Shown here: one piece after another, positions 1 through 64,000 of the stretch
How the letters are laid out: every line of letters begins with the position of its first letter
How positions within the stretch are numbered: position 1 is the stretch's first letter
Assembly: GCF_030209445.1 (NCBI RefSeq)
Contig: NZ_JARVSD010000013.1
Location: forward strand, 1-64,000
Direction of reading: 5' to 3'
Source: Promicromonospora sp. MEB111
Lineage (GTDB): Bacteria > Actinomycetota > Actinomycetes > Actinomycetales > Cellulomonadaceae
DNA: 64,000 nucleotides
Notes under the pieces: model-generated
Seen by the model: only the letters and a program-made list of their open reading frames with translations
Told to the model about the DNA's origin: nothing
The model's database searches: none
Translations under genes and position numbers: made by a program

Positions 1-520
1 ACAGGTGGGAGGTCTCGCGGACCAGGAGCGTGGCCCGCCACGACGACAACACCCCGGCCTGCAGGGCGGCGAAGGTGTGGGGCATCTGCGTGACCCACAC
101 CCGGGCCGTGCTCACGAACCCCGCACCGGCGTGCGGGCTCACCCGTAGCGCGGCACCGACCTGGTTCGGCACACCACGACCCTGCCGTTCGGTACGGATG
201 CTCTGCCGGGCCTCCTCGGTCCGGGTCGCCTCGTCCAACGCGACCGTGAGCCGTGCTTGGGTCGCGGTGACCGTGTTCTTCACGGCCTCTAGCTCACCGA
301 GCAGGTCGACCCACTCGGCCTGCACCGCACCGGAGACAAGAACACCGGGCCCGGTGTCAGTGGCACCGGGCAGGATCATGCCGGCCAGCAACTCCCGCAC
401 ACCCGTGACATCAACGACCCCGCCGAGGGCGGGCGCACCGGACGCCCTGTCGCCATCGGGCAGCACCGAGCGAGCAGGCTGCTCGCCTGCCGCCGTCAGT
501 ACCTCACCCGTTCCCGTCAT
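1..520 (-). CDS. DUF222 / HNH-endonuclease-family protein, N-terminal part (runs off the window)
   Basis: Reading the minus strand from the ATG at 520 gives 173 uninterrupted codons to the window edge. The protein starts MTGTGEVLTAAGEQ. It contains AEWVDLLGELEAVKNTVTA, then RQSIRTERQGRGVPNQVGAA, then TARVWVTQMPHTFAALQAG. This helix-rich pattern is typical of DUF222 (the 13E12-repeat type), which usually precedes a C-terminal HNH nuclease domain; that part would lie outside the window. No strong ribosome binding site is visible. Such proteins are multicopy in actinobacterial genomes and their role is not established. The family call is from recognition, and the nuclease activity is inference. 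Confidence 0.7.
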   Translation of the reverse strand, partial: MTGTGEVLTAAGEQPARSVLPDGDRASGAPALGGVVDVTGVRELLAGMILPGATDTGPGVLVSGAVQAEWVDLLGELEAVKNTVTATQARLTVALDEATRTEEARQSIRTERQGRGVPNQVGAALRVSPHAGAGFVSTARVWVTQMPHTFAALQAGVLSSWRATLLVRETSHL

Positions 521-694
521 GCCATCAACATATGGCACACCCGTTCGCATCGCTCGCCGAACCGGCCCGATCTGCCGACAGCAGAATCGGCTGCATGTCT
601 CGTGGACTGAACGTCAGCCCCGAACAGGCAGTCGTCTCGTCGATGCGAGCAGACGCTCGTCGCAGGCCCGGAACATCAGGAGCGCCCGGAGCCG

Positions 695-1738
695 TCAGCC
701 GCGCGACGCGAGCACCTCCGCCCGGCCCTCCGCGCGGGCCCGCTCGATGAGCCGGTCCAGCCGCGACCGGCGCGCGCGGAGCGCCCGGCGCACCGCCCAG
801 CCGACCAGCACCAGCGCGAGCAGCACCAGGGCGTGCAGCAGCGGCAGCGCCCAGGCGGTGTCCGTCAGGACGACATCGGCGGGCGCGGGCACGTCGCCGC
901 CGGCCGCACCCTCGGCCACGGTGGCGCCGACGACGGCCTCGACGCCGAACGGCCCGAGCGGCCAGACCCCCGGCACCTCGACGCTGATCTCACGCCGTCC
1001 GCCGGGCAGCACCTCCAGCGCCTCGCCGCGCGGCGCGGACGCGTGGGGCCCGCCCAGCGCGCTGTCCGCGCCGACCAGCGCTGTGGTGTTCAGCGCGACC
1101 GTCCCGTCGTTCACGACGGCGTACCGCACCACGAGCGACCCGGGCTCGAACAGGCTCGGCCCGTGCAGGAAGGAGACCCCGAGCAGGTCGGCGTCCAGGG
1201 CGGCGACCACGTCCCCCGGTACCCGCAGGTTCACGCGGACGCCGACCCTCGACTCCACCTGCATCTCCCCGCCCGAGCGCACCGACGCCGCGACGCCGGC
1301 CGGGTGGTCGCCGGGCAGCGCGTCGGCCGGCGCCGCCACCTCGACCGACACCACCTCGGTCTCCCCCGGCCCCACCACGACCTCGTCGGGGACGGCGATC
1401 CACGCGCCGCCGTCGACCGGCTCGACCGCGGAGGGCCGCATGTCGAAGCTCCCGCGCTCGGTCAGGTAGCCGTCGTTGGCCGACAGCGCGAACGTCACCT
1501 CCTCCGCCGAGTGGTTGCTCACGGCCACGTGCTCCGTCGCCCGCGCGCCGGGGGCGAGCTCCAGGTCGACGACGCGGCGCCCGTCCGGCCCCGCGGCGTC
1601 GGCGGGCACGACGGACCAGGTGACCCGGCCGTCGTCGGCGGCGGCAGGAACGGGCGCGGCGAAAGCCGGCGCCGGCCAGGCGGCCGGCACGAGAATGGCG
1701 AGGGCGAGGATCGCCGCGACCTTCGTGGGGATGCGCAT
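695..1738 (-). CDS. Secreted, membrane-anchored DUF916-like (WxL-partner type) surface protein
   Basis: 347 aa. Start chosen at the ATG with AGGAAG about 8 nt upstream, immediately before a clear signal peptide (MRIPTKVAAILALAILVPAA, cleavage near AFA-AP). The ectodomain is beta-rich. Its pattern 'VVDLELAPGARATEHVAVSNHSAEEV' followed by GPGETEVVSVEVAAPA matches the immunoglobulin-like fold seen in DUF916, the peptidoglycan-binding partner of WxL proteins. One transmembrane helix lies near residues 297-317 (LLHALVLLALVLVGWAV), followed by a basic cytoplasmic tail of about 30 residues. It is the last gene of the minus-strand operon and follows the WxL-like gene. Likely role: a membrane-tethered surface protein holding or displaying its neighbour. 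The family call is by pattern only; a generic DUF11/NEW3-like domain is the alternative. Confidence 0.6.
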   Translation of the reverse strand: MRIPTKVAAILALAILVPAAWPAPAFAAPVPAAADDGRVTWSVVPADAAGPDGRRVVDLELAPGARATEHVAVSNHSAEEVTFALSANDGYLTERGSFDMRPSAVEPVDGGAWIAVPDEVVVGPGETEVVSVEVAAPADALPGDHPAGVAASVRSGGEMQVESRVGVRVNLRVPGDVVAALDADLLGVSFLHGPSLFEPGSLVVRYAVVNDGTVALNTTALVGADSALGGPHASAPRGEALEVLPGGRREISVEVPGVWPLGPFGVEAVVGATVAEGAAGGDVPAPADVVLTDTAWALPLLHALVLLALVLVGWAVRRALRARRSRLDRLIERARAEGRAEVLASRG

Positions 1739-1770
1739 GCACGGATCTTCCTGGCTCGGTCGGTTCGGAC

Positions 1771-1820
1771 GACGTGCCGGACGCACAGATCACCCGGGTG
1801 ACCTGCGCGTCCGACACGTC
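1771..1820 (-). other. 50-nt intercistronic palindrome / RNA hairpin
   Basis: Two 25-nt arms (1771-1795 and 1796-1820) are inverted copies agreeing at 22 of 25 positions, centred on cccggg. All three differences become G-U pairs in the minus-strand transcript, so the RNA can form an almost continuous stem of about 23 bp. It lies 5 nt after the stop of the WxL-like gene and 33 nt before the start codon of the DUF916-like gene. No U-tract follows, so it may be a processing or stabilising element or an attenuator rather than a simple terminator. Confidence 0.6.
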
Positions 1821-1825
1821 GGGGA

Positions 1826-2461
1826 TCAGCCCTCGAAGAGGGACAGGGTCAGCACGGAGGAGTAGTCGCCCGGGGCCACGTCCGCCGGGGTGCGCAGCGT
1901 GAGGTCCGCCGTGACGTCCCAGGGGCCGGCCTCGGAGCCCGCGGCCCACGTGGACAGCAGCAGCTCCTGCCCCTCCAGGCCGACGGCGGCGCCGCCCGAC
2001 CCGTCCGGGAGCACGCTGGACACGGGCTCGCCCGCGGCCACGTCCCCCGACGGCGACGGCGTCAGCAGGCGCGGCGCCCACCCGAGGTACTCGGGCCCGA
2101 TCGGGTCCCGGCCCTCCGCGGTGAACTCGCTCGCCTGGCCCACGACGGCCCAGTACGAGCCCTCGGGCACGTCCTCGGCGTCCCGGGTGTCGGCGACCGT
2201 GACCGTGGGCAGGGTGCCCAGGAACTGGCGCGCCTCGGCGTCGGAGCCCTCCTCGGCCAGGACGACGCCGTCGTTCGGCGCCACCGAGAGCGTCAGCGCG
2301 CCCGGGGTGTTGTCCTCGATGGACACGGACAGGTCGACGCCGGCCTCGTCGCCGTCGGCGGCCGTGGCCGTGCCGGCGGTGGCCGCGAGCGCGCCGACCG
2401 TCGCGACGGCCAGGCCCGCGGCGGCCGCCGCGATCCGCTGGGTGGTGCGGTGGTTCTTCAT
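1826..2461 (-). CDS. Secreted WxL-domain-like surface protein
   Basis: 211 aa. The ATG at 2461 follows a GAAAGAGAAGAGACGAC stretch and opens a signal peptide (MKNHRTTQRIAAAAAGLAVA, cleavage near TATA-ADG). The mature protein is acidic. It has DLSVSIEDNTPGALTLSVA near its start and ends with a WDVTADLTLRTP strand, then PGDYSSVLTLSLFEG. The 'W-x-V-T' strand and the C-terminal 'Y-S-x-x-L-T-x-x-L' strand resemble WxL domains, which bind peptidoglycan non-covalently in Firmicutes. A DUF916-like gene follows, as WxL proteins usually have. It sits downstream of three secreted polysaccharide-related genes in the same direction. WxL membership is inference from pattern and context; the classic second Trp-x-Leu is not strict here. 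Confidence 0.55.
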   Translation of the reverse strand: MKNHRTTQRIAAAAAGLAVATVGALAATAGTATAADGDEAGVDLSVSIEDNTPGALTLSVAPNDGVVLAEEGSDAEARQFLGTLPTVTVADTRDAEDVPEGSYWAVVGQASEFTAEGRDPIGPEYLGWAPRLLTPSPSGDVAAGEPVSSVLPDGSGGAAVGLEGQELLLSTWAAGSEAGPWDVTADLTLRTPADVAPGDYSSVLTLSLFEG

Positions 2462-2502
2462 GTCGTCTCTTCTCTTTCGTGGCGGTTCCAGGTCAGGTGC
2501 GG

Positions 2503-4464
2503 TCAGGAGCAGGAGATGGCCGGGACGGTGAGGTCGTGGCGCACGGTGACCTCCTCGCCGTCGACCGTGCCGGTGGCGGTCACCGAGGCGGTGCCCTCGG
2601 GCACCGACGCGGCACGCGTGGCGAACGACTGGTACGCGGCATCGCCGGGCTCGACGCCTGCCATGGACCGCGTGCCGTGCTCGGTGGTGAGCACGACGTC
2701 GACCGGGACGTCCGAGCCGTTGACAACTCGGACGGCGACGTGCGCTTTGCCCGCCACGCAGCGGGCGGACGCCTCCGCCGTGACGGGCAGGTCCGCCCCG
2801 GCGGCCGGGAGCGTCAGCGAGCGGCGCTCCTCGGCGTTGCCCGCCGTGTCGGTGGCCGCGAACTCGATGACCTGCTCGGTCTCCGTCAGCGCGCGGGTGA
2901 ACGGCCCGGTGTAGGTGCCCCAGAAGGTGCCGGGGCCCTCCCACTGGATGCGGTCGACGCCGGAGCCGGAGCCGGAGCCGTCGGTGGCTGCCAGCGTGAT
3001 CTCGACGCTCGCGCCGAGGTTCTCCACGGACGCCGTGGTCACGGGCGCGGCCGAGTCGACGCGCAGCTCGCGCTCCGCCTCGCCGGTGTTGCCCGCCGCG
3101 TCGGTCGCCGTCGCGCGCACCGTGTGCGTGCCGTCCTCCAGCGTGAACGGCCCGGTGTACGGCTCCGGGTCGCCGCCGTCGAGCGCCACCTCGACGCGCG
3201 GGTCCGGGTCTCGGTTGTCGGTCGCCCGCACGGTGACCGTGACGGGCTCCAGGAACCAGCCCGACGGCGCGGCGGCCGGCGCGGTGGTCACCGTGACCGA
3301 CGGCGGCGCCGTGTCCTCGGCCTCGTCGGGCTCCAGCACGAAGACCACGGCCTCGGCGGGCACGTCCGTGCCCTCGACCGCGCCCGCCACCAGGAACAGG
3401 CCGCCGGCCTCCGCGTAGTCGGCGGGGTCGACGTCGGCCCAGGCGACCGGGATGCGGCTGTCGCGCGACCCGTCCTCGTACTCCGCCGTGACGGCGGGCG
3501 GCAGCACGGGTGCGACGCCGGCGAGGGTCACCACGGCGACGTTGTCGACCCCGACCACGGCGCCGGGCGCGCCGTCGCGCACGTACACCGTGCCGGTCAC
3601 GGGCTCCACCAGGTCGGGCGAGGTGCCCGTGACCTCGAACGAGCCGGGCTCGGCCACGGCGTCGGCCGTCACGTCCGCCCAGGTCACCGGGACGCGGACG
3701 ACCCGGCCGTCCTCGTAGACCGCGTCGAGCCGGTCCGGCAGCTCGGGCAGCTCGCCCACCTGCGTGGGGATGTGCACCGGGGTGTGGTCGATCGGGCCGA
3801 ACGGGTCCTCCGGCTCCGGCTCGACGGTGCCGCCGGTACCCCAGACCTCCCACTCGGAGACACCGACGGCCGAGTAGGAGTTCTCGGCCCCGCCCCGCAG
3901 GGCCTGGAACGTGGCCCGCAGCCGGGTGGTCTCCACGGGTTCGAAGCTGGTCTCGTTGACGCCGAGGCGGTCGGTCGGGAACCCGCTGGGTGCGGGCAGG
4001 TCGACGAACTCCCCGGCGTCCTCGTCCCAGTACTGGATGGTCCAGGAGGCGGGGACGCGCACGTTGTCACCGTTGGCGTCCGCGCCGTCGGACCAGAACC
4101 GCAGGGCCGACCGGTCGACGCGGACCGGTGCCTCCCACGTGTACTCGAGCCACTGGCTCGCCGGGCGCGGGTCCTCTCCCCAGGTCGCCCACGTGGCGTC
4201 GTGGGCGCCGCCCGTGCTGACACCCGCGCCGTCGTTCACCGCGGTGACGCGGTTCCAGGAGGCGGTGTAGCTGGCGGTGGGTACCGCCAGCGGTGCGACG
4301 TTGGCGGGTTCCGCGTCCGCGGCCGCGGCGGGCACCAGGCCCGTGGAGGCCGGTACGAGGCCCGCCAGGGCCAGGACGAGCACCCCGACGACGGCGGCGG
4401 CACGGCGCGCCCGAGCCCGGCGCCCCAGTGCCCAGCGCCCGGGGGCTGTGCGTGTGGTCGTCAT
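2503..4464 (-). CDS. Secreted multi-domain discoidin/Ig-like protein without a recognised catalytic domain
   Basis: 653 aa. The ATG overlaps the stop of the upstream GH127/146 gene (ATGA), so translation is probably coupled. A long basic Tat/Sec-type signal region covers about residues 1-50. Next come an F5/8-type-C-like domain (about 53-205; NVAPLAVPTASYTASWNRV to SEWEVWG), two bacterial Ig-like group-4 repeats (about 220-390; each with a YEDG motif and a WADV strand), an Ig/HYR-type domain with TVRATATDAAGN, and a second one with FAATDTAGN. The last 90 residues form a module starting near ARCVAG and ending AISCS. No glycosidase catalytic motif is visible. It may bind polysaccharide or the cell surface and help the two glycosidases encoded upstream. 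Function unproven. Confidence 0.75.
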   Translation of the reverse strand: MTTTRTAPGRWALGRRARARRAAAVVGVLVLALAGLVPASTGLVPAAAADAEPANVAPLAVPTASYTASWNRVTAVNDGAGVSTGGAHDATWATWGEDPRPASQWLEYTWEAPVRVDRSALRFWSDGADANGDNVRVPASWTIQYWDEDAGEFVDLPAPSGFPTDRLGVNETSFEPVETTRLRATFQALRGGAENSYSAVGVSEWEVWGTGGTVEPEPEDPFGPIDHTPVHIPTQVGELPELPDRLDAVYEDGRVVRVPVTWADVTADAVAEPGSFEVTGTSPDLVEPVTGTVYVRDGAPGAVVGVDNVAVVTLAGVAPVLPPAVTAEYEDGSRDSRIPVAWADVDPADYAEAGGLFLVAGAVEGTDVPAEAVVFVLEPDEAEDTAPPSVTVTTAPAAAPSGWFLEPVTVTVRATDNRDPDPRVEVALDGGDPEPYTGPFTLEDGTHTVRATATDAAGNTGEAERELRVDSAAPVTTASVENLGASVEITLAATDGSGSGSGVDRIQWEGPGTFWGTYTGPFTRALTETEQVIEFAATDTAGNAEERRSLTLPAAGADLPVTAEASARCVAGKAHVAVRVVNGSDVPVDVVLTTEHGTRSMAGVEPGDAAYQSFATRAASVPEGTASVTATGTVDGEEVTVRHDLTVPAISCS

Positions 4465-6773
4465 GTCATGTCCGCCTTTCCCGCGGTGAGCAGGACGCGC
4501 TGGGCGTCCCGGCGGCTGAGCAGGCCGTCGGCGACGAACCGCTCCGTCGTGCGCTGCACCTGGGCGAGGAAGGCCGCCCGGGTGGCGAACCCGCCGTCGG
4601 CCCAGACCGCGTCGAGCAGGGTGGTGCCGTCGGGGCGCGCCGCGTTCGCGACCCCGCTGTCGAGGCCGGCGAACACGACGCGGGGCTCCGCGCGGCGCAC
4701 GTACATGTGGTAGTTCGTGTGGTCGCCGGACCACGCGGGCTCCAGGACGCGGTCCCCGAGCCGGAAGTAGCCGTCGCCGGTCGCCTCGAACGCGCTGTCG
4801 AGCGTGCCGTCCAGGCCCATGTGCCCGTAGAGGGAGATGTCCAGGTAGCTCGTGGCGGCGTCGCGCACGAGCAGCACGGTGGGTCCCCACTCGATGCTCT
4901 GCACCGCCGGGTCGTCGATGGTCGGCACGGCCCGGACGCTGAACGGCATGTCGACGTCGACCACGTCGCCGGACGCCCAGGTGCGGGCGACGCTCACGTA
5001 CGTGCCGGGGATGGCGTCCACGTCCTGGGCGACGCCGTTGACCTTGACGGCGAAGCCCTGGCGCACCCAGCCGGGCACGCGCAGGCGCAGGTCGAGCTCG
5101 CCCGTGCCCTCGATGGTCAGGCGGGTCGAACCCGCCTTCGGGTACTGCGTCTCCTGGACCACGCGCAGCCCGCGCTCGGGCCAGTCCAGCGTCGAGGCGA
5201 GGTAGAGGTTGACGTGCAGGGCGGCGCCGTCGGCGGACCGCAGGTACACGGTGTCGGCGTACTTGACGTGGTTCTCCAGCCCGGTGCCGCCGCAGCAGGT
5301 GCCGGTGTTCCCGTACTCGCGGCGGGTGCCGGGGTTCACGCCGTACATGTAGGTGACGTCGGGGCTGGTGTCCGACCGGGTGTTCCGCTTGGAGCCCACG
5401 ATGTGGTTGAGCAGGCCGCGCTCGTAGAACTCCATGTACCTGGGGTCGAGCGTGTGCAGGTACAGCAGCCGCGACAGCTTGAGCATGTTGTACGTGCCGC
5501 ACGTCTCGGCGTTGCGCGCGCCGATGTCGCCCGCGACGGTACCGGGCGGGCCGAACAGCTCGCCCTCCCCGTGGCCGCCGTGGGCGTAGGTACGACCGGG
5601 CACGACCATGCCCCAGAAGCCCGTGACGGCGTCCAGGTACCGCTCCTCGCCGGTGTGCTCGTAGGCCTTGAGGTAGCCGGGGAACTGCGGGATGTGCTGG
5701 TTGGCGTGCTTGCCGTTGAGCGTGTCCCGCCCCTCGGCGCAGGCGTCGACCAGCGGGGTCAGGTCGAACTTCCGGGCCGTGGCGAGGTACTTGTCCTCCC
5801 CCGTGATCGACGTGAGGTCGCAGAGCACCTCGTTCATGCCGCCGTACTCGCCGGCGATGTAGATGCCCCACATCCGTTCGAGCTGGTCGGCGGGCAGCGG
5901 GTCGAGGCGGCCGGAGACCCAGTCCGCCATGGCGGCCCAGATCTCCAGCGCCTGGTCGCTGGCGGCGAGCTGGTAGGCGTCCCGCAGGCCCGCCATGATC
6001 TTGTGGCACGTGTAGTAAGGCGCCCAGATCTCGCCGTACGGCGCGTAACCCTCCAGCCGGCTGAACTGCCACTCCCCGTACGCGGCGAGGAAGCCCGGGT
6101 GGGTGAACCGGCCCATGGCGGCGAGCGCGGCCTGGACCTCGCCCAGGCCGGCGACGACCTGGTCCACCTTGTCCTGGAACACCTGCTCCCCGGTGGACGC
6201 CCACGCGAGCGAGAGGGCGGACAGGAAGTGGCCGCCGTAGTGGCCCCGCAGCAGGTTGGCGGTCTGCACGTTGGCCCGGCCGGGGTAGTCGTCCGGACCC
6301 CAGGGCTGCTCGTTGGCGTGGCCGAAGCCCTCCCAGCCGCCCGGCGGGTTGGCGCCCCGGGTGTCCAGGCCCGCGTTGCGGCGGAAGACCGCCAGCACCC
6401 GGTCCACGGGATAGACCCGCAACAGGTGCAGCAGCTGGTCCTGCGACCGGGTGGCCACGCTGGGCGCGAGGCTCACGTCGGCCAGCGGGAACGGCGTGGC
6501 CAGCCAGCGGTCGGACGCCGGCGACCGGTCCAGCAGGCGCAGGTACCGGCGCGGCAGCCGGGCGGCGGCCGCGGCCAGGCCGGTCCCGGCGGGGCCGGCC
6601 CCCAGCGGGGCGGCCGCGGCCGCCCCGCCGGCGAGCCCGAGGGCGGCGACGCCCCCGGCGAGGCCGGCCGCCCCGAGACGGAGCAGGGACCGGCGGGAGA
6701 CGGCCGACGTGCCTGGTGCGGCCCCCGCCGTGCCCGGCGCGGCGTCCGGCGTGCTCTTCGGTTCGCTGTGCAT
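4461..6773 (-). CDS. Tat-secreted beta-L-arabinofuranosidase, GH127/GH146 superfamily (DUF1680)
   Basis: 770 aa. The ATG at 6773 is preceded by AAGGGAG. The N-terminus carries a twin-arginine signal (SRRSLLRLGAAGLAGG). The (alpha/alpha)6 core includes ANLLRGHYGGHFLSALSLAW. The zinc/thiol site of this superfamily is present: Glu423 and Cys425 in NAETCGTYNMLKLSR, then adjacent Cys493-Cys494 in TGTCCGGTGLENHVKYAD. In characterised GH127, one of the paired cysteines is the nucleophile and Glu/Cys residues hold Zn. The NAETCxTYNMLKL and GTGLENHxKY wording resembles GH146 rather than the HypBA1 type. It should remove terminal beta-L-arabinofuranose outside the cell. It lies 14 nt after the giant glycosidase gene and overlaps the next gene by 4 bases. 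Confidence 0.87.
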   Translation of the reverse strand: MHSEPKSTPDAAPGTAGAAPGTSAVSRRSLLRLGAAGLAGGVAALGLAGGAAAAAPLGAGPAGTGLAAAAARLPRRYLRLLDRSPASDRWLATPFPLADVSLAPSVATRSQDQLLHLLRVYPVDRVLAVFRRNAGLDTRGANPPGGWEGFGHANEQPWGPDDYPGRANVQTANLLRGHYGGHFLSALSLAWASTGEQVFQDKVDQVVAGLGEVQAALAAMGRFTHPGFLAAYGEWQFSRLEGYAPYGEIWAPYYTCHKIMAGLRDAYQLAASDQALEIWAAMADWVSGRLDPLPADQLERMWGIYIAGEYGGMNEVLCDLTSITGEDKYLATARKFDLTPLVDACAEGRDTLNGKHANQHIPQFPGYLKAYEHTGEERYLDAVTGFWGMVVPGRTYAHGGHGEGELFGPPGTVAGDIGARNAETCGTYNMLKLSRLLYLHTLDPRYMEFYERGLLNHIVGSKRNTRSDTSPDVTYMYGVNPGTRREYGNTGTCCGGTGLENHVKYADTVYLRSADGAALHVNLYLASTLDWPERGLRVVQETQYPKAGSTRLTIEGTGELDLRLRVPGWVRQGFAVKVNGVAQDVDAIPGTYVSVARTWASGDVVDVDMPFSVRAVPTIDDPAVQSIEWGPTVLLVRDAATSYLDISLYGHMGLDGTLDSAFEATGDGYFRLGDRVLEPAWSGDHTNYHMYVRRAEPRVVFAGLDSGVANAARPDGTTLLDAVWADGGFATRAAFLAQVQRTTERFVADGLLSRRDAQRVLLTAGKADMT

Positions 6774-6787
6774 GGTGCTCCCTTCCG

Positions 6788-9700
6788 TCAGCCGCACGTG
6801 AGCGCGGGGTACTCGACGCTGATCTCGGAGGTGCGGCCGGCGCCGTCCGACGCCGTGACCGTGACCGTGCCCGCCGTGACCGACCCGGCCCGCGTGGCGA
6901 GCGACTGGTAGGCCGCGGCGCCCGGGGCGACGCCGGAGAACGACTTGTCGCCGAACGCGGTGGCGAACGCGATGTCGAGCGGGCCGTCCTCGTCGTTCAC
7001 CGCCCGGACCGCGAGCGTGGCGCGGCCCGCGAGGCAGCGCGGCTCGGCGGTGGCGGTGACCACCGGCCCCTCGGCGGGGTCACCGAGCACGGTGAGCGTG
7101 AGCGTGGTCTGTGTGGTGCCCGCCTCGCTCACGTAGTCGGGCAGGATCAGCCGCCCGGTGATCACGTGCACGCCCGGCGTCTCGACCAGCGACTCGTCGA
7201 AGTCCCACTCGACGCCGATCGCCTGGTTGTCGCGCGACCCGTCGTTGTAGGACACGGCCACCCGGGTGGGCAGGTGCGGCAGCTCGCCCACCTGGACCTC
7301 CCGCTCGAACTGCTCCGCGCCCTGGATGGCGATGCCGTCCTGCGCCGTCTCGGGCCGCACGTACACCTGCGCCTGGGCGATCAGCCCGTGCTCGGCGTTG
7401 GTGCCGTAGACGGTGAACGGCTCGACGTTGGTCTCGGCGACCATCGCCGGGGTGATCTCCTGCCAGGTGAACGGCAGGGTGCCGCGCGTGCCGCCCGAGT
7501 AGACGACGTCGAGCGCGCCGGGCAGGTCGGGCACGACGCCGACGGTGGTCCGCATGACCACCGGGCTCGCGACCGTGTCCACCGTGTCGCCGTTGACCCG
7601 CCAGCGCAGCACACCCGTGCCCGCGCCGCCGGACTGCACGCCCGAGATCCGGATGCGCAGCGCGCTGGCCTCCACCGGCTCGAAGGCCAGGTGGTTGTAG
7701 GCGTTCCGGGCCAGGGCGCCGGCGTAGGCGGAGCCGTCGGCGAGCGTGACCGGCGTCCACGTGGTGCCGTCCGTCGTGTACTCGACCACGTAGGTGTCGG
7801 CCCGCGGGGTGCGGGTGCCACCGTTGTCGTCGTACCAGTAGATGTCCGTCGAGCTGACCAGCACCGGGGCGCTCCACGAGTACCGGATCCAGGCCGCCTG
7901 CGCGGGGCTGGTCCCGTTCTGCGCCTGGCCCCAGGTGCCCCAGCCGTTGCCCGCGCCGGGGTTGGAGCTCGCCGGCGTGGACTCCATGTTGACCCGGGCC
8001 GGGTTCTCCCACGACGCCGAACCGCTCGTCGTGATGGTGGCCAGGCGCCCGAACTCGGCGGTCGTCTCGCGCTCGGCCAGCGTCACCGTGACGTCGCGCG
8101 ACGAGCTGAGCGCCCCGTCGGTCGCGGTGAAGCGGAACACGTACTCGCCCTCGGCGGTGCCGGTCACCCGGGTGGTGAGGGCGGCGTCGTCGGCGAAGAT
8201 CACGCCCGCGCCCTCGGGCGCCGACACGGTCTCCCAGCCGTAGGACAGCTCGCCGTCCTCCGGCACGCCGTCGTCGGCGGCGGTGGCCACCAGCACGGTG
8301 GACAGGTTGCCGTCCGCGCCCTCGTCCGACGTCGCGGTGACCGTCGGCGGGTCGTTCTCCACCGGCGGCACGGGCCGTCCGGAGTCGAACACCTGGATCT
8401 CGGAGATCGCGGTCCAGCGGCCGGGCGCGTTCGTGAACGCGACCCGCACCCGGTCGGTGGTCGTCTCGGGGAACAGCGCCTCGTTCGCCTTCGGCCCGGG
8501 CACCTTGGGCGCCTTGGCCTGCTCGGGCACCGCCGTCCAGCCGCCGGAGCCGTCCGGCACCTGGATGGAGTAGCGGCGCGGCGGGGCATAGCCGCCGGTC
8601 TGCCGGTCGTCGACGAACCAGACCTTCACGTTGTCGACCGCCACCGGGTCGCCCAGGTCGAGCTCCACGTACCCGGTGTCACCGTCGGTGCCGTAGTTGC
8701 CCCAGTAGGGCTCGTTCACCGTGACGCCGTCGGTCACCGCGTCCAGGGACACGGGCCGCTCGGTGGTCGCGATGGCTCCCGGCGTGTAGTTCATCGAGCT
8801 GGTCGAGAACCCGGGGGTGTGGAAGGTGCGCCACGCGGCCGGGCGCGCGCCGTCCTGGGTCGCGGACGAGCTCAGGGTCGCGCCCTGGGCGAGGTTCTCG
8901 GCGTCCTGCGTGAGGTCGATGCCCGCGGTCCTCAGGTAGGAGACCACCCGCTCGTCCTCGATCGGGGTGTCGACGGCGGACGGCAGGTCGGTGCCCTCGT
9001 CGGCGACCACCGTGACGTCCAGGCCCTCGTCGGCCTCGACCACCTCGTTGGCGGCCGGGTCGTAGACGAAGCCGCCGATCCGGTCGGCCGCGGCCTTGCG
9101 CTCCCCGTCGACGAACAGCGAGTAGCCGGCGCCGAGCCCGTAGTGCGTGCCGTCCGGGTCCCAGACGATCGTGACGTCGTGCCCGTGGTAGCGCAGGTTG
9201 TTCACCATGAAGTGCTCGTAGCCGAGGTCGATCGGCGCGAGCTCGATCAGGTCGTCGGACCGGGGCTGGAGGCCGCCCATGTCCTCGACGAAGATGTAGC
9301 TCATGTTGCCGAGCATCACGTGGTTCGGGTTGTTGCGGTTGAAGGTCTGCGTGGCCGGGTTCCAGCCCGAGTAGTACTCGGCCTGGTTGGCCACCCGCGC
9401 GTCACCGTTCGGGTAGATGCTCCATGCCATCCAGTCGAGCAGCTTGGCCGCGTACTCGGGCGTGACGTACCGCTGCTCCGGGTCGTAGTCGCGCAGCGCG
9501 GCGCGCACGCCGCGGTACTGCACCGTGAAGTTGATGTTCGAGAAGTTGTTGGAGCCGCCGATCGCGAACTTCGACCGGTCGTACTGGTTGGCCGTGTAGA
9601 ACGGGAAGACCGGGAAGTTGTCGCCGTAGCGCAGGAACCGGAACCCGTCGACGTAGGTCTCCCACTCGTCCGCGGGGATCAGGTTCTCCGCGTAGACGTC

Positions 9701-11530
9701 GTACAGGTTGGACTCCTTGGCCGGGATCAGGTCCCGCTCGCCCGCGGGCAGCGGGTTGGCGCTGCCGCCGGACGACGCCGCCGACGTCGCACCGTGCGAC
9801 GTGCCCGCGAGGAACATCTGCGTCTCCTCGCTCCACAGGCGGTCGAGCACGGCCTCCTGGATGCGGTCGGCCTCGGCGGCCGTGCTGCTCACTCGCTCGG
9901 GGTCCGCCCCGGCGATCTCGTAGAGCTTGCTCGCGGCGTCGAAGGCACCCCAGACGTACGCCGACTCGGGCCGCTCGATGGTGCGCGCGCCCGGCGCCCC
10001 GCCGTTCGCCTTCGGGTAGCCGAAGCTGATCGCGTCAGCGTCGTTGCCCGGCATGTAGTTGGTGTCGTAGGCGATCAGCCCGTCGTCGTTGCCGTCGTAG
10101 TGCTCGAGCTGGCCCACGCCGTCCTGCTCGAAGTAGTAGGCGAACCGTTCGGCGACGTCGGCCCCGCCGCCGTGCACGTTGTAGGCCTCCAGCCCGGCCG
10201 TGCCGAGGTACTGGGAGTAGTGGTTGTTCCAGCTCGTGTGGCCCGGGCTGTCCAGGAACGCCGACGAGCCGGACAGCTCACCGACGTTCAGCACCTGGCC
10301 GTAGGCGAGGTACGGGTTGCGGATCCACTTGGTGTCCTGCAGGTGCATCGGCTGCGTGAGCACCACCGAGTTCTGGTAGAGGTTCACGCCCTCGATGGTG
10401 GTCGGGTACTGGTAGACGTACCCCGGCTCGTTCGCGTCCAGGCTGTTGTACCGCTCGCCCCACCAGCGGTACACGATCGCCTTCTCGATGGCCGGGTCCG
10501 GCACGTCGATGTACGGGATGTCGGCGGCCCAGCGCTCGTTGAACGCCGTCACGCCGGTACGGAACGCCTCGTCCGGGGTCAGGGCCGCGTACTCGCGCAG
10601 CTGCTCCTGCCCTGCGGGCAGGCTCGCCGAGTACAGGGACCCGACGACGGAGAGGTCCACCGTGCCGCCGGCCGGCACCGTGACCTCGCGGTCCAGGTTG
10701 GTGCCGTTACGCGCGAAGCCGTCGGCCTTGAGGCCCACGGTCACGGACGACCACGGGGTGTCGACCAGCCCGTTGTTGGCGCCGCTGGTCAGGGTGCGCG
10801 TGCCGGTCAGCTCGTCGTCGGCGTCCGCGGCGCCCCGGGCGGTCGGGGAGGCGGCCCGCACCGTGAAGGTGACGTCGGTGGCGCCCGGGTTGGTGAAGGT
10901 GAGCGCGGAGAGCGCGGTGTTGTCGTAGGTGATCAGCTTGCGCAGGTCCGCCGTCACGCCCGTGGACCCGATCGTGTACCGGGCCTTCGCGTGGCTCGGC
11001 GCGTTGAACCGGGCGCTGCCCACCTCGGCGACGGTCTGCCCGGGCACGGTGATCGTGTAGAAGGCGCCCAGGTCGTTGGGGCCGCCCGCGAAGGCGTTGC
11101 CGCCGAAGCCCATCGTGCTCCAGCTCGCACCGCCGGCGCCGCGCAGGTAGAGGGTGCGCCCGCGGGTCTGGAGCACGTTGTTGCCCGACGCGCCGGTCAC
11201 GCCCAGCACCCGGTCGAGGTAGAAGTCGGTGCCGCCGGCCGCCACGTCGGCGTCGAAGATCGAGCGGTACATGCTGTCCGCGGTGTACGGGACACCGGGT
11301 TCCAGCGCGTCCTGCACCGCGTCCAGGTTGCGGTAGACCGGGTCGCCGATGTCCAGGGAGTCCGTCAGGCCGTCGGTGTAGACGCCGACGTCGTCCTCGT
11401 TCCCGGGGAGCACCGGGGACGCCGCGTGGACGGGTCCTGCATGCGCGGGCAGCGCCGCCACGCTCCCGCAGACGACCATCGCGGCCACGGCGGCGGCCGC
11501 GACCGCCCCTCTTCGTGTTCGTGCCGACAT
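6788..11530 (-). CDS. Giant secreted (alpha/alpha)6-barrel glycosidase with discoidin and Ig modules, GH121-like (candidate beta-L-arabinobiosidase)
   Basis: 1580 aa. Start at the ATG after GGAGAGGACATGTG, followed by a signal peptide (MSARTRRGAVAAAAVAAMV, cleavage near AHA-GPV). Residues about 30-860 form the catalytic part: a beta-sandwich region, then a helical barrel with motifs VYRWWGERYNSLD, YQYPTTIEGVNLYQNSV, SWNNHYSQYLG, AYDTNYMPGNDAD, RPESAYVWGAFDAASKLYEI and GGSNNFSNINFTVQYRGVRA. After this come a F5/8-C domain, a PKD-like domain, a second F5/8-C-like domain, two Ig-like group-4 repeats and the shared Cys-flanked C-terminal module (RCLAG to ALTCG). It is first in its operon, next to GH127/146 and divergent from GH43. 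This matches the HypBA2 (GH121) position in bifidobacterial hyp clusters. Catalytic residues were not assigned. The glycosidase call is firm; GH121 rests mainly on context, and GH142 or another MGH1-like family is possible. Confidence 0.65.
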   Translation of the reverse strand: MSARTRRGAVAAAAVAAMVVCGSVAALPAHAGPVHAASPVLPGNEDDVGVYTDGLTDSLDIGDPVYRNLDAVQDALEPGVPYTADSMYRSIFDADVAAGGTDFYLDRVLGVTGASGNNVLQTRGRTLYLRGAGGASWSTMGFGGNAFAGGPNDLGAFYTITVPGQTVAEVGSARFNAPSHAKARYTIGSTGVTADLRKLITYDNTALSALTFTNPGATDVTFTVRAASPTARGAADADDELTGTRTLTSGANNGLVDTPWSSVTVGLKADGFARNGTNLDREVTVPAGGTVDLSVVGSLYSASLPAGQEQLREYAALTPDEAFRTGVTAFNERWAADIPYIDVPDPAIEKAIVYRWWGERYNSLDANEPGYVYQYPTTIEGVNLYQNSVVLTQPMHLQDTKWIRNPYLAYGQVLNVGELSGSSAFLDSPGHTSWNNHYSQYLGTAGLEAYNVHGGGADVAERFAYYFEQDGVGQLEHYDGNDDGLIAYDTNYMPGNDADAISFGYPKANGGAPGARTIERPESAYVWGAFDAASKLYEIAGADPERVSSTAAEADRIQEAVLDRLWSEETQMFLAGTSHGATSAASSGGSANPLPAGERDLIPAKESNLYDVYAENLIPADEWETYVDGFRFLRYGDNFPVFPFYTANQYDRSKFAIGGSNNFSNINFTVQYRGVRAALRDYDPEQRYVTPEYAAKLLDWMAWSIYPNGDARVANQAEYYSGWNPATQTFNRNNPNHVMLGNMSYIFVEDMGGLQPRSDDLIELAPIDLGYEHFMVNNLRYHGHDVTIVWDPDGTHYGLGAGYSLFVDGERKAAADRIGGFVYDPAANEVVEADEGLDVTVVADEGTDLPSAVDTPIEDERVVSYLRTAGIDLTQDAENLAQGATLSSSATQDGARPAAWRTFHTPGFSTSSMNYTPGAIATTERPVSLDAVTDGVTVNEPYWGNYGTDGDTGYVELDLGDPVAVDNVKVWFVDDRQTGGYAPPRRYSIQVPDGSGGWTAVPEQAKAPKVPGPKANEALFPETTTDRVRVAFTNAPGRWTAISEIQVFDSGRPVPPVENDPPTVTATSDEGADGNLSTVLVATAADDGVPEDGELSYGWETVSAPEGAGVIFADDAALTTRVTGTAEGEYVFRFTATDGALSSSRDVTVTLAERETTAEFGRLATITTSGSASWENPARVNMESTPASSNPGAGNGWGTWGQAQNGTSPAQAAWIRYSWSAPVLVSSTDIYWYDDNGGTRTPRADTYVVEYTTDGTTWTPVTLADGSAYAGALARNAYNHLAFEPVEASALRIRISGVQSGGAGTGVLRWRVNGDTVDTVASPVVMRTTVGVVPDLPGALDVVYSGGTRGTLPFTWQEITPAMVAETNVEPFTVYGTNAEHGLIAQAQVYVRPETAQDGIAIQGAEQFEREVQVGELPHLPTRVAVSYNDGSRDNQAIGVEWDFDESLVETPGVHVITGRLILPDYVSEAGTTQTTLTLTVLGDPAEGPVVTATAEPRCLAGRATLAVRAVNDEDGPLDIAFATAFGDKSFSGVAPGAAAYQSLATRAGSVTAGTVTVTASDGAGRTSEISVEYPALTCG

Positions 11531-11864
11531 CACATGTCCTCTCCGTCGACTGCCAGGCACTCGGACGGACGAGGTGTGCCGCACGGGCGGAGGCCGCGCA
11601 TCGCTGCGCTCCCCACCCTGGCTCGCGACGTGTCCGCCAGGTGGTGGTTCCCGCCGGCCCGCTCACCATCGAGGGGCCCGGCGCCGACCAGTGAAGCATC
11701 ACCCCTCCGACTCCGGCAATGGTTTTCGGTGTTTTCGGTATGAGATCACCCATTGCGGCCTCATCCATACCGAAAAACACCGAAACCCATTGTTGGGCGC
11801 ACGGCCGTGTGGCAGGGTCGGCGCGTCAGTGCGCCACGACGAAGTGCCACGACTGGAGGACGAC
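11531..11864. promoter_or_regulatory. Divergent control region between the GH121-like and GH43 genes
   Basis: 334 bp without a gene. It holds the start-proximal ribosome binding sites of both neighbours and the large inverted repeat at 11717-11792. The remaining sequence shows nothing further that is recognisable. Confidence 0.6.
11717..11792. promoter_or_regulatory. Large inverted repeat with paired CCGAAA boxes (candidate LacI-family operator)
   Basis: Arms 11717-11745 and 11764-11792 are inverted copies differing by one inserted base and a few substitutions (core TTTCGGTGTTTTCGGTATG). Each arm carries two CCGAAA boxes, at 11770-11775 and 11780-11785 on the plus strand and at 11724-11729 and 11733-11738 on the minus strand. 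The same paired box, with the same 10-bp step, occurs at 20702-20717 before the LacI gene. Binding by that LacI protein is inference. Confidence 0.6.
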
Positions 11865-14800
11865 ATGAGACAGGTCCGAGCAGGACGGCCGGCCGCGGCC
11901 GGCACGCTGGTGGCGGTGCTCGCCGCCGCGCTCTCCGTACCGGCGGCGCCGGCTTCCGCCGCCGACTCGTACGAGTTCACGAGCACGCAGAACCCGATCC
12001 TGGCCGACGGGAGCTACTACTCCGCCGACCCCGCCCCGCTGGTCGTCCCGGCCGGCGCCCCCGGCAACGACACCGGGGCCGACCAGCTCTACGTCTACAC
12101 GGGCCACGACGAGGCCGGCGAGACGCGCAACGACTTCATCATGAACGAGTGGGGCGCCTTCGTGACGGCCGACCCCGACGCGGGGCGGTGGACGCACCAC
12201 CCGTCCCTGATGCGCCCCGAGGACGTCTTCGACTGGGCGAGCCCCGGCCGCGCGTATGCGGGCGAGGTGCAGGAGGGTCTCGACGGCCGCTACTACTGGT
12301 ACGTCCCGGTCCACGAGGCGGCCAGCCCGTCGAGCGACAAGTTCGGCATCGGCGTCGCCGTGTCCGACTCCCCCACCGGCCCCTGGACCGACCATGCAGG
12401 CGGGCCGATCGTCTCGCAGCGCCTGCCCACGCCCAACACCATCCACAACATCGACCCGACCGTGCTGGTGGACGGCGCCGGCGCCGACGCCCGCGTGTTC
12501 ATGTACTGGGGCAGCTTCGGCAACCTGCGGCGGGTCGAGCTGGCGCAGGACATGAGGACCCCCGTGGGCGACGTCCGGACCGTCACGGGCCTGACCGGGT
12601 TCTTCGAGGCGCCCTGGCTCTTCGAGCGGAACGGCACCTACTACCTGGCCTACGCGGGCAACAACGCCGGACCCACCAGCGCGTGCACCCCGGCGAACTA
12701 CCACGCCTGCATCGCGTACGCGACGGCGCCGTCGGCCGAGGGGCCGTGGACCTACCGGGGCACCATCCTGCGGCCGGTCTCGTCCACGACGAGCCACCCG
12801 GGCATCGTGGAGCTCGACGGCCAGTGGTGGATCGCGTACCACACGGCCGACGCCGAGGGCGGCAACCACTTCCGCCGGTCGGTCGCGATCGACAAGGTCG
12901 AGTGGGACGACACGCAGGACCCGCCGCGGATGCTCCCGGTGACCACCACGCCGGTGCGGCAGCCGGACCGCACGCCGCGGGCGAACATCGCGCAGGAGGC
13001 CCGCGTCACCGTGTCCAACGACCCCGTGCCGACGCAGTACTGGGTCAAGGCCCTCAACGACGAGGTCGTGCGCCCCAACCCGCTGCCGCCGGACATGTGG
13101 GGCACGTGGACCGGCAACAACCCGCCGCAGCAGTGGGTGCAGTACACCTGGGACCAGCCGGTGCGCGTGTCCGGGTCGCAGATCGACTTCTGGAACGACC
13201 AGCCGCGGGGCTCGGGCGTCGGCGTGGCCGCGCCGGACGCGTGGCGCATCCAGTTCTGGGACGCCGACGACGGCTCCTGGGCGGACGTGCCCGGCGCCGA
13301 CGGGTACCCGGCCGGCACCGCGGGCTTCCAGTCCACGTCGTTCGACCCGGTGACCACCACGCAGCTCCGGGCGGTGTTCGACGCGTCGACCAACGGTTCG
13401 ACGTACTCCGCCGTCGCCGTCGAGGAGTGGGAGGTGCTCGCCGAGCAGGCCGAGACCGTGACGCCGCCGCGGCTGACCGTGGAGGTCGGCGAGACCGACC
13501 TGCCCGGCACGGTGCGCGCGGCCTACCCGGGTGGGGAGTCCCTGCAGGTTCCGGCCTACTGGGACGCGCTCACCGCCGACGACGTCGCCGAGCCCGGCTC
13601 GTTGACCGTCGAGGGTTCGGTGCTCGGTTACGCCGCGGGCCGCGTGACGGCGACCGTGACCGTCGTCGACCCCGGGGACACCTCGGGGGACGAGACCGCG
13701 CCCGAAGTGACCCTCACCCCGAGCGGCAGCACCGGCACGGGCGGCTGGTTCCGCTCGGCGGTGCGCGTCCGGGTCGCGGGCACCGACGACGGCGGCGGCC
13801 GGGTCACGCTCGCGACCTCGGTCGACGACGGCGAGCCCGTCGTCACCGACCCCGTCCGGTACACCGACGTCGAGGTCGGGGGCGACGGCGAGCACACGGT
13901 CACCGCGACGGCCACGGACCGCGCGGGCAACACGTCGGCCGAGGCCGCGCTGGACGTGCGGATCGACGCGACCGCGCCGCGGAGCACGGCGACCGTCGAC
14001 GAGCAGGCCCGTTCCGTGGCGGTCACCGCCGCGGACGCCACGTCCGGCGTCGCGCGGATCGAGGTGGCGGTGGACGGCGGCGGGTTCGAGCCGTACTCCG
14101 GCGCGGTATCCGCTCCGGACGGGGACCGGCACGACGTGCGGTACCGGGCCGTGGACCGGGCCGGCAACGTCGAGACCGCCCGGACGGTCACGATCTCCGC
14201 GGACCTCAGCGGGCCGCTCACCGGCAACGTCGCGGCGCTGGCCACGCCGACGGCGTCGTACACGGCGGGCTGGAACTCGGTGCTCGCGCTCAACGACGGG
14301 CTCGACCCCGCGAGCCCGCCGCAGGCGCAGATCTGGGGCACGTGGTCGGGCGACCACCCGGCGACCCAGTGGGTGCAGTACACGTGGCCCCGGCCGATCC
14401 GGCTGACCGCCGCGGAGATCAAGTTCTGGGCCGACCAGCCGCAGGGCACCGGCGCGGGTGTGGGCGAGCCCGACTCCTGGGAGCTGTCCTACTGGGACGA
14501 GGCCGCACAGGACTGGGCGCCGGTGCCCGAACCGTCGGCGGCCGGCACGAGCACCGCGGCGTTCAACCGCATGACGTTCGGGCCGGTCACGACGTCACGC
14601 CTGCGGGCGACGGTCCACGCGAACGGCGACGGTACGCAGTACGCCGCCGTGGCCGCCACCGAGTGGCGGGTGCTCGCCGACGACCCGGGCACGGGCTCGC
14701 CCGCGTCTCCCGCCGTGACCGTCACGGCCGAGGTCCGCTGCCTCGCGGGTAGCGCGACCCTCGCCGTGCGCGCCGTGAACGACCACGACGGTCCCGTGGA

Positions 14801-14999
14801 CGTCACGCTCACCACCCCGTACGGCACGCGCTCGTTCACGGACGTCGCGCCGGGGCGGGTCGCGTACCAGTCGTTCGCGGTCCGCGCGGCGCGAGCCGAC
14901 GCGGGCGCCGCGGTGGTGCGGGTGACGGGCGAGGTCGACGGCGAGCGGGTGACCCGCGAGGTCGAGACGGAGTACCCGGCGGTGAGCTGCGGCGGCTGA
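11865..14999 (+). CDS. Secreted GH43 alpha-L-arabinofuranosidase-type enzyme with discoidin, Ig and C-terminal modules
   Basis: 1044 aa. The ATG at 11865 follows TGGAGGACGAC and opens a signal peptide (MRQVRAGRPAAAGTLVAVLA, cleavage near ASA-AD). The five-bladed GH43 domain covers about residues 35-370. Candidate catalytic residues are Asp55 (YYSADPAPLV), Asp197 (HNIDPTVLVDG, pKa modulator) and Glu248 (GFFEAPWLFERNGTYYLAYA, acid). Next come an F5/8-C-like domain (NIAQEARVTVSNDPVPTQYW on), an Ig-like group-4 repeat, two Ig/HYR-type repeats with TATDRAGN and YRAVDRAGN, a second F5/8-C-like domain (GNVAALATPTASYTAGWN), and the shared C-terminal module (RCLAG to AVSCGG). In hyp clusters a GH43 (HypAA type) removes the terminal alpha-arabinose of extensin oligosaccharides. 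The enzyme class is well supported; the exact substrate is inference. Confidence 0.82.
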   Translation: MRQVRAGRPAAAGTLVAVLAAALSVPAAPASAADSYEFTSTQNPILADGSYYSADPAPLVVPAGAPGNDTGADQLYVYTGHDEAGETRNDFIMNEWGAFVTADPDAGRWTHHPSLMRPEDVFDWASPGRAYAGEVQEGLDGRYYWYVPVHEAASPSSDKFGIGVAVSDSPTGPWTDHAGGPIVSQRLPTPNTIHNIDPTVLVDGAGADARVFMYWGSFGNLRRVELAQDMRTPVGDVRTVTGLTGFFEAPWLFERNGTYYLAYAGNNAGPTSACTPANYHACIAYATAPSAEGPWTYRGTILRPVSSTTSHPGIVELDGQWWIAYHTADAEGGNHFRRSVAIDKVEWDDTQDPPRMLPVTTTPVRQPDRTPRANIAQEARVTVSNDPVPTQYWVKALNDEVVRPNPLPPDMWGTWTGNNPPQQWVQYTWDQPVRVSGSQIDFWNDQPRGSGVGVAAPDAWRIQFWDADDGSWADVPGADGYPAGTAGFQSTSFDPVTTTQLRAVFDASTNGSTYSAVAVEEWEVLAEQAETVTPPRLTVEVGETDLPGTVRAAYPGGESLQVPAYWDALTADDVAEPGSLTVEGSVLGYAAGRVTATVTVVDPGDTSGDETAPEVTLTPSGSTGTGGWFRSAVRVRVAGTDDGGGRVTLATSVDDGEPVVTDPVRYTDVEVGGDGEHTVTATATDRAGNTSAEAALDVRIDATAPRSTATVDEQARSVAVTAADATSGVARIEVAVDGGGFEPYSGAVSAPDGDRHDVRYRAVDRAGNVETARTVTISADLSGPLTGNVAALATPTASYTAGWNSVLALNDGLDPASPPQAQIWGTWSGDHPATQWVQYTWPRPIRLTAAEIKFWADQPQGTGAGVGEPDSWELSYWDEAAQDWAPVPEPSAAGTSTAAFNRMTFGPVTTSRLRATVHANGDGTQYAAVAATEWRVLADDPGTGSPASPAVTVTAEVRCLAGSATLAVRAVNDHDGPVDVTLTTPYGTRSFTDVAPGRVAYQSFAVRAARADAGAAVVRVTGEVDGERVTREVETEYPAVSCGG

Positions 15000-15033
15000 C
15001 CCGCCCGGGGGCCGGTGCGGCGTGTCCGCCGAG

Positions 15034-15108
15034 AGTGCGCTTCTACCCAGTCAATTGGCCCGGAAACCCTGGTTGATCTCGGCCCGATGACTGGGTAGAA
15101 AGCGCACT
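15034..15108. repeat. Palindromic intergenic element, copy 1
   Basis: A left arm of 20 nt (15034-15053, AGTGCGCTTCTACCCAGTCA) and a right arm (15088-15108) are inverted copies with one extra base. About 34 nt of loop begins ggcccgg. It lies 34 bp after the GH43 stop, between convergent genes. No U-tract is seen. It may act as a bidirectional terminator or be a REP/MITE-like repeat. Confidence 0.7.
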
Positions 15109-15248
15109 TCGCCGGCTCGGCTCGGAGGATGTAGATCCCAGAGATTGTTGCTCTGTGTCGACAACGCCTACGCAGCGCAACATGGTCGGCTCGCGAAGAC
15201 GCTCCCCGCCGGGTCCTGCGCCCGACCGCGCCGGGCAGCGGCGCAACG

Positions 15249-15325
15249 GAAGTGCGCTTCCACCCAGTCACTGGGCCCGGATCCATGGCGTTTTCGGGCG
15301 CGATGACTGGGTAGAAGCGCACTTC
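15249..15325. repeat. Palindromic intergenic element, copy 2
   Basis: The left arm 15249-15270 and right arm 15304-15325 are 22-nt inverted copies with one mismatch. Their arm sequence is nearly identical to copy 1, and the loop again starts gggcccgg. It ends 51 bp before the convergent GH127 stop. The 376-bp gap 15000-15375 holds these two elements; the 140 bp between them shows nothing recognisable. Confidence 0.7.
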
Positions 15326-15375
15326 GATGCGGTGCCGGACAGCAGCCGCGACGGGCGGGGCGCAGTCGGGTGCTG

Positions 15376-17373
15376 TCAGAGAGTCGGGAGCCAGACGCGC
15401 ATCGTGGCCGGGCCGCGGTTGGCCCAGTCGTGGTACGCGACCAGCGGCACGTCGTGCAGCTCGGGGCGGGGCCGCGGTGCGACGTCGTCCGCCGCCGTGT
15501 AGGGCCAGCCGGCACCGTTGCTGTCACCAGCACCAGCACCAGCACCGTCACCAGCACCCAGTACGCCCGCGCGGACGTACACCGTGCCGTCCACCTCCCA
15601 CGGCGGGACCGCGGTGTCGACCACGACGTCGTCCACGCCGCGACCGGTGCCGCCACGAGCACCAGCACCAGCACCCAGCTCGACCGCCGCCAGGTCCACC
15701 GACTCCAGGCAGAGCACCTCCGGGCCGCGCTGCACCGCGACGCAGCCGCGGACCGCGTCGATGTGCGGATCGGGCACGACGAACCGCGGGGCGGCGTCGA
15801 TGTCGAGCACCACCACGCCGCCCGTCCGCGGGCCGGGCACCGCGACGAGCCCGGGACCCACCTCGCGGACGAGCCCGTCGTCCACCCGTACCCGGGCCGA
15901 CGCCGACCACGCGGGCACCCGCAGGGTGAGCGTCCAGTCCCCCGCGGGCGCGGCCACGACGCGCACCTCGACGCGCCCGTCGGCCGGGTAGTCCGTGACG
16001 ACGTCGAGCTCCACCCGCTCCCCCGACGGCAGCTCGGCCCGGATCTCGGCGGGGGCGTACTGGTGGAGCTGGACCCCGCCGTCGTCCACCGTGGCGACGT
16101 ACGCCGCGAGGCTCGCGAACGTGCGCGCCACGTTGGGCGGGCAGCACGAGACCTCGAACCACGGGGCGCGCAGCGACGCCTCGGCGCGCTTGCTCACCAC
16201 GTCCGTGTCCACGTGCTCGGCCGGGACGCGCTGGTGCAGGGTGTTCGCGTAGAAGAACGACTGACCGTCGTGGGCCGGCGAGGTCGCGACCACGTTGGTC
16301 AGGGCCCGCTCGATCGCGTCGGCGTACTCCACACCACCGCGGGCCAGCAGCAGGCGCCACGACACCATGACCGAGCCGACGCTCGCGCACGTCTCCGAGT
16401 ACGCGCGGTCCGGGGGCAGCACCCAGTCGTCGCCGAACGCCTCGTCCTGGTGGTGCGAGCCCTGCCCGCCGGTCACGTACGTGCGGCGGGCCTGGGCGCG
16501 CGCCCACTGGCCGGCGACTGCGTCGAGCAGCTCGGTGTCGCCGGTCTCGACCGCCACGTCGACCGCGCCGGCGGCCAGGTAGTTGGCGCGGACGGCGTGC
16601 CCGTGCAGCACCTCGGACTGCCGCACCGGCACGACGTCCTGGTAGTAGGAGCGGCCGAACTCGATGTCGGCGAGCACGCCGTGCCCGTGCCGCTCGACGA
16701 ACAGCGCCGCCTGCGCGAGGTACCGCGGCTCGCCGAGCGCCCGGCCGAGCTCGGCCAGGCCCACCTCGACCTCGGAGTGCCCGCAGATCCCCTGGTTGCC
16801 GTCCGCTCCGAACGTCGCGCACACGTGGTCGGCGCTGCGCCGGGCGACGTCGACCAGGAGGTCGTCGGCCCGGCCGGTACGCGCCCGCGCGGCCGCAGCC
16901 TGGAAGAGGTGGCCCTGGCAGTAGAGCTCGTGGCCCCACTCCAGGTCCGTGTAGCGCGGCTGCTGCCCGGGACGGCCGAACCGCGTGCCGAGGTAGCCGT
17001 CCGGCTCCTGGGCGGCGGACACCCGGAGCACGATCGCGTCGAACCGGCTCTGCAGGTCCTCGTCCGGCCGTCGCCCGAGCTCCCAGGCCATGGCCTCCAG
17101 CAGCTTGTACACCTCGGAGTCGCTGAACTCCCGGCCGCGCCGCTTCTCGGCCAGGCCGCCGGAGACCGCCAGGTCGAAGTTGCCCAGCCAGCCCTCGCGC
17201 TCGAGCCAGTGCTCGATGTGCGCGAGGGTGGCGGTCGCGTTCACCTCCTGGCGGCGGGCCCAGGGACCCCCGGTGATGCGCACCTGGTCGAGGCCGAGGG
17301 GGGTCAGGCGCCCGGTCGAGGGCACGACGGGCGCGGGCGTGGCGGCGCCACGGTGTCCGGTCGGGAAGAGCAT
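15376..17373 (-). CDS. Cytoplasmic GH127 beta-L-arabinofuranosidase (HypBA1-like)
   Basis: 665 aa. The ATG at 17373 follows CCGGAGGTCTCCGC. No signal peptide is present, so the enzyme should act in the cytoplasm on imported oligosaccharide. The GH127 zinc/thiol site reads YSETCASVGSVMVSWR (Glu327, Cys329) and VSCCPPNVARTFASLAAYV (Cys410-Cys411), which is very close to the characterised HypBA1 pattern with Cys nucleophile and Zn ligands. It also has LEWGHELYCQGHLFQAA. Family length is about 650 aa, so it is complete. A glycine/alanine-rich stretch (GAGAGARGG and GAGDGAGAGAGD) near the C-terminus is coded by CACCAG hexamer repeats. It is the last gene of the importer operon, 49 nt after the second permease. 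Confidence 0.9.
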   Translation of the reverse strand: MLFPTGHRGAATPAPVVPSTGRLTPLGLDQVRITGGPWARRQEVNATATLAHIEHWLEREGWLGNFDLAVSGGLAEKRRGREFSDSEVYKLLEAMAWELGRRPDEDLQSRFDAIVLRVSAAQEPDGYLGTRFGRPGQQPRYTDLEWGHELYCQGHLFQAAAARARTGRADDLLVDVARRSADHVCATFGADGNQGICGHSEVEVGLAELGRALGEPRYLAQAALFVERHGHGVLADIEFGRSYYQDVVPVRQSEVLHGHAVRANYLAAGAVDVAVETGDTELLDAVAGQWARAQARRTYVTGGQGSHHQDEAFGDDWVLPPDRAYSETCASVGSVMVSWRLLLARGGVEYADAIERALTNVVATSPAHDGQSFFYANTLHQRVPAEHVDTDVVSKRAEASLRAPWFEVSCCPPNVARTFASLAAYVATVDDGGVQLHQYAPAEIRAELPSGERVELDVVTDYPADGRVEVRVVAAPAGDWTLTLRVPAWSASARVRVDDGLVREVGPGLVAVPGPRTGGVVVLDIDAAPRFVVPDPHIDAVRGCVAVQRGPEVLCLESVDLAAVELGAGAGARGGTGRGVDDVVVDTAVPPWEVDGTVYVRAGVLGAGDGAGAGAGDSNGAGWPYTAADDVAPRPRPELHDVPLVAYHDWANRGPATMRVWLPTL

Positions 17374-17421
17374 GCGGAGACCTCCGGGAAGTGGTGGACG
17401 GGCTGAGCGGCGCACGGGCGG

Positions 17422-18315
17422 TCAGCCCTTGAGCGCGCCGGACATGAACCCGCGGACGTAGTGCCGCTGGAGCAGGAGGAACAGGACGACGCACGGCAGG
17501 GCCATGACGACGACGCCGGCCTCGGTGGCGCCGTAGTCGACGATGCCCATGACCTGCGCCCGGAGGTTCGCCACGGCGAGCGGGAGCGGGATCTTGGTGG
17601 AGTCCGAGATGAGGATGAGCGGCGCCACGAAGTCGTTCCACGCCGCCAGGAAGGCGAACAGGCCGACCGTGATGATCCCGGGCTTGACCGCCGGGAGCAG
17701 CACGGTGCGCAGCGCGCGGAACGACGAGCAGCCGTCCACGAGCGCGGCCTCGTCCAGCTCGCGCGGGACGGCGTCGAACGAGATGCGCATCATGAACGTC
17801 GCGAACGGGAGCTGGAACACCGTGAGCACGAGTGCCAGGCCGACCAGCGTGTTCTGCAGCCCGATCGCGTTGAGCATCACGTACAGCGGGATGAGCAGCG
17901 TGGCGTACGGGACCATGAGGATCGCGAGGGTGAGCAGGAACAGCACGTCGCGGCCCGGGAACTTGAACCGGGAGAACGCGTAGCCGCCCAGCACGGACGA
18001 GACGAGCGTGAACAGCACCGTCATCCCGGACACCAGCGTGGAGTTGAGGAGGTACTGGGGCAGCCCGGCCTGGTACTCCATGAGGGTGGCGTAGTTGCCC
18101 AGCCCCCAGCCGTCGACCTGGCTGCTGCCGGGCTGGGGCGCGACGGACGCGACCCCGGCCCAGATCAGCGGGAAGACGAAGACGAGCGCGAGGGCGCCGG
18201 TCAGCACCCAGTACGGGGTGCGCAGGGCGATCCCCGCGAGCCGGGCCCGGGGCGCGCGCGGCCGGCGCCGCACCTGCGGCCGGGGCGGGCTGGCGGGGAG
18301 TGCGGTCGTTGTCAT
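17422..18315 (-). CDS. Sugar ABC transporter permease, MalG/LplC type
   Basis: 297 aa inner-membrane subunit. A basic cytoplasmic N-terminus precedes six predicted helices, the first being WVLTGALALVFVFPLIWAGV. The EAA loop that contacts the ATPase reads DEAALVDGCSSFRALRTVLL. The C-terminus ends RHYVRGFMSGALKG, typical of MalG-type permeases. It starts 1 nt after the stop of the partner permease. It should import the arabino-oligosaccharide bound by the lipoprotein encoded upstream; substrate is inferred from the flanking GH127 and secreted enzymes. No ATPase gene is in the operon. Confidence 0.92.
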   Translation of the reverse strand: MTTTALPASPPRPQVRRRPRAPRARLAGIALRTPYWVLTGALALVFVFPLIWAGVASVAPQPGSSQVDGWGLGNYATLMEYQAGLPQYLLNSTLVSGMTVLFTLVSSVLGGYAFSRFKFPGRDVLFLLTLAILMVPYATLLIPLYVMLNAIGLQNTLVGLALVLTVFQLPFATFMMRISFDAVPRELDEAALVDGCSSFRALRTVLLPAVKPGIITVGLFAFLAAWNDFVAPLILISDSTKIPLPLAVANLRAQVMGIVDYGATEAGVVVMALPCVVLFLLLQRHYVRGFMSGALKG

Positions 18316-18316
18316 G

Positions 18317-19264
18317 TCAGTCCTCCTGGCCTGCGCGCATGGCGCGCATCTGGGCCACGTTCACGACGACGAGCACGACCAGGACGACGATCGACAGCGC
18401 GGCGGCGACGCCGAGGTCGTTCTGGCCCTGGAAGGCCACGTTGTAGATGAGCTGGACGACCGTGAGCGTGCTGTTGTCCGGCCCGCCCTTGGTCAGGATG
18501 TAGAACTGGTCGAACGCCAGCAGCGAGCCGGTGACGCACAGCACCGTGCACAGCGCCAGCGACGGGCGCAGCAGCGGCAGGGTCACGCTCACGAAGGTCT
18601 GCCAGCGGTTGGCGCCGTCCATGCGAGCGGCCTCGATCACGTCGTGCGGGATGCCCTGCAGCCCCACCATGAGCAGCAGCATGTAGAAGCCGGCGAACCG
18701 CCAGACCACCAGGAACACGGTGGACCAGAGCGCGCTCTCGGGGGTGCCGAGGAACGACACCGGCCCGTCGGCCAGCCCCAGGCGCTGCAGCAGCGGGGAC
18801 AGCGGGCCCACCTGGGGCGAGTACAGCGCGTAGAAGAGCAGCGACGCGGACGCGAGGCCGAGGGCGCTGGGCACCAGGATCGACGTGCGCAGCACCGCGG
18901 ACCAGCGGCTCGACTCCTGCACCAGGAGCGCGAGCCCCAGGCCGAGCCCGATGAGCAGCACCGTGGCGATCACCGTGTACTTCAGCGTGAAGACCACCGA
19001 GTCCCAGAAGAACCGGTGCGTCAGCGCGTCCACGTAGTTCTGCGGGGCGTTGATCCCCTGGTTGCCGGCCAGGAGCGGCCAGTCGGAGAGCGACATCTGA
19101 CCCACCAGCAGCACGGGCAGCACGAACAGGCCCACCACGAGCAGGGCGGTCGGCGCGGCGTAGGCCCAGCCGTGCAGGGCACGGCGGCGCGCGACGGCGA
19201 CGACGGCGGGCCGGGTAGGCGGACGGGTGGAGGTTTTCGCGGGCACGGGAGGCTCCTTGTTCAC
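18317..19264 (-). CDS. Sugar ABC transporter permease, MalF/UgpA type
   Basis: 315 aa with six predicted membrane helices. The EAA loop is DVIEAARMDGANRWQTFVSV. The MalF-type sequence LAFDQFYILTKGGPDNST follows. A GGAGCC purine stretch lies upstream of the ATG at 19264, and the gene is 73 nt after the binding protein. It forms a heterodimeric channel with the next gene product. Part of the minus-strand arabino-oligosaccharide import operon. Confidence 0.92.
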   Translation of the reverse strand: MNKEPPVPAKTSTRPPTRPAVVAVARRRALHGWAYAAPTALLVVGLFVLPVLLVGQMSLSDWPLLAGNQGINAPQNYVDALTHRFFWDSVVFTLKYTVIATVLLIGLGLGLALLVQESSRWSAVLRTSILVPSALGLASASLLFYALYSPQVGPLSPLLQRLGLADGPVSFLGTPESALWSTVFLVVWRFAGFYMLLLMVGLQGIPHDVIEAARMDGANRWQTFVSVTLPLLRPSLALCTVLCVTGSLLAFDQFYILTKGGPDNSTLTVVQLIYNVAFQGQNDLGVAAALSIVVLVVLVVVNVAQMRAMRAGQED

Positions 19265-19337
19265 ACGGCGAGTTCACGGGCCGCGTGGTCCCGCCGCCCG
19301 GTGCGGCGGCGGGACCACGCTGACGTCGGCGGGGCGG

Positions 19338-20642
19338 CTACTGCCCCAGCACGGCGGTGATCTCCTCGTTGTCCGGCTCCACGGTGCCGCCGGGCCCGAA
19401 CACCTCGTTGCGGATCATGGTCATCCACGGGCTGCCGGGGGCGTTGAACGCCTGCTGGAAGTTGATCGCCAGCGGGGTGCGGCCCTGCGCCGCGACCTCG
19501 TTGACGGCCAGGACCCGCGGGTCCTTCGACGAGTACTCGTTCTCCGCCAGGTCGGCGCGCGAGACCACGTCACCGTTCTTGGCGAGCACCTCGACCTGTG
19601 CCTCCTCCGACATCAGCCAGGACATGAAGTTCCAGGCCTGGTCGGCGTTCTCCGAGTCCTTGGAGATGCCGATGCCGTCGCCGCCCACGAAGGTGGACGC
19701 CCCGCCGTCGGGCCCCGGGATGGGGGCGACGCCCACCTCGCCCAGCGCCTCGTCCGCGGTGGCGAGCATGGTGGCCGGGAACGGCATCACACCCACCTCG
19801 CCCTCCAGGAACGGCCCGGTCCAGGTGGCGCCGGTCTCCTCCTTGGAGCCCTCGCCCACGGCGTCGGAGTCCACGAGGTCCTTCCAGACGCCGTACACCT
19901 CCTGGGCCGTCTCGCCCGCGAGGAGCGACTCCGTGCCCTCGGCGTTCATCACGTCCTCTCCCCCGGCCCAGATCTGGGGGAACCACGTGAACACGAGGCA
20001 GCCGCCGCAGTTGCCGCCGAAGTAGGTGCCGTTGACGTTGCCGCCCAGCTCGTCGACGGCCTTGGCCTGCTCGGAGAACTCGGCCAGCGTCGTCGGCCCC
20101 TGCTCGGGGTCCAGGCCGGCCTGCTCGTAGAGGTCCTTGTTGTAGAACATGACCGAGACGTCGAGCACGAACGGCAGCACGTGCTGCCGGCCGTCCAGCG
20201 TGCCCCCGGCCAGGTGCCCCTGGTTGATCTGGTCGGCGTGGTCGAGCTCTGCGATCGCGTCGGTCACGTCGGCGAACAGGCCCTGCTGCACCCAGTTGGG
20301 CACGTACACGATGTCGGCGGCGAACAGGTCGGGCAGGCCCCCGCTGCCCGCGGCGGCGCCGACCTTGGCCACGTAGTCGTCGTTCGGCACGACCGTGAGC
20401 TCGACCTGGTTCTCGTGCGACGCGTTGTACGCCTCGACCAGCAGGTTCGCCTGCTGCTCCAGCGGGGCGCGGGTCCAGAGCGTGAGCTCGGTGCCGTCGT
20501 CGACGCCCTCGGCCGAGACCTGTGCCTCCTGCGTGCCTCCGTCGCCGTCCGACGCGCTGCAGGCGGCGAGCGCCGTGCTCGCCAGGCCGGCCGCGAGGAA
20601 CGAGGCCACGAGCCTCGCGCTCGCCCTGCGGTGGGTAGCCAT
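19338..20642 (-). CDS. Sugar-binding lipoprotein of an ABC importer (family 1 extracellular solute-binding)
   Basis: 434 aa. Two adjacent ATGs (20645 and 20642) follow AAGGAGACGG; the second has the better spacing. The signal peptide ends in a lipobox, LASTALAACS, so Cys is lipidated and the protein tethered outside the membrane. The mature chain has typical family-1 motifs: ELTLWTRAPLEQQANLLVEA, DLFAADIVYVPNWVQQGLF and AWNFMSWLMSEEAQVEVLAK. First gene of the operon with two permeases and a cytoplasmic GH127, divergent from a LacI gene. Substrate is predicted to be beta-L-arabino-oligosaccharide by context only. Confidence 0.9.
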   Translation of the reverse strand: MATHRRASARLVASFLAAGLASTALAACSASDGDGGTQEAQVSAEGVDDGTELTLWTRAPLEQQANLLVEAYNASHENQVELTVVPNDDYVAKVGAAAGSGGLPDLFAADIVYVPNWVQQGLFADVTDAIAELDHADQINQGHLAGGTLDGRQHVLPFVLDVSVMFYNKDLYEQAGLDPEQGPTTLAEFSEQAKAVDELGGNVNGTYFGGNCGGCLVFTWFPQIWAGGEDVMNAEGTESLLAGETAQEVYGVWKDLVDSDAVGEGSKEETGATWTGPFLEGEVGVMPFPATMLATADEALGEVGVAPIPGPDGGASTFVGGDGIGISKDSENADQAWNFMSWLMSEEAQVEVLAKNGDVVSRADLAENEYSSKDPRVLAVNEVAAQGRTPLAINFQQAFNAPGSPWMTMIRNEVFGPGGTVEPDNEEITAVLGQ

Positions 20643-20701
20643 CATCCGTCTCCTTGACTTCGTCGTCACTCGGCCGTTCGACGAGGATGAGATACCCGTT
20701 G

Positions 20702-20797
20702 CCGAAACCGTCCGAAAAGGCTTTCTGCGACTGTAGGGTGGGCGTGCCACCGCGTCAAGGACGAACCTTCGTCACGTTTGTGTTACACCTTTTCGGT
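20702..20797. promoter_or_regulatory. Candidate operators with CCGAAA boxes in the SBP/lacI divergent promoter
   Basis: CCGAAA occurs at 20702-20707 and 20712-20717 (10-bp step) and in inverted orientation at 20791-20796 (TTTCGGTACT). The first pair matches the pair at 11770-11785 before the GH43 and GH121-like genes. The region sits between the binding-protein start (20642) and the LacI start (20830), as expected for an autoregulating local repressor. Function is inferred. Confidence 0.55.
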
Positions 20798-20829
20798 ACT
20801 GTTCGACATCGACACTCCAGGAGGAAGCC

Positions 20830-21852
20830 ATGGCCTCGGGCGAAACGCCGCGCAACGCCACGCTGACCGACGTCGCCCGCCTCGCGGGCGTCTCGATCGC
20901 CACCGCGTCCAAGGCGATCAACGGTCGCGCCCAGGTGCGCGCCGAGACCCGCACCCGGGTGCTCGAGGCCGCCGAGCAGCTCTCGTTCGCGCCCAACGCG
21001 CTGGCGCGCGGGCTGCTCCAGGGCCGCACGGGAACGGTCGGCCTGCTCACGTCCGACCTGGAGGGCCGCTTCTCGATCCCCGTACTGATGGGCGCGGAGG
21101 ACGCCTTCGGCGCCGGCCAGGTGTCGGTCTTCCTGTGCGACGCGCGGGGGGACGCGATCCGCGAGCAGCACCACATCCGCGCACTGCTGTCCCGCCGCGT
21201 CGAGGGGCTGATCGTCGTGGGCTCGCGCACCGACCCGCGCCCGCCGCTGGCCGGCGACCTGCCGGTGCCCGTGGTCTACGCGTACGCGCCGTCCGAGAAC
21301 CCCGAGGACATCTCCATCACGGCCAACAACGTGGAGGCCGGCGGACTGGCGATCGACCACCTGATGGCGTGCGGACGCCGGAGGATCGCCCACGTGACGG
21401 GCGACGCCTCCTACGCGGCGGCGCAGGACCGCAGCCGCGGCGCGGAGCGCGCCATGGCGGAGGCCGGGCTGGAGCTCGTGGGCGGCCGCACGTTCTTCGG
21501 GTCGTGGAGCGAGGGCTGGGGCCGTGGGGTGGCGGCCATGATCCTGGACCAGTACCCGGACGTCGACGGCTTCTTCTGCGGCAGCGACCAGATCGCCCGG
21601 GGCGTGCTCGACACGCTGCGCGAGTCGGGCCGCGACGTGCCCCGGGACATCTCCGTGATCGGGTTCGACAACTGGGCCGTGCTCACCACGAACACCCGGC
21701 CGCAGCTGACGAGCGTCGACATGAACCTGGAGCAGGTGGGCCGCGTGGCCGCGCGGCGGCTGTTCGAGGCGATCGAGGGACAGGCGGCCTCGGGCATCGA
21801 GGAGCTACCGTGCCGCATAGTGACCCGGGAGTCGTCGGTCCCGGTCCCGTGA
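20830..21852 (+). CDS. LacI-family transcriptional regulator of the arabino-oligosaccharide locus
   Basis: 340 aa. The ATG follows a strong AGGAGGAAGCC site. The N-terminal HTH reads ATLTDVARLAGVSIATASKA, followed by the hinge helix NALARGLLQ. The periplasmic-binding-like effector domain contains TVGLLTSDLEGRFSIPVLMG, HVTGDASYAAAQDRSRG and DISVIGFDNWAVLTTN. It is divergent from the importer operon, and shared CCGAAA boxes suggest it also controls the secreted enzyme genes. Expected to be a repressor released by an arabinose oligosaccharide or a related sugar. Confidence 0.92.
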   Translation: MASGETPRNATLTDVARLAGVSIATASKAINGRAQVRAETRTRVLEAAEQLSFAPNALARGLLQGRTGTVGLLTSDLEGRFSIPVLMGAEDAFGAGQVSVFLCDARGDAIREQHHIRALLSRRVEGLIVVGSRTDPRPPLAGDLPVPVVYAYAPSENPEDISITANNVEAGGLAIDHLMACGRRRIAHVTGDASYAAAQDRSRGAERAMAEAGLELVGGRTFFGSWSEGWGRGVAAMILDQYPDVDGFFCGSDQIARGVLDTLRESGRDVPRDISVIGFDNWAVLTTNTRPQLTSVDMNLEQVGRVAARRLFEAIEGQAASGIEELPCRIVTRESSVPVP

Positions 21853-21879
21853 CCTCGCCGCCGCCGGAAGGAACCTGAC

Positions 21880-22503
21880 GTGGAGTGGACGCAGCTCGCC
21901 GGGGACCTCCTGGGCGTCTTCTTCTTCGCCGTGTCGGGCTCGCTGCTCGCCGCCCAGCGGCAGTTCGACATCGTCGGGTCGCTGCTGCTCGGCACCTGCG
22001 TGGGCCTGGGCGGCGGCATCCTGCGCGACGTGATCCTCGACGTCGGCGTGCCCCGGGCCTTCGACTCGCCCGTCTACCTGGTCCCGCCCGTGGTCGCCGC
22101 GGTGGTCGTGTACTTCTTCGCACACGTCGTGCGGCGCTTCCACGACCTGCTGATCACCTTCGACGCCGCCGGCATGGCCCTCTTCGCGGTCACCGGCACG
22201 CTCGTCTCGCTCGCCGCGGGGATGAACCCGGTGGCGTCCGCGATCCTCGGCCTGGTGACGGCGGTGGGCGGCGGCGTCATCCGCGACGTCATCGCCAACG
22301 ACGTGCCGCAGATCTTCCGCGCCCGGGGCCTGTACGCCATCCCGGCGCTGCTCGGGGCCGCGCTGACCAGCGCGCTGGTGTGGGCGGGCTGGTTCAACCT
22401 CGGCACGGGCTCGGCCGTCGCCGCGCTGGTGTTCGCGCTGCGGATGGTCTCCCTGCGCTACCGCTGGCAGGCGCCGCCGGCGGGCAGCCCCGGCACCGCC
22501 TGA
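21880..22503 (+). CDS. TRIC-type cation channel family protein (UPF0126)
   Basis: 207 aa integral membrane protein. GTG start at 21880 with GGAAGGA upstream, 27 nt after lacI. Two homologous halves each contain the family signature: GTCVGLGGGILRDVILDVGV and GLVTAVGGGVIRDVIANDVP. About seven hydrophobic segments are visible. Family members form trimeric monovalent-cation channels in bacteria and archaea; the ion carried here is not known. It probably shares a transcript with lacI by proximity but has no obvious functional link to the sugar locus. Confidence 0.88.
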   Translation: MEWTQLAGDLLGVFFFAVSGSLLAAQRQFDIVGSLLLGTCVGLGGGILRDVILDVGVPRAFDSPVYLVPPVVAAVVVYFFAHVVRRFHDLLITFDAAGMALFAVTGTLVSLAAGMNPVASAILGLVTAVGGGVIRDVIANDVPQIFRARGLYAIPALLGAALTSALVWAGWFNLGTGSAVAALVFALRMVSLRYRWQAPPAGSPGTA

Positions 22504-22593
22504 GCCCGGCCGGCCTCTGCCCACCGGCCCGCACCGTACGGAAGGATGCACCGTGACGACGGCGCGACCCGTGCCGGGTCGAGGGGAGACGGC

Positions 22594-23649
22594 ATGACGA
22601 ACGATCGCACGACCGGGACGGGCGGCCTGGCGGGCCGCGGCCACCTGCTGCGGCTCGGGGCGCCGCGCGACACGGCGGCGGTGCGGCACCTGGTGACGTT
22701 CCTCGTGGCGAGCGTCGTGACCGTGCTCGCCACCCGGGCGTACCTGGCGGCGACGGGCTACCCGCAGATCGGCGGGGGCGGGCTGCACCTCGCCCACGTG
22801 CTGTGGGGCGGGCTCCTCATGGCCCTGGCGATGATGCTCCTGCTGTCGTACGTCGGCCCGGTACCGCGCTCGCTCGGCGCCCTGCTCGGCGGCGTGGGCT
22901 TCGGGCTGTTCATCGACGAGGTCGGCAAGTTCGTCACCTCCGACAACGACTACTTCTACGCCCCCACGGCCGCGATCATCTACTTCGTCACGGTGGTGCT
23001 CGTGCTGGTCGTCGAGGGCCTGCACGGCCGCCGGGCGCACCACCCGGCCGAGTACCTCGCCGTGGCCGCCGACCGGCTCGCCGCCGGCCTGGCCGGCGGG
23101 TTCACGCCCGCGGCCCGGGAGGAGGCGCGCGGGCTCGCCGCGAAGGGCGCCGGGGAGCCCGGCGCCCGCCTGGTCGCCGACCTGGTCGAGACCGTGCCCG
23201 CCGACGACGCAGACGTGCCCGACCCGGTCCGCGCCGGGGTGCGGGGCGTGGTCCGGTGGCTGGACGCGCTGGTGGACCGGGCGTGGGCCGCGTGGCTGAT
23301 CATCGTGCTGCTCCTGCTGGTCGGCGCGGCGGAGGCGACCGTCGGCGTGCGCGTCCTGGCCGGGCAGGTGCCCGGCGTGCCGGCGTGGACGGGCGCCGCG
23401 ATCCTCGCGGCCGTGGGCGTGTCGGTCGTGCTGCTGGGCGTCGGCGTGGTGGTGGGCCGCCGCAACCACCTCCAGGGCGCCGTCTGGGTGCGCCGCGCAG
23501 TGCTCGTGAGCCTGTTGTTCACGCAGCTCCTGGTGTTCCGGGCCGTGCGGTGGACGGCGGCGTTCGGCCTGGTCCTGGACGTGCTGGCGTTCGTTGCGCT
23601 GGAGGTCCTGCTCCGCGAGGAGCGCGGGGTGCGGGCCCGCACGGCGTGA
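22594..23649 (+). CDS. Integral membrane protein of unknown function
   Basis: 351 aa. The ATG at 22594 follows GAGGGGAGACGGC; an earlier in-frame ATG at 22546 lacks such a site. Visible features are an N-terminal helix (LVTFLVASVVTVLATRAYLA), helices around LLMALAMMLLLSYVGPVP and AAIIYFVTVVLVLVVEGL, the motif GVGFGLFIDEVGKFVTSDND, a charged central segment of about 90 residues, then four more helices. The GLFIDEVGKF motif with acidic residues in a membrane helix recurs in uncharacterised actinobacterial membrane proteins. Function not recognised. Convergent with ggt, 19 nt apart. Confidence 0.8.
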   Translation: MTNDRTTGTGGLAGRGHLLRLGAPRDTAAVRHLVTFLVASVVTVLATRAYLAATGYPQIGGGGLHLAHVLWGGLLMALAMMLLLSYVGPVPRSLGALLGGVGFGLFIDEVGKFVTSDNDYFYAPTAAIIYFVTVVLVLVVEGLHGRRAHHPAEYLAVAADRLAAGLAGGFTPAAREEARGLAAKGAGEPGARLVADLVETVPADDADVPDPVRAGVRGVVRWLDALVDRAWAAWLIIVLLLLVGAAEATVGVRVLAGQVPGVPAWTGAAILAAVGVSVVLLGVGVVVGRRNHLQGAVWVRRAVLVSLLFTQLLVFRAVRWTAAFGLVLDVLAFVALEVLLREERGVRARTA

Positions 23650-23668
23650 CCCGCACCCCCCGCTCACG

Positions 23669-25531
23669 TCACTGCCCGGCGGGCCGCACCACGCGGGCCG
23701 AGCCGCCGCCGAGCCGCACCGGCTCCGCCACGGCGGTCAGCAGCCCGTCCGGGCCGATCTCGATGGCGGTCGCCGCCCCGATGGCGTTCGCGGTCGGCAC
23801 GAGCGTGTGCCCGTACGCGGTCAGGGCGGTGCCGTAGGCGTCGACGAACGCCTGCTCGGCCGTCGTCCGCGTGCCGTTCTGCGGCGCCGCCCGCGGCGCG
23901 GCGATCGCCTCCTGGACGGTCATGCCGAGATCGATCCGGTTGACCAGCATCTGGGAGACCGCCGAGATGATGTTCGACCCGCCCGGCGACCCCAGTGCGA
24001 GCACGGGGCTCCCGTCCTGCAGCACGATCGTGGGCGCCATGGACGAGCGCGGGCGCTTGCCGGCCTCGATCCGGTTCGGGTCGTCGGCGTCGTACTCGAT
24101 GCTGAAGTCGGTGAGCTCGTTGTTCAGCAGGAACCCGCGCCCGGGCACCACGACACCCGACCCGCCGATCTGCTCGATCGTCAGGGTGTACTCGACCACG
24201 TCGCCCCACTTGTCCACGGCCGTCAGGTTCGTGGTCGACGTGCTCTCGGTGTCCTCGGGCACGGTGCCGGGCGAGGCCGTCCCGTCGCACACGCCGTCGT
24301 ACGAGCGGGCATCACCCGGGGCGGCCGGCTTGGGCGCCGCGGCCCGGGGGTCGAGCAGGCAGGCGCGCTCCCGCGCGTACGTGTCGTCGAGCAGCCCGGC
24401 GACCGGCACGTCGACGAAGTCGCCGTCGCCCAGGTACGCGGCCCGGTCGGCGAACGCCAGCGCGCTCGCCTCGAAGAAGTGGTGCCGTACGGCGGCGTCG
24501 TCCAGTGGCGCCAGGTCGAACTGCTCCAGGATGTTCAGCGCCTCGCCCACGGTGGTCCCGCCCGATGCCGGCGGCGCCATCCCGTAGACGTCGTACCCGC
24601 GGTAGGAGAAGACGGTCGGGTCACGGTCCACGACCTCGTAGGCCGCGAGGTCCTCCGCCGTCATCGAGCCGGCGGGCACCGGGAGGTCGGTGCCCTCGGC
24701 GACCGGCGGGGCCTGCACGGCGCCGGCGATCTCCTGCGCGAGCGCCCCCTCGTAGAACGCGTCGACGCCCCCGGCGGCGATCGTCCGGTAGGTCGCGGCG
24801 AGGTCCGGGTTGCGGAACACCGAGCCCACGGCCGGCGCCGCGCCGCCCGGCAGGAACAGGTCGCTCGTGGAGGTGATCGCCTCGAACCGCTCCTGGTTGG
24901 CCACGGTCTGGTCGTGGAACAGCTTGTCCACGACGAAGCCCCGCTCCGCGACCGCCGTCGCCGGACGCAGCGCCTGGGCCAGCGTCGTGGTGCCCCACCG
25001 CTCCAGCGCACGGTCCCAGGTGGCGGGCGTCCCGGGGACGCCGACGCTGACGCCGCCGGTGACCAGGTCCGGGTAGAACGGGTACGGCTCCCCCGTGGCC
25101 GGGTCCACGAAGACGTCGGGCCCGACGCCGGCCGGCGCCGTCTCGCGCCCGTCGATGGTCTCGACCCTGCCGGTGCCGGCGTCGTAGTGCACAAAGAATC
25201 CACCGCCGCCGATCCCCGCGCTGTACGGGTCGGTCACGCCGATCGCCGCGGCCATCGCGACCGCGGCGTCGGTGGCGTTGCCGCCCTGGCGCAGCACCTT
25301 CAGGCCCACCTCGGAGACGACCGGGTCCAGCGAGCTGACCGCGCCGCCGTAGCCGACCGACGTCGGCACGCGGGGTGGTTCCTGCTGCCCGCCCGCGGCT
25401 GCGGGCCCCGCCGGGCCCGCGAGCCCGGCAGGGTCCGCGGCACCGGCCGGGCTCGCGGCGAGCGCCCCGGACAGCGCGAGGGCGAGCGCCCCCGTGACCG
25501 CTGAGGAACGAACGACGAGTCTCTTGCGCAT
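23669..25531 (-). CDS. ggt: Gamma-glutamyltransferase (gamma-glutamyltranspeptidase), secreted
   Basis: 620 aa. The ATG at 25531 follows AGGAGGACGTATCCCT. A signal peptide (MRKRLVVRSSAVTGALALAL) precedes the mature enzyme. N-terminal motifs include QGGNATDAAVAMAAAIGVTD and YSAGIGGGGFFVHYD, where the family's substrate Arg region lies. The autoprocessing Thr that starts the small subunit is Thr433 in ESTSTTNLTAVDKWGDVV; the usual TTH is TTN here. The oxyanion-loop region GSGVVVPGRGFLLNNELTDF and the motif SPGGSNIISAVSQ follow. It should transfer or hydrolyse gamma-glutamyl groups from glutathione-like or poly-gamma-glutamyl substrates outside the cell. Complete length for the family. Confidence 0.92.
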   Translation of the reverse strand: MRKRLVVRSSAVTGALALALSGALAASPAGAADPAGLAGPAGPAAAGGQQEPPRVPTSVGYGGAVSSLDPVVSEVGLKVLRQGGNATDAAVAMAAAIGVTDPYSAGIGGGGFFVHYDAGTGRVETIDGRETAPAGVGPDVFVDPATGEPYPFYPDLVTGGVSVGVPGTPATWDRALERWGTTTLAQALRPATAVAERGFVVDKLFHDQTVANQERFEAITSTSDLFLPGGAAPAVGSVFRNPDLAATYRTIAAGGVDAFYEGALAQEIAGAVQAPPVAEGTDLPVPAGSMTAEDLAAYEVVDRDPTVFSYRGYDVYGMAPPASGGTTVGEALNILEQFDLAPLDDAAVRHHFFEASALAFADRAAYLGDGDFVDVPVAGLLDDTYARERACLLDPRAAAPKPAAPGDARSYDGVCDGTASPGTVPEDTESTSTTNLTAVDKWGDVVEYTLTIEQIGGSGVVVPGRGFLLNNELTDFSIEYDADDPNRIEAGKRPRSSMAPTIVLQDGSPVLALGSPGGSNIISAVSQMLVNRIDLGMTVQEAIAAPRAAPQNGTRTTAEQAFVDAYGTALTAYGHTLVPTANAIGAATAIEIGPDGLLTAVAEPVRLGGGSARVVRPAGQ

Positions 25532-25631
25532 AGGGATACGTCCTCCTGAGGAATCCACGTGGCCCGCGACGGGATGGCACAACTCAGACGCACGAACCAT
25601 CCACAACGGTGCATACCGGAAGGACCATATT

Positions 25632-26492
25632 TCACCTCAGGGTGCTCAGGACCGCCACCACGCCGTGCTCCTCGATCGGTCCGGTGACCTCGTCCGCGGC
25701 ATCGATGACGGCGGCCGGCGCGTGCCCCATCGCCACGCCGCGCGCGGCCCAGGTGATCATCTCCAGGTCGTTGACCCCGTCCCCCACCGCGAGGGTCGAG
25801 GCCGGATCCACCCCGACCCGCTCGCGGATGCGTTCCAGCGCCGTCGCCTTGCTCAGGGACCGCGGCGTGACGTCGACCCAGTCGGGTCCGGCGGGGGTCG
25901 CCGTGACCCCCAGCTCGCGCAGCGGCTCCAGCAGGGTCAGCACACCGTCCCCGCGCAGGATCACGCGGGCGGACGGCACGTTCCACAGCTCCGTGTCCGC
26001 GACCCGGCGCTGCTCGCCGTTGACCAGGCCGCGCTCGAAGACGCGGTTGACCCGGTACCCCCAGCCCACCTCCTCCACCCCGACCTGCACCGCGGGCAGG
26101 GCGGCGCGCGCGAGGCGGACCACCGGCCCGACGTCGAACGAGTGCATCGTCTCGATCCGGTAGCCGCTGGGCAGGGTGGTGTCGACACGCGCGACCACCG
26201 CCCCGTTGGACGCGACGGCCCAGCCCTGGTCGATGCCGAGCTGGCCCGCGACGGGGAGGACCCCCACCAGCGACCGGCCCGAGGCGAGGACCACGTGGTG
26301 GCCCGACCTCCGCACCTCCCGGACGGCCCCGACCGTCACGGCCGGGACGATCCCGTCGGGCCCCAGGAGCGTTCCGTCGATGTCGAGAGCGACCAGGGTG
26401 CGGGTCACGGTGCTCTCGTGGGGAGCGGCCACAGGGGCCGTCCGCAGGTCGGTGATGGAGGACGACGTCACGGTGCCGGTCGGGTGTGTCAT
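25632..26492 (-). CDS. HAD-superfamily hydrolase, Cof subfamily
   Basis: 286 aa cytoplasmic phosphatase. HAD motif I is LVALDIDGTLLGPDG (the first Asp is the nucleophile), motif II LASGRS, and motif IV STLAVGDGVNDLEMITWA. The cap is of the type IIB/Cof class that acts on sugar phosphates and flavin-like substrates. The ATG at 26492 with TGAGG nearby is chosen; a GTG just before VTRTLVALDIDGT is an alternative that would remove about 28 unconserved residues. Stands alone between ggt and a divergent membrane protein. Substrate unknown. Confidence 0.85.
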   Translation of the reverse strand: MTHPTGTVTSSSITDLRTAPVAAPHESTVTRTLVALDIDGTLLGPDGIVPAVTVGAVREVRRSGHHVVLASGRSLVGVLPVAGQLGIDQGWAVASNGAVVARVDTTLPSGYRIETMHSFDVGPVVRLARAALPAVQVGVEEVGWGYRVNRVFERGLVNGEQRRVADTELWNVPSARVILRGDGVLTLLEPLRELGVTATPAGPDWVDVTPRSLSKATALERIRERVGVDPASTLAVGDGVNDLEMITWAARGVAMGHAPAAVIDAADEVTGPIEEHGVVAVLSTLR

Positions 26493-26561
26493 GTACCTCA
26501 GACGCGCGCCGCGCCGGGATGTCACAGCACTTCTGTGACCAGTTGTTGGCAGAGTGAAGAG

Positions 26562-26972
26562 ATGACGACACGGAGACCTTCTCTCGCCCTCACCACGCTC
26601 GCCCTCGTCGTGCTGACCGTCGCGGCCTGGTGGATCTTCCTGGGCCGGGACACCGTCCGGGACGTCGACCCCGCGACGGGGGCCGTCACCGGACCGTACG
26701 AGGCCCCCCAGGTGGTCGCCTGCGCGCTCGTGCTCGTCGCACTGGTGGTGGTCGGCGCGCTGACCGTACCCGCGTGGGTCGCGGTGCTCGCGGTGGCCCT
26801 GCCGTTCACGGTCGCGTGGACGGTGCAGGCGGCGTCGGACGACGACTCCGGGCTCTGGGCCGTCGGCGCGCTGCTGGTGCTGGTGGGCACCCTCGCCGGC
26901 GGCGCGGTCGTCGCCGCCGTCACGCGGGCCGTGCCACGCGGCCGGGCGTCCCGGGGCGCGACCGCGCCCTAG
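26562..26972 (+). CDS. Small integral membrane protein of unknown function
   Basis: 136 aa. The ATG at 26562 follows GAGTGAAGAG. Four hydrophobic segments: LTTLALVVLTVAAWWIFLG, VVACALVLVALVVVGALTV, WVAVLAVALPFTVAWTVQA, and LWAVGALLVLVGTLAGGAVV. The first loop contains GRDTVRDVDPATGAVTGPYE, a short conserved-looking exoplasmic sequence. No family recognised. Divergent from the HAD gene and convergent with the DUF1177 gene. Confidence 0.75.
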   Translation: MTTRRPSLALTTLALVVLTVAAWWIFLGRDTVRDVDPATGAVTGPYEAPQVVACALVLVALVVVGALTVPAWVAVLAVALPFTVAWTVQAASDDDSGLWAVGALLVLVGTLAGGAVVAAVTRAVPRGRASRGATAP

Positions 26973-26995
26973 GCCGGTCGCGCGCCGCGCCTGCG

Positions 26996-27946
26996 TCAGA
27001 CGACGGCCGCGGCGCCCACCGTCCGCAGCCCGGCCATGCTCCCGTACAGCTCCTGCAGCCGAGCCACCTCGTCGGCGTCGGCGAACTGCGCGATCCCGCG
27101 CCCGAAGTCCTTGGCGGTCTCGATCGCGAAGCGGACGGCGGTCTCGACGTCGTGCAGGTCGGTGGCGCCCGTGGCGGAGCCCGCCACGGCCGTCTCGGTG
27201 ACGATCGCCAGGCCGACGACCGGCACCGCGGTGGCCGTGGCGGGCTGCACGATCGAGTTCACGTGGAACAGGCCGTTCCCGTAGGGCGTGATGTCCTGCA
27301 TCGTGATCGGCATGACAGCCGGTGCACGGCCGGTGGTGCGGCTCGCGACGTCGAGCAGCGTCTCGGAGACCCGCACGATCCAGCCGTCGACGATCGTGGG
27401 CGTGATCGCGATGCCCTTGTGGTTGCAGACGCGGTTGCCCTTGGTGGTGTCGATGGACAGGATCGCGTCCATCTCGTCCAGCACCTCGTGCCGGTTGCTC
27501 GTCTCCTGGTCCACGGCCGAGCTCATGAACGGCACCGGGTCGTGCGGCTGGGTGGGCGCGTCCGGGTCCACGTGCGTCGCGACGATCACGTCGCCGGGCA
27601 GGTGCTCGCCGCGGGTCCGCATCGCGGTCAGCTTGGCGGCGACGGTGAGCGCGGTCAGGGCGCCGTCGCCGTCGCTCACGAACCCGATCTGCTCAGGACG
27701 CGCGCCCAGGCCGCCGAGGCGGCCGAGCACGCCGAGCGTCGGGGCGCCGCCGCCGGCGCGCTTGCCGTCGGTCCCCGGGATCACGACGCGGACGAAGTCG
27801 GTGGTGCCACCGGGCCCGTCCACGACCTCGACCTCGATGGTGTCGGGCGCTGCCCCGAGGCTCGCGAGGTGCTCGGCCACGGCGGCGCCGCGCACGGCAG
27901 GGTCGTCGAGCAGGTCGAAGACGGCGATGAGATGGCTCCAGGACAT
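26996..27946 (-). CDS. DUF1177 family protein
   Basis: 316 aa, starting MSWSHLIAVFDLLDDPAVRG. Characteristic DUF1177 stretches are TTDFVRVVIPGTDGKRAGG, LPGDVIVATHVDPDAPTQPH, DAILSIDTTKGNRVCNHKGI and NGLFHVNSIVQPATATAVPV. The asparagine/histidine and aspartate-rich loops suggest a metal-binding or aminopeptidase-like fold, but activity is not established. A leading AGGAGGCACACCC gives a good ribosome site. It is the last gene of a minus-strand set with OPT transporter and AroM, a combination that recurs in other bacteria and points to peptide or small amide metabolism. Confidence 0.88.
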   Translation of the reverse strand: MSWSHLIAVFDLLDDPAVRGAAVAEHLASLGAAPDTIEVEVVDGPGGTTDFVRVVIPGTDGKRAGGGAPTLGVLGRLGGLGARPEQIGFVSDGDGALTALTVAAKLTAMRTRGEHLPGDVIVATHVDPDAPTQPHDPVPFMSSAVDQETSNRHEVLDEMDAILSIDTTKGNRVCNHKGIAITPTIVDGWIVRVSETLLDVASRTTGRAPAVMPITMQDITPYGNGLFHVNSIVQPATATAVPVVGLAIVTETAVAGSATGATDLHDVETAVRFAIETAKDFGRGIAQFADADEVARLQELYGSMAGLRTVGAAAVV

Positions 27947-28006
27947 GGGTGTGCCTCCTAGTGGGGTGGTTGGTCCGGGTGTGGGGGGTGGGTGCGCGGG
28001 GCCGGG

Positions 28007-28084
28007 TCAGTCCGGCACGGGCCGGCCGAGCGCCGCGCCCGCCGCGGCGAGGACCGCGTCGACCACGGGGACATCGAGCCTCAT
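28007..28084 (-). CDS. Possible 25-residue peptide coupled to aroM (or truncated remnant)
   Basis: The ATG at 28084 overlaps the aroM stop codon (ATGA), continuing the same coupling seen between the OPT gene and aroM. It reads MRLDVPVVDAVLAAAGAALG plus five residues, then stops. No match recognised. It may be a real microprotein, the stub of a lost gene, or chance. The 60 nt between it and the DUF1177 gene contain only G/T-rich sequence and the DUF1177 ribosome site. Confidence 0.3.
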   Translation of the reverse strand: MRLDVPVVDAVLAAAGAALGRPVPD

Positions 28085-28782
28085 GCGCCGAGCACCTCCG
28101 CGGCCAGCCGCGCGGCGACCGACCGGGCGACCACGACGGGCAGGCCGCTCGCCTCGGCCACGACGTCGCGCATCGCGGCGGTGTAGCCGAAGCAGTCCAG
28201 CGCGATCACCTCCGCGCCGTCGTCGGCCAGCCGTACGGCGGCCGCGCGCAGCGCGGGCTCGCCCTCGGTGTACGGCGAGCTCGCCGCCACGGTGACGCGG
28301 GTACCCGCTCCCAGGACCCGGGAGAACTTGCGGACGGTGTCCTGCGCCTGCTCCGCGAGGGGCGCGACGACGCCCACCGTGCCGCCGTCGCCCGCGAACG
28401 CCGCGACGGCGTGCGCGATGATGCGGTCCGGCACGAACAGCGGCTTGCTGTGCGCGAGGGCCGGGAACGGCCCGGTGCAGGCCAGGAGCACCGCGTCGAC
28501 CTCGCGCTCCAGGTCGGCGATCAGGGCGGGCAGCCGCCGCAGCACGGCGGCCTCGCCGATGACGGCGGACCCTCCGCCGGCGAGCCGGGTGGTCAGCACG
28601 TGGTCGCCGGGCTCGGGCGCGAAGGACGCGACCTGCTCCGGGGAGCATCCGTCGAGCACGCCGCGCTCGACGAGCGTGACGCCGGGCAGCAGCGGGGCGA
28701 GCTCGGGTGTCAGGTCGACGCGGGGCGTCTGCCCGATGGTGACGACGCCGAGCCGGGTCGGCCGTGCGGGGCGCGCCGTCAT
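28081..28782 (-). CDS. aroM: AroM family protein
   Basis: 233 aa. The ATG overlaps the stop of the OPT gene by 4 bases. AroM signatures: LGVVTIGQTPRVDLTPELAP, VERGVLDGCSPEQVA, HVLTTRLAGGGSAVIGEA and LLACTGPFPAL. The Asp/Glu-racemase-like layout (CTG in the first half, ALDCFGYTA in the second) supports a racemase/decarboxylase-like fold, with Cys in both halves. The biochemical role of AroM proteins is not settled. Translational coupling to a peptide-type transporter and neighbouring DUF1177 and peptidase E argue for a catabolic role with an imported peptide or amide. Confidence 0.88.
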   Translation of the reverse strand: MTARPARPTRLGVVTIGQTPRVDLTPELAPLLPGVTLVERGVLDGCSPEQVASFAPEPGDHVLTTRLAGGGSAVIGEAAVLRRLPALIADLEREVDAVLLACTGPFPALAHSKPLFVPDRIIAHAVAAFAGDGGTVGVVAPLAEQAQDTVRKFSRVLGAGTRVTVAASSPYTEGEPALRAAAVRLADDGAEVIALDCFGYTAAMRDVVAEASGLPVVVARSVAARLAAEVLGA

Positions 28783-30422
28783 CGCCAGATCATCCTTCCG
28801 ACCGAGTACAGGGAGTCGCCGGCGATCAGCCCCGCCCCGACCAGCGCGGTCTCGCGCTCGCCCTCCTCGCCGCGCACGCGGCGCCACACCAGGCGGGCGA
28901 CGAGGGCGACGAGCACGAGCCAGCCGGCGTTCGGCGTGGCCACCAGCAGGCCGGTGGCCAGGAGCACCCCGAGCTGGCGGCTTGGTCCGCCGACGAGCTG
29001 CACGACGGCGCCGGGAACGGCCCAGACGAGCAGGTTGACGAGCACGGCGGGGTCGGTGATCCCGGCCTGGATGGTGTCCACGTAGACCTTCGCGGTGGGC
29101 GGCACCTGGCCGCTCTCGAACAGGCTGGGCCAGACCAGCGCGACGATGCCGATGGCCACGACGAAGCCGAGGATCGACGCCTTGAGCTGCTCGCGGCGGC
29201 CGTCCAGCTCGAACGCCGTGTACGGGCGGCGGTCGCGGCGCAGCAGCCAGCCCGCCTTGAAGTCGTAGCCCATGTCGGCGAACGCGGGGCCCGTCGAGGC
29301 GCAGTAACCCACCAGGAGGGCGAGCGGGACCGTCGGGAACTGCAGCACCAGGCCGAGGATCAGGAAGATCAGCGTCACGGCGAAGGCCGGGAACCAGCCG
29401 GCGTGCATGGCGGCCAGGCCCACGATGAGCTCGTGCACGATGGCGGCCACGGCCGCAAAGAGCGCGAACCCGAGGATGCCCCACCACGGCAGCTCGACCC
29501 AGACGCCACCGGCGATCGCCAGCACGACGGCGCCCAGGAGGAACATCACGAACCCGGACCCGAGCGCACTGCGCAGCGTGCGCTCGCTCACCGTCGGCAC
29601 CAGCGACGGGTCGTCCTTGGCGGCCTCCTGGAGCGCGGCCTCCTTCTCCACGGCCCGTCGGGACGGCCGGCCGAAGAGCATGACGCCGATCTGGGCGAGC
29701 GCCACGAGGCCCGCGCCGATCATCACTCCGTGCGGCACGTAGAAGGCGTTGAGGTCCAGGCCGGTCAGCGCCGGCACGTACTGCGCCACCAGCAGGCCGA
29801 CGGCGAACATCAGCAGCGCCCAGACGTTGCCGATCATCGCGATGCCGGCCGCGGACATCGGCAGGCCGAGGAACGACGCGCCGAACCCGACGATCCCGCC
29901 GCCCACGAGCAGGGCCGCCTGCTTGCCGCCCCGGTCCCCGGCGCGGATCGTCTCCGCTGCGGCAACGCCCGGCGGCCAGGCCGCGTCGGCGGGCAGGAAC
30001 CGCGAGCCGTACGCGCGGTAGAGCACGTACACGTCGATCGCCAGGCCGAGGCTCGCGCCGAGCAGCATCGGCCACACCAGGTCGGGCCGCCCGAACAGGA
30101 ACGGGATGGCCATCGGCGTCAGCAGCGAGTTGGCCGCGGCGAAGGTCGCACCCGAGATCGCCGACTGCACCAGGTTCTGGCGGTTCACGTCGCGCATCCG
30201 GTGCAGCCCGGCGAACCCGATGCGGCCGATCAGCATCGCGACGACGGCGCCGATGACGCTGGTGTTCGGGGAGACGCCGAGCGTCGTGATCATGTGGATG
30301 CCGATGACCGCGCCGACGACGCTCATCGCGAGGGTGATGATCGCCGTGCGCGGCTCGAACGCCCGCGGGTGCCGCGCCGTCGCCGCGGCCTGCGCGGGAT
30401 CGCTGACGGGTGAAGCTGCCAT
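28779..30422 (-). CDS. OPT/YSL-type oligopeptide transporter family protein
   Basis: 547 aa polytopic membrane protein. The ATG at 30422 (MAASPVSDPAQAA) is chosen because an AAGGGG site precedes it and upstream codons are not protein-like. Family features: RTAIITLAMSVVGAVIGIHM in the first helix, GATFAAANSLLTPMAIPFLF, ALLVGGGIVGFGASFLGLP, and GYCASTGPAFADMGYDFKAGW. At least twelve hydrophobic segments are visible. OPT members use a proton gradient to import peptides or metal chelates. It heads the minus-strand set with aroM and DUF1177 and is divergent from an IclR regulator. Confidence 0.9.
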   Translation of the reverse strand: MAASPVSDPAQAAATARHPRAFEPRTAIITLAMSVVGAVIGIHMITTLGVSPNTSVIGAVVAMLIGRIGFAGLHRMRDVNRQNLVQSAISGATFAAANSLLTPMAIPFLFGRPDLVWPMLLGASLGLAIDVYVLYRAYGSRFLPADAAWPPGVAAAETIRAGDRGGKQAALLVGGGIVGFGASFLGLPMSAAGIAMIGNVWALLMFAVGLLVAQYVPALTGLDLNAFYVPHGVMIGAGLVALAQIGVMLFGRPSRRAVEKEAALQEAAKDDPSLVPTVSERTLRSALGSGFVMFLLGAVVLAIAGGVWVELPWWGILGFALFAAVAAIVHELIVGLAAMHAGWFPAFAVTLIFLILGLVLQFPTVPLALLVGYCASTGPAFADMGYDFKAGWLLRRDRRPYTAFELDGRREQLKASILGFVVAIGIVALVWPSLFESGQVPPTAKVYVDTIQAGITDPAVLVNLLVWAVPGAVVQLVGGPSRQLGVLLATGLLVATPNAGWLVLVALVARLVWRRVRGEEGERETALVGAGLIAGDSLYSVGRMIWR

Positions 30423-30527
30423 GGGGTGAGCCCCTTCGAGGAGTGGTGCTGCGGACGGCGCGGTGGCCGCCCGGTGGAGGACGTTGCCGAGCACCGTGCG
30501 CCACGACGGCCCCCACCGACAACCAGG

Positions 30528-30542
30528 TCCCACTATCTGGGA
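30528..30542. promoter_or_regulatory. Short perfect dyad, candidate IclR operator
   Basis: TCCCA-ctatc-TGGGA forms a perfect 5-5-5 dyad between the divergent OPT and IclR genes. IclR-family sites are commonly 15-bp dyads of this geometry. The spacing from both starts (106 and 57 nt) fits a shared control site. Inference only. Confidence 0.4.
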
Positions 30543-30598
30543 GTTACATTCATATTTCGGGCCGTCGGTTACGATGCGGTCGACCGAGAGGAGCGACC

Positions 30599-31471
30599 GT
30601 GCCACCAGCAGAGACACCCGATCCCGCGACGTCCGGACCGACACCACCGGCGCCGGAGAGCAGCTCCCCGCTGCAGACCGTCGACCGCGCTCTCCAGGTG
30701 CTGCTCTCGTACAGCGAGACGCGCACGGAATGGGGCGTCTTCGAGCTGGCGGAGGAGTTCGGCATCACCAAGTCGACCAGCCAGCGCCTGCTCGCCGCGC
30801 TGGCGGCGCAGGGCTTCCTGGCCGCCGACCCCTACACGCGCCGCTACCGGCTCGGCCCCGCGATGTGGCGCATGGCCGCGCTCTGGGAGCGCGGCGGCGG
30901 GCTCGCCCGGCTCGCCGAGCAGGTCCTGGCGGAGCTCGCCGCGACGACCGGCCGCACGGCCTCCTTCACGATCCCGGACGGGTTCCACGTGCGCTGCATC
31001 GCCGCCGTCGACGGCGAGCACGGGCCCGTCCGCTCGCACCCCCTGGTCGGCGACCTCTACCCGGCCCACGCGGGCGCGACGTCGCGCGCCTACTTCGCGT
31101 TCCTCGACCCGCTCGCGCGGCGGAACATGCTCAGCGGGCGGCCGTTCGCCCGATACACCGAGCTCACCGAGGTGGACGAGGCCGGCCTGGACCGCCTCTT
31201 CGACGAGACCTACCGCGCCGGCTGGGCCTGGTCGGACGGCGAGTACGACTCGACGACCCGCGCCATCGCGGCGCCCGTGCTGATCGGCTCCAACCCGGTC
31301 GGATCGATCTCCGTGGTCGAGCCCAAGGTGTTCGAGTACGACGACGACCTGCGCGAGCAGGTGCCCGCGCTGCTCGACGCCGCGAAGCAGCTCGCCGGCC
31401 TGTTGCACCGCCCGCCCACCCCGGCCCAGCGCGACTGGCGGCGCGGCCGGTCGCGCACCGCGCGCCCCTGA
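30599..31471 (+). CDS. IclR-family transcriptional regulator
   Basis: 290 aa. GTG start at 30599 with GAGAGGAGCGACC upstream. The N-terminal winged HTH reads LQTVDRALQVLLSYSE then EWGVFELAEEFGITKSTSQR, and the wing follows in FLAADPYTRRYRLGPAM. The C-terminal effector domain contains SHPLVGDLYPAHAGATSRAY, DGEYDSTTRAIAAPVL and GSISVVEP, all typical of IclR. It lies between the OPT/aroM/DUF1177 genes (divergent) and peptidase E (46 nt downstream, same strand), and probably controls both sides. Confidence 0.92.
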   Translation: MPPAETPDPATSGPTPPAPESSSPLQTVDRALQVLLSYSETRTEWGVFELAEEFGITKSTSQRLLAALAAQGFLAADPYTRRYRLGPAMWRMAALWERGGGLARLAEQVLAELAATTGRTASFTIPDGFHVRCIAAVDGEHGPVRSHPLVGDLYPAHAGATSRAYFAFLDPLARRNMLSGRPFARYTELTEVDEAGLDRLFDETYRAGWAWSDGEYDSTTRAIAAPVLIGSNPVGSISVVEPKVFEYDDDLREQVPALLDAAKQLAGLLHRPPTPAQRDWRRGRSRTARP

Positions 31472-31517
31472 GCCCGACGACTGCCAGAGAACCCCACCAC
31501 CACGAGGTAGGACACCC

Positions 31518-32261
31518 ATGCGACTGCTGCTCCTGTCGAACTCCACGAACCACTCCGCCGGCTACCTCGAGCACGCGCTCGACACCGTGCTGACCTTTCT
31601 CGACGGCGCCGCCCTCACGTTCGTCCCCTACGCCCTGGCGGACCACGACGCCTACACCGCGAAGGTCGCGGCGGCGCTGACGCCGCACGGCACGCGCGTG
31701 ACCGGGCTGCACGAGGCCGCCGACCCGCGGGCCGAGATCGAGCGGGCCGAGGCCGTGTTCGTGGGCGGCGGCAACACGTTCCGCCTGCTCGACACCCTGC
31801 AGCGCCTCCACGTGCTGGCCCCGCTCGCGGCCCGGGTCCGCGCGGGCCTGCCCTACATGGGCGCGAGCGCGGGCACCAACATCGCCGGGCCGACCATCCG
31901 CACCACGAACGACATGCCGATCACGCAGCCTGCGTCGTTCGAGGCCCTGGGCCTCGTGCCGTTCCAGCTCAACCCGCACTTCCTCGACGCCGACCCGGGC
32001 AGCACGCACCGCGGCGAGACCCGCGAGCAGCGGCTGGCGGAGTTCCTGGAGGTCAACGACGTACCCGTGCTCGGCCTGCGGGAGGGCACCTGGCTCTCGG
32101 TCCAGGATGATGCCGCCCGCATCGGCGGGACCGCCGTCGGCGCCGCGGCGCCGGGCCCCGCCGTGGTGTTCACGCGCGGCGCCGCACCCCGCGAGGTGAG
32201 CGGGGACGTGAGCGAGCTGCTCGGCACCACGCCCCGGTTCGACGCGCCCACGGCGGCCTGA
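31518..32261 (+). CDS. pepE: Peptidase E, Asp-specific dipeptidase-type (family S51)
   Basis: 247 aa cytoplasmic serine peptidase. The ATG follows ACGAGGTAGGACACCC. S51 motifs: EAVFVGGGNTFRLLDTLQ, the nucleophile elbow YMGASAGTNIAGPTI with Ser117, NDMPI with the Asp, and FQLNPHFLDADPGSTHRGET with the His. Length matches characterised PepE (about 230 aa). It cleaves dipeptides with N-terminal Asp in enterobacteria. Here it follows an IclR gene and faces an OPT transporter, so it likely digests the imported peptide. Confidence 0.92.
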   Translation: MRLLLLSNSTNHSAGYLEHALDTVLTFLDGAALTFVPYALADHDAYTAKVAAALTPHGTRVTGLHEAADPRAEIERAEAVFVGGGNTFRLLDTLQRLHVLAPLAARVRAGLPYMGASAGTNIAGPTIRTTNDMPITQPASFEALGLVPFQLNPHFLDADPGSTHRGETREQRLAEFLEVNDVPVLGLREGTWLSVQDDAARIGGTAVGAAAPGPAVVFTRGAAPREVSGDVSELLGTTPRFDAPTAA

Positions 32262-32283
32262 CCGCGGCGCGGGCCGGCGGCCG

Positions 32284-33339
32284 TCAGGTGGCGTAGACCG
32301 CGATCTCGGTCGCCTTGACCACGAAGTAGGCCGCTGACCCCGGGGCGAGGTCGAGCTCGGCGGCCGCCTGGGGCGTGACGTCGGCGCTGAGCTCCTCGGT
32401 GCGCACCCGGATCTGGCCGCCCTGCGGCTCCAGGTGGGTGATCGTCACCCGGAGCGCGTTGCGCGGGCTGCCGCCGGGATCGTCGAGGAACACGGACACG
32501 GCGCGGGGCGGGAACACCGCCACCGCGGGGTCGCCCGTACGGGGCACGGGACCGTCGGGCCGCCCCTCGATCCGGAGGCCGGCCGGGGTCAGCACGGCGC
32601 CGTCCCGCCAGGTCCCGGTGATCATGTTCAGCCCGGCGATCTGCGCGGTGAACCGGCTGCGGGGCTGGGCGAGCACCTGGGCGGTCTCCCCCTGGTCGAC
32701 GATCCTGCCGTCCTCGATGACGGCGACCTCGTCGGCGAGCAGCAGGGCGTCCAGGGCGTCGTGGGTGACCAGCAGGACGGTGCGGTCGGCCAGCACCCGG
32801 CGCAGGGTCTGGCGCAGGGCCGGGGTCACGGCGACGTCGAGGGCGGCCATCGGCTCGTCCAGCAGCAGCAGCCGCGGGTCGGCGGCCAGGGCCCGGGCCA
32901 CGGCCGCGCGCTGCGCCTGCCCGCCGGACACCTGGGCGGGGCGCCGGTCGGCCAGCTCGGCGATGCCGACCTCGCCCAGCCAGCGGCGGGCGACCGTCCG
33001 GGACCCGGCCCGGCCCGCGCCGCGGCTGCGCGGTCCGAACGCGACGTTGTCCAGCAGGCTCAGGTGCGGGAAGAGCAGGGGCTCCTGCGCGAGCAGCGAG
33101 ACCTGCCGGTCGTACGGGGCGACCAGGACGTCCCGCTCGTCGTGACCGGTGACGGTCAGGGGACGCCCGTCCAGCACGACCCGGCCGGTGTCGGGGCGCA
33201 GCAGCCCGGCGGCCACGGCCAGGGCGGTGGACTTCCCGGCGCCGTTCGGGCCCAGCAGCGCGAGGGTCCGGCCGGGGGCGATGTCGAAGGTGAGGTCGAC
33301 GCCCCGGTCGGCCACGGCGGCGTCGTAGTGGAACGTCAC
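32284..33339 (-). CDS. modC: Molybdate ABC transporter ATP-binding protein
   Basis: 351 aa. GTG start overlaps the modB stop (GTGA). Nucleotide-binding motifs: Walker [10 protein letters not shown], signature [16 protein letters not shown], Walker [14 protein letters not shown], and the switch His in LLVTHD. The C-terminal third (about 240-351) is a TOBE/Mop-type domain, as expected for ModC. It energises ModB and completes a four-gene operon on the minus strand. The usual D-loop is MAALD. Convergent with pepE, 22 nt apart. Confidence 0.92.
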
Positions 33340-34127
33340 AGGCTGCTCCTGCCCTGCCGGGCGAACCCGATGACCAGGATCGCGACCACCACGAGGACCA
33401 GCGAGAGGGCCACAGCCGCCTGGGCGTCGGTCTCCCGGCGCAGGTAGATCTCCAGCGGGAGGGTGCGGGTGACGCCCTGCAGGCTGCCGGCGAAGGTGAT
33501 GGTGGCCCCGAACTCGCCCAGCGACCGGGCGAACGCCAGCACGGCGCCCGAGACCAGGCCGGGCAGCACGAGCGGCAGCGTGACGCGCCGGAACACGGTG
33601 GTCGGACGGGCGCCCAGCGTCGCGGCCACGACCTCGTACCTCTGCCCGGCGGTGCGCAGCGCACCCTCGAGGCTGACCACGAGAAAGGGTAGGGCGACGA
33701 ACGTCTGCGCCAGCACGACCGCGGTGGTGGAGAACGCGACCTGGATACCGAGCACCTCGAACGTCTCGCCGAGCAGCCCGCGCCGCCCGAACGTGTACAG
33801 CAGCGCGATGCCGCCGACCACGGGCGGCAGCACCAGGGGCAGCAGCACGAGGGACCGCAGCACGCCCTGCCCGCGAAAGGTCGTGCGGGCCAGGACCAGC
33901 GCCATGGGAACGCCGAACAGAACGCACAGCAGGGTGCTGGTGCCGGAGGTGCGCAGGCTCAGCAGCAGCGCCTCGACGGAGGCCGGCGAGACGAGCAGGT
34001 CGAGGAACCGGCTCCACGGCGTGCGCAGCACGATCGCCGCCAGCGGGAGCAGCACGAAGGCCGCTCCCGCCGCGGCGGGGACGAAGATCCAGGCCGGGAC
34101 GCCGACCCGGCCGGACGGGGCCGCCAT
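33336..34127 (-). CDS. modB: Molybdate ABC transporter permease
   Basis: 263 aa, with the ATG 1 nt after the modA stop. Five to six membrane helices are visible. The conserved permease loop reads [20 protein letters not shown] followed by [19 protein letters not shown], the ModB/CysT signature. It forms the homodimeric channel for molybdate or tungstate. Overlaps modC by 4 bases. Confidence 0.92.
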
Positions 34128-34128
34128 G

Positions 34129-34923
34129 TCACGGGGCCGGCGCGAACCCAGCGTCCCGCAGGACGGTCTGCCCGCCCTCGGCCAGGACAAGGTCGACGAA
34201 CTCCTGGGCCAGGTCGGCGTTCGCACTGTCGGCGACGGGCGCGATCGGGTAGACGTTCACCGCGGCGGCCGCCTCGGGGAACTCGATGCCCTCGACCTCG
34301 TCGCCCGCGCCGATCACGTCGGTCACGTACACCAGTCCGGCGTCGGCCTCACCGGTGGTGACCTTGGCGAGCACGTCGGTCACCGACTGCTCCTCGCTCA
34401 CCGGGGCGAGCTCCACGCCCGCCGACTCGGTGACCTTCCGGGTGGCGGCGCCGCACGGCACCTCCGGGGCGCAGACGACGAGGTTGAGGTCACCGGCCAG
34501 GTCGTCGAGGTCCGCGACCCCGGCGGGGTTGCCCGGGGGCACCGCGATCTCCAGGGTGTTGGACGCGAACGCGACCGGCTCGGCGCCCTCCAGCCCGTCC
34601 GCGGTCAGCTTCTCCATGTTGGCCTCGTCCGCCGAGGCGAAGACGTCGGCCGGGGCACCCTCCTGGATCTGCGCCACCAGGTCCGAGGAGCCCGCGAAGC
34701 TGAACTCGACCTGCACACCCGCGTGCGCCTGCTCGAACTCCTCGCCGATCTGCTCGAACGTCGCGGTCAGCGACGCCGCCGCGTACACGGTCAGGGTCGT
34801 CTCCTCGGCAGCGGCAGCGGCACCGTCCGTCGCGCCGGTGTCACCCGACCCGCCGGACCCGCAGCCGGCCACCGCGGCGGCCAGCACCAGCGCGGCGGTC
34901 GTGATCGAGAGCGTTCGCCTCAT
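34129..34923 (-). CDS. modA: Molybdate-binding lipoprotein
   Basis: 264 aa. The ATG overlaps the stop of the upstream regulator (ATGA). The signal peptide ends in a lipobox ([14 protein letters not shown]), so it is lipid-anchored. ModA motifs: [20 protein letters not shown] with the oxyanion-binding Ser, [32 protein letters not shown], and GLVYVTDV. It captures molybdate outside the cell for ModBC. Confidence 0.93.
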
Positions 34924-35324
34924 GACTCTCCCTTGGCCGTCTCCACGATCACCGTCGTGGACTTGATGACGGCCACCGCGACCGAGCCCAGCTCCAGGCC
35001 CAGGTCGCGTACCGCCTCGCTGCTCATGAGGGACACCACGCGAAACGGCCCGCACTGGAGCTCGACCTGGGCCATCACCGCATCCGTCCGGATGTCGGTG
35101 ACCAGGCCCACGAACCGGTTGCGCGCCGAGCTCGCGGTCCCGCCGGGCGGGCCGGGCAGGGTGGCCTGCTGGCGCGCGACCAGGGCCACCTCGTACCCGT
35201 CCACGACCTTGCGGCCCGACTCGTCGTTGGTCGCGGTCAGCAGGCCCTTGTCGACCCACCGGCGCACGGTGTCGTCGCTCACCCCCAGGTAGGTGGCGGC
35301 ATCCCGGATCCTCATGTGCGGCAC
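34920..35324 (-). CDS. HTH-TOBE molybdate-responsive regulator or Mo-binding protein
   Basis: 134 aa. An excisionase/MerR-like HTH at the N-terminus (DAATYLGVSDDTVRRWVDKG, LTATNDESGRKVVDGY) precedes a single TOBE/Mop domain (RNRFVGLVTDIRTDAVMAQV, SLMSSEAVRDLGLELGS, VAVIKSTTVIV). This layout is known for actinobacterial Mo-binding regulators and replaces ModE. GTG at 35324 is chosen because a TAGGAT -10 box ends 7 nt before it (leaderless start); ATG at 35315 is the alternative. It is first in the mod operon and overlaps modA by 4 bases, so it likely senses molybdate and regulates its own operon. Confidence 0.85.
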   Translation of the reverse strand: MPHMRIRDAATYLGVSDDTVRRWVDKGLLTATNDESGRKVVDGYEVALVARQQATLPGPPGGTASSARNRFVGLVTDIRTDAVMAQVELQCGPFRVVSLMSSEAVRDLGLELGSVAVAVIKSTTVIVETAKGES

Positions 35325-35331
35325 GCGGTCG

Positions 35332-35337
35332 ATCCTA
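35332..35337 (-). promoter_or_regulatory. -10 box of the mod operon (leaderless start)
   Basis: TAGGAT on the minus strand ends 7 nt before the GTG of the regulator gene, with no Shine-Dalgarno sequence between. This is the usual geometry of leaderless actinobacterial mRNAs and supports the GTG start. Confidence 0.5.
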
Positions 35338-35406
35338 GTGCCGAGAAGTCGGACGCGGGAACACCCTCCGGTCACGATCTGCGGAGGACAGCCGGGCCTG
35401 CCAACC

Positions 35407-35922
35407 CTACTGCTCGGCGACGCGCGTGCGCTGGTAGTGGCGCCGAGCCTTGAACCGGTTGCCACAGAGGGCCATCGAGCACCAGCGAGCGGTGTTCGCG
35501 TTGCTGCGGTCGAGCAGGAAACGGCGGCACTCGGGATTCGCGCACGGCCGCAGCCGGCCCGGGTCGCGCTCTCCGATCGCCACCCAGGCGAGCAGCGCGC
35601 GTGCCGCGAGCCGCTCCTCCGCGGACGCCTGCAGCTCCCAGCGGACCGCGCCGTCGCGCACCCGGGGACGCAGCACGATCCGCTCGACGTCCTCCGCCAG
35701 CGCCTGCGGGCCGGAGCCGTCACGGACGGCGCGCTCGACCACGTCCCGGACGCGCCGGAGCGCCACGGTCTCCTCGGCGGACCCGGCCCCGTCGCGCGCC
35801 GTGGCCCAGCTCATCGCGGCCCGCGGGTCCGCGAGCTCGTCGACCCGCTCGCCGTCGACCACGGGTGTCGTGTTCAGCAGGTCCAGCAGCAGGTTCTCGT
35901 CGTCCCGGGTGACCAGGTCCAT
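35407..35922 (-). CDS. CGNR zinc-finger, ABATE-domain transcription regulator
   Basis: 171 aa. N-terminal ABATE-type domain (LLLDLLNTTPVVDGERVDEL, with a variable helical middle), then a C-terminal CGNR zinc finger: LRPCANPECRRFLLDRS and ARWCSMALCGNRFKARRHY. The four Cys ligands and the CGNR tetrad are present. The ATG follows AGGAGGTTAGGG. It is divergent from an alpha/beta hydrolase with a palindrome between them, suggesting direct control of that gene. Family members are probable stress or ligand-responsive regulators. Confidence 0.9.
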   Translation of the reverse strand: MDLVTRDDENLLLDLLNTTPVVDGERVDELADPRAAMSWATARDGAGSAEETVALRRVRDVVERAVRDGSGPQALAEDVERIVLRPRVRDGAVRWELQASAEERLAARALLAWVAIGERDPGRLRPCANPECRRFLLDRSNANTARWCSMALCGNRFKARRHYQRTRVAEQ

Positions 35923-35933
35923 CCCTAACCTCC

Positions 35934-35993
35934 TTAGTCAGTGTTGACAGGTTAGCACCCGCGATGCTGTCATAACCAGACAACACCGACTGA
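35934..35993. promoter_or_regulatory. Inverted repeat between CGNR regulator and hydrolase (candidate operator)
   Basis: Arms 35934-35946 (TTAGTCAGTGTTG) and 35981-35993 are inverted copies with 11 of 13 matches. An inner GGTTA...TAACC pair lies inside them. The element spans most of the 84-bp divergent gap, including the likely -35/-10 zones of both genes. Candidate site for the CGNR protein. Confidence 0.45.
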
Positions 35994-36006
35994 GAGGGTT
36001 AGCACC

Positions 36007-36876
36007 ATGGCGGCCATCCACCACCGGTTCACCGACGTCGACGGTCACCGGATCTTCTACCGCGAGGCCGGACCGGCGGACGCACCCACGGTCGTCCTGC
36101 TGCACGGGTACCCGACGAGCTCGCACATGTTCCGCGCCCTGATCCCCCGGCTCGCCGAGGACTACCACGTCGTGGCGCCCGACCACCTCGGCTTCGGACT
36201 GTCGGACGCACCTGGCGTCGACGAGTTCGACTACACGTTCGACGCGCTCGCGCGGATCACGGCCGGGCTGCTGTCGAACCTGGGTGTCACCCGGTACGCG
36301 ATCTACGTCCAGGACTACGGCGCGCCGATCGGCTGGCGTCTCGCACTGGCCGACCCGACCGCGATCACGGCGATCATCAGCCAGAACGGCAACGCCTACG
36401 AGGAGGGGTTCGTCGAGAGCTTCTGGACGGACGTGTGGGCGTGGGGGCAGGAGCAGAACGAGCGGACGGAGCCCGGCGTGCGCTTCGCGCTCAGCCGGGA
36501 GGCGATCCGGTGGCAGTACCTGCACGGCGTGCCCGACCCCACGCTGGTGGATCCCGGCACCTGGGAGCACGACCTCGCGCTGGTGTCCCGCCCGGGCAAC
36601 GACCTGGTCCAGCTCCAGCTCTTCCGCGACTACACCACGAACCGGCCGCTGTACCCCGAGGTGCAGAAGTACTTCCGCGACTCCCAGGTCCCGCTGCTGG
36701 CCGTGTGGGGACGGAACGACGAGATCTTCGGCCCCGCCGGCGCCCGGGCCTTCGCCAGGGACCTGCCCGGCGCACGGATCGCCCTGCTGGACGGCGGGCA
36801 CTTCCTGCTCGAGTCCGCCCTCGACGAGACCTCCGCCCTGATCCGCGAGTTCCTCGGGACGGCTCTGGCCCGGTAA
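36007..36876 (+). CDS. Alpha/beta-hydrolase, haloalkane dehalogenase/epoxide hydrolase-like
   Basis: 289 aa. Fold motifs: VVLLHGYPTSSHMFRALIP (oxyanion HGYP), VVAPDHLGFGLSDAP, and YVQDYGAPIGWRLAL, where the nucleophile elbow is Q-D-Y-G, so Asp is the nucleophile as in haloalkane dehalogenases and epoxide hydrolases. An acid follows in LLAVWGRNDEIFG and the His in LDGGHFLLES. No signal peptide. Divergent from the CGNR gene. The substrate is unknown; homologues are often simply called alpha/beta hydrolases. The Asp-based mechanism is seen in the motif. Confidence 0.88.
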   Translation: MAAIHHRFTDVDGHRIFYREAGPADAPTVVLLHGYPTSSHMFRALIPRLAEDYHVVAPDHLGFGLSDAPGVDEFDYTFDALARITAGLLSNLGVTRYAIYVQDYGAPIGWRLALADPTAITAIISQNGNAYEEGFVESFWTDVWAWGQEQNERTEPGVRFALSREAIRWQYLHGVPDPTLVDPGTWEHDLALVSRPGNDLVQLQLFRDYTTNRPLYPEVQKYFRDSQVPLLAVWGRNDEIFGPAGARAFARDLPGARIALLDGGHFLLESALDETSALIREFLGTALAR

Positions 36877-36906
36877 CGCCCGGCCGGCCGGGGTCGGGCG
36901 AGCGGC

Positions 36907-37752
36907 TCACGCCATGGCCGCTCGCGCGCTGCTCCACAGGGCGCCGGGATTCGCACGGCGCGGATGGAGCGAGAGCATGCGGTCGTACACATCCTCCGGG
37001 GTGCGGGACACCTCGACGACGGCGTCGAAGGCGCGCAGGTACTCCGCGGTCTGCGCCAGGACCGCCGGACGGTCCGGTGCGTCCGGCTTCTTGTGGCCCG
37101 CGACGACTGCCACCGGATCGAGCCCGGCCAGTCGTTCCGCGGCCCGGGCCCACTGCTCGCGCGTGGCGGCGGTGGTCTCGGCGGTGTGCAGGTGCGTGTC
37201 GTTGTAGGCCACGTCCCCGGCCACGACGAGGCGGAGGTCGGGCACCCACAGCGCGGTCGTGTCCCGGGTGTCCGTGAAGCCCGTCTCGACGACCTCCAGC
37301 CGGTGCCCCTCGAGCGTGAGGTGGTCGCCGTCGAGAGCAGTCGGGTAGGCGATCTGCGGGATCTGGCCCGGGAAGAGCCTCCCCCAGGCTCCGTCGCGCG
37401 CCTCCGCCCGGCCTCGGCCGAGCGCCTCCCTGGCCGTCCCCGCGGAGGCGACCGCCCGGGCGCCCGGGAAGGCGTCCAGGAGCTGCCGGAGCCCGAAGAA
37501 GTGGTCACCGTGCCCGTGGGTGACGAAGACATGGGTCAGGTCACGGCCGAAGGACCTGACCCACTCGACCAGCTCGGCGTTCTGGTCGACGGAGAGATAC
37601 GTGTCGACCAGGACGGCGTCGTGGTCGCCGAGGATCAGCGTGGCGGAGTTCGCGACCCACCGGAGGTCCTCGGGACCGTGCGGCAGGTCCCGCGTGAGCC
37701 CCGGCCGCGTCGCGGTGCGCACGGCGTAGTCGAGGCCGGTTCCACCTGACAT
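36907..37752 (-). CDS. MBL-fold metallo-hydrolase
   Basis: 281 aa. The metal site HxHxDH is intact (FVTHGHGDHFFGLRQLL). A second His/Asp set is VVAGDVAYNDTHLH, and a late His is VVAGHKKPD. The N-terminal strands read SATLILGDHDAVLVDTYLS. No signal peptide. Similar to glyoxalase-II/quinone-degradation-like MBL enzymes found widely in Actinomycetota; substrate not predicted. Convergent with the alpha/beta hydrolase (30 nt gap with a short CGCCCG...CGGGCG stem). Confidence 0.88.
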   Translation of the reverse strand: MSGGTGLDYAVRTATRPGLTRDLPHGPEDLRWVANSATLILGDHDAVLVDTYLSVDQNAELVEWVRSFGRDLTHVFVTHGHGDHFFGLRQLLDAFPGARAVASAGTAREALGRGRAEARDGAWGRLFPGQIPQIAYPTALDGDHLTLEGHRLEVVETGFTDTRDTTALWVPDLRLVVAGDVAYNDTHLHTAETTAATREQWARAAERLAGLDPVAVVAGHKKPDAPDRPAVLAQTAEYLRAFDAVVEVSRTPEDVYDRMLSLHPRRANPGALWSSARAAMA

Positions 37753-37868
37753 CCCGGTTCCCTCCGTCGGGTGCGGACGACCGATACCCCCAGCATCGGC
37801 GCACGGGTCCGACGGCGCATCCCCGCCGCCTTCCCACCCGAGGTGGGCCGGGCGAGAGCGCCCGATCC

Positions 37869-37906
37869 CACGGGCGGTGCGGTCCAGCCGGCCGCACCGC
37901 CCCGTG
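37869..37906 (-). terminator. Hairpin terminator downstream of the SDR gene
   Basis: Arms 37869-37882 and 37892-37906 form a 14-bp stem with one bulged base and a 9-nt loop, located 25 nt after the SDR stop on the minus strand. No U-tract follows, as is usual for high-GC actinobacteria. Confidence 0.5.
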
Positions 37907-37930
37907 GCTCAGGTCGCCGGGGTTCGCCGG

Positions 37931-38878
37931 TCAGACGTCCGGCCACCGGATGCCGGTGATCTCCTCGGAGCGCTCCCAGAGCCGCTGCCCGAGGGCAGGG
38001 TCCTGTGCGTCGGGCGAGAGCGTCGCACGATGCGGGTATCCGGAGCGTCCGCCCCTGCCGTCCGGGCCGACGTAGGCGCCGGCCTCCAGACCGGTCTCGG
38101 TCGCGGCGAAGAGCTGCGGGAGCGCCCCCATCTCCGCGCCCTGCCCGAAGAGGTTGCCGGACAGACGCATGGCCACACCCGCCGGCCCGCTTCCCTTCCG
38201 CTGCATGGGCGTGTTGCTGTACCCCGGGTGGGCGAGAACGCTCGTGATCGGCCGCGGCGACGTGCGCTCGCGTCGAGCAAGTTCTACTCCGAAGACGGCA
38301 TTGGCCAGCTTGGATGCCGAGTAGGCGGCGAGCGGCGTGTAGGGCCGACGCACCCAGGCGAGGTCGTCCAGGTCGAGCGTGCCCCGCTCGTGCATGTACG
38401 AGGTCACGGTGACGACCCTGGGCGCGGACGCGCGCCGCAACGCCGGCTCCAGCAGCGCCGTCAGTGCGAAGTGGCCGAAGTGGTTGGCCATCAGGTGCGT
38501 CTCCGAGCCCTGCGGCGTGACGGCGTGCCCGGCCGACGCGATCCCTGCGTTGTTGATGAGGATGTCGACGGCGGCCTCCTCGGCGATCCGGTCGGCGGCC
38601 CGTCGGATCGAGCCCAGGTCCAGGAGATCGACCTGGCGCACCTCGACCTGCGCGCCGGGATGCGCGTGACGCAACGACGACGCGACCGCCTCTCCACGCG
38701 CGACGTCGCGCACCGCCAGCAGCACCCGGCCTCCGCGCGCGGCCAGCTCCTGCGCCGTGACCAGACCCAGTCCGCTGGTGGCCCCGGTGACCACGAACGT
38801 CCGCCCTTCCTGGCTCGGCATCCGGTCAGCCGTCCAGCCGGGTACTTCCGACCTGCTGCATCTCGTCATAGGACTCAT
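37931..38878 (-). CDS. Short-chain dehydrogenase/reductase
   Basis: 315 aa. The Rossmann motif TGATSGLGLV, NNAGIASAG and the catalytic YSASK (with an upstream Ser in VTVTSYMHE) are present. Length and LAHPGYSNTPMQRK match the retinol-dehydrogenase/oxidoreductase-like SDR group. The ATG at 38878 has GATGAGGATGACGACGTC before it; ATG at 38821 directly before the Rossmann fold is an alternative. It is divergent from a MerR gene with a dyad between them, which suggests MerR control. Confidence 0.88.
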   Translation of the reverse strand: MSPMTRCSRSEVPGWTADRMPSQEGRTFVVTGATSGLGLVTAQELAARGGRVLLAVRDVARGEAVASSLRHAHPGAQVEVRQVDLLDLGSIRRAADRIAEEAAVDILINNAGIASAGHAVTPQGSETHLMANHFGHFALTALLEPALRRASAPRVVTVTSYMHERGTLDLDDLAWVRRPYTPLAAYSASKLANAVFGVELARRERTSPRPITSVLAHPGYSNTPMQRKGSGPAGVAMRLSGNLFGQGAEMGALPQLFAATETGLEAGAYVGPDGRGGRSGYPHRATLSPDAQDPALGQRLWERSEEITGIRWPDV

Positions 38879-38952
38879 GACGTCGTCATCCTCATCGTCG
38901 TCGTGACATGCGGCCGGGATCGACCGACCGCTCAGGAACTGGAAAACCGTAA

Positions 38953-38968
38953 ACATTCTCATTAATGT
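38953..38968. promoter_or_regulatory. ACATT-N6-AATGT dyad, candidate MerR operator
   Basis: A perfect ACATT...AATGT dyad lies between the divergent SDR and MerR genes. On the minus strand TTGACC is just upstream (38973-38978), so the dyad sits in the -35/-10 spacer, the typical position for MerR binding. It fits control of the SDR promoter. Confidence 0.5.
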
Positions 38969-39030
38969 CAGGGTCAAGCAGCAGGGGGCGGCACGATCGT
39001 CCAGGTCATGACAGAACAGGCGAGGTGCTG

Positions 39031-39399
39031 GTGAAGATCGGAGAACTGGCTGCCCGGACAGGGGTGACCCCACGGCTGCTGCGCTACTACGAGCAGGTCG
39101 GCATCCTGCACCCGTTCAGGTCGAGCAACGGGTACAGGACGTACGGGGAACCCGCCGTCGAACGCGTGCTGCAGATCCGCGAGCTCCTGGAAGCCGGGTT
39201 CACGACCGAGATGATCCGGGAGGTCCTGCCGTGCCTGGCGGACTCGGATCACCGGGCCCTCGGCGACTGCCCGGTCGTCGCGGACCTGGACGGACTCCGG
39301 CACCAGCTGGGCAGCATCGAACGGCGCATCGACACGCTGCAGCGCAACCGCCAGGCGATCAAGGCCTACCTGCGCGCGTGGGAAGACGCCGGCGCCTAG
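39031..39399 (+). CDS. MerR-family transcriptional regulator
   Basis: 122 aa. GTG start at 39031 after GCGAGGTGCTG. HTH and wing: VKIGELAARTGVTPRLLRYY, EQVGILHPFRSSNGYRTYGE. A dimerisation coiled coil follows (LRHQLGSIERRIDTLQRNRQ). Two Cys (LPCLADSDHRALGDCP) might sense redox or metal, but this is not shown. It is divergent from the SDR gene. Its TAG stop shares the CTAG tetranucleotide with the TAG stop of the convergent D-amino-acid oxidase. Confidence 0.9.
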   Translation: MKIGELAARTGVTPRLLRYYEQVGILHPFRSSNGYRTYGEPAVERVLQIRELLEAGFTTEMIREVLPCLADSDHRALGDCPVVADLDGLRHQLGSIERRIDTLQRNRQAIKAYLRAWEDAGA

Positions 39400-40352
39400 C
39401 CCCGGAGGAGATCTCCGAGGAGGGTCGCGACCCGCTCGGCGGTGCCCCACGACAGCGTCACGCCGGCCCCGCCGTGGCCGTACGCGGCCACCACGGGAAC
39501 CGCGTGGCCCGGCACGGCCTCGATGCGGAGCGTCGGCCGCGCGGGCCGGAGCCCGGCGGCGTGCCCGAGGACCGGCAGCCCTGCGAGCTCGGGGACCAGC
39601 CGCGTCGCCCGGGCGAGCATCGCGGCCGCCACGTCGGCGTGGACGGTGGCGTCGGACGAGCCCTCGACGGCGACCCCGCCGACCACGACGTCGGCGTTCC
39701 GGGGAAAGACGTACGTGAGCCCGTCCGGGTTGTCGTCGTCGGTGATCCAGTCGGTGAGGCCCGGGTTCGCCAGCCGCACGACCTGCCCGCGCACCGGGAC
39801 CACGGAGCTGTCGTCACCCAGGAGCTCGCCGGAGCGGAGCCCGGCGGCGACCACCACCGCGTCGGCGGAACCGGTCAGCTCCGCGACGGCGGTGACCGTC
39901 CGGCGCTCGAACGCGACCCCGAGACTCTCGAGCCGCCGCACGAGCCAGGGCAGGTACTCCGGGACCGTGATGAACGGGACGGCGACCCGGACACCGGACA
40001 GGACCCCCGGAGGGAGCAGGTCCGGCGGCACCGCGGCCGCGTCGGGGAACAGGCGCGCCCAGGAACGGTCCGGGTCCGCCGTCCGCTCCAGGACGGTTCC
40101 CGGGCGCCGCGCCACCCCGGCCTCCGGCACGGGGAGCAGCTCCTCGAACCTGGCGAGGGAGCGTTCGAGCAGCAGGTCCGCGGCAGCAGACTGCTCGCTC
40201 CGGTACGGGAACCACAGCGCGGCGGACACCGCGGAGACGGTGTCGGCCGTGTCCGCGTCGGCCACGACCCGCACCTGGTGACCCGCCCGCGCGAGCTCGT
40301 GCGCGGCCGAGAGCCCGACGACTCCCGCGCCGACGACGATCACCTGAGGCAT
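39396..40352 (-). CDS. FAD-dependent D-amino-acid oxidase
   Basis: 318 aa. N-terminal dinucleotide-binding motif VIVVGAGVVGLSAAHELARA. DAO-type sequences follow: SAALWFPYR, VVVAAGLRSGELLGDD, and the C-terminal signature AAYGHGGAGVTLSWGTAERV, with the substrate Arg in ARPTLRIE. Complete for the family (about 320 aa). No signal peptide, cytoplasmic. It would oxidise D-amino acids to 2-oxo acids with H2O2. Start at the ATG of MPQVIVVGAG. Confidence 0.9.
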   Translation of the reverse strand: MPQVIVVGAGVVGLSAAHELARAGHQVRVVADADTADTVSAVSAALWFPYRSEQSAAADLLLERSLARFEELLPVPEAGVARRPGTVLERTADPDRSWARLFPDAAAVPPDLLPPGVLSGVRVAVPFITVPEYLPWLVRRLESLGVAFERRTVTAVAELTGSADAVVVAAGLRSGELLGDDSSVVPVRGQVVRLANPGLTDWITDDDNPDGLTYVFPRNADVVVGGVAVEGSSDATVHADVAAAMLARATRLVPELAGLPVLGHAAGLRPARPTLRIEAVPGHAVPVVAAYGHGGAGVTLSWGTAERVATLLGDLLRG

Positions 40353-40389
40353 TCCGGTCTCCTTCTCTTCCCGCGAGCCTTCCCCGCAG

Positions 40390-40485
40390 GACGACGAGGG
40401 CCGCCGACCAGGTCTGACAACCGGTCGGCGGCCTCGGTCGAGCAGACTCAGCCGGACTTGCGGGCGGAACGTCTCCTGTGGCGGA
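40390..40485 (-). pseudogene. Remnant copy of the DUF5302 3' end plus its terminator
   Basis: This segment aligns with 41804-41897, the end of the intact DUF5302 gene and its hairpin. Shared features include CAGCCGGACTTGCGG, the GGCCGC(C/T)GACC stem, and gcggaac with the same spacing. An extra G breaks the MFRRKSG reading frame. The 345-bp gap 40353-40697 holds this remnant, the DAO ribosome site (AGAAGGAGACCGGA), and about 210 bp with nothing recognisable; a 60-codon ORF there looks like chance. Confidence 0.5.
40399..40433. terminator. Hairpin, perfect 11-bp stem
   Basis: GGCCGCCGACC (40399-40409) pairs with GGTCGGCGGCC (40423-40433) around a 13-nt loop. It is related in sequence to the stem at 41812-41846 and belongs to the duplicated 3' end. 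Confidence 0.55.
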
Positions 40486-40697
40486 GGAGTTCGCTTCGCG
40501 GACCCGCGCAGCACGGTCTGTTGTTGTTGCTTGCTGGCCCGGCGACCTGCAGAAACCGCAATGTTCCGCGGTTCCTCGCCTGGACGAGGCAACTGTCGCA
40601 TGCCCACCGATCGAGGGCAACCATGGGCACCGGCGGGCAGCGCCGGCCGCTGCGCTCATCGCTGTCGCAGCCCTGTTCGGCCGTGGGCTGCTCGTCG

Positions 40698-41501
40698 TCA
40701 GTCGGCGATGTGGGCGGTGTTCTCGAGCCAGTGCCGGACGAGGTCGGCGTCGCCGTCGACCCTGACGCCGGTGGTCTCGACGTCGGTGAGCGGGATCCGC
40801 CGCGTCAGGGTGAGCAGCAGCGATCCCGCGGTGCCCGTCACCGTCACGTCGGCCCGCCCGGTTCCGGCCCTCCAGGCCGCCCCGTCGGGGCGCCGCTCCA
40901 CGAACCAGGCACCCGCGCCGTCGGCGGTGTCGGTGGCCAGCCACTGCAGGGTCTGCCCGGTGCCCCGGATCGCGTGGGCAGACCCGGGCCGCTGCGTCTC
41001 CCACGTGGGCGAGGTGAGCATCGCGAGGTGATGGCTGACGAGCTCGGTCGCGACGTCGGCGTCGATGTCGTCCGCCCGTCCCGCCGCGTTCGCCGCGTCG
41101 AAGCCGTGGACGACCGTCTCGTTGAGGACGTTGGACAACCAGAACCGTGCTCCGGACCGGTCGTCGCCCGCGGCGTTGAGCACCGGCACGTCCAGCGCGC
41201 CGTCCGAGAACGCGTTCGCCACCCGGTCCGCCGATCCCGACAGCCACGTCACCCACTGGCCGGGGTCGGCGGGAGCGGCGGCTGTCCCGGTGGGCAGCTG
41301 CGCGAAGTCGGTGACGCGATCCTCGATGATCTGCGCGGTCCAGTGCTGGGTCTGGCCCACGTGCTCGACCAGGTCGGCGATCGTCCACTCCGGGGTGGTC
41401 GGCACGACGGCGACAGGCCCGGCCGCGGCAGCGGACTCCCCCAGACGTCGCGTGTGCTCGATGATCGCTCGCCGGGCGTGCTCCGCCTTCAGCTCGGACA
41501 C
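40698..41501 (-). CDS. Maleylpyruvate isomerase family (DinB-like, mycothiol-dependent) protein
   Basis: 267 aa. GTG start after GGAAGGAAGTCCA. The N-terminal DinB-type four-helix region contains VVPTTPEWTIADLVEHVGQT and a later VHGFDAANAAG, where the family's metal-ligand histidines lie (HVGQTQHW, NETVVHGFDA). The C-terminal MDMPI-type domain (TLQWLATDTADGAG to ADLVRHWLENTAHIAD) resembles SCP2. Many actinobacterial members use mycothiol. Substrate is unknown. It is flanked by two gene-remnant zones. Confidence 0.82.
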   Translation of the reverse strand: MSELKAEHARRAIIEHTRRLGESAAAAGPVAVVPTTPEWTIADLVEHVGQTQHWTAQIIEDRVTDFAQLPTGTAAAPADPGQWVTWLSGSADRVANAFSDGALDVPVLNAAGDDRSGARFWLSNVLNETVVHGFDAANAAGRADDIDADVATELVSHHLAMLTSPTWETQRPGSAHAIRGTGQTLQWLATDTADGAGAWFVERRPDGAAWRAGTGRADVTVTGTAGSLLLTLTRRIPLTDVETTGVRVDGDADLVRHWLENTAHIAD

Positions 41502-41660
41502 TGGACTTCCTTCCCACGGGTTCGTCGTGCAGTCCCACGACAATGACCGCGCCCGGGCACTCGCGCCACCAGATTCGTCCTGAACCGAACGTACGCTGCG
41601 CCGGTGGCAGCGGGCGCGCGCGACGGTCGGACGAACGAAGTAACCCACGGGCCACCTGAG

Positions 41661-41762
41661 GCCACGCTGAACGTCAAGCGCCGCTTCGACCCGGAGAACG
41701 TCTTCCGCGCGATCGCCCTGCCGGAGCCGTCGACGCCGCTCCCGACCGGGACGGATCGCTGA
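41661..41762 (+). pseudogene. 3' remnant of a BBE-domain FAD-linked oxidoreductase
   Basis: The plus strand reads NVKRRFDPENVFRA and then IALPEPSTP before a TGA at 41760. 'L-K-x-R-[YF]-D-P-x-N-V-F' is the hallmark C-terminus of berberine-bridge-enzyme-like oxidoreductases. Upstream codons do not continue the BBE domain, so only about 30 codons survive. The 359-bp gap 41502-41860 holds this remnant, the hairpin at 41812-41846, and the ribosome site of the neighbouring gene. Confidence 0.6.
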
Positions 41763-41811
41763 GCTCTTCTTCGGGCACCGGTTCCTCTCGGAACCGCACA
41801 GGCACGACGAA

Positions 41812-41846
41812 GGCCGCTGACCTGGTCGTTCACCAGGTCAGCGGCC
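41812..41846. terminator. Perfect 15-bp hairpin terminator downstream of the DUF5302 gene
   Basis: Arms 41812-41826 and 41832-41846 are exact inverted copies with a 5-nt loop, 14 nt after the DUF5302 stop. It can also serve the plus strand. Confidence 0.75.
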
Positions 41847-41860
41847 TCTACCACCGAGGA

Positions 41861-42088
41861 TCAGCCGGACTTGCGGCGGAACATCTTCTGCACGGGGCCG
41901 GTCGTCTCCGAACCGTGCACCGAGCCCGTGTTCACGTCGCCCGCGGCGGAACGGCCGCGTGCGGCGTTCTTCCGGTCCAGCGCTTCCTTGAACCGTGCCT
42001 TCGCGTCCACGCTCGGCGCGGTCGCGGCCTTGGGCGCCTCAGCGTCCTGAGCCACTGCCTCCTCGGCACCAGGCTTCTCGTCCGTCAC
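41861..42088 (-). CDS. DUF5302 small actinobacterial protein
   Basis: 75 aa, acidic then basic. GTG start with AGGAGGAGG 8 nt upstream. The family pattern is the helix DAKARFKEALDRKNAARGRS and the C-terminal GPVQKMFRRKSG. No cysteine, no membrane segment. Function unknown; members are short and conserved in Micrococcales and relatives. Located downstream of nrdR on the same strand with a hairpin between. Confidence 0.8.
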   Translation of the reverse strand: MTDEKPGAEEAVAQDAEAPKAATAPSVDAKARFKEALDRKNAARGRSAAGDVNTGSVHGSETTGPVQKMFRRKSG

Positions 42089-42197
42089 ACCGATCACCTC
42101 CTCCTGTTTCGGGGGTCCCTCGATCGGGTCCGTCGTCGGCCCCAGCCTGCCCCACCGCGCGCCGGGGTGCCAATCGCTTTTCGTACCCTCGCCGGCG

Positions 42198-42217
42198 AGC
42201 GGCCCGTCCGGGCCGCT
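42198..42217 (-). terminator. Hairpin at the nrdR stop
   Basis: AGCGGCCC-gtcc-GGGCCGCT is a perfect 8-bp stem overlapping the nrdR stop codon. The rest of the 127-bp gap to DUF5302 holds only that gene's ribosome site. Confidence 0.45.
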
Positions 42218-42698
42218 ACGCCTGCGCGGCGGCGCGCTCCGCCGCGCGCTCGGCGCGCTCCGCGCGCAGGGAGGTGATGGCGCTCTCGAAGTCCTCGAGC
42301 GAGTCGAACGACTGGTAGACGCTCGCGAACCGGAGGTACGCCACCTCGTCGAGCTCGCGCAGGGGGCCCAGGATCGCGAGGCCCACCTCGTACGCGTCGA
42401 TCTCCGCGCTGCCGTTGCTGCGCAGGGTCTCCTCGACCCGCTGGGCCAGGATCGCCAGGTCGTCGTCGCTGACGGGTCGGCCCTGGCACGCCTTGCGCAC
42501 GCCCGCGGCGACCTTGTCACGGCTGAACGGCTCGGTGGCGCCGGACCGCTTGACCACCGACAGGCTGGCCGTCTCGACGGTGGTGAACCGCCGGTTGCAG
42601 TTCGGGCACTGCCGCCTGCGCCGGATCGACAGGCCGTCGTCGGCGGTCCGTGAGTCCACCACGCGCGAGTCGGCGTGGCGACAGAACGGGCAGTGCAT
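42216..42698 (-). CDS. nrdR: Transcriptional repressor NrdR
   Basis: 160 aa. Zinc ribbon with Cys3, Cys6, Cys31 and Cys34 ([34 protein letters not shown]), then an ATP-cone domain ([57 protein letters not shown]). It represses ribonucleotide reductase genes when dATP is high. The last residues are an Ala/Glu/Arg helix ([14 protein letters not shown]). The order nrdR - LysM protein - lexA is conserved in actinobacteria. Confidence 0.95.
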
Positions 42699-42860
42699 GC
42701 TCACTCCTGCGTGGTCGGCCACGGACCGGAGACATCCGGTCGCGCCCCGACCGTAAGCGGGCAAACCACCCCCATGCAACATCGCCGCAACATTTGACGG
42801 CGAATCGTGGCCTCCGTCCACTTCTGCGGCCCGTCCGGCCCCTTCCGCGGGGCCCTCCGG

Positions 42861-43355
42861 TCACTCCTTCGGGAGGAGCAGCAGCTCGCCGACCCGCACG
42901 GTGCCCGACGTCATCTCGTTGAGGTCCTGCAGCCGCGCGACCGCCTGCCGCACGTCCTCCCCGGGCCTCGCGACCTGCTCGGCGAAGCCCCAGAGCGTCT
43001 CCCCCGGCTGCACCGCGTGCACCCGGACCTCCGTGGGCTCGCCCGGCGAGCTGGCGACGGCGGTCGCTCCCCACGTCGCCATCGGCGCGACCACGAGCAT
43101 CACCAGCAGCACCAGCACGACCCGGCCGCGCCGCGTGAGCCGCAGCCCCGCGAGCCCGAGCCGGTCGGCGAACGTGCGCGGCCCGCGCACCGGGTACGAG
43201 TGGCCGGCCGGACGGGGCCGGGGCGGTGCGGACGCCCGGCTCGGCGGGTACGCCGGGCGCGGCTGATACGCCCGCGCCGCGCTCGACCCGGGCACCGACG
43301 CGTACGCCGGTCCGTACGCCGGGGTGTACTGCCGCAGCGGGATCACGTCCCCCAT
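42861..43355 (-). CDS. LysM-domain membrane protein next to lexA (SOS cell-division/cell-wall protein, ChiZ/YneA-like)
   Basis: 164 aa. A cytoplasmic Pro/Tyr/Ala-rich N-terminus (about 75 residues) precedes one membrane helix (RVVLVLLVMLVVAPMATW), a short linker and a C-terminal LysM domain (VQPGETLWGFAEQVARPGED, LNEMTSGTVRVGELLLL). In mycobacteria the gene divergent from lexA at this place is damage-inducible and affects division. Possible SOS boxes lie in the shared intergenic region. Not a proven hydrolase; no catalytic domain is visible. Confidence 0.85.
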   Translation of the reverse strand: MGDVIPLRQYTPAYGPAYASVPGSSAARAYQPRPAYPPSRASAPPRPRPAGHSYPVRGPRTFADRLGLAGLRLTRRGRVVLVLLVMLVVAPMATWGATAVASSPGEPTEVRVHAVQPGETLWGFAEQVARPGEDVRQAVARLQDLNEMTSGTVRVGELLLLPKE

Positions 43356-43406
43356 GGCCCCTCCTCGAAAGGTGACTCGAACTCTTGTCCGTCATACACA
43401 CGTTCG

Positions 43407-43422
43407 TCGAACGCTCGTACCA
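43407..43422. promoter_or_regulatory. Partial SOS box nearer the LysM gene
   Basis: TCGAAC-gctc-GTACCA matches the left half of the actinobacterial LexA consensus (TCGAAC-N4-GTTCGA) and part of the right half. It lies 52 bp upstream of the LysM start. Confidence 0.45.
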
Positions 43423-43459
43423 TTGTGTAGCACGGGACACCGTAGAAGTCGAGACACGC

Positions 43460-43475
43460 TCGAACATTCGTTTGA
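43460..43475. promoter_or_regulatory. SOS (LexA) box upstream of lexA
   Basis: TCGAAC-attc-GTTTGA differs from the TCGAAC-N4-GTTCGA consensus at one position. It lies 72 bp before the lexA ATG, fitting autoregulation. Confidence 0.8.
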
Positions 43476-43546
43476 GCCGAGCACATTTGTGATCTAGAGT
43501 GGGCAGCGCACAGGAGAACATTTGTCGGAACGGGAGGGGCACGGGC

Positions 43547-44362
43547 ATGACGGGACGGGACGGGACCAGCGACACGAGAGCCGTCGACACGGCACTCTCG
43601 GGCGTCGCCACGCTGGACGCGCCGGGCGACGGGGCGGTCGCCGACGTGCACGCGATCTCGCCGGCGGACCGCCTCACCGAGCGGCAGCGCCTTGTGCTGG
43701 ACACGATTCGGCAGTCGTTCGAGACACGCGGCTACCCGCCGTCGATGCGCGAGATCGGCGAGGCCGTCGGGCTGGCCAGCCCGTCGAGCGTCAAGCACCA
43801 GCTCCAGATGCTGGAGAAGAAGGGCTTCCTGCGCCGCGACCCGAACCGGCCGCGCGCCATGGAGCTCGTCGAGCCCCTGGCCGAGCAGGTCGAGAAGCCG
43901 ACGCGCGGCGAGATCCACTGGCCCGAGCCGCGGCGTAGCGGCCAGGTGCACTGGGGCGGCTCGGTTCCGGACGACGCGAGCACGCCGCCGCCGTCGTACG
44001 TGCCGCTCGTCGGCCGCATCGCGGCCGGTGGCCCGATCCTCGCCGAGCAGGTCGTCGAGGACGTGTTCCCGCTCCCCCGTCAGCTCGTCGGTGACGGCGA
44101 GCTGTTCCTCCTCAAGGTCGCGGGCGACTCCATGGTCGACGCCGCGATCTGCGACGGGGACTGGGTCGTCGTGCGCCGCCAGAACGTGGCCGAGCAGGGC
44201 GAGATCGTCGCCGCCATGATCGACGGCGAGGCCACGGTCAAGACGTTCAAGCAGACCGACGGGCACGTGCTGCTGCTGCCGCAGAACCCGGCCTACGAGC
44301 CCATCCCGGGTGACGAGGCGCAGATCCTGGGCCGCGTCGTCGCGGTGCTGCGCAGCCTCTGA
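43547..44362 (+). CDS. lexA: LexA repressor
   Basis: 271 aa. The ATG at 43547 follows GGGAGGGGCACGGGC. After a variable 45-residue lead, the HTH reads [40 protein letters not shown]. The self-cleavage site is [13 protein letters not shown] (Ala-Gly), the catalytic Ser is in [16 protein letters not shown], and the Lys is in [13 protein letters not shown]. An insert with [14 protein letters not shown] lies between the two domains. It represses SOS genes and is inactivated by RecA-stimulated self-cleavage. Confidence 0.96.
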
Positions 44363-44381
44363 CCTGAGGCACCAGGGGTCC

Positions 44382-44422
44382 CGACAGGCCCGGCCACCGG
44401 CTCACGGTGGCCGGGCCTGTCG
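44382..44422. terminator. Perfect 17-bp hairpin between lexA and ldh (bidirectional)
   Basis: Arms 44382-44398 and 44406-44422 are exact inverted copies around a 7-nt loop. It lies between convergent genes, 20 nt after the lexA stop and 27 nt after the ldh stop. Confidence 0.8.
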
Positions 44423-44448
44423 CGTTGCCGGCCCAGCGGCCCGGCCCC

Positions 44449-45438
44449 CTAGAACCCGAAGCGCTTCTGCACCGCGCGCACACTGTCGGCCGAGGCGCGC
44501 AGCCCGGCCAGCTCGTCGTCCGACATCGGCACCCGCACGGTGTCCGTGACGCCCCGCCGGTCCACCAGGGACGGCACGGACAGGCACACGTCGCTGATGC
44601 CGTGGTAGTCGTCCAGCAGCGAGGACACGGGCATGATCCGGCGCTCGTCCTTCAGCACCGCCTCGATGATGCGGGTCGCGGCCAGGCCCACGGCGTAGTT
44701 GGTGGCGCCCTTGCCCGCGATGATCCGGTAGGCGGAGTCGACCACCTCGTGGTGCACCTCCGCGCGCACCGCGGCGTCCAGGGGCGCGGCGCCGCCGACC
44801 GGCACCCAGTCGAGCAGCGGCACGCCGCCGATCGAGGCGGAGCTCCACAGCGCGATCTCCGAGTCGCCGTGCTCCCCGGCGATGTAGGCGTGCACGTTCC
44901 CGACGGCCACCCCGCACCGTTCCGCGAGCACCACGCGGAGCCGCGACGAGTCGAGCACGGTGCCGCTGCCGAAGAGCCGCTCGCGCGCCAGGCCCGAGAT
45001 CTTGAGGGCCGCGTACGTCACCACGTCCACGGGGTTGGTCACCATCAGGTAGGTCGCGTCCGGCGCCACCTCGACCAGGCCGGGCAGGATCGTGCGCATC
45101 AGCCCGATCGTCGCCTCGGCGAGGTCGACGCGGCTCTGGCCGGGCTTCTGCTTGGCGCCCGCCGTGACCACCACGACGTCGGCCCCCTCGCACACCGCCG
45201 GGTCGTCCGAGCCGATGACGTGCGCCTGGGACGTGAACATCAGCCCGTGCTGCAGGTCCAGCACCTCGGCGTCGACCTTTTGCCGGTCGATGTCGAGCAG
45301 GGCGATGGTGCGGGCCGAGCCGCGGGTCAGCGCCGCGAAGGCGAGCGTCGATCCCACGGCCCCCGCACCCACGACGGCGATCTTGGTGGTGCGGGATCCG
45401 GCGGGCTGGGCTGCGGAGACGTCCGAGGGGGCTGCCAT
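44449..45438 (-). CDS. ldh: L-lactate dehydrogenase
   Basis: 329 aa. NAD-binding motif KIAVVGAGAVGSTLAF; substrate loop AGAKQKPGQSRVDL with the Gln that selects lactate over malate; LMVTNPVDVVTYAALK; and the proton-relay His in YIAGEHGDSEIALWSS. It should interconvert pyruvate and L-lactate with NADH in the cytoplasm. ATG at 45438, with TAGCCT ending 6 nt upstream, is a possible leaderless start. The gene is 9 nt downstream of dinG. Confidence 0.95.
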   Translation of the reverse strand: MAAPSDVSAAQPAGSRTTKIAVVGAGAVGSTLAFAALTRGSARTIALLDIDRQKVDAEVLDLQHGLMFTSQAHVIGSDDPAVCEGADVVVVTAGAKQKPGQSRVDLAEATIGLMRTILPGLVEVAPDATYLMVTNPVDVVTYAALKISGLARERLFGSGTVLDSSRLRVVLAERCGVAVGNVHAYIAGEHGDSEIALWSSASIGGVPLLDWVPVGGAAPLDAAVRAEVHHEVVDSAYRIIAGKGATNYAVGLAATRIIEAVLKDERRIMPVSSLLDDYHGISDVCLSVPSLVDRRGVTDTVRVPMSDDELAGLRASADSVRAVQKRFGF

Positions 45439-45447
45439 GCCCTCAGG

Positions 45448-47526
45448 CTATGTGTCGAGCCTGGCGAGCGCGGCGCGGACCAGCTTCGGGTCGGTGGTCG
45501 GCCAGAACCCGGGCATCGACCGGGTGAGGAACGACGCGTACCGCGCCGTCGCGAGCCGGGGGTCGAGGACCGCCACCACGCCTCGGTCGTCCATGCTGCG
45601 CACCAGGCGGCCCGCGCCCTGCGCGAGCAGCAGCGCCGCGTGCTGCGCGGACACCGCCATGAACCCGTTGCCGCCCGCCTGCTCGACGGCGCGGGCGCGC
45701 GCCGCCTTGACCGGGTCGTCCGGGCGCGGGAACGGGATGCGGTCGATGAGCACGAGCTGGTTGGACGGCCCCGGCACGTCGACGCCCTGCCACAGGGACA
45801 GCGTGCCGAACAGGCACGTGGCCGGGTCCTCGGCGAACTCCCGCACGAGGGTGGGAAGCTGGTCGTCGCCCTGCGCCAGGATCGGGAAGTCCAGCCGCTC
45901 CCGCATCGCCTCCGCCGCCGCGTTCGCCGCGCGCCGGGACGAGAACAGCCCGAGCGTGCGGCCACCGGCGGCCGTGATGAGCTCGGCGATCTCGTCGAGC
46001 TGTGCCTCCGTGGTCGGCTCGCGGCCGGGGGCGGGCAGGTGCCGCGCGATGTAGAGGATGCCCTGGCGCGGGTAGTCGAACGGGCTGCCGGCGTCGAGGC
46101 CCTGCCACGGCGGGGCGTCCTCGCCCTTGAGCCCGAGCGTGCCGGCGACGGCGTCGAACGTGCCGCCGAGCGCCAGGGTCGCCGAGGTGAACACGCCCGT
46201 CGACTCGCCCAGCAGGTGCGTGCGGATCAGGCCGGCCACGTGCAGCGGCGCGGCGTGCAGCCGCGTCACGTTGTCGCCGAACCCGCCCCAGCCGTTGTCC
46301 GGGCGCGAGCACCACAGCACGTCCGCCGTCGTGTCCTGCGCCGCCATGCGCTCGGCCGTCTCGAAGAGCTGGAGCATGGCGCCCTGCGCCATCTTGAGCC
46401 CTGGGTCGGGCTGACCTGCGTCCTTGCCCTTGGCGCCCTTGCCGCCGGCGTCGGGCTTGAGGGTGCTCAGTACCTCGCGCGCGGCGTCGCGCACCGCGCC
46501 GACCGCCACGCGCAGCTCGTCCGGCAACCCGCTCGGGAACCGCTCGGCCGGCGCGGTGACCAGCAGGGTGCCGAGGCTCTGTGCCGCCGCGTCGAGGGTG
46601 TCGGTGTTGGTGCCCGCGTGCCGCCGGGCCAGTCGGGCCGCACTCTCCACCGACGCCATGGACAGGTCCACGGTGGCCGACGACGTCACGCGGTCGGTGA
46701 GCTCGTGCGCCTCGTCGACCACCACGACGTCGTGCTCCGGGAGCACGCCCGGGCTGCCCGTGGCCGCGATGCCGAGCATCGCGTGGTTGGTAACCACCAC
46801 GTCCGCCTCGCGGGCGGCTGCCCGCGCCTTGTCCGGGAAGCACTCGGCGAGCATGGGGCACTTGCCGCCCAGGCACTCCATCGCCGTGACGGACACCTGG
46901 CGCCAGGCTCGCTCCGGCACGCCGGGCACGAGGTCGTCGCGGTCGCCCGTCTCGGTCTCGCCCGCCCACTCGTGCAGGCGCCGGACATGGTCGGCGAGCG
47001 AGGCGCCGTCGTCCCGCCTGCGGCTGCGGGCGGCACCCCCGGCCGCCTCCTCCGTCTTGGGGTGGTCCTCCCCGCCGGGCAGATCGAAGAGCGTGGTCTC
47101 GTCCTCCGGGTAGCCGCCGCCCACCTTGTGCACGCACAGGTAGTTGTGCCAGCCCTTGAGCAGCGCGACGCGCGGCTCGCGCGGCAGCCGCGGCGCCACG
47201 GCCTTCGCCACGAGCGGCAGGTCACGCGTGATGACCTGGCGCTGCAGGGCCAGCGTCGCGGTCGAGATGATGACCTTGCTCTGGGCGGCCACCGCGTGAC
47301 GGACGGCGGGCACCAGGTACCCGAGCGACTTGCCCGTACCCGTGCCCGCCTGCACCAGCAGGTGCTCGCCCTCGTCGATCGCCTCGCCGACCGCGACGGC
47401 CATGCGGTGCTGGCCCTCTCTGCGCCCGCCACCGAGCTGTCCGACGGCGAGGTCGAGCAGCTCCTCCACCTCGGGAATCTCGGCGGAATCGGTGCTTGCG
47501 GCGGGTGCGTCGGGAAGGCTGGTCAC
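45448..47526 (-). CDS. dinG: ATP-dependent DNA helicase, DinG family
   Basis: 692 aa. Motif I is LLVQAGTGTGKSLGYLVPA, Ia IISTATLALQRQVI, the DEAH box VVVVDEAHELTDR, and VI SAQHAALLLAQGAGRLVRS. Four cysteines for an Fe-S cluster are present (HNYLCVHK, MECLGGKCPMLAEC). This is an XPD/DinG-like 5'-3' helicase that resolves unusual DNA structures. The GTG at 47526 is preceded by TAGGAT 7 nt upstream (leaderless); an in-frame ATG at 47556 is the alternative. Confidence 0.92.
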   Translation of the reverse strand: MTSLPDAPAASTDSAEIPEVEELLDLAVGQLGGGRREGQHRMAVAVGEAIDEGEHLLVQAGTGTGKSLGYLVPAVRHAVAAQSKVIISTATLALQRQVITRDLPLVAKAVAPRLPREPRVALLKGWHNYLCVHKVGGGYPEDETTLFDLPGGEDHPKTEEAAGGAARSRRRDDGASLADHVRRLHEWAGETETGDRDDLVPGVPERAWRQVSVTAMECLGGKCPMLAECFPDKARAAAREADVVVTNHAMLGIAATGSPGVLPEHDVVVVDEAHELTDRVTSSATVDLSMASVESAARLARRHAGTNTDTLDAAAQSLGTLLVTAPAERFPSGLPDELRVAVGAVRDAAREVLSTLKPDAGGKGAKGKDAGQPDPGLKMAQGAMLQLFETAERMAAQDTTADVLWCSRPDNGWGGFGDNVTRLHAAPLHVAGLIRTHLLGESTGVFTSATLALGGTFDAVAGTLGLKGEDAPPWQGLDAGSPFDYPRQGILYIARHLPAPGREPTTEAQLDEIAELITAAGGRTLGLFSSRRAANAAAEAMRERLDFPILAQGDDQLPTLVREFAEDPATCLFGTLSLWQGVDVPGPSNQLVLIDRIPFPRPDDPVKAARARAVEQAGGNGFMAVSAQHAALLLAQGAGRLVRSMDDRGVVAVLDPRLATARYASFLTRSMPGFWPTTDPKLVRAALARLDT

Positions 47527-47606
47527 ACGCTCGATCCTAGGCCGGACCACCGACATCCACCCTGCCTCGTCCACAGGCCCGGGCACCCGCCGGACGCCGT
47601 CCCCAG

Positions 47607-48521
47607 CTACCCCTTCACGGCCCCGCCCAGACCCGCGCCGCTGAGGAACAGCCGCTGGAACGCGAGGAACAGCGCGATGGGCAGCACCGTCGAGATCGCG
47701 AGCGCCGCGAGGAACACGTCGAGCTCCAGGTAGGGCGCGATCGCGGGCAGGCGGACGGACAGCGGCTGGTTGTCCGGGTCGGGCAGCACCAGCAGCGGCC
47801 AGAGGTAGTCCTTCCAGGCGGCGATCACGGCGAAGACCGAGACGACGCCGAGGATGGGCTTGGACATCGGCAGCACGACGGACCAGAGCAGCCGGAAGGG
47901 CCCGGCGCCATCGACCCGTGCGGCCTCGAAGACCTCGCGGGGCAGGCCGTCGAAGAACCGCTTGACGAGCAGCACGTTGAACGCGCTGGCGCCCATCGGC
48001 AGCCAGACCGCCCAGAAGGTGTTGAGCAGGCTGATGTGCAGCAGCGGTACGTCGAGGATCGTGAGGTACAGCGGGACGAGCAGCACGACCGCCGGCACGA
48101 AGAGCGTCGCCAGCACCAGGCCGAAGATCAGGTTGCCGTACCGCGGACGCAGCACGGACAGCACGTAGCCGCCCGTGGTCGCGACCAGGAGCTGGAAGAA
48201 CCAGGCCCCCACCGCGAGGATCAGCGTGTTGACGAAGTAGTGGTCGATCTCGGCGCGGCCCCACGCGGTGGTGAGGTTGGCCCAGTCGATGCCGTTGGGG
48301 AAGAGGCCGAGCGGCTGGCGCAGGGTGTCCTGCGTGGGGGTGACGGCGGCCTTGGCGAGCCAGAGGATCGGCCCGAGCCCGGCGAGGACCAGGGTGACCA
48401 GGAGGCCGCCCTGGAGCACGCCGAGCGAGCCGCGTACGCTCGCCCGGCGCCGGTCGTGGGACGAGACGATGCCCCGCTCGGCGACGGCGGGTCCGGCGCC
48501 CGGCCGGTTGTTTCCTGCCAT
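47607..48521 (-). CDS. Sugar ABC transporter permease, MalG type (alpha-glucoside operon)
   Basis: 304 aa with six predicted helices. EAA loop: EVFEAARVDGAGPFRLLWSV; then VVLPMSKPILGVVSVFAVIA and AWKDYLWPLLVLPDPDNQPL. It ends LSGAGLGGAVKG. Last gene of the minus-strand operon with a GH13 enzyme. It starts 1 nt after the partner permease stop. No ATPase gene present. Confidence 0.92.
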   Translation of the reverse strand: MAGNNRPGAGPAVAERGIVSSHDRRRASVRGSLGVLQGGLLVTLVLAGLGPILWLAKAAVTPTQDTLRQPLGLFPNGIDWANLTTAWGRAEIDHYFVNTLILAVGAWFFQLLVATTGGYVLSVLRPRYGNLIFGLVLATLFVPAVVLLVPLYLTILDVPLLHISLLNTFWAVWLPMGASAFNVLLVKRFFDGLPREVFEAARVDGAGPFRLLWSVVLPMSKPILGVVSVFAVIAAWKDYLWPLLVLPDPDNQPLSVRLPAIAPYLELDVFLAALAISTVLPIALFLAFQRLFLSGAGLGGAVKG

Positions 48522-48522
48522 G

Positions 48523-49494
48523 TCAGCTGCTCCAGGGTCGGGTCACGCGGAAGTAGATCGCGGACAGGACGGCGAGGACGCCGGCGAGCATGAGGCTCAG
48601 GGCGGTCGCGGCCCCGTAGTTGCCGCCGAGGCTGCTGCCGAACGCGTAGTCGTAGATCAGCATGAGGATGGTGAGGGTCGCGTTGTTGGGGCCGCCGCCG
48701 GTGAACAGGAACGGCTCCAGGAAAACCTGGGAGGTGCCGATGACCTGCAGGATCAGCGTGATGAACAGGACGCCGCGCAGCTGCGGCAGGGTCACGTGCC
48801 AGATCTTGCGCCACACGCCCGCGCCGTCCACCTCGGCCGCCTCGTAGAGCTCGGTCCGTACTCCGACCAGGGCGGCGAGATAGATGATGACGGTCCCGCC
48901 GGCCGCGGCCCAGGTGGCCTCCAGCACCAGGGACGGCATGGCGCTGGACGCGTCCTGCAACCAGGGGAACGGCCCGAGGCCCACCCAGCCGGCGATGGTG
49001 TTGAACACGCCGGTGGGCGAGGCGTCGTAGAAGAACTTCCACAGCAGCACGGCCACGACGGGCGGCACGACCACGGGCAGGTACGCGAGCGCCGAGAACA
49101 GGCCGCGCATGCGGCGCACCTCGCTCATCAGCACGGCGGCGGCCAGCGGCAGCGGGTAGCCGAACACCAGCGCGAGCACCGCGAACCACAGGGTGTTCGC
49201 CACGGCCTTGCCGAGCAACGGGTCCTGCAGCACGAACACGAAGTTGTCGAGCCCCACGAACTCGGGGGTCGAGATGAGGTTGGTCTGCTGGACGCTCATG
49301 ACGAGCGCCCGGCCGATCGGGAACCAGGAGAAGACCCCGAACACGAGGATCATCGGCAGTGCGATGACCAGGGTGCTCAGGCCGCCGTCGCGCAGCCAGT
49401 CCCGGGGCGTGCGGCGGGCACGCCGGCGGGGTCCGGACGACGACGGCGGGGCTGCCGCCGTCGTCGTCCGGAGCGGGCTGGACAGTGTGGTCAT
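48523..49494 (-). CDS. Sugar ABC transporter permease, MalF type (alpha-glucoside operon)
   Basis: 323 aa. Six predicted helices and the EAA loop ELYEAAEVDGAGVWRKIWHV, followed by SQVFLEPFLFTGGGPNNATL. The start overlaps the end zone of the binding-protein gene (7 nt after its stop). Functions with the neighbouring permease. Confidence 0.92.
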   Translation of the reverse strand: MTTLSSPLRTTTAAAPPSSSGPRRRARRTPRDWLRDGGLSTLVIALPMILVFGVFSWFPIGRALVMSVQQTNLISTPEFVGLDNFVFVLQDPLLGKAVANTLWFAVLALVFGYPLPLAAAVLMSEVRRMRGLFSALAYLPVVVPPVVAVLLWKFFYDASPTGVFNTIAGWVGLGPFPWLQDASSAMPSLVLEATWAAAGGTVIIYLAALVGVRTELYEAAEVDGAGVWRKIWHVTLPQLRGVLFITLILQVIGTSQVFLEPFLFTGGGPNNATLTILMLIYDYAFGSSLGGNYGAATALSLMLAGVLAVLSAIYFRVTRPWSS

Positions 49495-49501
49495 CGGCAG
49501 G

Positions 49502-50875
49502 TCAGCTGCGGTCGAGCAGTCCCTGGACCTGGGTCTGGGCGTCGGCGAGGAGTGCGTCGATGTCCGCGTTCTCGTCCGTCAGCACCGCCTGGACCACCGG
49601 GTCGAGCGCCGCGTACACGTCCTGGGTGGCGACGGCGGGCTCGGGGATGACGGGCTGGTCGAACATCTGGTTCGTCATCGGCGCGAAGTTCTCCAGCGGG
49701 ACGTTGACCAGGTCCTTGATCCACGCCTGCTGCTGCTCGTAGGTCTCGCGGTCGAAGATCGGCAGTGCCGGCGCACCCACGGGCTGGTCGGTCTCGGCGG
49801 CGACCTCGGCCTCGGCGACGGCCTGCTCCTGGTCGGTCAGCTTGGAGATGTAGTAGAAGTCGATCCACTTCACGGCCGCCGCCTGCTCGGCCTCGGACGC
49901 CGCGGAGCTCACCGCGGCGAGCGTGCCGCCGCCGAGCGTGCCGGCGTCGTCGCCCTCCAGGGGCAGCACCGTGACGCCGTACTCGTCCGGGTTCATCTGG
50001 TTCTGGGTGAACAGGTTGGGGTAGTTGGCGCCGCCCGAGACGTACATGCCGATCTTGCCGGCGGCGAAGTCCTGGTTGATGGTGCCCCAGTCGTACAGGA
50101 AGCTGGAGCCCATGGAGTTGTCCTCCCAGCGCATCTCGCGGAGCATCTCCAGCGCCGCGACCGTGGCGTCGTTGTCGACGGTCGCGGTGGTCTCCTCGCC
50201 CTCGCCCTCGGTCATGCGGCCGCCCAGCGCGTAGGTCTCCGTGGTGAGGATCCAGCCGCCGGTGTTGCTCTGCGTCATGTGGGCGTAGCCGGCCTGGCCG
50301 GTCTTGTCCGAGATCGCCTTGGCGGCCTCGCGGACCTCGTCCCAGGTGGCCGGGGGGTTGTCCGGGTCGAGGCCGGCCTCCTCGAAGAGCGCCCGGTTGT
50401 AGTGCAGGCCCTGGTTGTAGGCGGCGATCGGCACGGCCCACATGTTGCCCTCGGCGTCCTGGCCCGCAGCGGCGATGGTGGGGTTGAACTGGTCCGCGTA
50501 CGGGAGCTCGGCCACGAGCTCGCTGACGTCGGCGATCTGTCCGCGCTCGATGAGGGCCCGGCCGTCCGTGAACGGGATCGGGAAGACGTCGGGCAGCGTG
50601 CCGCCCGCGAGCTCGGCGGCGAACGTGGTGCCGGACCAGGTGAACTCCTTGGTCTCCACCTGGATGTCCGGGTTGGCCTCCTCGAACTGCGCGATGCGCT
50701 CGTCGAACGCGTCGATCGCGGCCTGCTCGAGGCCCGCGTCGATGGAGACCTCGATGGTCACGGGGCCCTCGGGCTCGTCGGCGGCGTCCGAGGACGAACC
50801 GCAGGCGGTGAGGGTTCCCGCGAGCGACAGGACACCCACCAGGGCGAACGCCGCGCGCTTCTGTGCTGACTTCAT
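49502..50875 (-). CDS. Sugar-binding lipoprotein (alpha-glucoside operon)
   Basis: 457 aa. The ATG follows AAGGAGTGACA. Lipobox LAGTLTACGSSS. Family-1 solute-binding features: RIAQFEEANPDIQVETKEFT, VFPIPFTDGRALIERGQIAD, VPIAAYNQGLHYNRALFEEA and GKIGMYVSGGANYPNLFTQN. Delivers maltose/isomaltose-type oligosaccharides, inferred from the GH13 alpha-glucosidase gene immediately upstream. Confidence 0.9.
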   Translation of the reverse strand: MKSAQKRAAFALVGVLSLAGTLTACGSSSDAADEPEGPVTIEVSIDAGLEQAAIDAFDERIAQFEEANPDIQVETKEFTWSGTTFAAELAGGTLPDVFPIPFTDGRALIERGQIADVSELVAELPYADQFNPTIAAAGQDAEGNMWAVPIAAYNQGLHYNRALFEEAGLDPDNPPATWDEVREAAKAISDKTGQAGYAHMTQSNTGGWILTTETYALGGRMTEGEGEETTATVDNDATVAALEMLREMRWEDNSMGSSFLYDWGTINQDFAAGKIGMYVSGGANYPNLFTQNQMNPDEYGVTVLPLEGDDAGTLGGGTLAAVSSAASEAEQAAAVKWIDFYYISKLTDQEQAVAEAEVAAETDQPVGAPALPIFDRETYEQQQAWIKDLVNVPLENFAPMTNQMFDQPVIPEPAVATQDVYAALDPVVQAVLTDENADIDALLADAQTQVQGLLDRS

Positions 50876-50949
50876 TGTCACTCCTTGGTCGTGTGCCGCT
50901 GGGTCGGCACGTCTGGGGGTAGAGCTGGTTCTCGGCCGGTCGCCGAGGA

Positions 50950-52608
50950 TCAGGACGGCAGGCCGAGCCAGACAGCGATGTCCGGTCCGACGACGCCGTC
51001 GACGGGGCCGCTCGCCAGGAGCACCGTGGCCCCGGCGGGCAGGGGGACGGGGTTGTTCCCGAGGTTGGCGACGCAGGCGAAGCCGGCGCCGCGGGTGAAG
51101 GCGAGGACGTCGTCCCCGCCGAGGTCGAGCCACGCGAACTCGTCGGCGTGCAGTGCGGGGAGGCCACGGCGCAGGTGCAGCGCCTGGCGGTACAGGCTCA
51201 GCATCGAGCTCGGGTCGGCGTCCTGCGCCTCGACCGAGAGGTCGGCCCAGCCGGCCGGCTGGGGCAGCCAGGGCGCCGAGCCGCCGTCGGGCCCGAAGCC
51301 CAGGCTTGCGCCCGTGCGCGTCCACGGCAGGGGGACGCGGCAGCCGTCGCGGCCCGGGTCCACCCCCTCGGAGCGGAAGTGCATGGGGTCCTGGATCAGC
51401 TCGCGCGGCACCTCGGCCTCGGGCAGGCCGAGCTCGTCGCCCTGGTAGACGTACAGGGCGCCCGGCAGCGCGGCGACCAGCAGGGACGCGGCCCGCGCGC
51501 GGCGGGTGCCGAGGTCCGGGTCGGACGGCGTGCCGAACCGCTTGGCGGCGAAGTCGAAGGACGAGTCCTCGCGGCCGTACCGGGTCACGGGCCGCGTGAC
51601 GTCGTGGTTGGAGAGCACCCACGTGGCCGGCGCGCCGACCGGGGCGTGCGCCTCGAGCGTGGTCCGGATCGACTCACGCAGCTCCTTGGCGTCCCAGGGA
51701 CGCGCCATGAAGTCGAAGTTGAACGCCGTGTGCATCTCGTCCGGGCGCAGGTACTGCGCGAACCGCTCCTGGTCCGCGAGCCACACCTCGCCGACCAGCA
51801 CGCGCGGCTCCGCGTAGTCGTCCGCGACGCTGCGCCAGCCGCGGTAGACGTCGTGGATCTCGTCGCGGTCCAGGTGCGGGTGCTCCCCCGGGCCGGGGGT
51901 CGCGGGCACCTCGCGCAGCTCCGGGTCCTTGATGATGAGCGCCGCCGAGTCGATCCGGATGCCGGCCGCGCCGCGGTCGAACCAGAACCGCAGCACGTCC
52001 TCGTGCTCCTGCCGCACGTCGGGGTGGTTCCAGTTGACGTCCGGCTGCTCGGGGGTGAACAGGTGCAGGTACCACTGGCCGGGCGTGCCGTCCGGGTTCG
52101 TGGTGCGGGTCCAGGTGTCGCCCTGGAAGCTGGAGACCCAGCCGGTGGGCATCTGCTCGCCGCCCGGGCCCTTGCCGTCGTGGAACCAGAACCGCTCGCG
52201 CTCCGGCGACCCTGGCCCGGCGGCGAGCGCCGCCTGGAACCACTCGTGCTCCGACGAGATGTGGTTGGGCACCACGTCGACGATCGTCCGGATGCCCAGC
52301 TCGCGGGCCTCGGCGATCAGCGCCTCGGCGTCCGCCAGCGTGCCGAACGCCGGGTCGATCGTGCGGTAGTCGCGCACGTCGTAGCCGCCGTCCGCCAGGG
52401 GCGAGGCGTACCAGGGCGTGTACCAGATCGCGTCGACGCCGAGGTCGCGCAGGTACCCGAGCCGGGAGCGGACGCCGGCGAGGTCCCCGGTGCCGTCACC
52501 GTTCCCGTCCGCGAAGCTGCGGGGGTAGATCTGGTAGATCACGGCGCTGCGCCACCACTCGCTGGAGGCTGGGCGCGGTTCGAGGAGCGCGTCGGACGTC
52601 GTCGTCAT
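50950..52608 (-). CDS. GH13 alpha-glucosidase / oligo-1,6-glucosidase type
   Basis: 552 aa, cytoplasmic (no signal). GH13 regions: WWRSAVIYQIYPRSFADGNG, I DVVPNHISSEHEWF, II GIRIDSAALI with the nucleophile Asp, III VLVGEVWLAD with the Glu acid, and IV WVLSNHDVTRPVTRYG with the third Asp. Region II has Ser-Ala after Asp, not the usual Val-Ala. Length and layout fit GH13 subfamilies 23/30/31 (alpha-glucosidases). It hydrolyses the sugars imported by the adjacent ABC system. 53 nt after lacI. Confidence 0.92.
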   Translation of the reverse strand: MTTTSDALLEPRPASSEWWRSAVIYQIYPRSFADGNGDGTGDLAGVRSRLGYLRDLGVDAIWYTPWYASPLADGGYDVRDYRTIDPAFGTLADAEALIAEARELGIRTIVDVVPNHISSEHEWFQAALAAGPGSPERERFWFHDGKGPGGEQMPTGWVSSFQGDTWTRTTNPDGTPGQWYLHLFTPEQPDVNWNHPDVRQEHEDVLRFWFDRGAAGIRIDSAALIIKDPELREVPATPGPGEHPHLDRDEIHDVYRGWRSVADDYAEPRVLVGEVWLADQERFAQYLRPDEMHTAFNFDFMARPWDAKELRESIRTTLEAHAPVGAPATWVLSNHDVTRPVTRYGREDSSFDFAAKRFGTPSDPDLGTRRARAASLLVAALPGALYVYQGDELGLPEAEVPRELIQDPMHFRSEGVDPGRDGCRVPLPWTRTGASLGFGPDGGSAPWLPQPAGWADLSVEAQDADPSSMLSLYRQALHLRRGLPALHADEFAWLDLGGDDVLAFTRGAGFACVANLGNNPVPLPAGATVLLASGPVDGVVGPDIAVWLGLPS

Positions 52609-52610
52609 GC

Positions 52611-52628
52611 CGTGAACCGTAATTCACG
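52611..52628. promoter_or_regulatory. CGTGAA-N6-TTCACG dyad just upstream of the GH13 start
   Basis: Perfect 6-bp arms with a 6-bp spacer, ending 2 nt before the start codon on the minus strand, where a ribosome site would be. Candidate operator or translation-blocking hairpin. Confidence 0.35.
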
Positions 52629-52661
52629 TGACAACGACCGCGCAAGAACTCGACAAGAAGT

Positions 52662-53681
52662 TTATCGTTTCGCGACAACCTTCGTCGCGGCGGTGGAGGC
52701 GCGCACCACGAGCTCCGGCTCGAAGAGCAGCTCGTCGCGCGGCACGTCGTTGCCGGCGATGAGCCCGGCCAGCAGGTCGACGGCGGCCCGGCCCATCGGC
52801 TCGATGGGCTGGCGCACGGTGGTCAGCGCCGGGTCGGTGGAGTTCATCAGCGCGGAGTCGTCGAAGCCCACGACCGACACGTCGGCCGGGCAGGACAGCC
52901 CGGCCCGGCGCACCGCCCGGATCGCGCCGAGGGCCAGCGGGTCGCTGGCGCAGACGATCGCCGTGGCACCGGCCTCGATGAGCCGGTTGGCCGCGGCCTG
53001 GCCGCTCTCCAGGGAGTACTGCGAGTGCACGACCAGGCCCGGGTCGAGCTCCAGGCCCTGCCGCTGCGCGAACCGCTGGGCGGCGGCGAGCTTGCGCTCC
53101 GACGGCACGTGGTCGGCCGGGCCGAGCAGCAGGCCCACGCGCCGGTGCCCCAGCGAGGTGACGTGACCCATCGCCTGCTCCATCGCCACGAGGTCGTCGC
53201 AGGCCACACGGGGGAACGCCAGGTCCTCGATCGAGGCGTTCATCAGCACCACCGGCAGCCCCAGGTCCTCCAGCCGCCGGTAGTGCGCGTGGTCGGCCTC
53301 CCGCTCGGCGTAGAAGCCCCCCGCGAAGATCACGCCCGAGACCTGCTGCTGGAGCAGCAGGTCGATGTACTCGGCCTCGGTGACGCCGCCTGCCGTCCGG
53401 GTGCACAGCACCGGGGTGAACCCCTGCTGGGCGAGCGCCCCGCCGATCACCTCGGCGAACGCGGGGAAGATCGGGTTGACGAGCTCCGGCAGGACCAGCC
53501 CGACGAGCTTGCCGCGGCTGCCCCGCAGCTTGGTGGGCCGCTCGTAGCCCAGCACGTCGAGGGCCGTGAGCACGGCGTCCCGCGTGCCCTGGGACACCCC
53601 CGGCTTCCCGTTGAGCACGCGACTGACCGTCGCCTCGCTCACGCCTACCTTCTTCGCAACATCCGCCAGCCGTCTCGACAT
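52662..53681 (-). CDS. LacI-family transcriptional regulator of the alpha-glucoside operon
   Basis: 339 aa. HTH: MSRRLADVAKKVGVSEATVS, hinge RVLNGKPGVSQGTRDAVL. Effector domain: LVGLVLPELVNPIFPAFAEV, RRVGLLLGPADHVPSERKLA, VSVVGFDDSALMNSTDPALT. ATG at 53681 with TAGGAT ending 7 nt upstream and no ribosome site: leaderless. A 45-bp dyad lies further upstream and probably binds this protein. Expected to repress itself and the genes behind it. Confidence 0.92.
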   Translation of the reverse strand: MSRRLADVAKKVGVSEATVSRVLNGKPGVSQGTRDAVLTALDVLGYERPTKLRGSRGKLVGLVLPELVNPIFPAFAEVIGGALAQQGFTPVLCTRTAGGVTEAEYIDLLLQQQVSGVIFAGGFYAEREADHAHYRRLEDLGLPVVLMNASIEDLAFPRVACDDLVAMEQAMGHVTSLGHRRVGLLLGPADHVPSERKLAAAQRFAQRQGLELDPGLVVHSQYSLESGQAAANRLIEAGATAIVCASDPLALGAIRAVRRAGLSCPADVSVVGFDDSALMNSTDPALTTVRQPIEPMGRAAVDLLAGLIAGNDVPRDELLFEPELVVRASTAATKVVAKR

Positions 53682-53705
53682 GACATCGATCCTAGCCACG
53701 ACGAA

Positions 53706-53750
53706 CGCAAATCGCTTGCAGTGGTTGCGCGGCACTGCAAGCCGCTTGCG
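53706..53750. promoter_or_regulatory. 45-bp dyad with two GCAA-N5-TTGC sites (candidate LacI operator pair)
   Basis: 18-nt arms 53706-53723 and 53733-53750 match at 15 of 18 positions, including a perfect TTGCAGTG...CACTGCAA core. Each arm contains a GCAA-N5-TTGC half-palindrome (53707-53719 and 53737-53749), spaced exactly 30 bp apart, about three helical turns. It lies just upstream of the lacI -10 box (53689-53694). Confidence 0.6.
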
Positions 53751-53786
53751 TAGTCCGTCACGTGCCGGGACCAGGTCCCGGAAACG

Positions 53787-53828
53787 TGTCAGACGCCCAG
53801 GTCCCCGGAGGGAACTGGGCGTCTGACA
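53787..53828 (-). terminator. Perfect 14-bp hairpin terminator after hflX
   Basis: TGTCAGACGCCCAG (53787-53800) pairs exactly with 53815-53828 around a 14-nt loop, 17 nt after the hflX stop. Confidence 0.75.
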
Positions 53829-53844
53829 GGTGCGGCGGGACGGG

Positions 53845-55386
53845 TCAGTGCGCCACGGCGACCTGACGCAGCTCGGTGGCGAGCTGCTCGTCCACCCGGC
53901 CGCGCAGGTGCGTGCCGGCGGCGACGTGCTCGGTGAGCTCGATGTCGCCGTGCTCGTGCACCCGGTGCACCAGGTCGCCCCGCTCGTACGGGACCACCAG
54001 GTCGACGTGCACACCCGGGCGCGGCAGCTCGGCCGCGATCCGGGCACGCAGCTCGGCGATCCCCTCGCCGGAGTGCGCGGACACGACGGCGGTGTGCCGC
54101 TCGCGCCGCTGGATCCGGCCGACGACCGTCGGGTCGGCGACGTCGGCCTTGTTCAGCACCACGATCTCGTGGACGTCCTCGAAGGCCGGGATCTCGGACA
54201 GCACCTCGCGGACCGCCGCGATCTGTCCCTCCGGGTCCGGGTGGGACGCGTCGACCACGTGCAGCAGGATGTCGGCGTCGCCGACCTCCTCCAGCGTGGA
54301 CCGGAACGCCTCCACCAGCTGGTGTGGCAGGTGCCGCACGAACCCGACGGTGTCGGTGAACGTGTAGACGCGGCCGTCCTCGGTCTTCGTGCGCCGGACC
54401 GTCGGGTCCAGCGTGGCGAACAGCGCGTTCTGGACCAGCACGCCCGCTCCGGTCAGCGCGTTGAGCAGCGACGACTTGCCGGCGTTGGTGTAGCCGGCGA
54501 TCGCCACCGCGGGGATCGCGTTGCGCTTGCGGCTCAGCCGCTTGGTCTCGCGGGCCGGCTTCATCGCGGCGATCTCGCGCCGCAGCTTGGCCATCCGGTC
54601 GCGGATGCGCCGCCGGTCCAGCTCGATCTTGGTCTCACCGGGACCGCGCGAGCCCATGCCGGCGCCCGCGCCGCCCACCTGGCCACCTGCCTGGCGGGAC
54701 ATCGACTCGCCCCAGCCGCGCAGGCGCGGCAGGAGGTACTCGAGCTGGGCGAGCTCGACCTGGGCCTTTCCCTCACGGGACTTCGCGTGCTGCGCGAAGA
54801 TGTCCAGGATCAGGGCCGTACGGTCGACGACCTTGACCTTCACCACGTCCTCCAGCGCACGGCGCTGGGACGGGGCGAGCTCGCTGTCGACGATCACCGT
54901 GTCGGCGCCGGTCGCCAGGACCACCTGGGCCAGCTCCAGTGCCTTGCCGGAGCCGAGGTACGTGCCGGGGTCGGGCTTCTGCCGGCGCTGCAGCAGGCCG
55001 TCCAGCACCTGCGAGCCGGCCGTCTCGGCCAGCGCGGCGAGCTCGCGCAGCGAGATCTCCGCGTCGCGGGCCGCGTCCTCGCCGCCCGAGAACAGGCCGA
55101 CGAGCACCACCTTCTCCAGGCGCAGCTGCCGGTACTCGACCTCGGTGACGTCCTCGAGCTCGGTCGACAGGCCGGCCACGCGGCGCAGCGCGGTGCGCTC
55201 CTCGAGGTCCAGCTGGTCGCCGTCGGCCACGGTGTGCACCGTTCCGCCGTCGGCACGTGCGGTCCCCGCCCGAGCGAGAACCCGTGCCACGACATCGTTC
55301 GCGATCGCCTGGGCGTCTGCCTGGGCCGCGCGGAGTTCGGGCGTCTCCTCTGCGGGGAGCTCGGGCTCTGTCGGGGTGTGGGTCAT
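53845..55386 (-). CDS. hflX: GTPase HflX
   Basis: 513 aa. HflX N-terminal domain (VVLVGLFSGGEDAARDAEIS, KPDPGTYLGSGKALELAQVV), a coiled-coil Gly-rich linker (GGQVGGAGAGMGSRGPGETK), and the G domain: G1 GYTNAGKSSLLN, G3 DTVGFVRHLP, G4 NKAD, G5 VSAHSGEG. It binds ribosomes and rescues or splits stalled ones under stress. The C-terminal region ends ATELRQVAVAH. Complete length for actinobacterial HflX. The 160 bp upstream to the GNAT gene show nothing recognisable. Confidence 0.95.
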   Translation of the reverse strand: MTHTPTEPELPAEETPELRAAQADAQAIANDVVARVLARAGTARADGGTVHTVADGDQLDLEERTALRRVAGLSTELEDVTEVEYRQLRLEKVVLVGLFSGGEDAARDAEISLRELAALAETAGSQVLDGLLQRRQKPDPGTYLGSGKALELAQVVLATGADTVIVDSELAPSQRRALEDVVKVKVVDRTALILDIFAQHAKSREGKAQVELAQLEYLLPRLRGWGESMSRQAGGQVGGAGAGMGSRGPGETKIELDRRRIRDRMAKLRREIAAMKPARETKRLSRKRNAIPAVAIAGYTNAGKSSLLNALTGAGVLVQNALFATLDPTVRRTKTEDGRVYTFTDTVGFVRHLPHQLVEAFRSTLEEVGDADILLHVVDASHPDPEGQIAAVREVLSEIPAFEDVHEIVVLNKADVADPTVVGRIQRRERHTAVVSAHSGEGIAELRARIAAELPRPGVHVDLVVPYERGDLVHRVHEHGDIELTEHVAAGTHLRGRVDEQLATELRQVAVAH

Positions 55387-55546
55387 GTACTACCTAACTC
55401 TCGATGGATCTTGCTCTCGTAGAACAAGGATCCCACGCCCGAAAGTCCCGCGGCCATGTCTTTCCACAGCTTCCCACAGGGACTTCCCGCGCGATCGTCC
55501 GGCGGGTCCTCCGCGGGATCGTCGCGCGGGACGCCGCCGGGCGCCG

Positions 55547-56131
55547 TCAGAAGTCCCGGCGCATCACGCGGCGCCGCTTGGTCGGCCGGCTGACCTCCGT
55601 CAGCCCCGCCGCCGCGAACGGTCCGGGCGTGCCCACGTTGACCTCGCCCCAGGAGATCTCCTGTCCCGGGTCCGGGGCGATCGGGTAGCCCTCGACCGCC
55701 CGCGCGCCCCGCTCCCGTGCGTGCTCGACGGCGGCGGCCGCGAGCTCGTACATCAGGCCCTGCTTGCGGTACCCCACGCGCACGGCGAAGCATGTGACGG
55801 CCCACACGCCGGCGTCGTCCTTGTCCTCGTGCCGGCCCGCCCACGGGACCTGGCTGCCGCGGTACCGGACGAACTCCGTGCGGGGCGCCACCGCGACCCA
55901 GCCTGCCGGCTCGCCGTCGACGTAGGCGAGCAGGGCGCCCGACGTTGGCGCCCCCGGCGGCGGGTCGAGCTGCTCGCGCAGCGTGTGGGCGCGCTCCTCG
56001 ACGGGCATGTACCACCAGGCGCGGTCACCCAGCCGGATGCGCTGGCACTGGCAGTGGTGGGCGCCGCCGCGCGTGCCGAACACGATCTGCACGTCGTCCC
56101 ACCGCTCCACGGTGGCCTCGGCGATCTCCAT
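55547..56131 (-). CDS. GNAT-family N-acetyltransferase
   Basis: 194 aa. The acetyl-CoA binding segment is VWAVTCFAVRVGYRKQGLMY, with ELAAAAVEHARERGARAVEG. The N-terminus CQCQRIRLGDRAWWYMP, with two Cys and aromatic residues, is typical of a GNAT subgroup common in Actinomycetota (often annotated YoaP-like or simply acetyltransferase). Substrate unknown. Divergent from the methyltransferase gene. Confidence 0.85.
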   Translation of the reverse strand: MEIAEATVERWDDVQIVFGTRGGAHHCQCQRIRLGDRAWWYMPVEERAHTLREQLDPPPGAPTSGALLAYVDGEPAGWVAVAPRTEFVRYRGSQVPWAGRHEDKDDAGVWAVTCFAVRVGYRKQGLMYELAAAAVEHARERGARAVEGYPIAPDPGQEISWGEVNVGTPGPFAAAGLTEVSRPTKRRRVMRRDF

Positions 56132-56183
56132 GCCCGCAGGCTGGCACCGGTCGCCACGGGCGGCAACCGCCTAGGATCGTCCG

Positions 56184-56783
56184 GTGTCCAGCGACCACTA
56201 CTTCACCGCGCAACCCGCCTCGGACGACGAGCGCCGCACCCGGACCGTCCGCCTCGCCGGGCGCGAGCTGGAGGTCGAGGTGGCGGCCGGCGTCTTCTCC
56301 CCCGGCGGGCTCGACAAGGGGACGGCCGTGCTGCTGGACCACGTGCCCGCGCCCCCGGCCACGGGCGACCTGCTCGACCTCGGCTGCGGGTGGGGCCCCA
56401 TCACGATCAGCCTGGCGCTGGCGGCGCCGGAGGCCACGGTCTGGGCGGTCGACGTCAACGAGCGGGCGCTCGACCTGGTGCGGCGCAACGCCGAGCGGCT
56501 CGGCCTGGAGAACGTCCGGGCGGCCCTGCCCGACGAGGTGCCCGACGACGTCCGGTTCGCCGCCTGCTGGTCCAACCCGCCCATCCGCGTGGGCAAGCAG
56601 GCGCTGCACGACCTCCTGACGCGCTGGCTGCCCCGGCTGGAGCCGGACGCGGCGGCCTGGCTCGTGGTGCAGAAGAACCTGGGCTCCGACTCGCTCGCCC
56701 GCTGGATCACCGAGGCGCTCGGTCTCCCGGTCGAGCGGACGACGTCGTCCAAGGGCTTCCGCGTGCTGCGGGTGACCCGCTGA
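56184..56783 (+). CDS. Class I SAM methyltransferase, RsmC/RsmG-like (small ribosomal RNA methyltransferase type)
   Basis: 199 aa. The first half matches the RsmC/YbxB type: GVFSPGGLDKGTAVLLDHVP, then the SAM motif DLLDLGCGWGPITISLALAA and the catalytic NPPY-like tetrad SNPPIRVGK. It probably methylates 16S rRNA guanine N2, as RsmC does. GTG at 56184 with TAGGAT 6 nt upstream and no ribosome site (leaderless). Convergent with dapF, 4 nt apart. Confidence 0.85.
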   Translation: MSSDHYFTAQPASDDERRTRTVRLAGRELEVEVAAGVFSPGGLDKGTAVLLDHVPAPPATGDLLDLGCGWGPITISLALAAPEATVWAVDVNERALDLVRRNAERLGLENVRAALPDEVPDDVRFAACWSNPPIRVGKQALHDLLTRWLPRLEPDAAAWLVVQKNLGSDSLARWITEALGLPVERTTSSKGFRVLRVTR

Positions 56784-56787
56784 CCTG

Positions 56788-57753
56788 TCAGAGCGTGACC
56801 CGGCCCGAGTAGACCAGCTCGGCCGGGCCCGCGAGCTCGACGTTGCCGCCCGGCAGCACGCGCACGCGCACCTCGCCGCCCGGCACCTCGACGAACCACG
56901 TGTCGGGGGCGCCGTCGCCGGACGAGCCGCCCTGCCAGGTCCGCACCGCGAGCGCCGCGGCGCAGGCGCCCGTGCCGCACGACGGTGTCTCCCCCACCCC
57001 GCGCTCGTGCACCCGCATGCGCAGGCGCCCGACGACGCCGTCGGGCCCCTCCTCCTCGCCGAGCGGCACGACGAGCTCGACGTTGGTGCCGTGCGGCGGC
57101 ACGGGCGCGACCTCGGGGGCGTGGAAGAGCTCGAGCGCGGCGAGCTCCTCGACGCTCGCGAGGGCGACGACGGTGTGGGGGTTGCCGAGGTCGACGCTCA
57201 GCGCGGGCCGGGGCGCGGTCCAGCCGCGCACCGCGACCGCGGCGTCGTAGCCGTCGGCCGCCGCGGACTCGCCGCCGGGCAGGAACCAGCGGCCCATGTC
57301 GACGGCGTACCAGCCGTTCGCCTCCTTGGTCACGCGCTTGACGCCGGCGCGCGTGCCGAGGCTGAGCGGGCCGGCGGACAGGTCGGCGAGCCCCTCCTGC
57401 TCGGCGAACGCGGCGAAGACGCGCACGCCGTTGCCGCACATCTCGGCCACGGAGCCGTCGGCGTTGCGGTAGTCCATGAACCACTCCGCCGTCGGGTCCT
57501 GCGCCAGGGCCGCCTGGGCGGCCTCCTCGCCCGCGCTCGCCAGGGCCGCGGTCGGCGCGAGCCGGATCACGCCGTCGCCGCCGATCCCGGCGCGGCGGTC
57601 GGCGAGCCGGCGGACGTCGGCCGGCGTCAGGTCGAGCAGGCCCTGGGGGTCCGCGATCAGCACGAAGTCGTTCTGCGTGCCGTGGCCCTTGGTGAAGGCG
57701 AGGGTCCCGGGGGTCGGGGTGGAGGGCACGGGGCTGGTCGCGGGCTGCGTCAT
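56788..57753 (-). CDS. dapF: Diaminopimelate epimerase
   Basis: 321 aa. Two catalytic cysteines: EMCGNGVRVFAAFAEQ and GETPSCGTGACAAALAV. N-terminus LAFTKGHGTQNDFVLIADP is typical. It converts LL- to meso-diaminopimelate for lysine and peptidoglycan. The ATG overlaps the miaA stop by 4 bases. The insert SVEELAALELFHAPEVAPV is usual for actinobacterial DapF. Confidence 0.95.
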   Translation of the reverse strand: MTQPATSPVPSTPTPGTLAFTKGHGTQNDFVLIADPQGLLDLTPADVRRLADRRAGIGGDGVIRLAPTAALASAGEEAAQAALAQDPTAEWFMDYRNADGSVAEMCGNGVRVFAAFAEQEGLADLSAGPLSLGTRAGVKRVTKEANGWYAVDMGRWFLPGGESAAADGYDAAVAVRGWTAPRPALSVDLGNPHTVVALASVEELAALELFHAPEVAPVPPHGTNVELVVPLGEEEGPDGVVGRLRMRVHERGVGETPSCGTGACAAALAVRTWQGGSSGDGAPDTWFVEVPGGEVRVRVLPGGNVELAGPAELVYSGRVTL

Positions 57754-58742
57754 GACCCCAGGCTACGGCGCACCGGCTCGGTCCCGGCAACCGCCAAGGT
57801 CCCGGCGTCGGCGGCGGCCACGACCGCGAGCGCGTCGTCCAGCAGGTGGGGCGAGGCGGCATCGAGCCAGTGCACGCGCGGGTCGCGGCCGAACCAGCCC
57901 ATCTGCTTGCGCGCGAGGCGCCGTGTGTTCGCGGTGACGGCCTCCCTGGCCTCGGCCTCGGTGGACTCGCCGCGCCACCAGGCGAGCACCTCGGAGTAGC
58001 CGACGGCGCGCGCTGCGGTGACGCCGAGCCCGCTCCCGGTGCCGCCCTGCTCGGGGCTCGCCAGGCCGCGCACCTCGTCGACGAGACCACCGTCCCACAT
58101 CCGGTCCACGCGGCTCCCGACCCGCGCGTCGAGCACCTCCCGCGGGCAGTCCAGCCCGATCTGCACCGCGGGGCGCACGTACTCCTGGCGCGGCAGGTTG
58201 GCCGTGTACGGCAGGCCGGTGATCTCGATGACCTCCAGCGCGCGCACGATGCGGCGGGTGTTGTGCGGCCCGATGCTCTCGGCGGCCTGCGGGTCCAGCC
58301 GCGCGAGCTCCGCGTGCAGGGCGCGACGACCCTCGGTCTCGGCCCGTGCCTCCAGCCGTTCCCGGACGGCCGGGTCCGTCCCGGGGAAGTCCATGTGGTC
58401 CAGCAGCGCGCGCACGTACAGGCCCGACCCGCCGACGACGAGGGCGCGCGCGCCCCGGCCGGCGATCGCGTCCAGGTCGGCACGCGCGGCCTCCTGGTAG
58501 CGCGCCACGGACGCGTCCTGCGTGGGGTCCAGCACGTCGAGCTGGTGGTGCACGATGCCGCGCCGCTCGGCCGGCGGGACCTTGGCCGTGCCGACGTCCA
58601 TGCCGCGGTAGAGCTGGTAGGCGTCGGCGTTGACGATCTCGCTCGCCACGGCGCCCGGCGCGTCGCCCAGCGCCTGGGCCAGGTCGAGCGCCAGGTCCGA
58701 CTTCCCGGTGGCGGTAGGCCCCACGACGGCGACGACGATCAC
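57750..58742 (-). CDS. miaA: tRNA dimethylallyltransferase
   Basis: 330 aa. Walker A VVGPTATGKSDLALDLAQ; substrate motifs EIVNADAYQLYRGMDVGTAK, GIVHHQLDVLDPTQDASVAR and VVGGSGLYVRALLDHMDFPG. It adds dimethylallyl to A37 of tRNA. GTG start at 58742; a TAAGGT box 6 nt upstream overlaps the preceding stop. Together with miaB nearby it makes ms2i6A37. Confidence 0.95.
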   Translation of the reverse strand: MIVVAVVGPTATGKSDLALDLAQALGDAPGAVASEIVNADAYQLYRGMDVGTAKVPPAERRGIVHHQLDVLDPTQDASVARYQEAARADLDAIAGRGARALVVGGSGLYVRALLDHMDFPGTDPAVRERLEARAETEGRRALHAELARLDPQAAESIGPHNTRRIVRALEVIEITGLPYTANLPRQEYVRPAVQIGLDCPREVLDARVGSRVDRMWDGGLVDEVRGLASPEQGGTGSGLGVTAARAVGYSEVLAWWRGESTEAEAREAVTANTRRLARKQMGWFGRDPRVHWLDAASPHLLDDALAVVAAADAGTLAVAGTEPVRRSLGS

Positions 58743-58751
58743 CCCGACACC

Positions 58752-59369
58752 TTAGGCCAGGACGGTCACGCGGTACTCGGGCGGCAGGTGGTCGTGCGAC
58801 TGCGCGAAGACCTGGACCTGCGGCGTCCACCCGTCGGCGCCCGCCGCGCGCAGGGCGGCCCGGACGCCGTCGGTCAGCGTCCCGGGGTCGCTGTCGAGGC
58901 CGCCCGGCACTCCCCCGCCCGCGACGACCAGGCCGGCGGCGTCCCGCAGCAGCGGGTCGGGTCCGGCGAGCGGTCCGGGCCAGGACGGCGGGACCTCCAG
59001 CACCTCGACCTCGGCGACCCGGTCGCCCAGCACGTCCGCGAGCGCCAGCAGCGCCACCGAGGCACCGGTCCCCGCGACCGGACGGATCTCGTCCCTCCAG
59101 GACCAGGCCGCGCCGGAGTGCCGTCCCGCACCAGGCGGGGAGCCGGGCAGCCAGCGGTCATCGATGCCGGAGCCCGCCAGGGACGGGCGCATCCGGCCGT
59201 GCCGCAGGGCGCGGCCGTGCGCCAGGACCAGCGGCACGCGGCCGCCGTCGGTGAGCCCGGCCAGCGCGGCCGCCACGGCGGCGCGGACGCCCGCGAGCGG
59301 GTCCGTCCGCAGGCCAGGGGCCATCCCCGGGACGAGCAGCGGGGTGGCGGGCAGGATCACGGCGTGCAC
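58752..59369 (-). CDS. Conserved protein between miaA and the YbjN pair (class III extradiol dioxygenase-like)
   Basis: 205 aa. GTG start (VHAVILPATPLLVPG). Motifs: PLLVPGMAPGLRTDPLAGVR, RVPLVLAHGRALRHGR, and ASVALLALADVLGD. The order miaA / this gene is also found in mycobacteria, where the homologue is an uncharacterised Ala-rich protein resembling LigB-type dioxygenases. Metal ligands are not obvious, so activity is doubtful. Function unknown. Confidence 0.65.
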   Translation of the reverse strand: MHAVILPATPLLVPGMAPGLRTDPLAGVRAAVAAALAGLTDGGRVPLVLAHGRALRHGRMRPSLAGSGIDDRWLPGSPPGAGRHSGAAWSWRDEIRPVAGTGASVALLALADVLGDRVAEVEVLEVPPSWPGPLAGPDPLLRDAAGLVVAGGGVPGGLDSDPGTLTDGVRAALRAAGADGWTPQVQVFAQSHDHLPPEYRVTVLA

Positions 59370-59481
59370 GATGGATGAAAGTAGCACCGGGCGCGGCGCC
59401 TGGCCGTTCCTGGGCGATTCCACCCGGCTTTCCGGACGAAGGGCGCAGCGGGAGGAGGGGTCTGGCAGGTACTGTGGTCAG

Positions 59482-60081
59482 GTGAGGTTCTTCGGGTCAC
59501 GACGCCGGAACACGGCGGGCGACGGCGACCGTGCGGCCACCGGCCCGCAACAGCCCGAGCCCAGGGAACTCGACGACGACGAGCTGCGGGCGCAGGTGGA
59601 GGGTGTGCTGCTCCGCGAGCTGACGGGCGGCCTCGACGATCCTTCCTCCGTTCCCGAGCCGCTCACGCGCGACCGCGTGGTGGAGTGGCTGGGCGAGAAC
59701 GGGTTCAGCTATTTCGTGGACTCGGAGGGCGACGTCGGCGGGCTGTGGCACGGCTGGCTGTTCTACTTCCTCATGGTCGGCGAGAGCTCCGAGGTGCTCC
59801 AGGTGCGCGGGCAGTGGCACCGCGACCTGACCATCGAGCGGCTCGAGGAGATCCTCGAGCTCTGCAACGAGTGGAACGCCGAGCGCATCTGGCCCAAGAC
59901 GTACGTCCGCGTGCGCGACAACGGGGCCGTGCTGGTCTACACCGAGGTGACGGTCGACCTGGAGCACGGCGTCACCGAGGACCAGCTCGACCAGCTGCTG
60001 CAGTGCGGGCTGACCACCGGCTCCATGTTCTTCGAACATCTCGACGAGACGTTCCCCGACCCGCTCAGGTCCGCGCCATGA
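59482..60081 (+). CDS. YbjN-domain protein 1
   Basis: 199 aa. GTG start at 59482 with TACTGT 6 nt upstream (leaderless). The YbjN fold is visible as RVVEWLGENGFSYFVDSEGD, VLQVRGQWHRDLTIERLEEI and CNEWNAERIWPKTYVRVRDN. Similar to type III secretion chaperone-like YbjN proteins. Role unknown; often involved in sensing. Its stop overlaps the start of the second YbjN gene (ATGA). Confidence 0.85.
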   Translation: MRFFGSRRRNTAGDGDRAATGPQQPEPRELDDDELRAQVEGVLLRELTGGLDDPSSVPEPLTRDRVVEWLGENGFSYFVDSEGDVGGLWHGWLFYFLMVGESSEVLQVRGQWHRDLTIERLEEILELCNEWNAERIWPKTYVRVRDNGAVLVYTEVTVDLEHGVTEDQLDQLLQCGLTTGSMFFEHLDETFPDPLRSAP

Positions 60082-60659
60082 GCCCGGCCCGGAACGGCGG
60101 CGGCGCAGGGCGCTGGCTCGCGCGCCTGCTCAACCCGCGCCCTCCGGCGGCCCGGCGCCCCGCGGGAGCGCAGGTCCGCACGCTCGCGAACGCCCCGGTC
60201 GAGAAGCCGCGGCCGCTCACCACGCAGCGCGTGGGCGACGACCTGTCGCGCCGCGGCTACCGCTTCCGCATTGACGACGACGGCGACGTGACCGGCACCT
60301 GGGACGGCAACCGGTTCTGGTTCCTGCTGCTCGGTGAGCACGACGAGATCCTGCAGGTGCGGGGCCGCTGGGCGGGCGCGCTGCCCGCGGCCGCGCGCCT
60401 GGCCGTGCTCCAGGCCGCGAACGACTGGAACCGCGAGCGCATCTGGCCCAAGGTCTACACCCGGGAGGAGGGCGCGGGGCTCGCCCTGTACGCCGAGGTC
60501 TCGGTGGACTTCGAGCACGGCGCCACCGAGGAGCAGCTCGCCCAGACGGTGTCGTGCGGGCTGGTCACCGCGAGCCAGTTCTTCTCGACGGTGGCCTCGC
60601 TCGCCCCGCCGCCCGACGCCGAGCCGGACGAGGCCGGCCCGGACAGCGCGGCGGGCTAG
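60078..60659 (+). CDS. YbjN-domain protein 2 (paralogue)
   Basis: 193 aa. It shares the layout of the previous gene: RVGDDLSRRGYRFRIDDDGD, EILQVRGRWAGALPAAARLA, ANDWNRERIWPKVYTREEGA, SVDFEHGATEEQLAQTVSCG. Start codon overlaps the upstream stop, so the two proteins are probably made in equal amounts and may pair. A basic Arg/Pro-rich N-terminus (ARLLNPRPPAARRP) is unlike its partner. Convergent with miaB. Confidence 0.85.
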   Translation: MSPARNGGGAGRWLARLLNPRPPAARRPAGAQVRTLANAPVEKPRPLTTQRVGDDLSRRGYRFRIDDDGDVTGTWDGNRFWFLLLGEHDEILQVRGRWAGALPAAARLAVLQAANDWNRERIWPKVYTREEGAGLALYAEVSVDFEHGATEEQLAQTVSCGLVTASQFFSTVASLAPPPDAEPDEAGPDSAAG

Positions 60660-60680
60660 GAACCGACCCGCCGCACCGCG

Positions 60681-62342
60681 TCAGCGGCGCAGGGTGGGCA
60701 GGCCCAGCGAGACCGGGCCCGACGGCGCCGGCGTGCCGTGCGGGTGCTCGTCCTCGCCTCCGCCGAGCCGCGCCTTCTCCCGCGCGGCCCAGGCGTCGCC
60801 CGACCGCGTGCGGCGCACCACGAGGCCCGCGGCGTCGGCGGGCTCGGCGATCAGGTGGTGCGGCGCCGCCTTCGTGACGGACACGGTCACCGTGTCGCCG
60901 GGGCGCGGCACACCCGCGGGCACGACGTCGGCCAGGCGCGGGTCGTCGAGGTCGGCCGGCGCCCGGGTGAGGTCCACGCCGGGCAGGGGCACGGCGTCGG
61001 GCACCGGGGTGAGGCCGAAGTGGACCAGGCGGTTGTCCGCCGCGCGGCCCGACAGGCGGTGCGTGGCGCCGTCCTTGCGGCCGGATCCCTCGGCGACGAG
61101 CACCTCGAGGGTGCGTCCCACCTGCTTGTCGGCCTCCTCGGCCCCGATGCGCTCCTGCAGGGCGAGCAGGCGCTCGAACCGCTCCTGCACGACCGCCTTG
61201 GGGAGCTGGTCCTCCATCGTCGCGGCGGGCGTGCCCGGGCGCGGCGAGTACTGGAAGATGAAGGCCGAGCTGAACCGGGACGCCTCGACCACGCGCATGG
61301 TCTCGGCGAAGTCCTCCTCGGTCTCGCCCGGGAAGCCCACGATGATGTCGGTGGTGATCGACGCGTCGGGCATCGCGGCGCGGACCCGGTCGAGGATGCC
61401 GAGGAACTTCTCCGAGCGGTACGAGCGGCGCATCGCGCGCAGGATCCGGTCGGAGCCGGACTGCAGCGGCATGTGCAGCTGCGGCATGACGTTCGGGGTC
61501 TCGGCCATGGCGGCGATCACGTCGTCGGTGAACGCAGCCGGGTGCGGGGACGTGAACCGCACCCGCTCCAGGCCCTCGATCCGACCGCAGGCGCGCAGCA
61601 GCTTGGCGAACGCGCCGCGGTCGCCGAACTCGACGCCGTAGCTGTTCACGTTCTGGCCCAGCAGCGTCACCTCGATGGCCCCGGCGGCCACGAGCGCCTC
61701 GACCTCCGCGAGGATCTCCCCCGGCCGGCGGTCGCGCTCCTTGCCGCGCAGGTGCGGCACGATGCAGAAGGTGCAGGTGTTGTTGCAGCCCACCGAGATG
61801 CTGACCCAGCCCGCGTAGACCGACTCGCGCTTGGTCGGCAGCGTGGACGGGAAGACCTGCAGCGACTCGGCGATCTCGACCTGGGCCGCCTCGTTGTGCC
61901 GGGCACGCTCCAGCAGCACCGGCAGGGCGTCGAGGTTGTGCGTGCCGAACACGACGTCGACCCACGGGGCCTTGGCGACGATGTCACCGCGGTCCTTCTG
62001 GGCCAGGCAGCCGCCGACGGCGATCTGCATGCCCGGGCGCGTGGCCTTGATGCCCGCGAGCTGGCCGAGGTTCCCGTACAGCTTGTTGGCGGCGTTCTCG
62101 CGCACGGCGCACGTGTTGATCACGACGACGTCGGCGGCGTTCGCGGCCTCGTCCTGGCTGGACGCGCGCGTGTAGCCGGCCTGTTCGAGCATGCCGGCCA
62201 TGTGCTCGGAGTCGTGCACGTTCATCTGGCACCCGAGCGTGCGGACCAGGTAGGTGCGGGGCTGCTCGGACGCGGCGTCACCGACGGCGGTGTCGGCCGA
62301 GGCGGCGTGGAGCGGGGCTGTGGGCAGGGCGGTCGTGGACAT
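60681..62342 (-). CDS. miaB: tRNA-2-methylthio-N6-dimethylallyladenosine synthase
   Basis: 553 aa. N-terminal UPF0004 domain with Cys in [30 protein letters not shown] and [13 protein letters not shown]; radical-SAM CxxxCxxC in [20 protein letters not shown]; then a TRAM domain. It thiomethylates i6A37 made by MiaA. ATG at 62342. The C-terminal region after about residue 450 includes an extended tail ([17 protein letters not shown]) as in other actinobacteria. Confidence 0.95.
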
Positions 62343-62479
62343 CGCCTCGATTTTACGACCCCTTTCGAGCCGCGCCGAACGGTGAGTTCGGGCGCAATGC
62401 GGGCATCTGTTACCGAAACGTTGTGCCGGGATGACCCGTCGACTTGGTCCTTGAAACATCGGATCGTTAGGTTCAAGGG

Positions 62480-63295
62480 ATGGACCAGACCACCTCGACC
62501 ACCGGCCAACCGGCGGCCGACAGCACCGCGGACGCTCCGTCGTCGGACCGTGCCCTCGGGGCGCCCCTCGTCGAGCTGAAGCGCGTGAACAAGCACTTCG
62601 GCGCGCTGCACGTGCTGCAGGACATCGACCTCACCGTCCGCAAGGGCGAGGTGCTGGTCGTGATCGGCCCGTCCGGCTCCGGCAAGTCCACGCTGTGCCG
62701 GGCGATCAACCGCCTGGAGACCATCGACGACGGCACCATCACCGTCGACGGCAAGGAGCTGCCCGAGGAGGGCAAGGCCCTGGCGCAGCTGCGTGCCGAG
62801 GTCGGCATGGTCTTCCAGTCGTTCAACCTGTTCGCGCACAAGACCGTGCTCGACAACGTCACGCTCGGGCCGCGCAAGGTCCGCGGGCTGTCCAAGAAGG
62901 CCGCGGAGGAGCAGGCCCGTGCCCTGCTCGACCGCGTGGGCGTCGGCAACCAGGCGGGCAAGATGCCCGCCCAGCTGTCGGGCGGCCAGCAGCAGCGCGT
63001 CGCGATCGCACGCGCCCTGGCGATGCAGCCGAAGGTGATGCTGTTCGACGAGCCGACCTCGGCCCTCGACCCCGAGATGATCAACGAGGTGCTCGACGCC
63101 ATGGTGGCGCTCGCCCGGGACGGGATGACGATGATCGTCGTCACGCACGAGATGGGCTTCGCCCGCACGGCGGCCGACCGGGTCGTCTTCATGGCGGACG
63201 GCCAGATCGTCGAGGAGGCCGCCCCCGAGGAGTTCTTCACCGCGCCCAAGAGCGAGCGCGCACGGGACTTCCTCTCCAAGATCCTGACCCACTGA
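62480..63295 (+). CDS. gluA: Amino-acid (glutamate) ABC transporter ATPase
   Basis: 271 aa. Walker [22 protein letters not shown]-loop [20 protein letters not shown]; signature [20 protein letters not shown]; Walker [16 protein letters not shown]; switch [15 protein letters not shown]. The position next to miaB with a binding protein downstream matches gluABCD. A TAGGTT box ends 6 nt before the ATG (leaderless). Confidence 0.92.
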
Positions 63296-63357
63296 TCTTC
63301 CGACCGATCCCACCCCCTCGGGGCCCCGACCGGGTCCCGGACTACCGAAGGGCAATC

Positions 63358-64000
63358 ATGCGCAAGCACACCATGGGCCTCCTGGCGATGGCGGCTGCCT
63401 CGACACTCGCGCTTTCCGCGTGTGGCGGCGGCGAGGTCGGCGAGCCGACCGGCGGCGACGACACCGCCGCGGGCGGCGGCGACACCATCCGCATCGGTAT
63501 CAAGTACGACCAGCCGGGACTCGGCCTGCAGGAAGGCGACACGTTCACGGGCTTCGACACCGACGTCGCCCGCTACGTCGCCGACAAGCTGGGCTACTCC
63601 GAGGACCAGATCGAGTTCGTCGAGACCATCTCGGCCAACCGCGAGACGGCGCTGCAGAACGGCGACGTCGACATGATCTTCGCGACCTACTCGATCAACG
63701 ACGACCGCAAGGAGCTCATCGACTTCGCGGGCCCGTACTTCGTCGCCGGTCAGGACCTGCTGGTCGCGGCCGACAACACCGACATCACCGGCCCGGAGAC
63801 CCTCGAGGGCAAGAAGCTCTGCTCGGTCACCGGATCGACCTCCGCCGAGAACATCAAGACCCAGTACTCCGAGGGCGTGCAGCTCGTGGAGCGCGGCGGC
63901 TACGCCGAGTGCGCCACCGCTCTCGCGTCGGGCGCCGTCGACGCCGTGACCACGGACGACATCATCCTCGCCGGCCTGGCCGCGACCGAGGAGAACGCCG
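63358..64000 (+). CDS. gluB: Glutamate-type amino-acid-binding lipoprotein (truncated by the window end)
   Basis: 214 codons are inside the window. The ATG follows CCGAAGGGCAATC. Lipobox TLALSACGGG. Polar amino-acid binding motifs: TIRIGIKYDQPGLGLQEG, FTGFDTDVARYVADKLGY, ANRETALQNGDVDMIFATYS, and LIDFAGPYFVAGQDLLVA. Part of gluAB(CD), importing glutamate or a related amino acid. Confidence 0.92.
   Translation, partial: MRKHTMGLLAMAAASTLALSACGGGEVGEPTGGDDTAAGGGDTIRIGIKYDQPGLGLQEGDTFTGFDTDVARYVADKLGYSEDQIEFVETISANRETALQNGDVDMIFATYSINDDRKELIDFAGPYFVAGQDLLVAADNTDITGPETLEGKKLCSVTGSTSAENIKTQYSEGVQLVERGGYAECATALASGAVDAVTTDDIILAGLAATEENA

Follow-up and report, generated by a model that had tools for sequence, protein, structure and literature searches.

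Does the locus at positions 695-21852 give Promicromonospora sp. MEB111 a hyp-type pathway for plant cell-wall arabinose, and what are the surface proteins encoded beside its enzymes for? The window, the whole stretch of DNA analysed, spans 64,000 nucleotides (GCF_030209445.1, contig NZ_JARVSD010000013.1, positions 1-64,000, forward strand). Hydroxyproline-linked arabinose chains are described, in the excerpts available, on plant extensins and lectins; among the literature matches listed, also in excerpt, the full three-enzyme hyp set has been characterised from one bifidobacterium and one Xanthomonas only. Because actinomycete homologues of hypBA2 and hypAA have already been mentioned (PMC6085000, in excerpt), the locus type is not new. 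We compared gene content and gene order, catalytic residues, conservation and the enrichment of operators, and asked how often an unnamed tail domain (Ctd) occurs together with a WxLIP-like protein.

Layout of the locus

The locus has two arms. The first comprises GH121, a GH146-type enzyme, a non-catalytic modular protein, a small secreted protein and a WxLIP (DUF916), with GH43 divergent; the second comprises a binding protein, two permeases and an intracellular GH127, with LacI divergent.

695..1738, minus: WxLIP-like membrane protein; signal peptide, PF06030 PGBD, C-terminal transmembrane stretch, basic tail; start placed by eye
1826..2461, minus: small secreted protein, 211 aa, WxLIP neighbour; WxL-like by motif only
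2503..4464, minus: secreted non-catalytic protein; F5/8C-like, Big_4, Big_13/CHB_HEX, Ctd
2506..2781, minus: Ctd of the non-catalytic protein (alignment A4; 132.6 bits)
4461..6773, minus: predicted secreted GH146-type beta-L-arabinofuranosidase; PF07944 E=7e-79, best PDB match 5opj E=2e-76
6788..11530, minus: predicted GH121-type beta-L-arabinobiosidase; catalytic part, F5/8C, PKD, F5/8C, Big_4, Ctd
6791..7069, minus: Ctd of GH121 (alignment and profile score; structure model pLDDT 96.8)
9377..9379, minus: Glu736 codon (P0001 numbering), equivalent by alignment to HypBA2 Glu713
10040..10042, minus: Asp515 codon (P0001 numbering), equivalent by alignment to HypBA2 Asp515
10391..10393, minus: Glu398 codon (P0001 numbering), equivalent by alignment to HypBA2 Glu383
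11716..11727, no strand: operator-like site GCAATGGTTTTC in the GH43/GH121 divergent promoter, 2 mismatches to GAAAANNTTTTC
11862..14999, plus: secreted GH43, HypAA-like; F5/8C-like, Big_4, OmpL47-type repeats, Ctd
14718..14996, plus: Ctd of GH43 (alignment and profile score)
15376..17373, minus: predicted intracellular GH127 beta-L-arabinofuranosidase; PF07944 E=8e-72, motifs DEAFG, SETCAS, CCPPN
17422..18315, minus: ABC permease 2 (PF00528)
18317..19264, minus: ABC permease 1 (PF00528)
19338..20645, minus: sugar-binding protein; PF13416/PF01547, lipobox-like LAAC by eye, 50% identity to the bifidobacterial hyp-cluster protein
20714..20725, no strand: LacI-type operator-like site GAAAAGGCTTTC between the binding protein and LacI
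20830..21852, plus: LacI-family regulator (family match; comparison with the bifidobacterial hyp cluster)

The first-pass annotation had placed the GH146-type and giant enzymes in one operon with GH43 divergent, which is what we find. Of the second operon that it proposed, the binding protein, permeases and GH127 (ETCAS and CCPPN motifs) belong together at 15376-20645, minus strand, and LacI does not, being divergent and outside it. The genes that it named have coding-type GC3 and family matches; 1826-2461 and 2503-4464 were missed by GC3 selection and are called from translation and conserved relatives. An open reading frame at 1826-3853 (minus strand) was rejected as a single gene, its upstream part being an out-of-frame translation of what is truly the gene at 2503-4464. 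The extra secreted and surface proteins that had been announced are present (695-1738, 1826-2461, 2503-4464); they had been left without identities, and are the least expected part of the locus.

Three other genomes of the genus carry the whole locus in the same gene order (4 of 13 including its own), so this is not a chance arrangement. For wider comparison, the best 80 of 379 relatives by scan, i.e., those nearest the window, yielded 79 fetched actinobacterial loci, 76 of which hold the window-type GH121 clade after exclusion of three with less than 55% identity. Twelve of these 76 loci, being under 19 kb, were set aside; the remaining 64 (at least 19 kb) held GH43 in 48, GH127 in 50, the binding protein in 49 and LacI in 46; within these stretches GH43 was not found in 16/64 and GH146 not in 40/64.

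Enzymes, importer and operators

The giant protein (1580 aa from the likely ATG) matches HypBA2 (PDB 6M5A) over residues 86-862 at E=1.2e-104, covering the catalytic region, as compared to a marginal match of about 80 residues to GH142 BT_1020 (E=1.9e-12), and we thus rejected its assignment as a GH142 or RG-II enzyme. Profile comparison places it with HypBA2/GH121 and not in a family of other sugar specificity, and the earlier suggestion of a divergent GH121-related group is borne out: its score to the HypBA2 equivalog model NF041578 (557.6 bits) is far under the 3200-bit cut-off, and it belongs to a deep clade of its own, with a very long branch between this clade and HypBA2 and 32-35% identity to the latter. 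The bifidobacterial-type GH121 copy of another genome (G563) likewise falls under that cut-off, at 2871 bits. Three conserved acids, E383, D515 and E713, are described for GH121 (PMC7263609, in excerpt), and all are kept in the window protein. Across 84 window-clade rows from 80 distinct genomes (four being double: L009=L063, L011=L064, L161=L079, L162=L129), E383 is kept in 82 (one R, one gap), while D515 and E713, like P437, G438 and W443 (HypBA2 positions), are kept in all 84. The Ca2 site of HypBA2 has been described, in the excerpt available, as essentially conserved across GH121; in 84/84 window-clade rows D505 is replaced by A and D532 by E, the other three positions being N or D in nearly all. 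This change in a non-catalytic feature is a reason to call the group a divergent clade and, taken with the long branch, suggests that its specificity may differ from that of HypBA2.

The GH43 has as its best solved relatives proteins labelled xylosidase/arabinofuranosidase (143 bits). When the bifidobacterial hyp-cluster GH43 was used as query against the genome's own 9 GH43 loci (from a listing of 10 matches, two of them in one gene of contig C11), the window gene scored 193 bits versus 63 for the next, and by these relative scores a purely xylan-type enzyme is disfavoured; we take GH43_22 to be the HypAA subfamily. The GH146-type enzyme has GELFG, AETCGT and CCGGTG motifs, a twin-arginine signal by eye, the DUF1680 catalytic domain (PF07944) and best PDB matches to 5opj, 8k7y and 8k7x, presumably all GH146 structures. 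No signal peptide was seen in the GH127, which in alignment with HypBA1 (3wkw) keeps E322, E338, C340, C417 and C418, numbers that we take to denote the active-site positions of this cysteine glycosidase. With bifidobacterial HypBA1 as query, its nearest relative in the genome is a GH127 on contig C9 (316 bits) and not the window copy (231 bits). The genome also encodes AraA.

LacI, the binding protein and the permeases are 49-56% identical to their bifidobacterial hyp-cluster counterparts and stand in the same order (LacI, binding protein-permease 1-permease 2-GH127), and LacI is likely the counterpart of BauR1. No importer ATPase is encoded at the locus. The operator motif was derived from the LacI/binding-protein upstream regions of these loci, which overlap, so its enrichment there (43/54 LacI upstream regions at no more than one mismatch; 52 hits versus 1.2 expected) is not independent, and the GH121 upstream regions provide a partial check: 33/78 at no more than two mismatches (36 hits versus 4.2 expected), just 6/78 at one. 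GH43 upstream regions were not enriched (0/17 at one mismatch, 1/17 at two). In the genome itself, CGAAAANNTTTTC at no more than one mismatch was not enriched either (6 matches in 5 places versus 4 in the backwards control), so the operator claim rests on site position and enrichment in relatives. A third operator-like site sits within an unrelated gene.

The tail domain and its WxLIP-like neighbour

GH121, GH43 and the non-catalytic protein share Ctd, a 93-residue, two-cysteine domain at the extreme C-terminus; among 97 full-length copies, 93 end no more than two codons from the stop and four at eight codons. Pfam has no name for it, its model is a plain seven-strand beta domain, and a structure search against the PDB returned nothing at E<=0.001. 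The WxLIP-like protein matches PF06030 just above the cut-off (E=2.2e-6; 28.1 bits versus 27.3), all 21 aligned rows of its relatives match that family at E<=0.01, and it has a weak profile match (E=0.006) to EfmWxLIP1 (9i25/9i1y); the DUF3324 host-binding domain is absent from the six families matched by those 21 rows at E<=0.01. The small protein has conserved DTR...W-x-V and C-terminal LTLSL motifs (27 aligned rows), and no WxL family was among the matches of these rows up to E=10, its motifs being W-x-V and L-x-L rather than W-x-L. It had no Pfam match and no match in a PDB profile search. Its structure model (pLDDT 75) matched the same glycosidase twice at E<=0.001. Several pilin subunits with incomplete Ig folds were also matched, weakly and at low TM, which may hint at strand exchange and is not evidence for it.

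By gene order and co-occurrence across genomes, Ctd is tied to the small-protein/WxLIP pair, with exceptions. A local WxLIP occurs in 36/55 loci with Ctd versus 0/9 without. A genome-wide search covered 37 genomes, comprising 20 with Ctd and no local WxLIP, 13 without Ctd and four positive controls with a local WxLIP; a WxLIP was found elsewhere in 19 of the 20 (17 above 300 bits, 16 above 340) and in 7 of the 13, none above 281 bits. Across 396 genomes of the phylum, six WxLIP places scored above 300 bits, and each of the six has a Ctd gene no more than 3 kb away; the 300-bit line was set after the data were seen, and related genomes are not independent. The exceptions are two genomes with Ctd and no detected WxLIP (L117 and G355), one (G269) in which the only WxLIP detected is about 2 Mb away from the three Ctd, and more distant WxLIP in 37/390 genomes free of Ctd.

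Probable substrate, proposed surface display and known systems

GH43, GH121, GH127, an ABC importer and LacI are united in one locus, as in hyp clusters. We consider it probable that this is a hyp-type system of actinobacteria, directed at beta-L-arabinooligosaccharides linked to hydroxyproline (extensin-type glycans). The first-pass annotation had proposed this same pathway, and content, order and identity agree with it, the substrate itself being inferred. Outside the cell, GH43 would remove the capping alpha-1,3-arabinose from Ara4-Hyp to leave Ara3-Hyp, from which GH121 would free beta-1,2-arabinobiose; the secreted GH146-type enzyme may take the last arabinose off hydroxyproline. The arabinobiose would be imported by the binding protein and permeases, assuming a shared ATPase, and cleaved by the intracellular GH127 to L-arabinose for the AraA pathway. 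LacI would act on GAAAANNTTTTC-type operators to repress the importer arm and probably the enzyme arm as well. At the surface, the Ctd of GH121, GH43 and the non-catalytic protein could dock to the small secreted protein, itself held by the membrane-anchored WxLIP, a proposal to which we give nearly even chances. Substrate, step order, regulation and docking are all read here from comparative evidence.

One could instead envision the same genes serving another glycan, with GH121 and GH127/GH146 acting on beta-L-arabinofuranosides of AGP, arabinan or RG-II. The long branch between GH121 clades, the labels on the GH43's solved relatives, the match of the GH127 to the aceric acid hydrolase model (305 bits, under the 950 cut-off) and the report that a bifidobacterial GH146 strips beta-1,3-Araf from AGP and arabinan (PMC10850190, in excerpt) are consistent with this. 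However, the importer arm and LacI resemble the hyp cluster in identity and order, the hyp-cluster GH43 clearly picks out the window gene, the GH142 similarity is marginal, and a scan of ten locus proteins turned up no further enzyme for RG-II or AGP, so that we regard another glycan as rather improbable.

For the surface proteins, there are two alternatives to docking. The enzymes might be freely secreted, as in Xanthomonas, with the importer scavenging arabinobiose: the window's three Ctd C-termini show neither a transmembrane nor an LPXTG-like end, and XeHypBA2 and XeHypAA have no anchor region (PMC6085000, in excerpt). Or Ctd may be unrelated to the small protein and WxLIP, a spacer or carbohydrate-binding Ig-like domain beside an adjoining surface system of other purpose, as its plain fold and the exceptions listed above would allow. 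Against both stands the C-terminal position of Ctd, where bifidobacterial HypBA2 and HypAA are reported, in the excerpts available, to have FIVAR-TM/MAR membrane anchors, together with its adjacency to high-scoring WxLIP and their co-occurrence even when the genes are apart. We judge free secretion unlikely, and an unrelated Ctd a somewhat stronger contender, and retain docking as our tentative reading.

The locus resembles the Bifidobacterium longum hyp/Bau cluster (HypAA GH43, HypBA2 GH121, HypBA1 GH127, BauABC, BauR1 LacI) in gene content, importer-arm order, GH121 catalytic acids and the F5/8C and Big_4 domains of the giant enzyme. It differs in that GH43 and GH121 are divergent (both follow GH127 in B. 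longum), GH121 is of another deep clade, Ctd takes the place of the C-terminal membrane anchor, and a GH146-type enzyme, non-catalytic protein, small protein and WxLIP are added. The Xanthomonas euvesicatoria xehypBA1-BA2-AA set has the three enzyme families in common with the window; it is reported to lack the membrane anchor region and to be HrpX-upregulated, and no such surface module is described in the excerpt available (PMC6085000). GH142 BT_1020, an RG-II beta-L-arabinofuranosidase, has a related (alpha/alpha)6 fold according to the HypBA2 paper (PMC7263609, in excerpt), with the sequence match only marginal. The surface proteins recall the Csc/WxL clusters of Bacillota (CscA, DUF916/WxLIP; CscB, small WxL; CscC, large multi-domain with C-terminal WxL2; PMC1534035, in excerpt), for which a role in plant sugar use has been proposed: both have a membrane-anchored PF06030 protein, a small secreted partner and large modular secreted proteins sharing a C-terminal domain. 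In contrast to those clusters, the window belongs to Actinomycetota, its small protein has no WxL model match, its common C-terminal domain is Ctd, also without a WxL match, and its large partners are mostly glycosidases. DUF916 genes also neighbour genes for Ang-2, which is restricted to Actinomycetota (PMC12537917, in excerpt). Among the literature matches listed, available in part (including PMC10599100 and PMC5928203), we came across neither an account of Ctd nor one of GH121 accompanied by a WxL-type module.

The locus points to a wide reservoir in soil- and plant-associated actinobacteria with a distinct GH121 clade, and thus to new candidate enzymes. It is possible, though we hold this a little more loosely than docking itself, that Actinomycetota have a non-covalent, cellulosome-like display in which Ctd binds a small WxL-like protein clamped by WxLIP, the hyp locus being one complete copy that displays a deep-split GH121 clade deglycosylating plant hydroxyproline-rich proteins. 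If the link among Ctd, small protein and WxLIP is true, it would name a surface-display system of Actinomycetota, help annotate many glycosidases with unexplained tails, and provide a direct way to test the role in plant sugar use that was proposed for Csc/WxL clusters in 2006.

Layout of the locus and the GH121 enzyme

The source genome comprises 6.23 Mb in 35 contigs, and the window opens contig C2, with the two arms of the locus within its first 22 kb.

Features of the locus and operator-like sites
695-1738, minus, arm 1: WxLIP-like membrane protein
1826-2461, minus, arm 1: small secreted protein
2503-4464, minus, arm 1: non-catalytic modular protein
4461-6773, minus, arm 1: GH146-type enzyme
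6788-11530, minus, arm 1: GH121
11862-14999, divergent from the minus-strand genes of arm 1: GH43
Arm 2, minus: binding protein (SBP), two permeases, GH127 without visible signal peptide
Divergent from arm 2: LacI
11716 and 20714: operator-like sites, in the two promoters
24917: operator-like site, inside an unrelated gene

Neighbouring minus-strand genes of arm 1 overlap or are separated by only short gaps; gene starts differing from those of the ORF tool were picked by direct reading, from ribosome-binding-like sequence and signal peptides. Arm 2 contains no ATPase gene, and we assume that the importer uses a shared ATPase. Positions 23669-32261 hold genes for gamma-glutamyltranspeptidase, a HAD hydrolase, DUF1177, an OPT peptide transporter and peptidase S51, probably a peptide-use region without relation to the locus.

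The window GH121 scores 557.6 bits against the HypBA2 model NF041578, the cut-off of which is 3200, and matches the HypBA2 structure (PDB 6M5A) at E=1.2e-104, as compared with 1.9e-12 for the GH142 enzyme BT_1020. Of the three acids described as essential in HypBA2 (E383, D515 and E713; excerpt of PMC7263609), E383 is retained in 82 of the 84 aligned rows of the window clade, the GH121 group that includes the window enzyme (the exceptions being one R and one gap), D515 and E713 in all 84, and all three also in 20/20 other aligned GH121 rows. The 84 rows, representing 80 distinct genomes, all retain P437, G438 and W443, and all share two changes at the Ca2 site, D505 to A and D532 to E. A quick ML tree with a midpoint root was built from 48 rows, of which 47 are distinct. 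A single long branch, with 1.89 + 1.0 changes per column on either side of the root, separates 28 window-clade rows from 20 HypBA2-side rows, with SH-aLRT 100 either side; the former are 32-35% identical to HypBA2, the latter 44-72%. In Tessaracoccus coleopterorum (L137) and Phytohabitans suffuscus (L131) the best GH121 segment is partial (457 and 512 residues), and in the former the frame opened at the match start ends after 121 codons, which suggests that it is broken.

Distribution, the importer arm and a candidate operator

Within the genus, 4 of 13 genomes gave GH121 catalytic matches with E below 1e-100, and all four have counterparts of every locus gene; in the phylum, the catalytic region matched strongly in 3 of 396 genomes (G000, G205 and G035). 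G205 and G035 group with HypBA2 in the tree and carry GH121, LacI, SBP, permeases, GH127 and GH146; GH43 catalytic and WxLIP matches were not found within the 30-32 kb taken. With both clades pooled, hits to the HypBA2 model at E<=1e-30 occur in 24/396 genomes of the order. A contig scan gave 379 relatives, and the best 80 of these yielded 79 loci, of which 76 belong to the window clade.

Components in the 64 window-clade loci of at least 19 kb (from the best 80 of 379 relatives; absence means not within the stretch taken)
Enzymes: GH43 48/64; GH127 50/64; GH146 24/64
Importer and regulator: SBP 49/64; permeases 49/64 and 49/64; LacI 46/64; SBP, both permeases, GH127 and LacI all together 37/64
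Other: C-terminal domain (Ctd) 55/64; WxLIP 36/64; small protein 37/64

The bifidobacterial cluster of genome G563, whose GH121 is 72% identical to HypBA2 (2871 bits on its model), is ordered LacI / SBP, perm1, perm2, GH127, GH121, GH43, and the order from LacI to GH127 is common to the window. Identity between the two is 50% for LacI, 50-52% for SBP and 54-56% for the permeases, but 32-35% for GH127 and 33% for GH121. A second set of LacI, SBP, two permeases and GH127 lies on contig C9 of the source genome (locus L061, ~8.9-15.2 kb); the 20 kb taken there gave no match to GH121. This set, with a GH127 that matches bifidobacterial HypBA1 better (316 bits) than the window copy does (231), speaks against simple orthology.

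Regulation was approached through the motif GAAAANNTTTTC: with <=1 mismatch allowed, 43/54 loci have it upstream of LacI (52 hits against 1.2 expected) and 35/56 upstream of SBP. Upstream of GH121 it occurs in 33/78 at <=2 mismatches (36 hits against 4.2 expected) but in only 6/78 at 1 mismatch, and regions upstream of GH43 show no enrichment (0/17 at 1 mismatch, 1/17 at 2). Three such sites at <=2 mismatches (20714, 11716 and 24917) fall within the window's first 26 kb. Matches across the source genome are not enriched over the control (6 versus 4). Taken together, these counts make a common operator likely for the importer arm but do no more than suggest one for the enzyme arm; the would-be bifidobacterial counterpart of the window LacI is BauR1 (PMC5928203, in part).

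The shared C-terminal domain and the WxLIP-like protein

The window GH121, GH43 and non-catalytic protein end in a common Ctd of ~93 residues, in which two cysteines are invariant across 30 aligned rows. Pfam searches of these rows, even at E<=1, gave no family in more than 3/30. The AlphaFold2 model is a confident 7-strand beta domain (pLDDT 96.8); a structure search of the PDB returned nothing at E<=0.001. Among full-length copies in relatives' loci, the domain ends within 2 codons of the stop in 93/97 and 8 codons from it in 4/97. It occupies the place of the C-terminal membrane anchor region described for B. longum HypBA2 and HypAA (excerpts of PMC7263609 and PMC6085000).

The source genome has six Ctd copies, three in the locus and three weaker ones, which are carried by a GH43, a GH92 and a protein resembling pectate lyases. 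Genome G280 encodes 11 Ctd proteins, of which seven were scanned: three GH43 (one barely above its cut-off), one GH127, one GH95, one ThuA/GSDH and one without a catalytic match. In the same genome (L259-L261, C1:1010000-1081900), Ctd-ending secreted proteins (GH43, GH127, GH95 and others) are clustered with two WxLIP/small-protein pairs.

The WxLIP-like protein matches PF06030 in 21/21 rows; DUF3324 was not found. Among the 64 tabulated loci from the best 80 of 379 relatives, WxLIP is present in 36/55 Ctd-positive and 0/9 Ctd-negative loci (Fisher p=0.0003). In genome-wide searches that scored part of the candidates, Ctd-positive loci without a local WxLIP had one elsewhere in 19/20 genomes (>300 bits in 17, >340 in 16), versus 7/13 Ctd-negative genomes (281 bits at most; none found in 6/13). 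Fisher p is 0.008 when any match counts and 1e-6 with a threshold of 300 bits, chosen once the data had been seen. Across the phylum, similarly scored, Ctd at E<=1e-10 occurs in 6/396 genomes, WxLIP at 1e-10 in 5 of these 6 and 37/390 others (p=6e-5), and 6/6 WxLIP places scoring >300 bits have a same-strand Ctd less than 3 kb away. Exceptions to the proposed link are Jiangella muralis (L117) and G355, with Ctd but no WxLIP detected, and G269, where WxLIP is ~2 Mb from the Ctd genes.

Within Micromonospora, the window-clade GH121 of four Ctd-negative loci (L086, L100, L106 and L109) ends in another C-terminal domain, in what looks like a swap of tails. WxLIP scores there are 198 bits, none, 281 and none, respectively, against ~497 each in the Ctd-positive L087 and L099; the Ctd-positive L111 has 206 bits only.

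The small protein adjoins WxLIP in 27/30 fetched WxLIP loci, weak hits counted and four being hyp loci themselves. The source genome has two more distant WxLIP paralogues (C32:250089-250982 and C33:29156-30142), and ahead of each lies a distant relative of the small protein. CscB is described, in an excerpt of PMC1534035, as having D-x-R ahead of W-x-L; the small protein resembles it by motif alone, with DTR, then W-x-V, and L-S-L at its end, and none of the WxL models searched matched. The Csc-cluster parallel is an argument on working mode, not membership. The predicted docking of Ctd to the small protein held by WxLIP, taken alone, has a little under an even chance.

Predicted pathway

The window GH127 retains five active-site positions of HypBA1. 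Among nine GH43 loci of the source genome, the catalytic part of the G563 hyp-cluster GH43 matches the window gene at 193 bits and the next at 63; AraA is encoded on contig C30. The GH146-type enzyme has 5opj and 8k7y as its top PDB matches. Guessing from its family and signal sequence, it would act extracellularly and take the final arabinose off hydroxyproline. The assumed cleavage order is that of characterised Bifidobacterium and Xanthomonas enzymes (PMC6085000, in part), and we consider it fairly probable that the locus serves the breakdown of hydroxyproline-linked beta-L-arabinooligosaccharides. Because an excerpt of the same paper already reports hypBA2 and hypAA homologues in some actinomycetes, we regard this locus type as a variant rather than a new kind.
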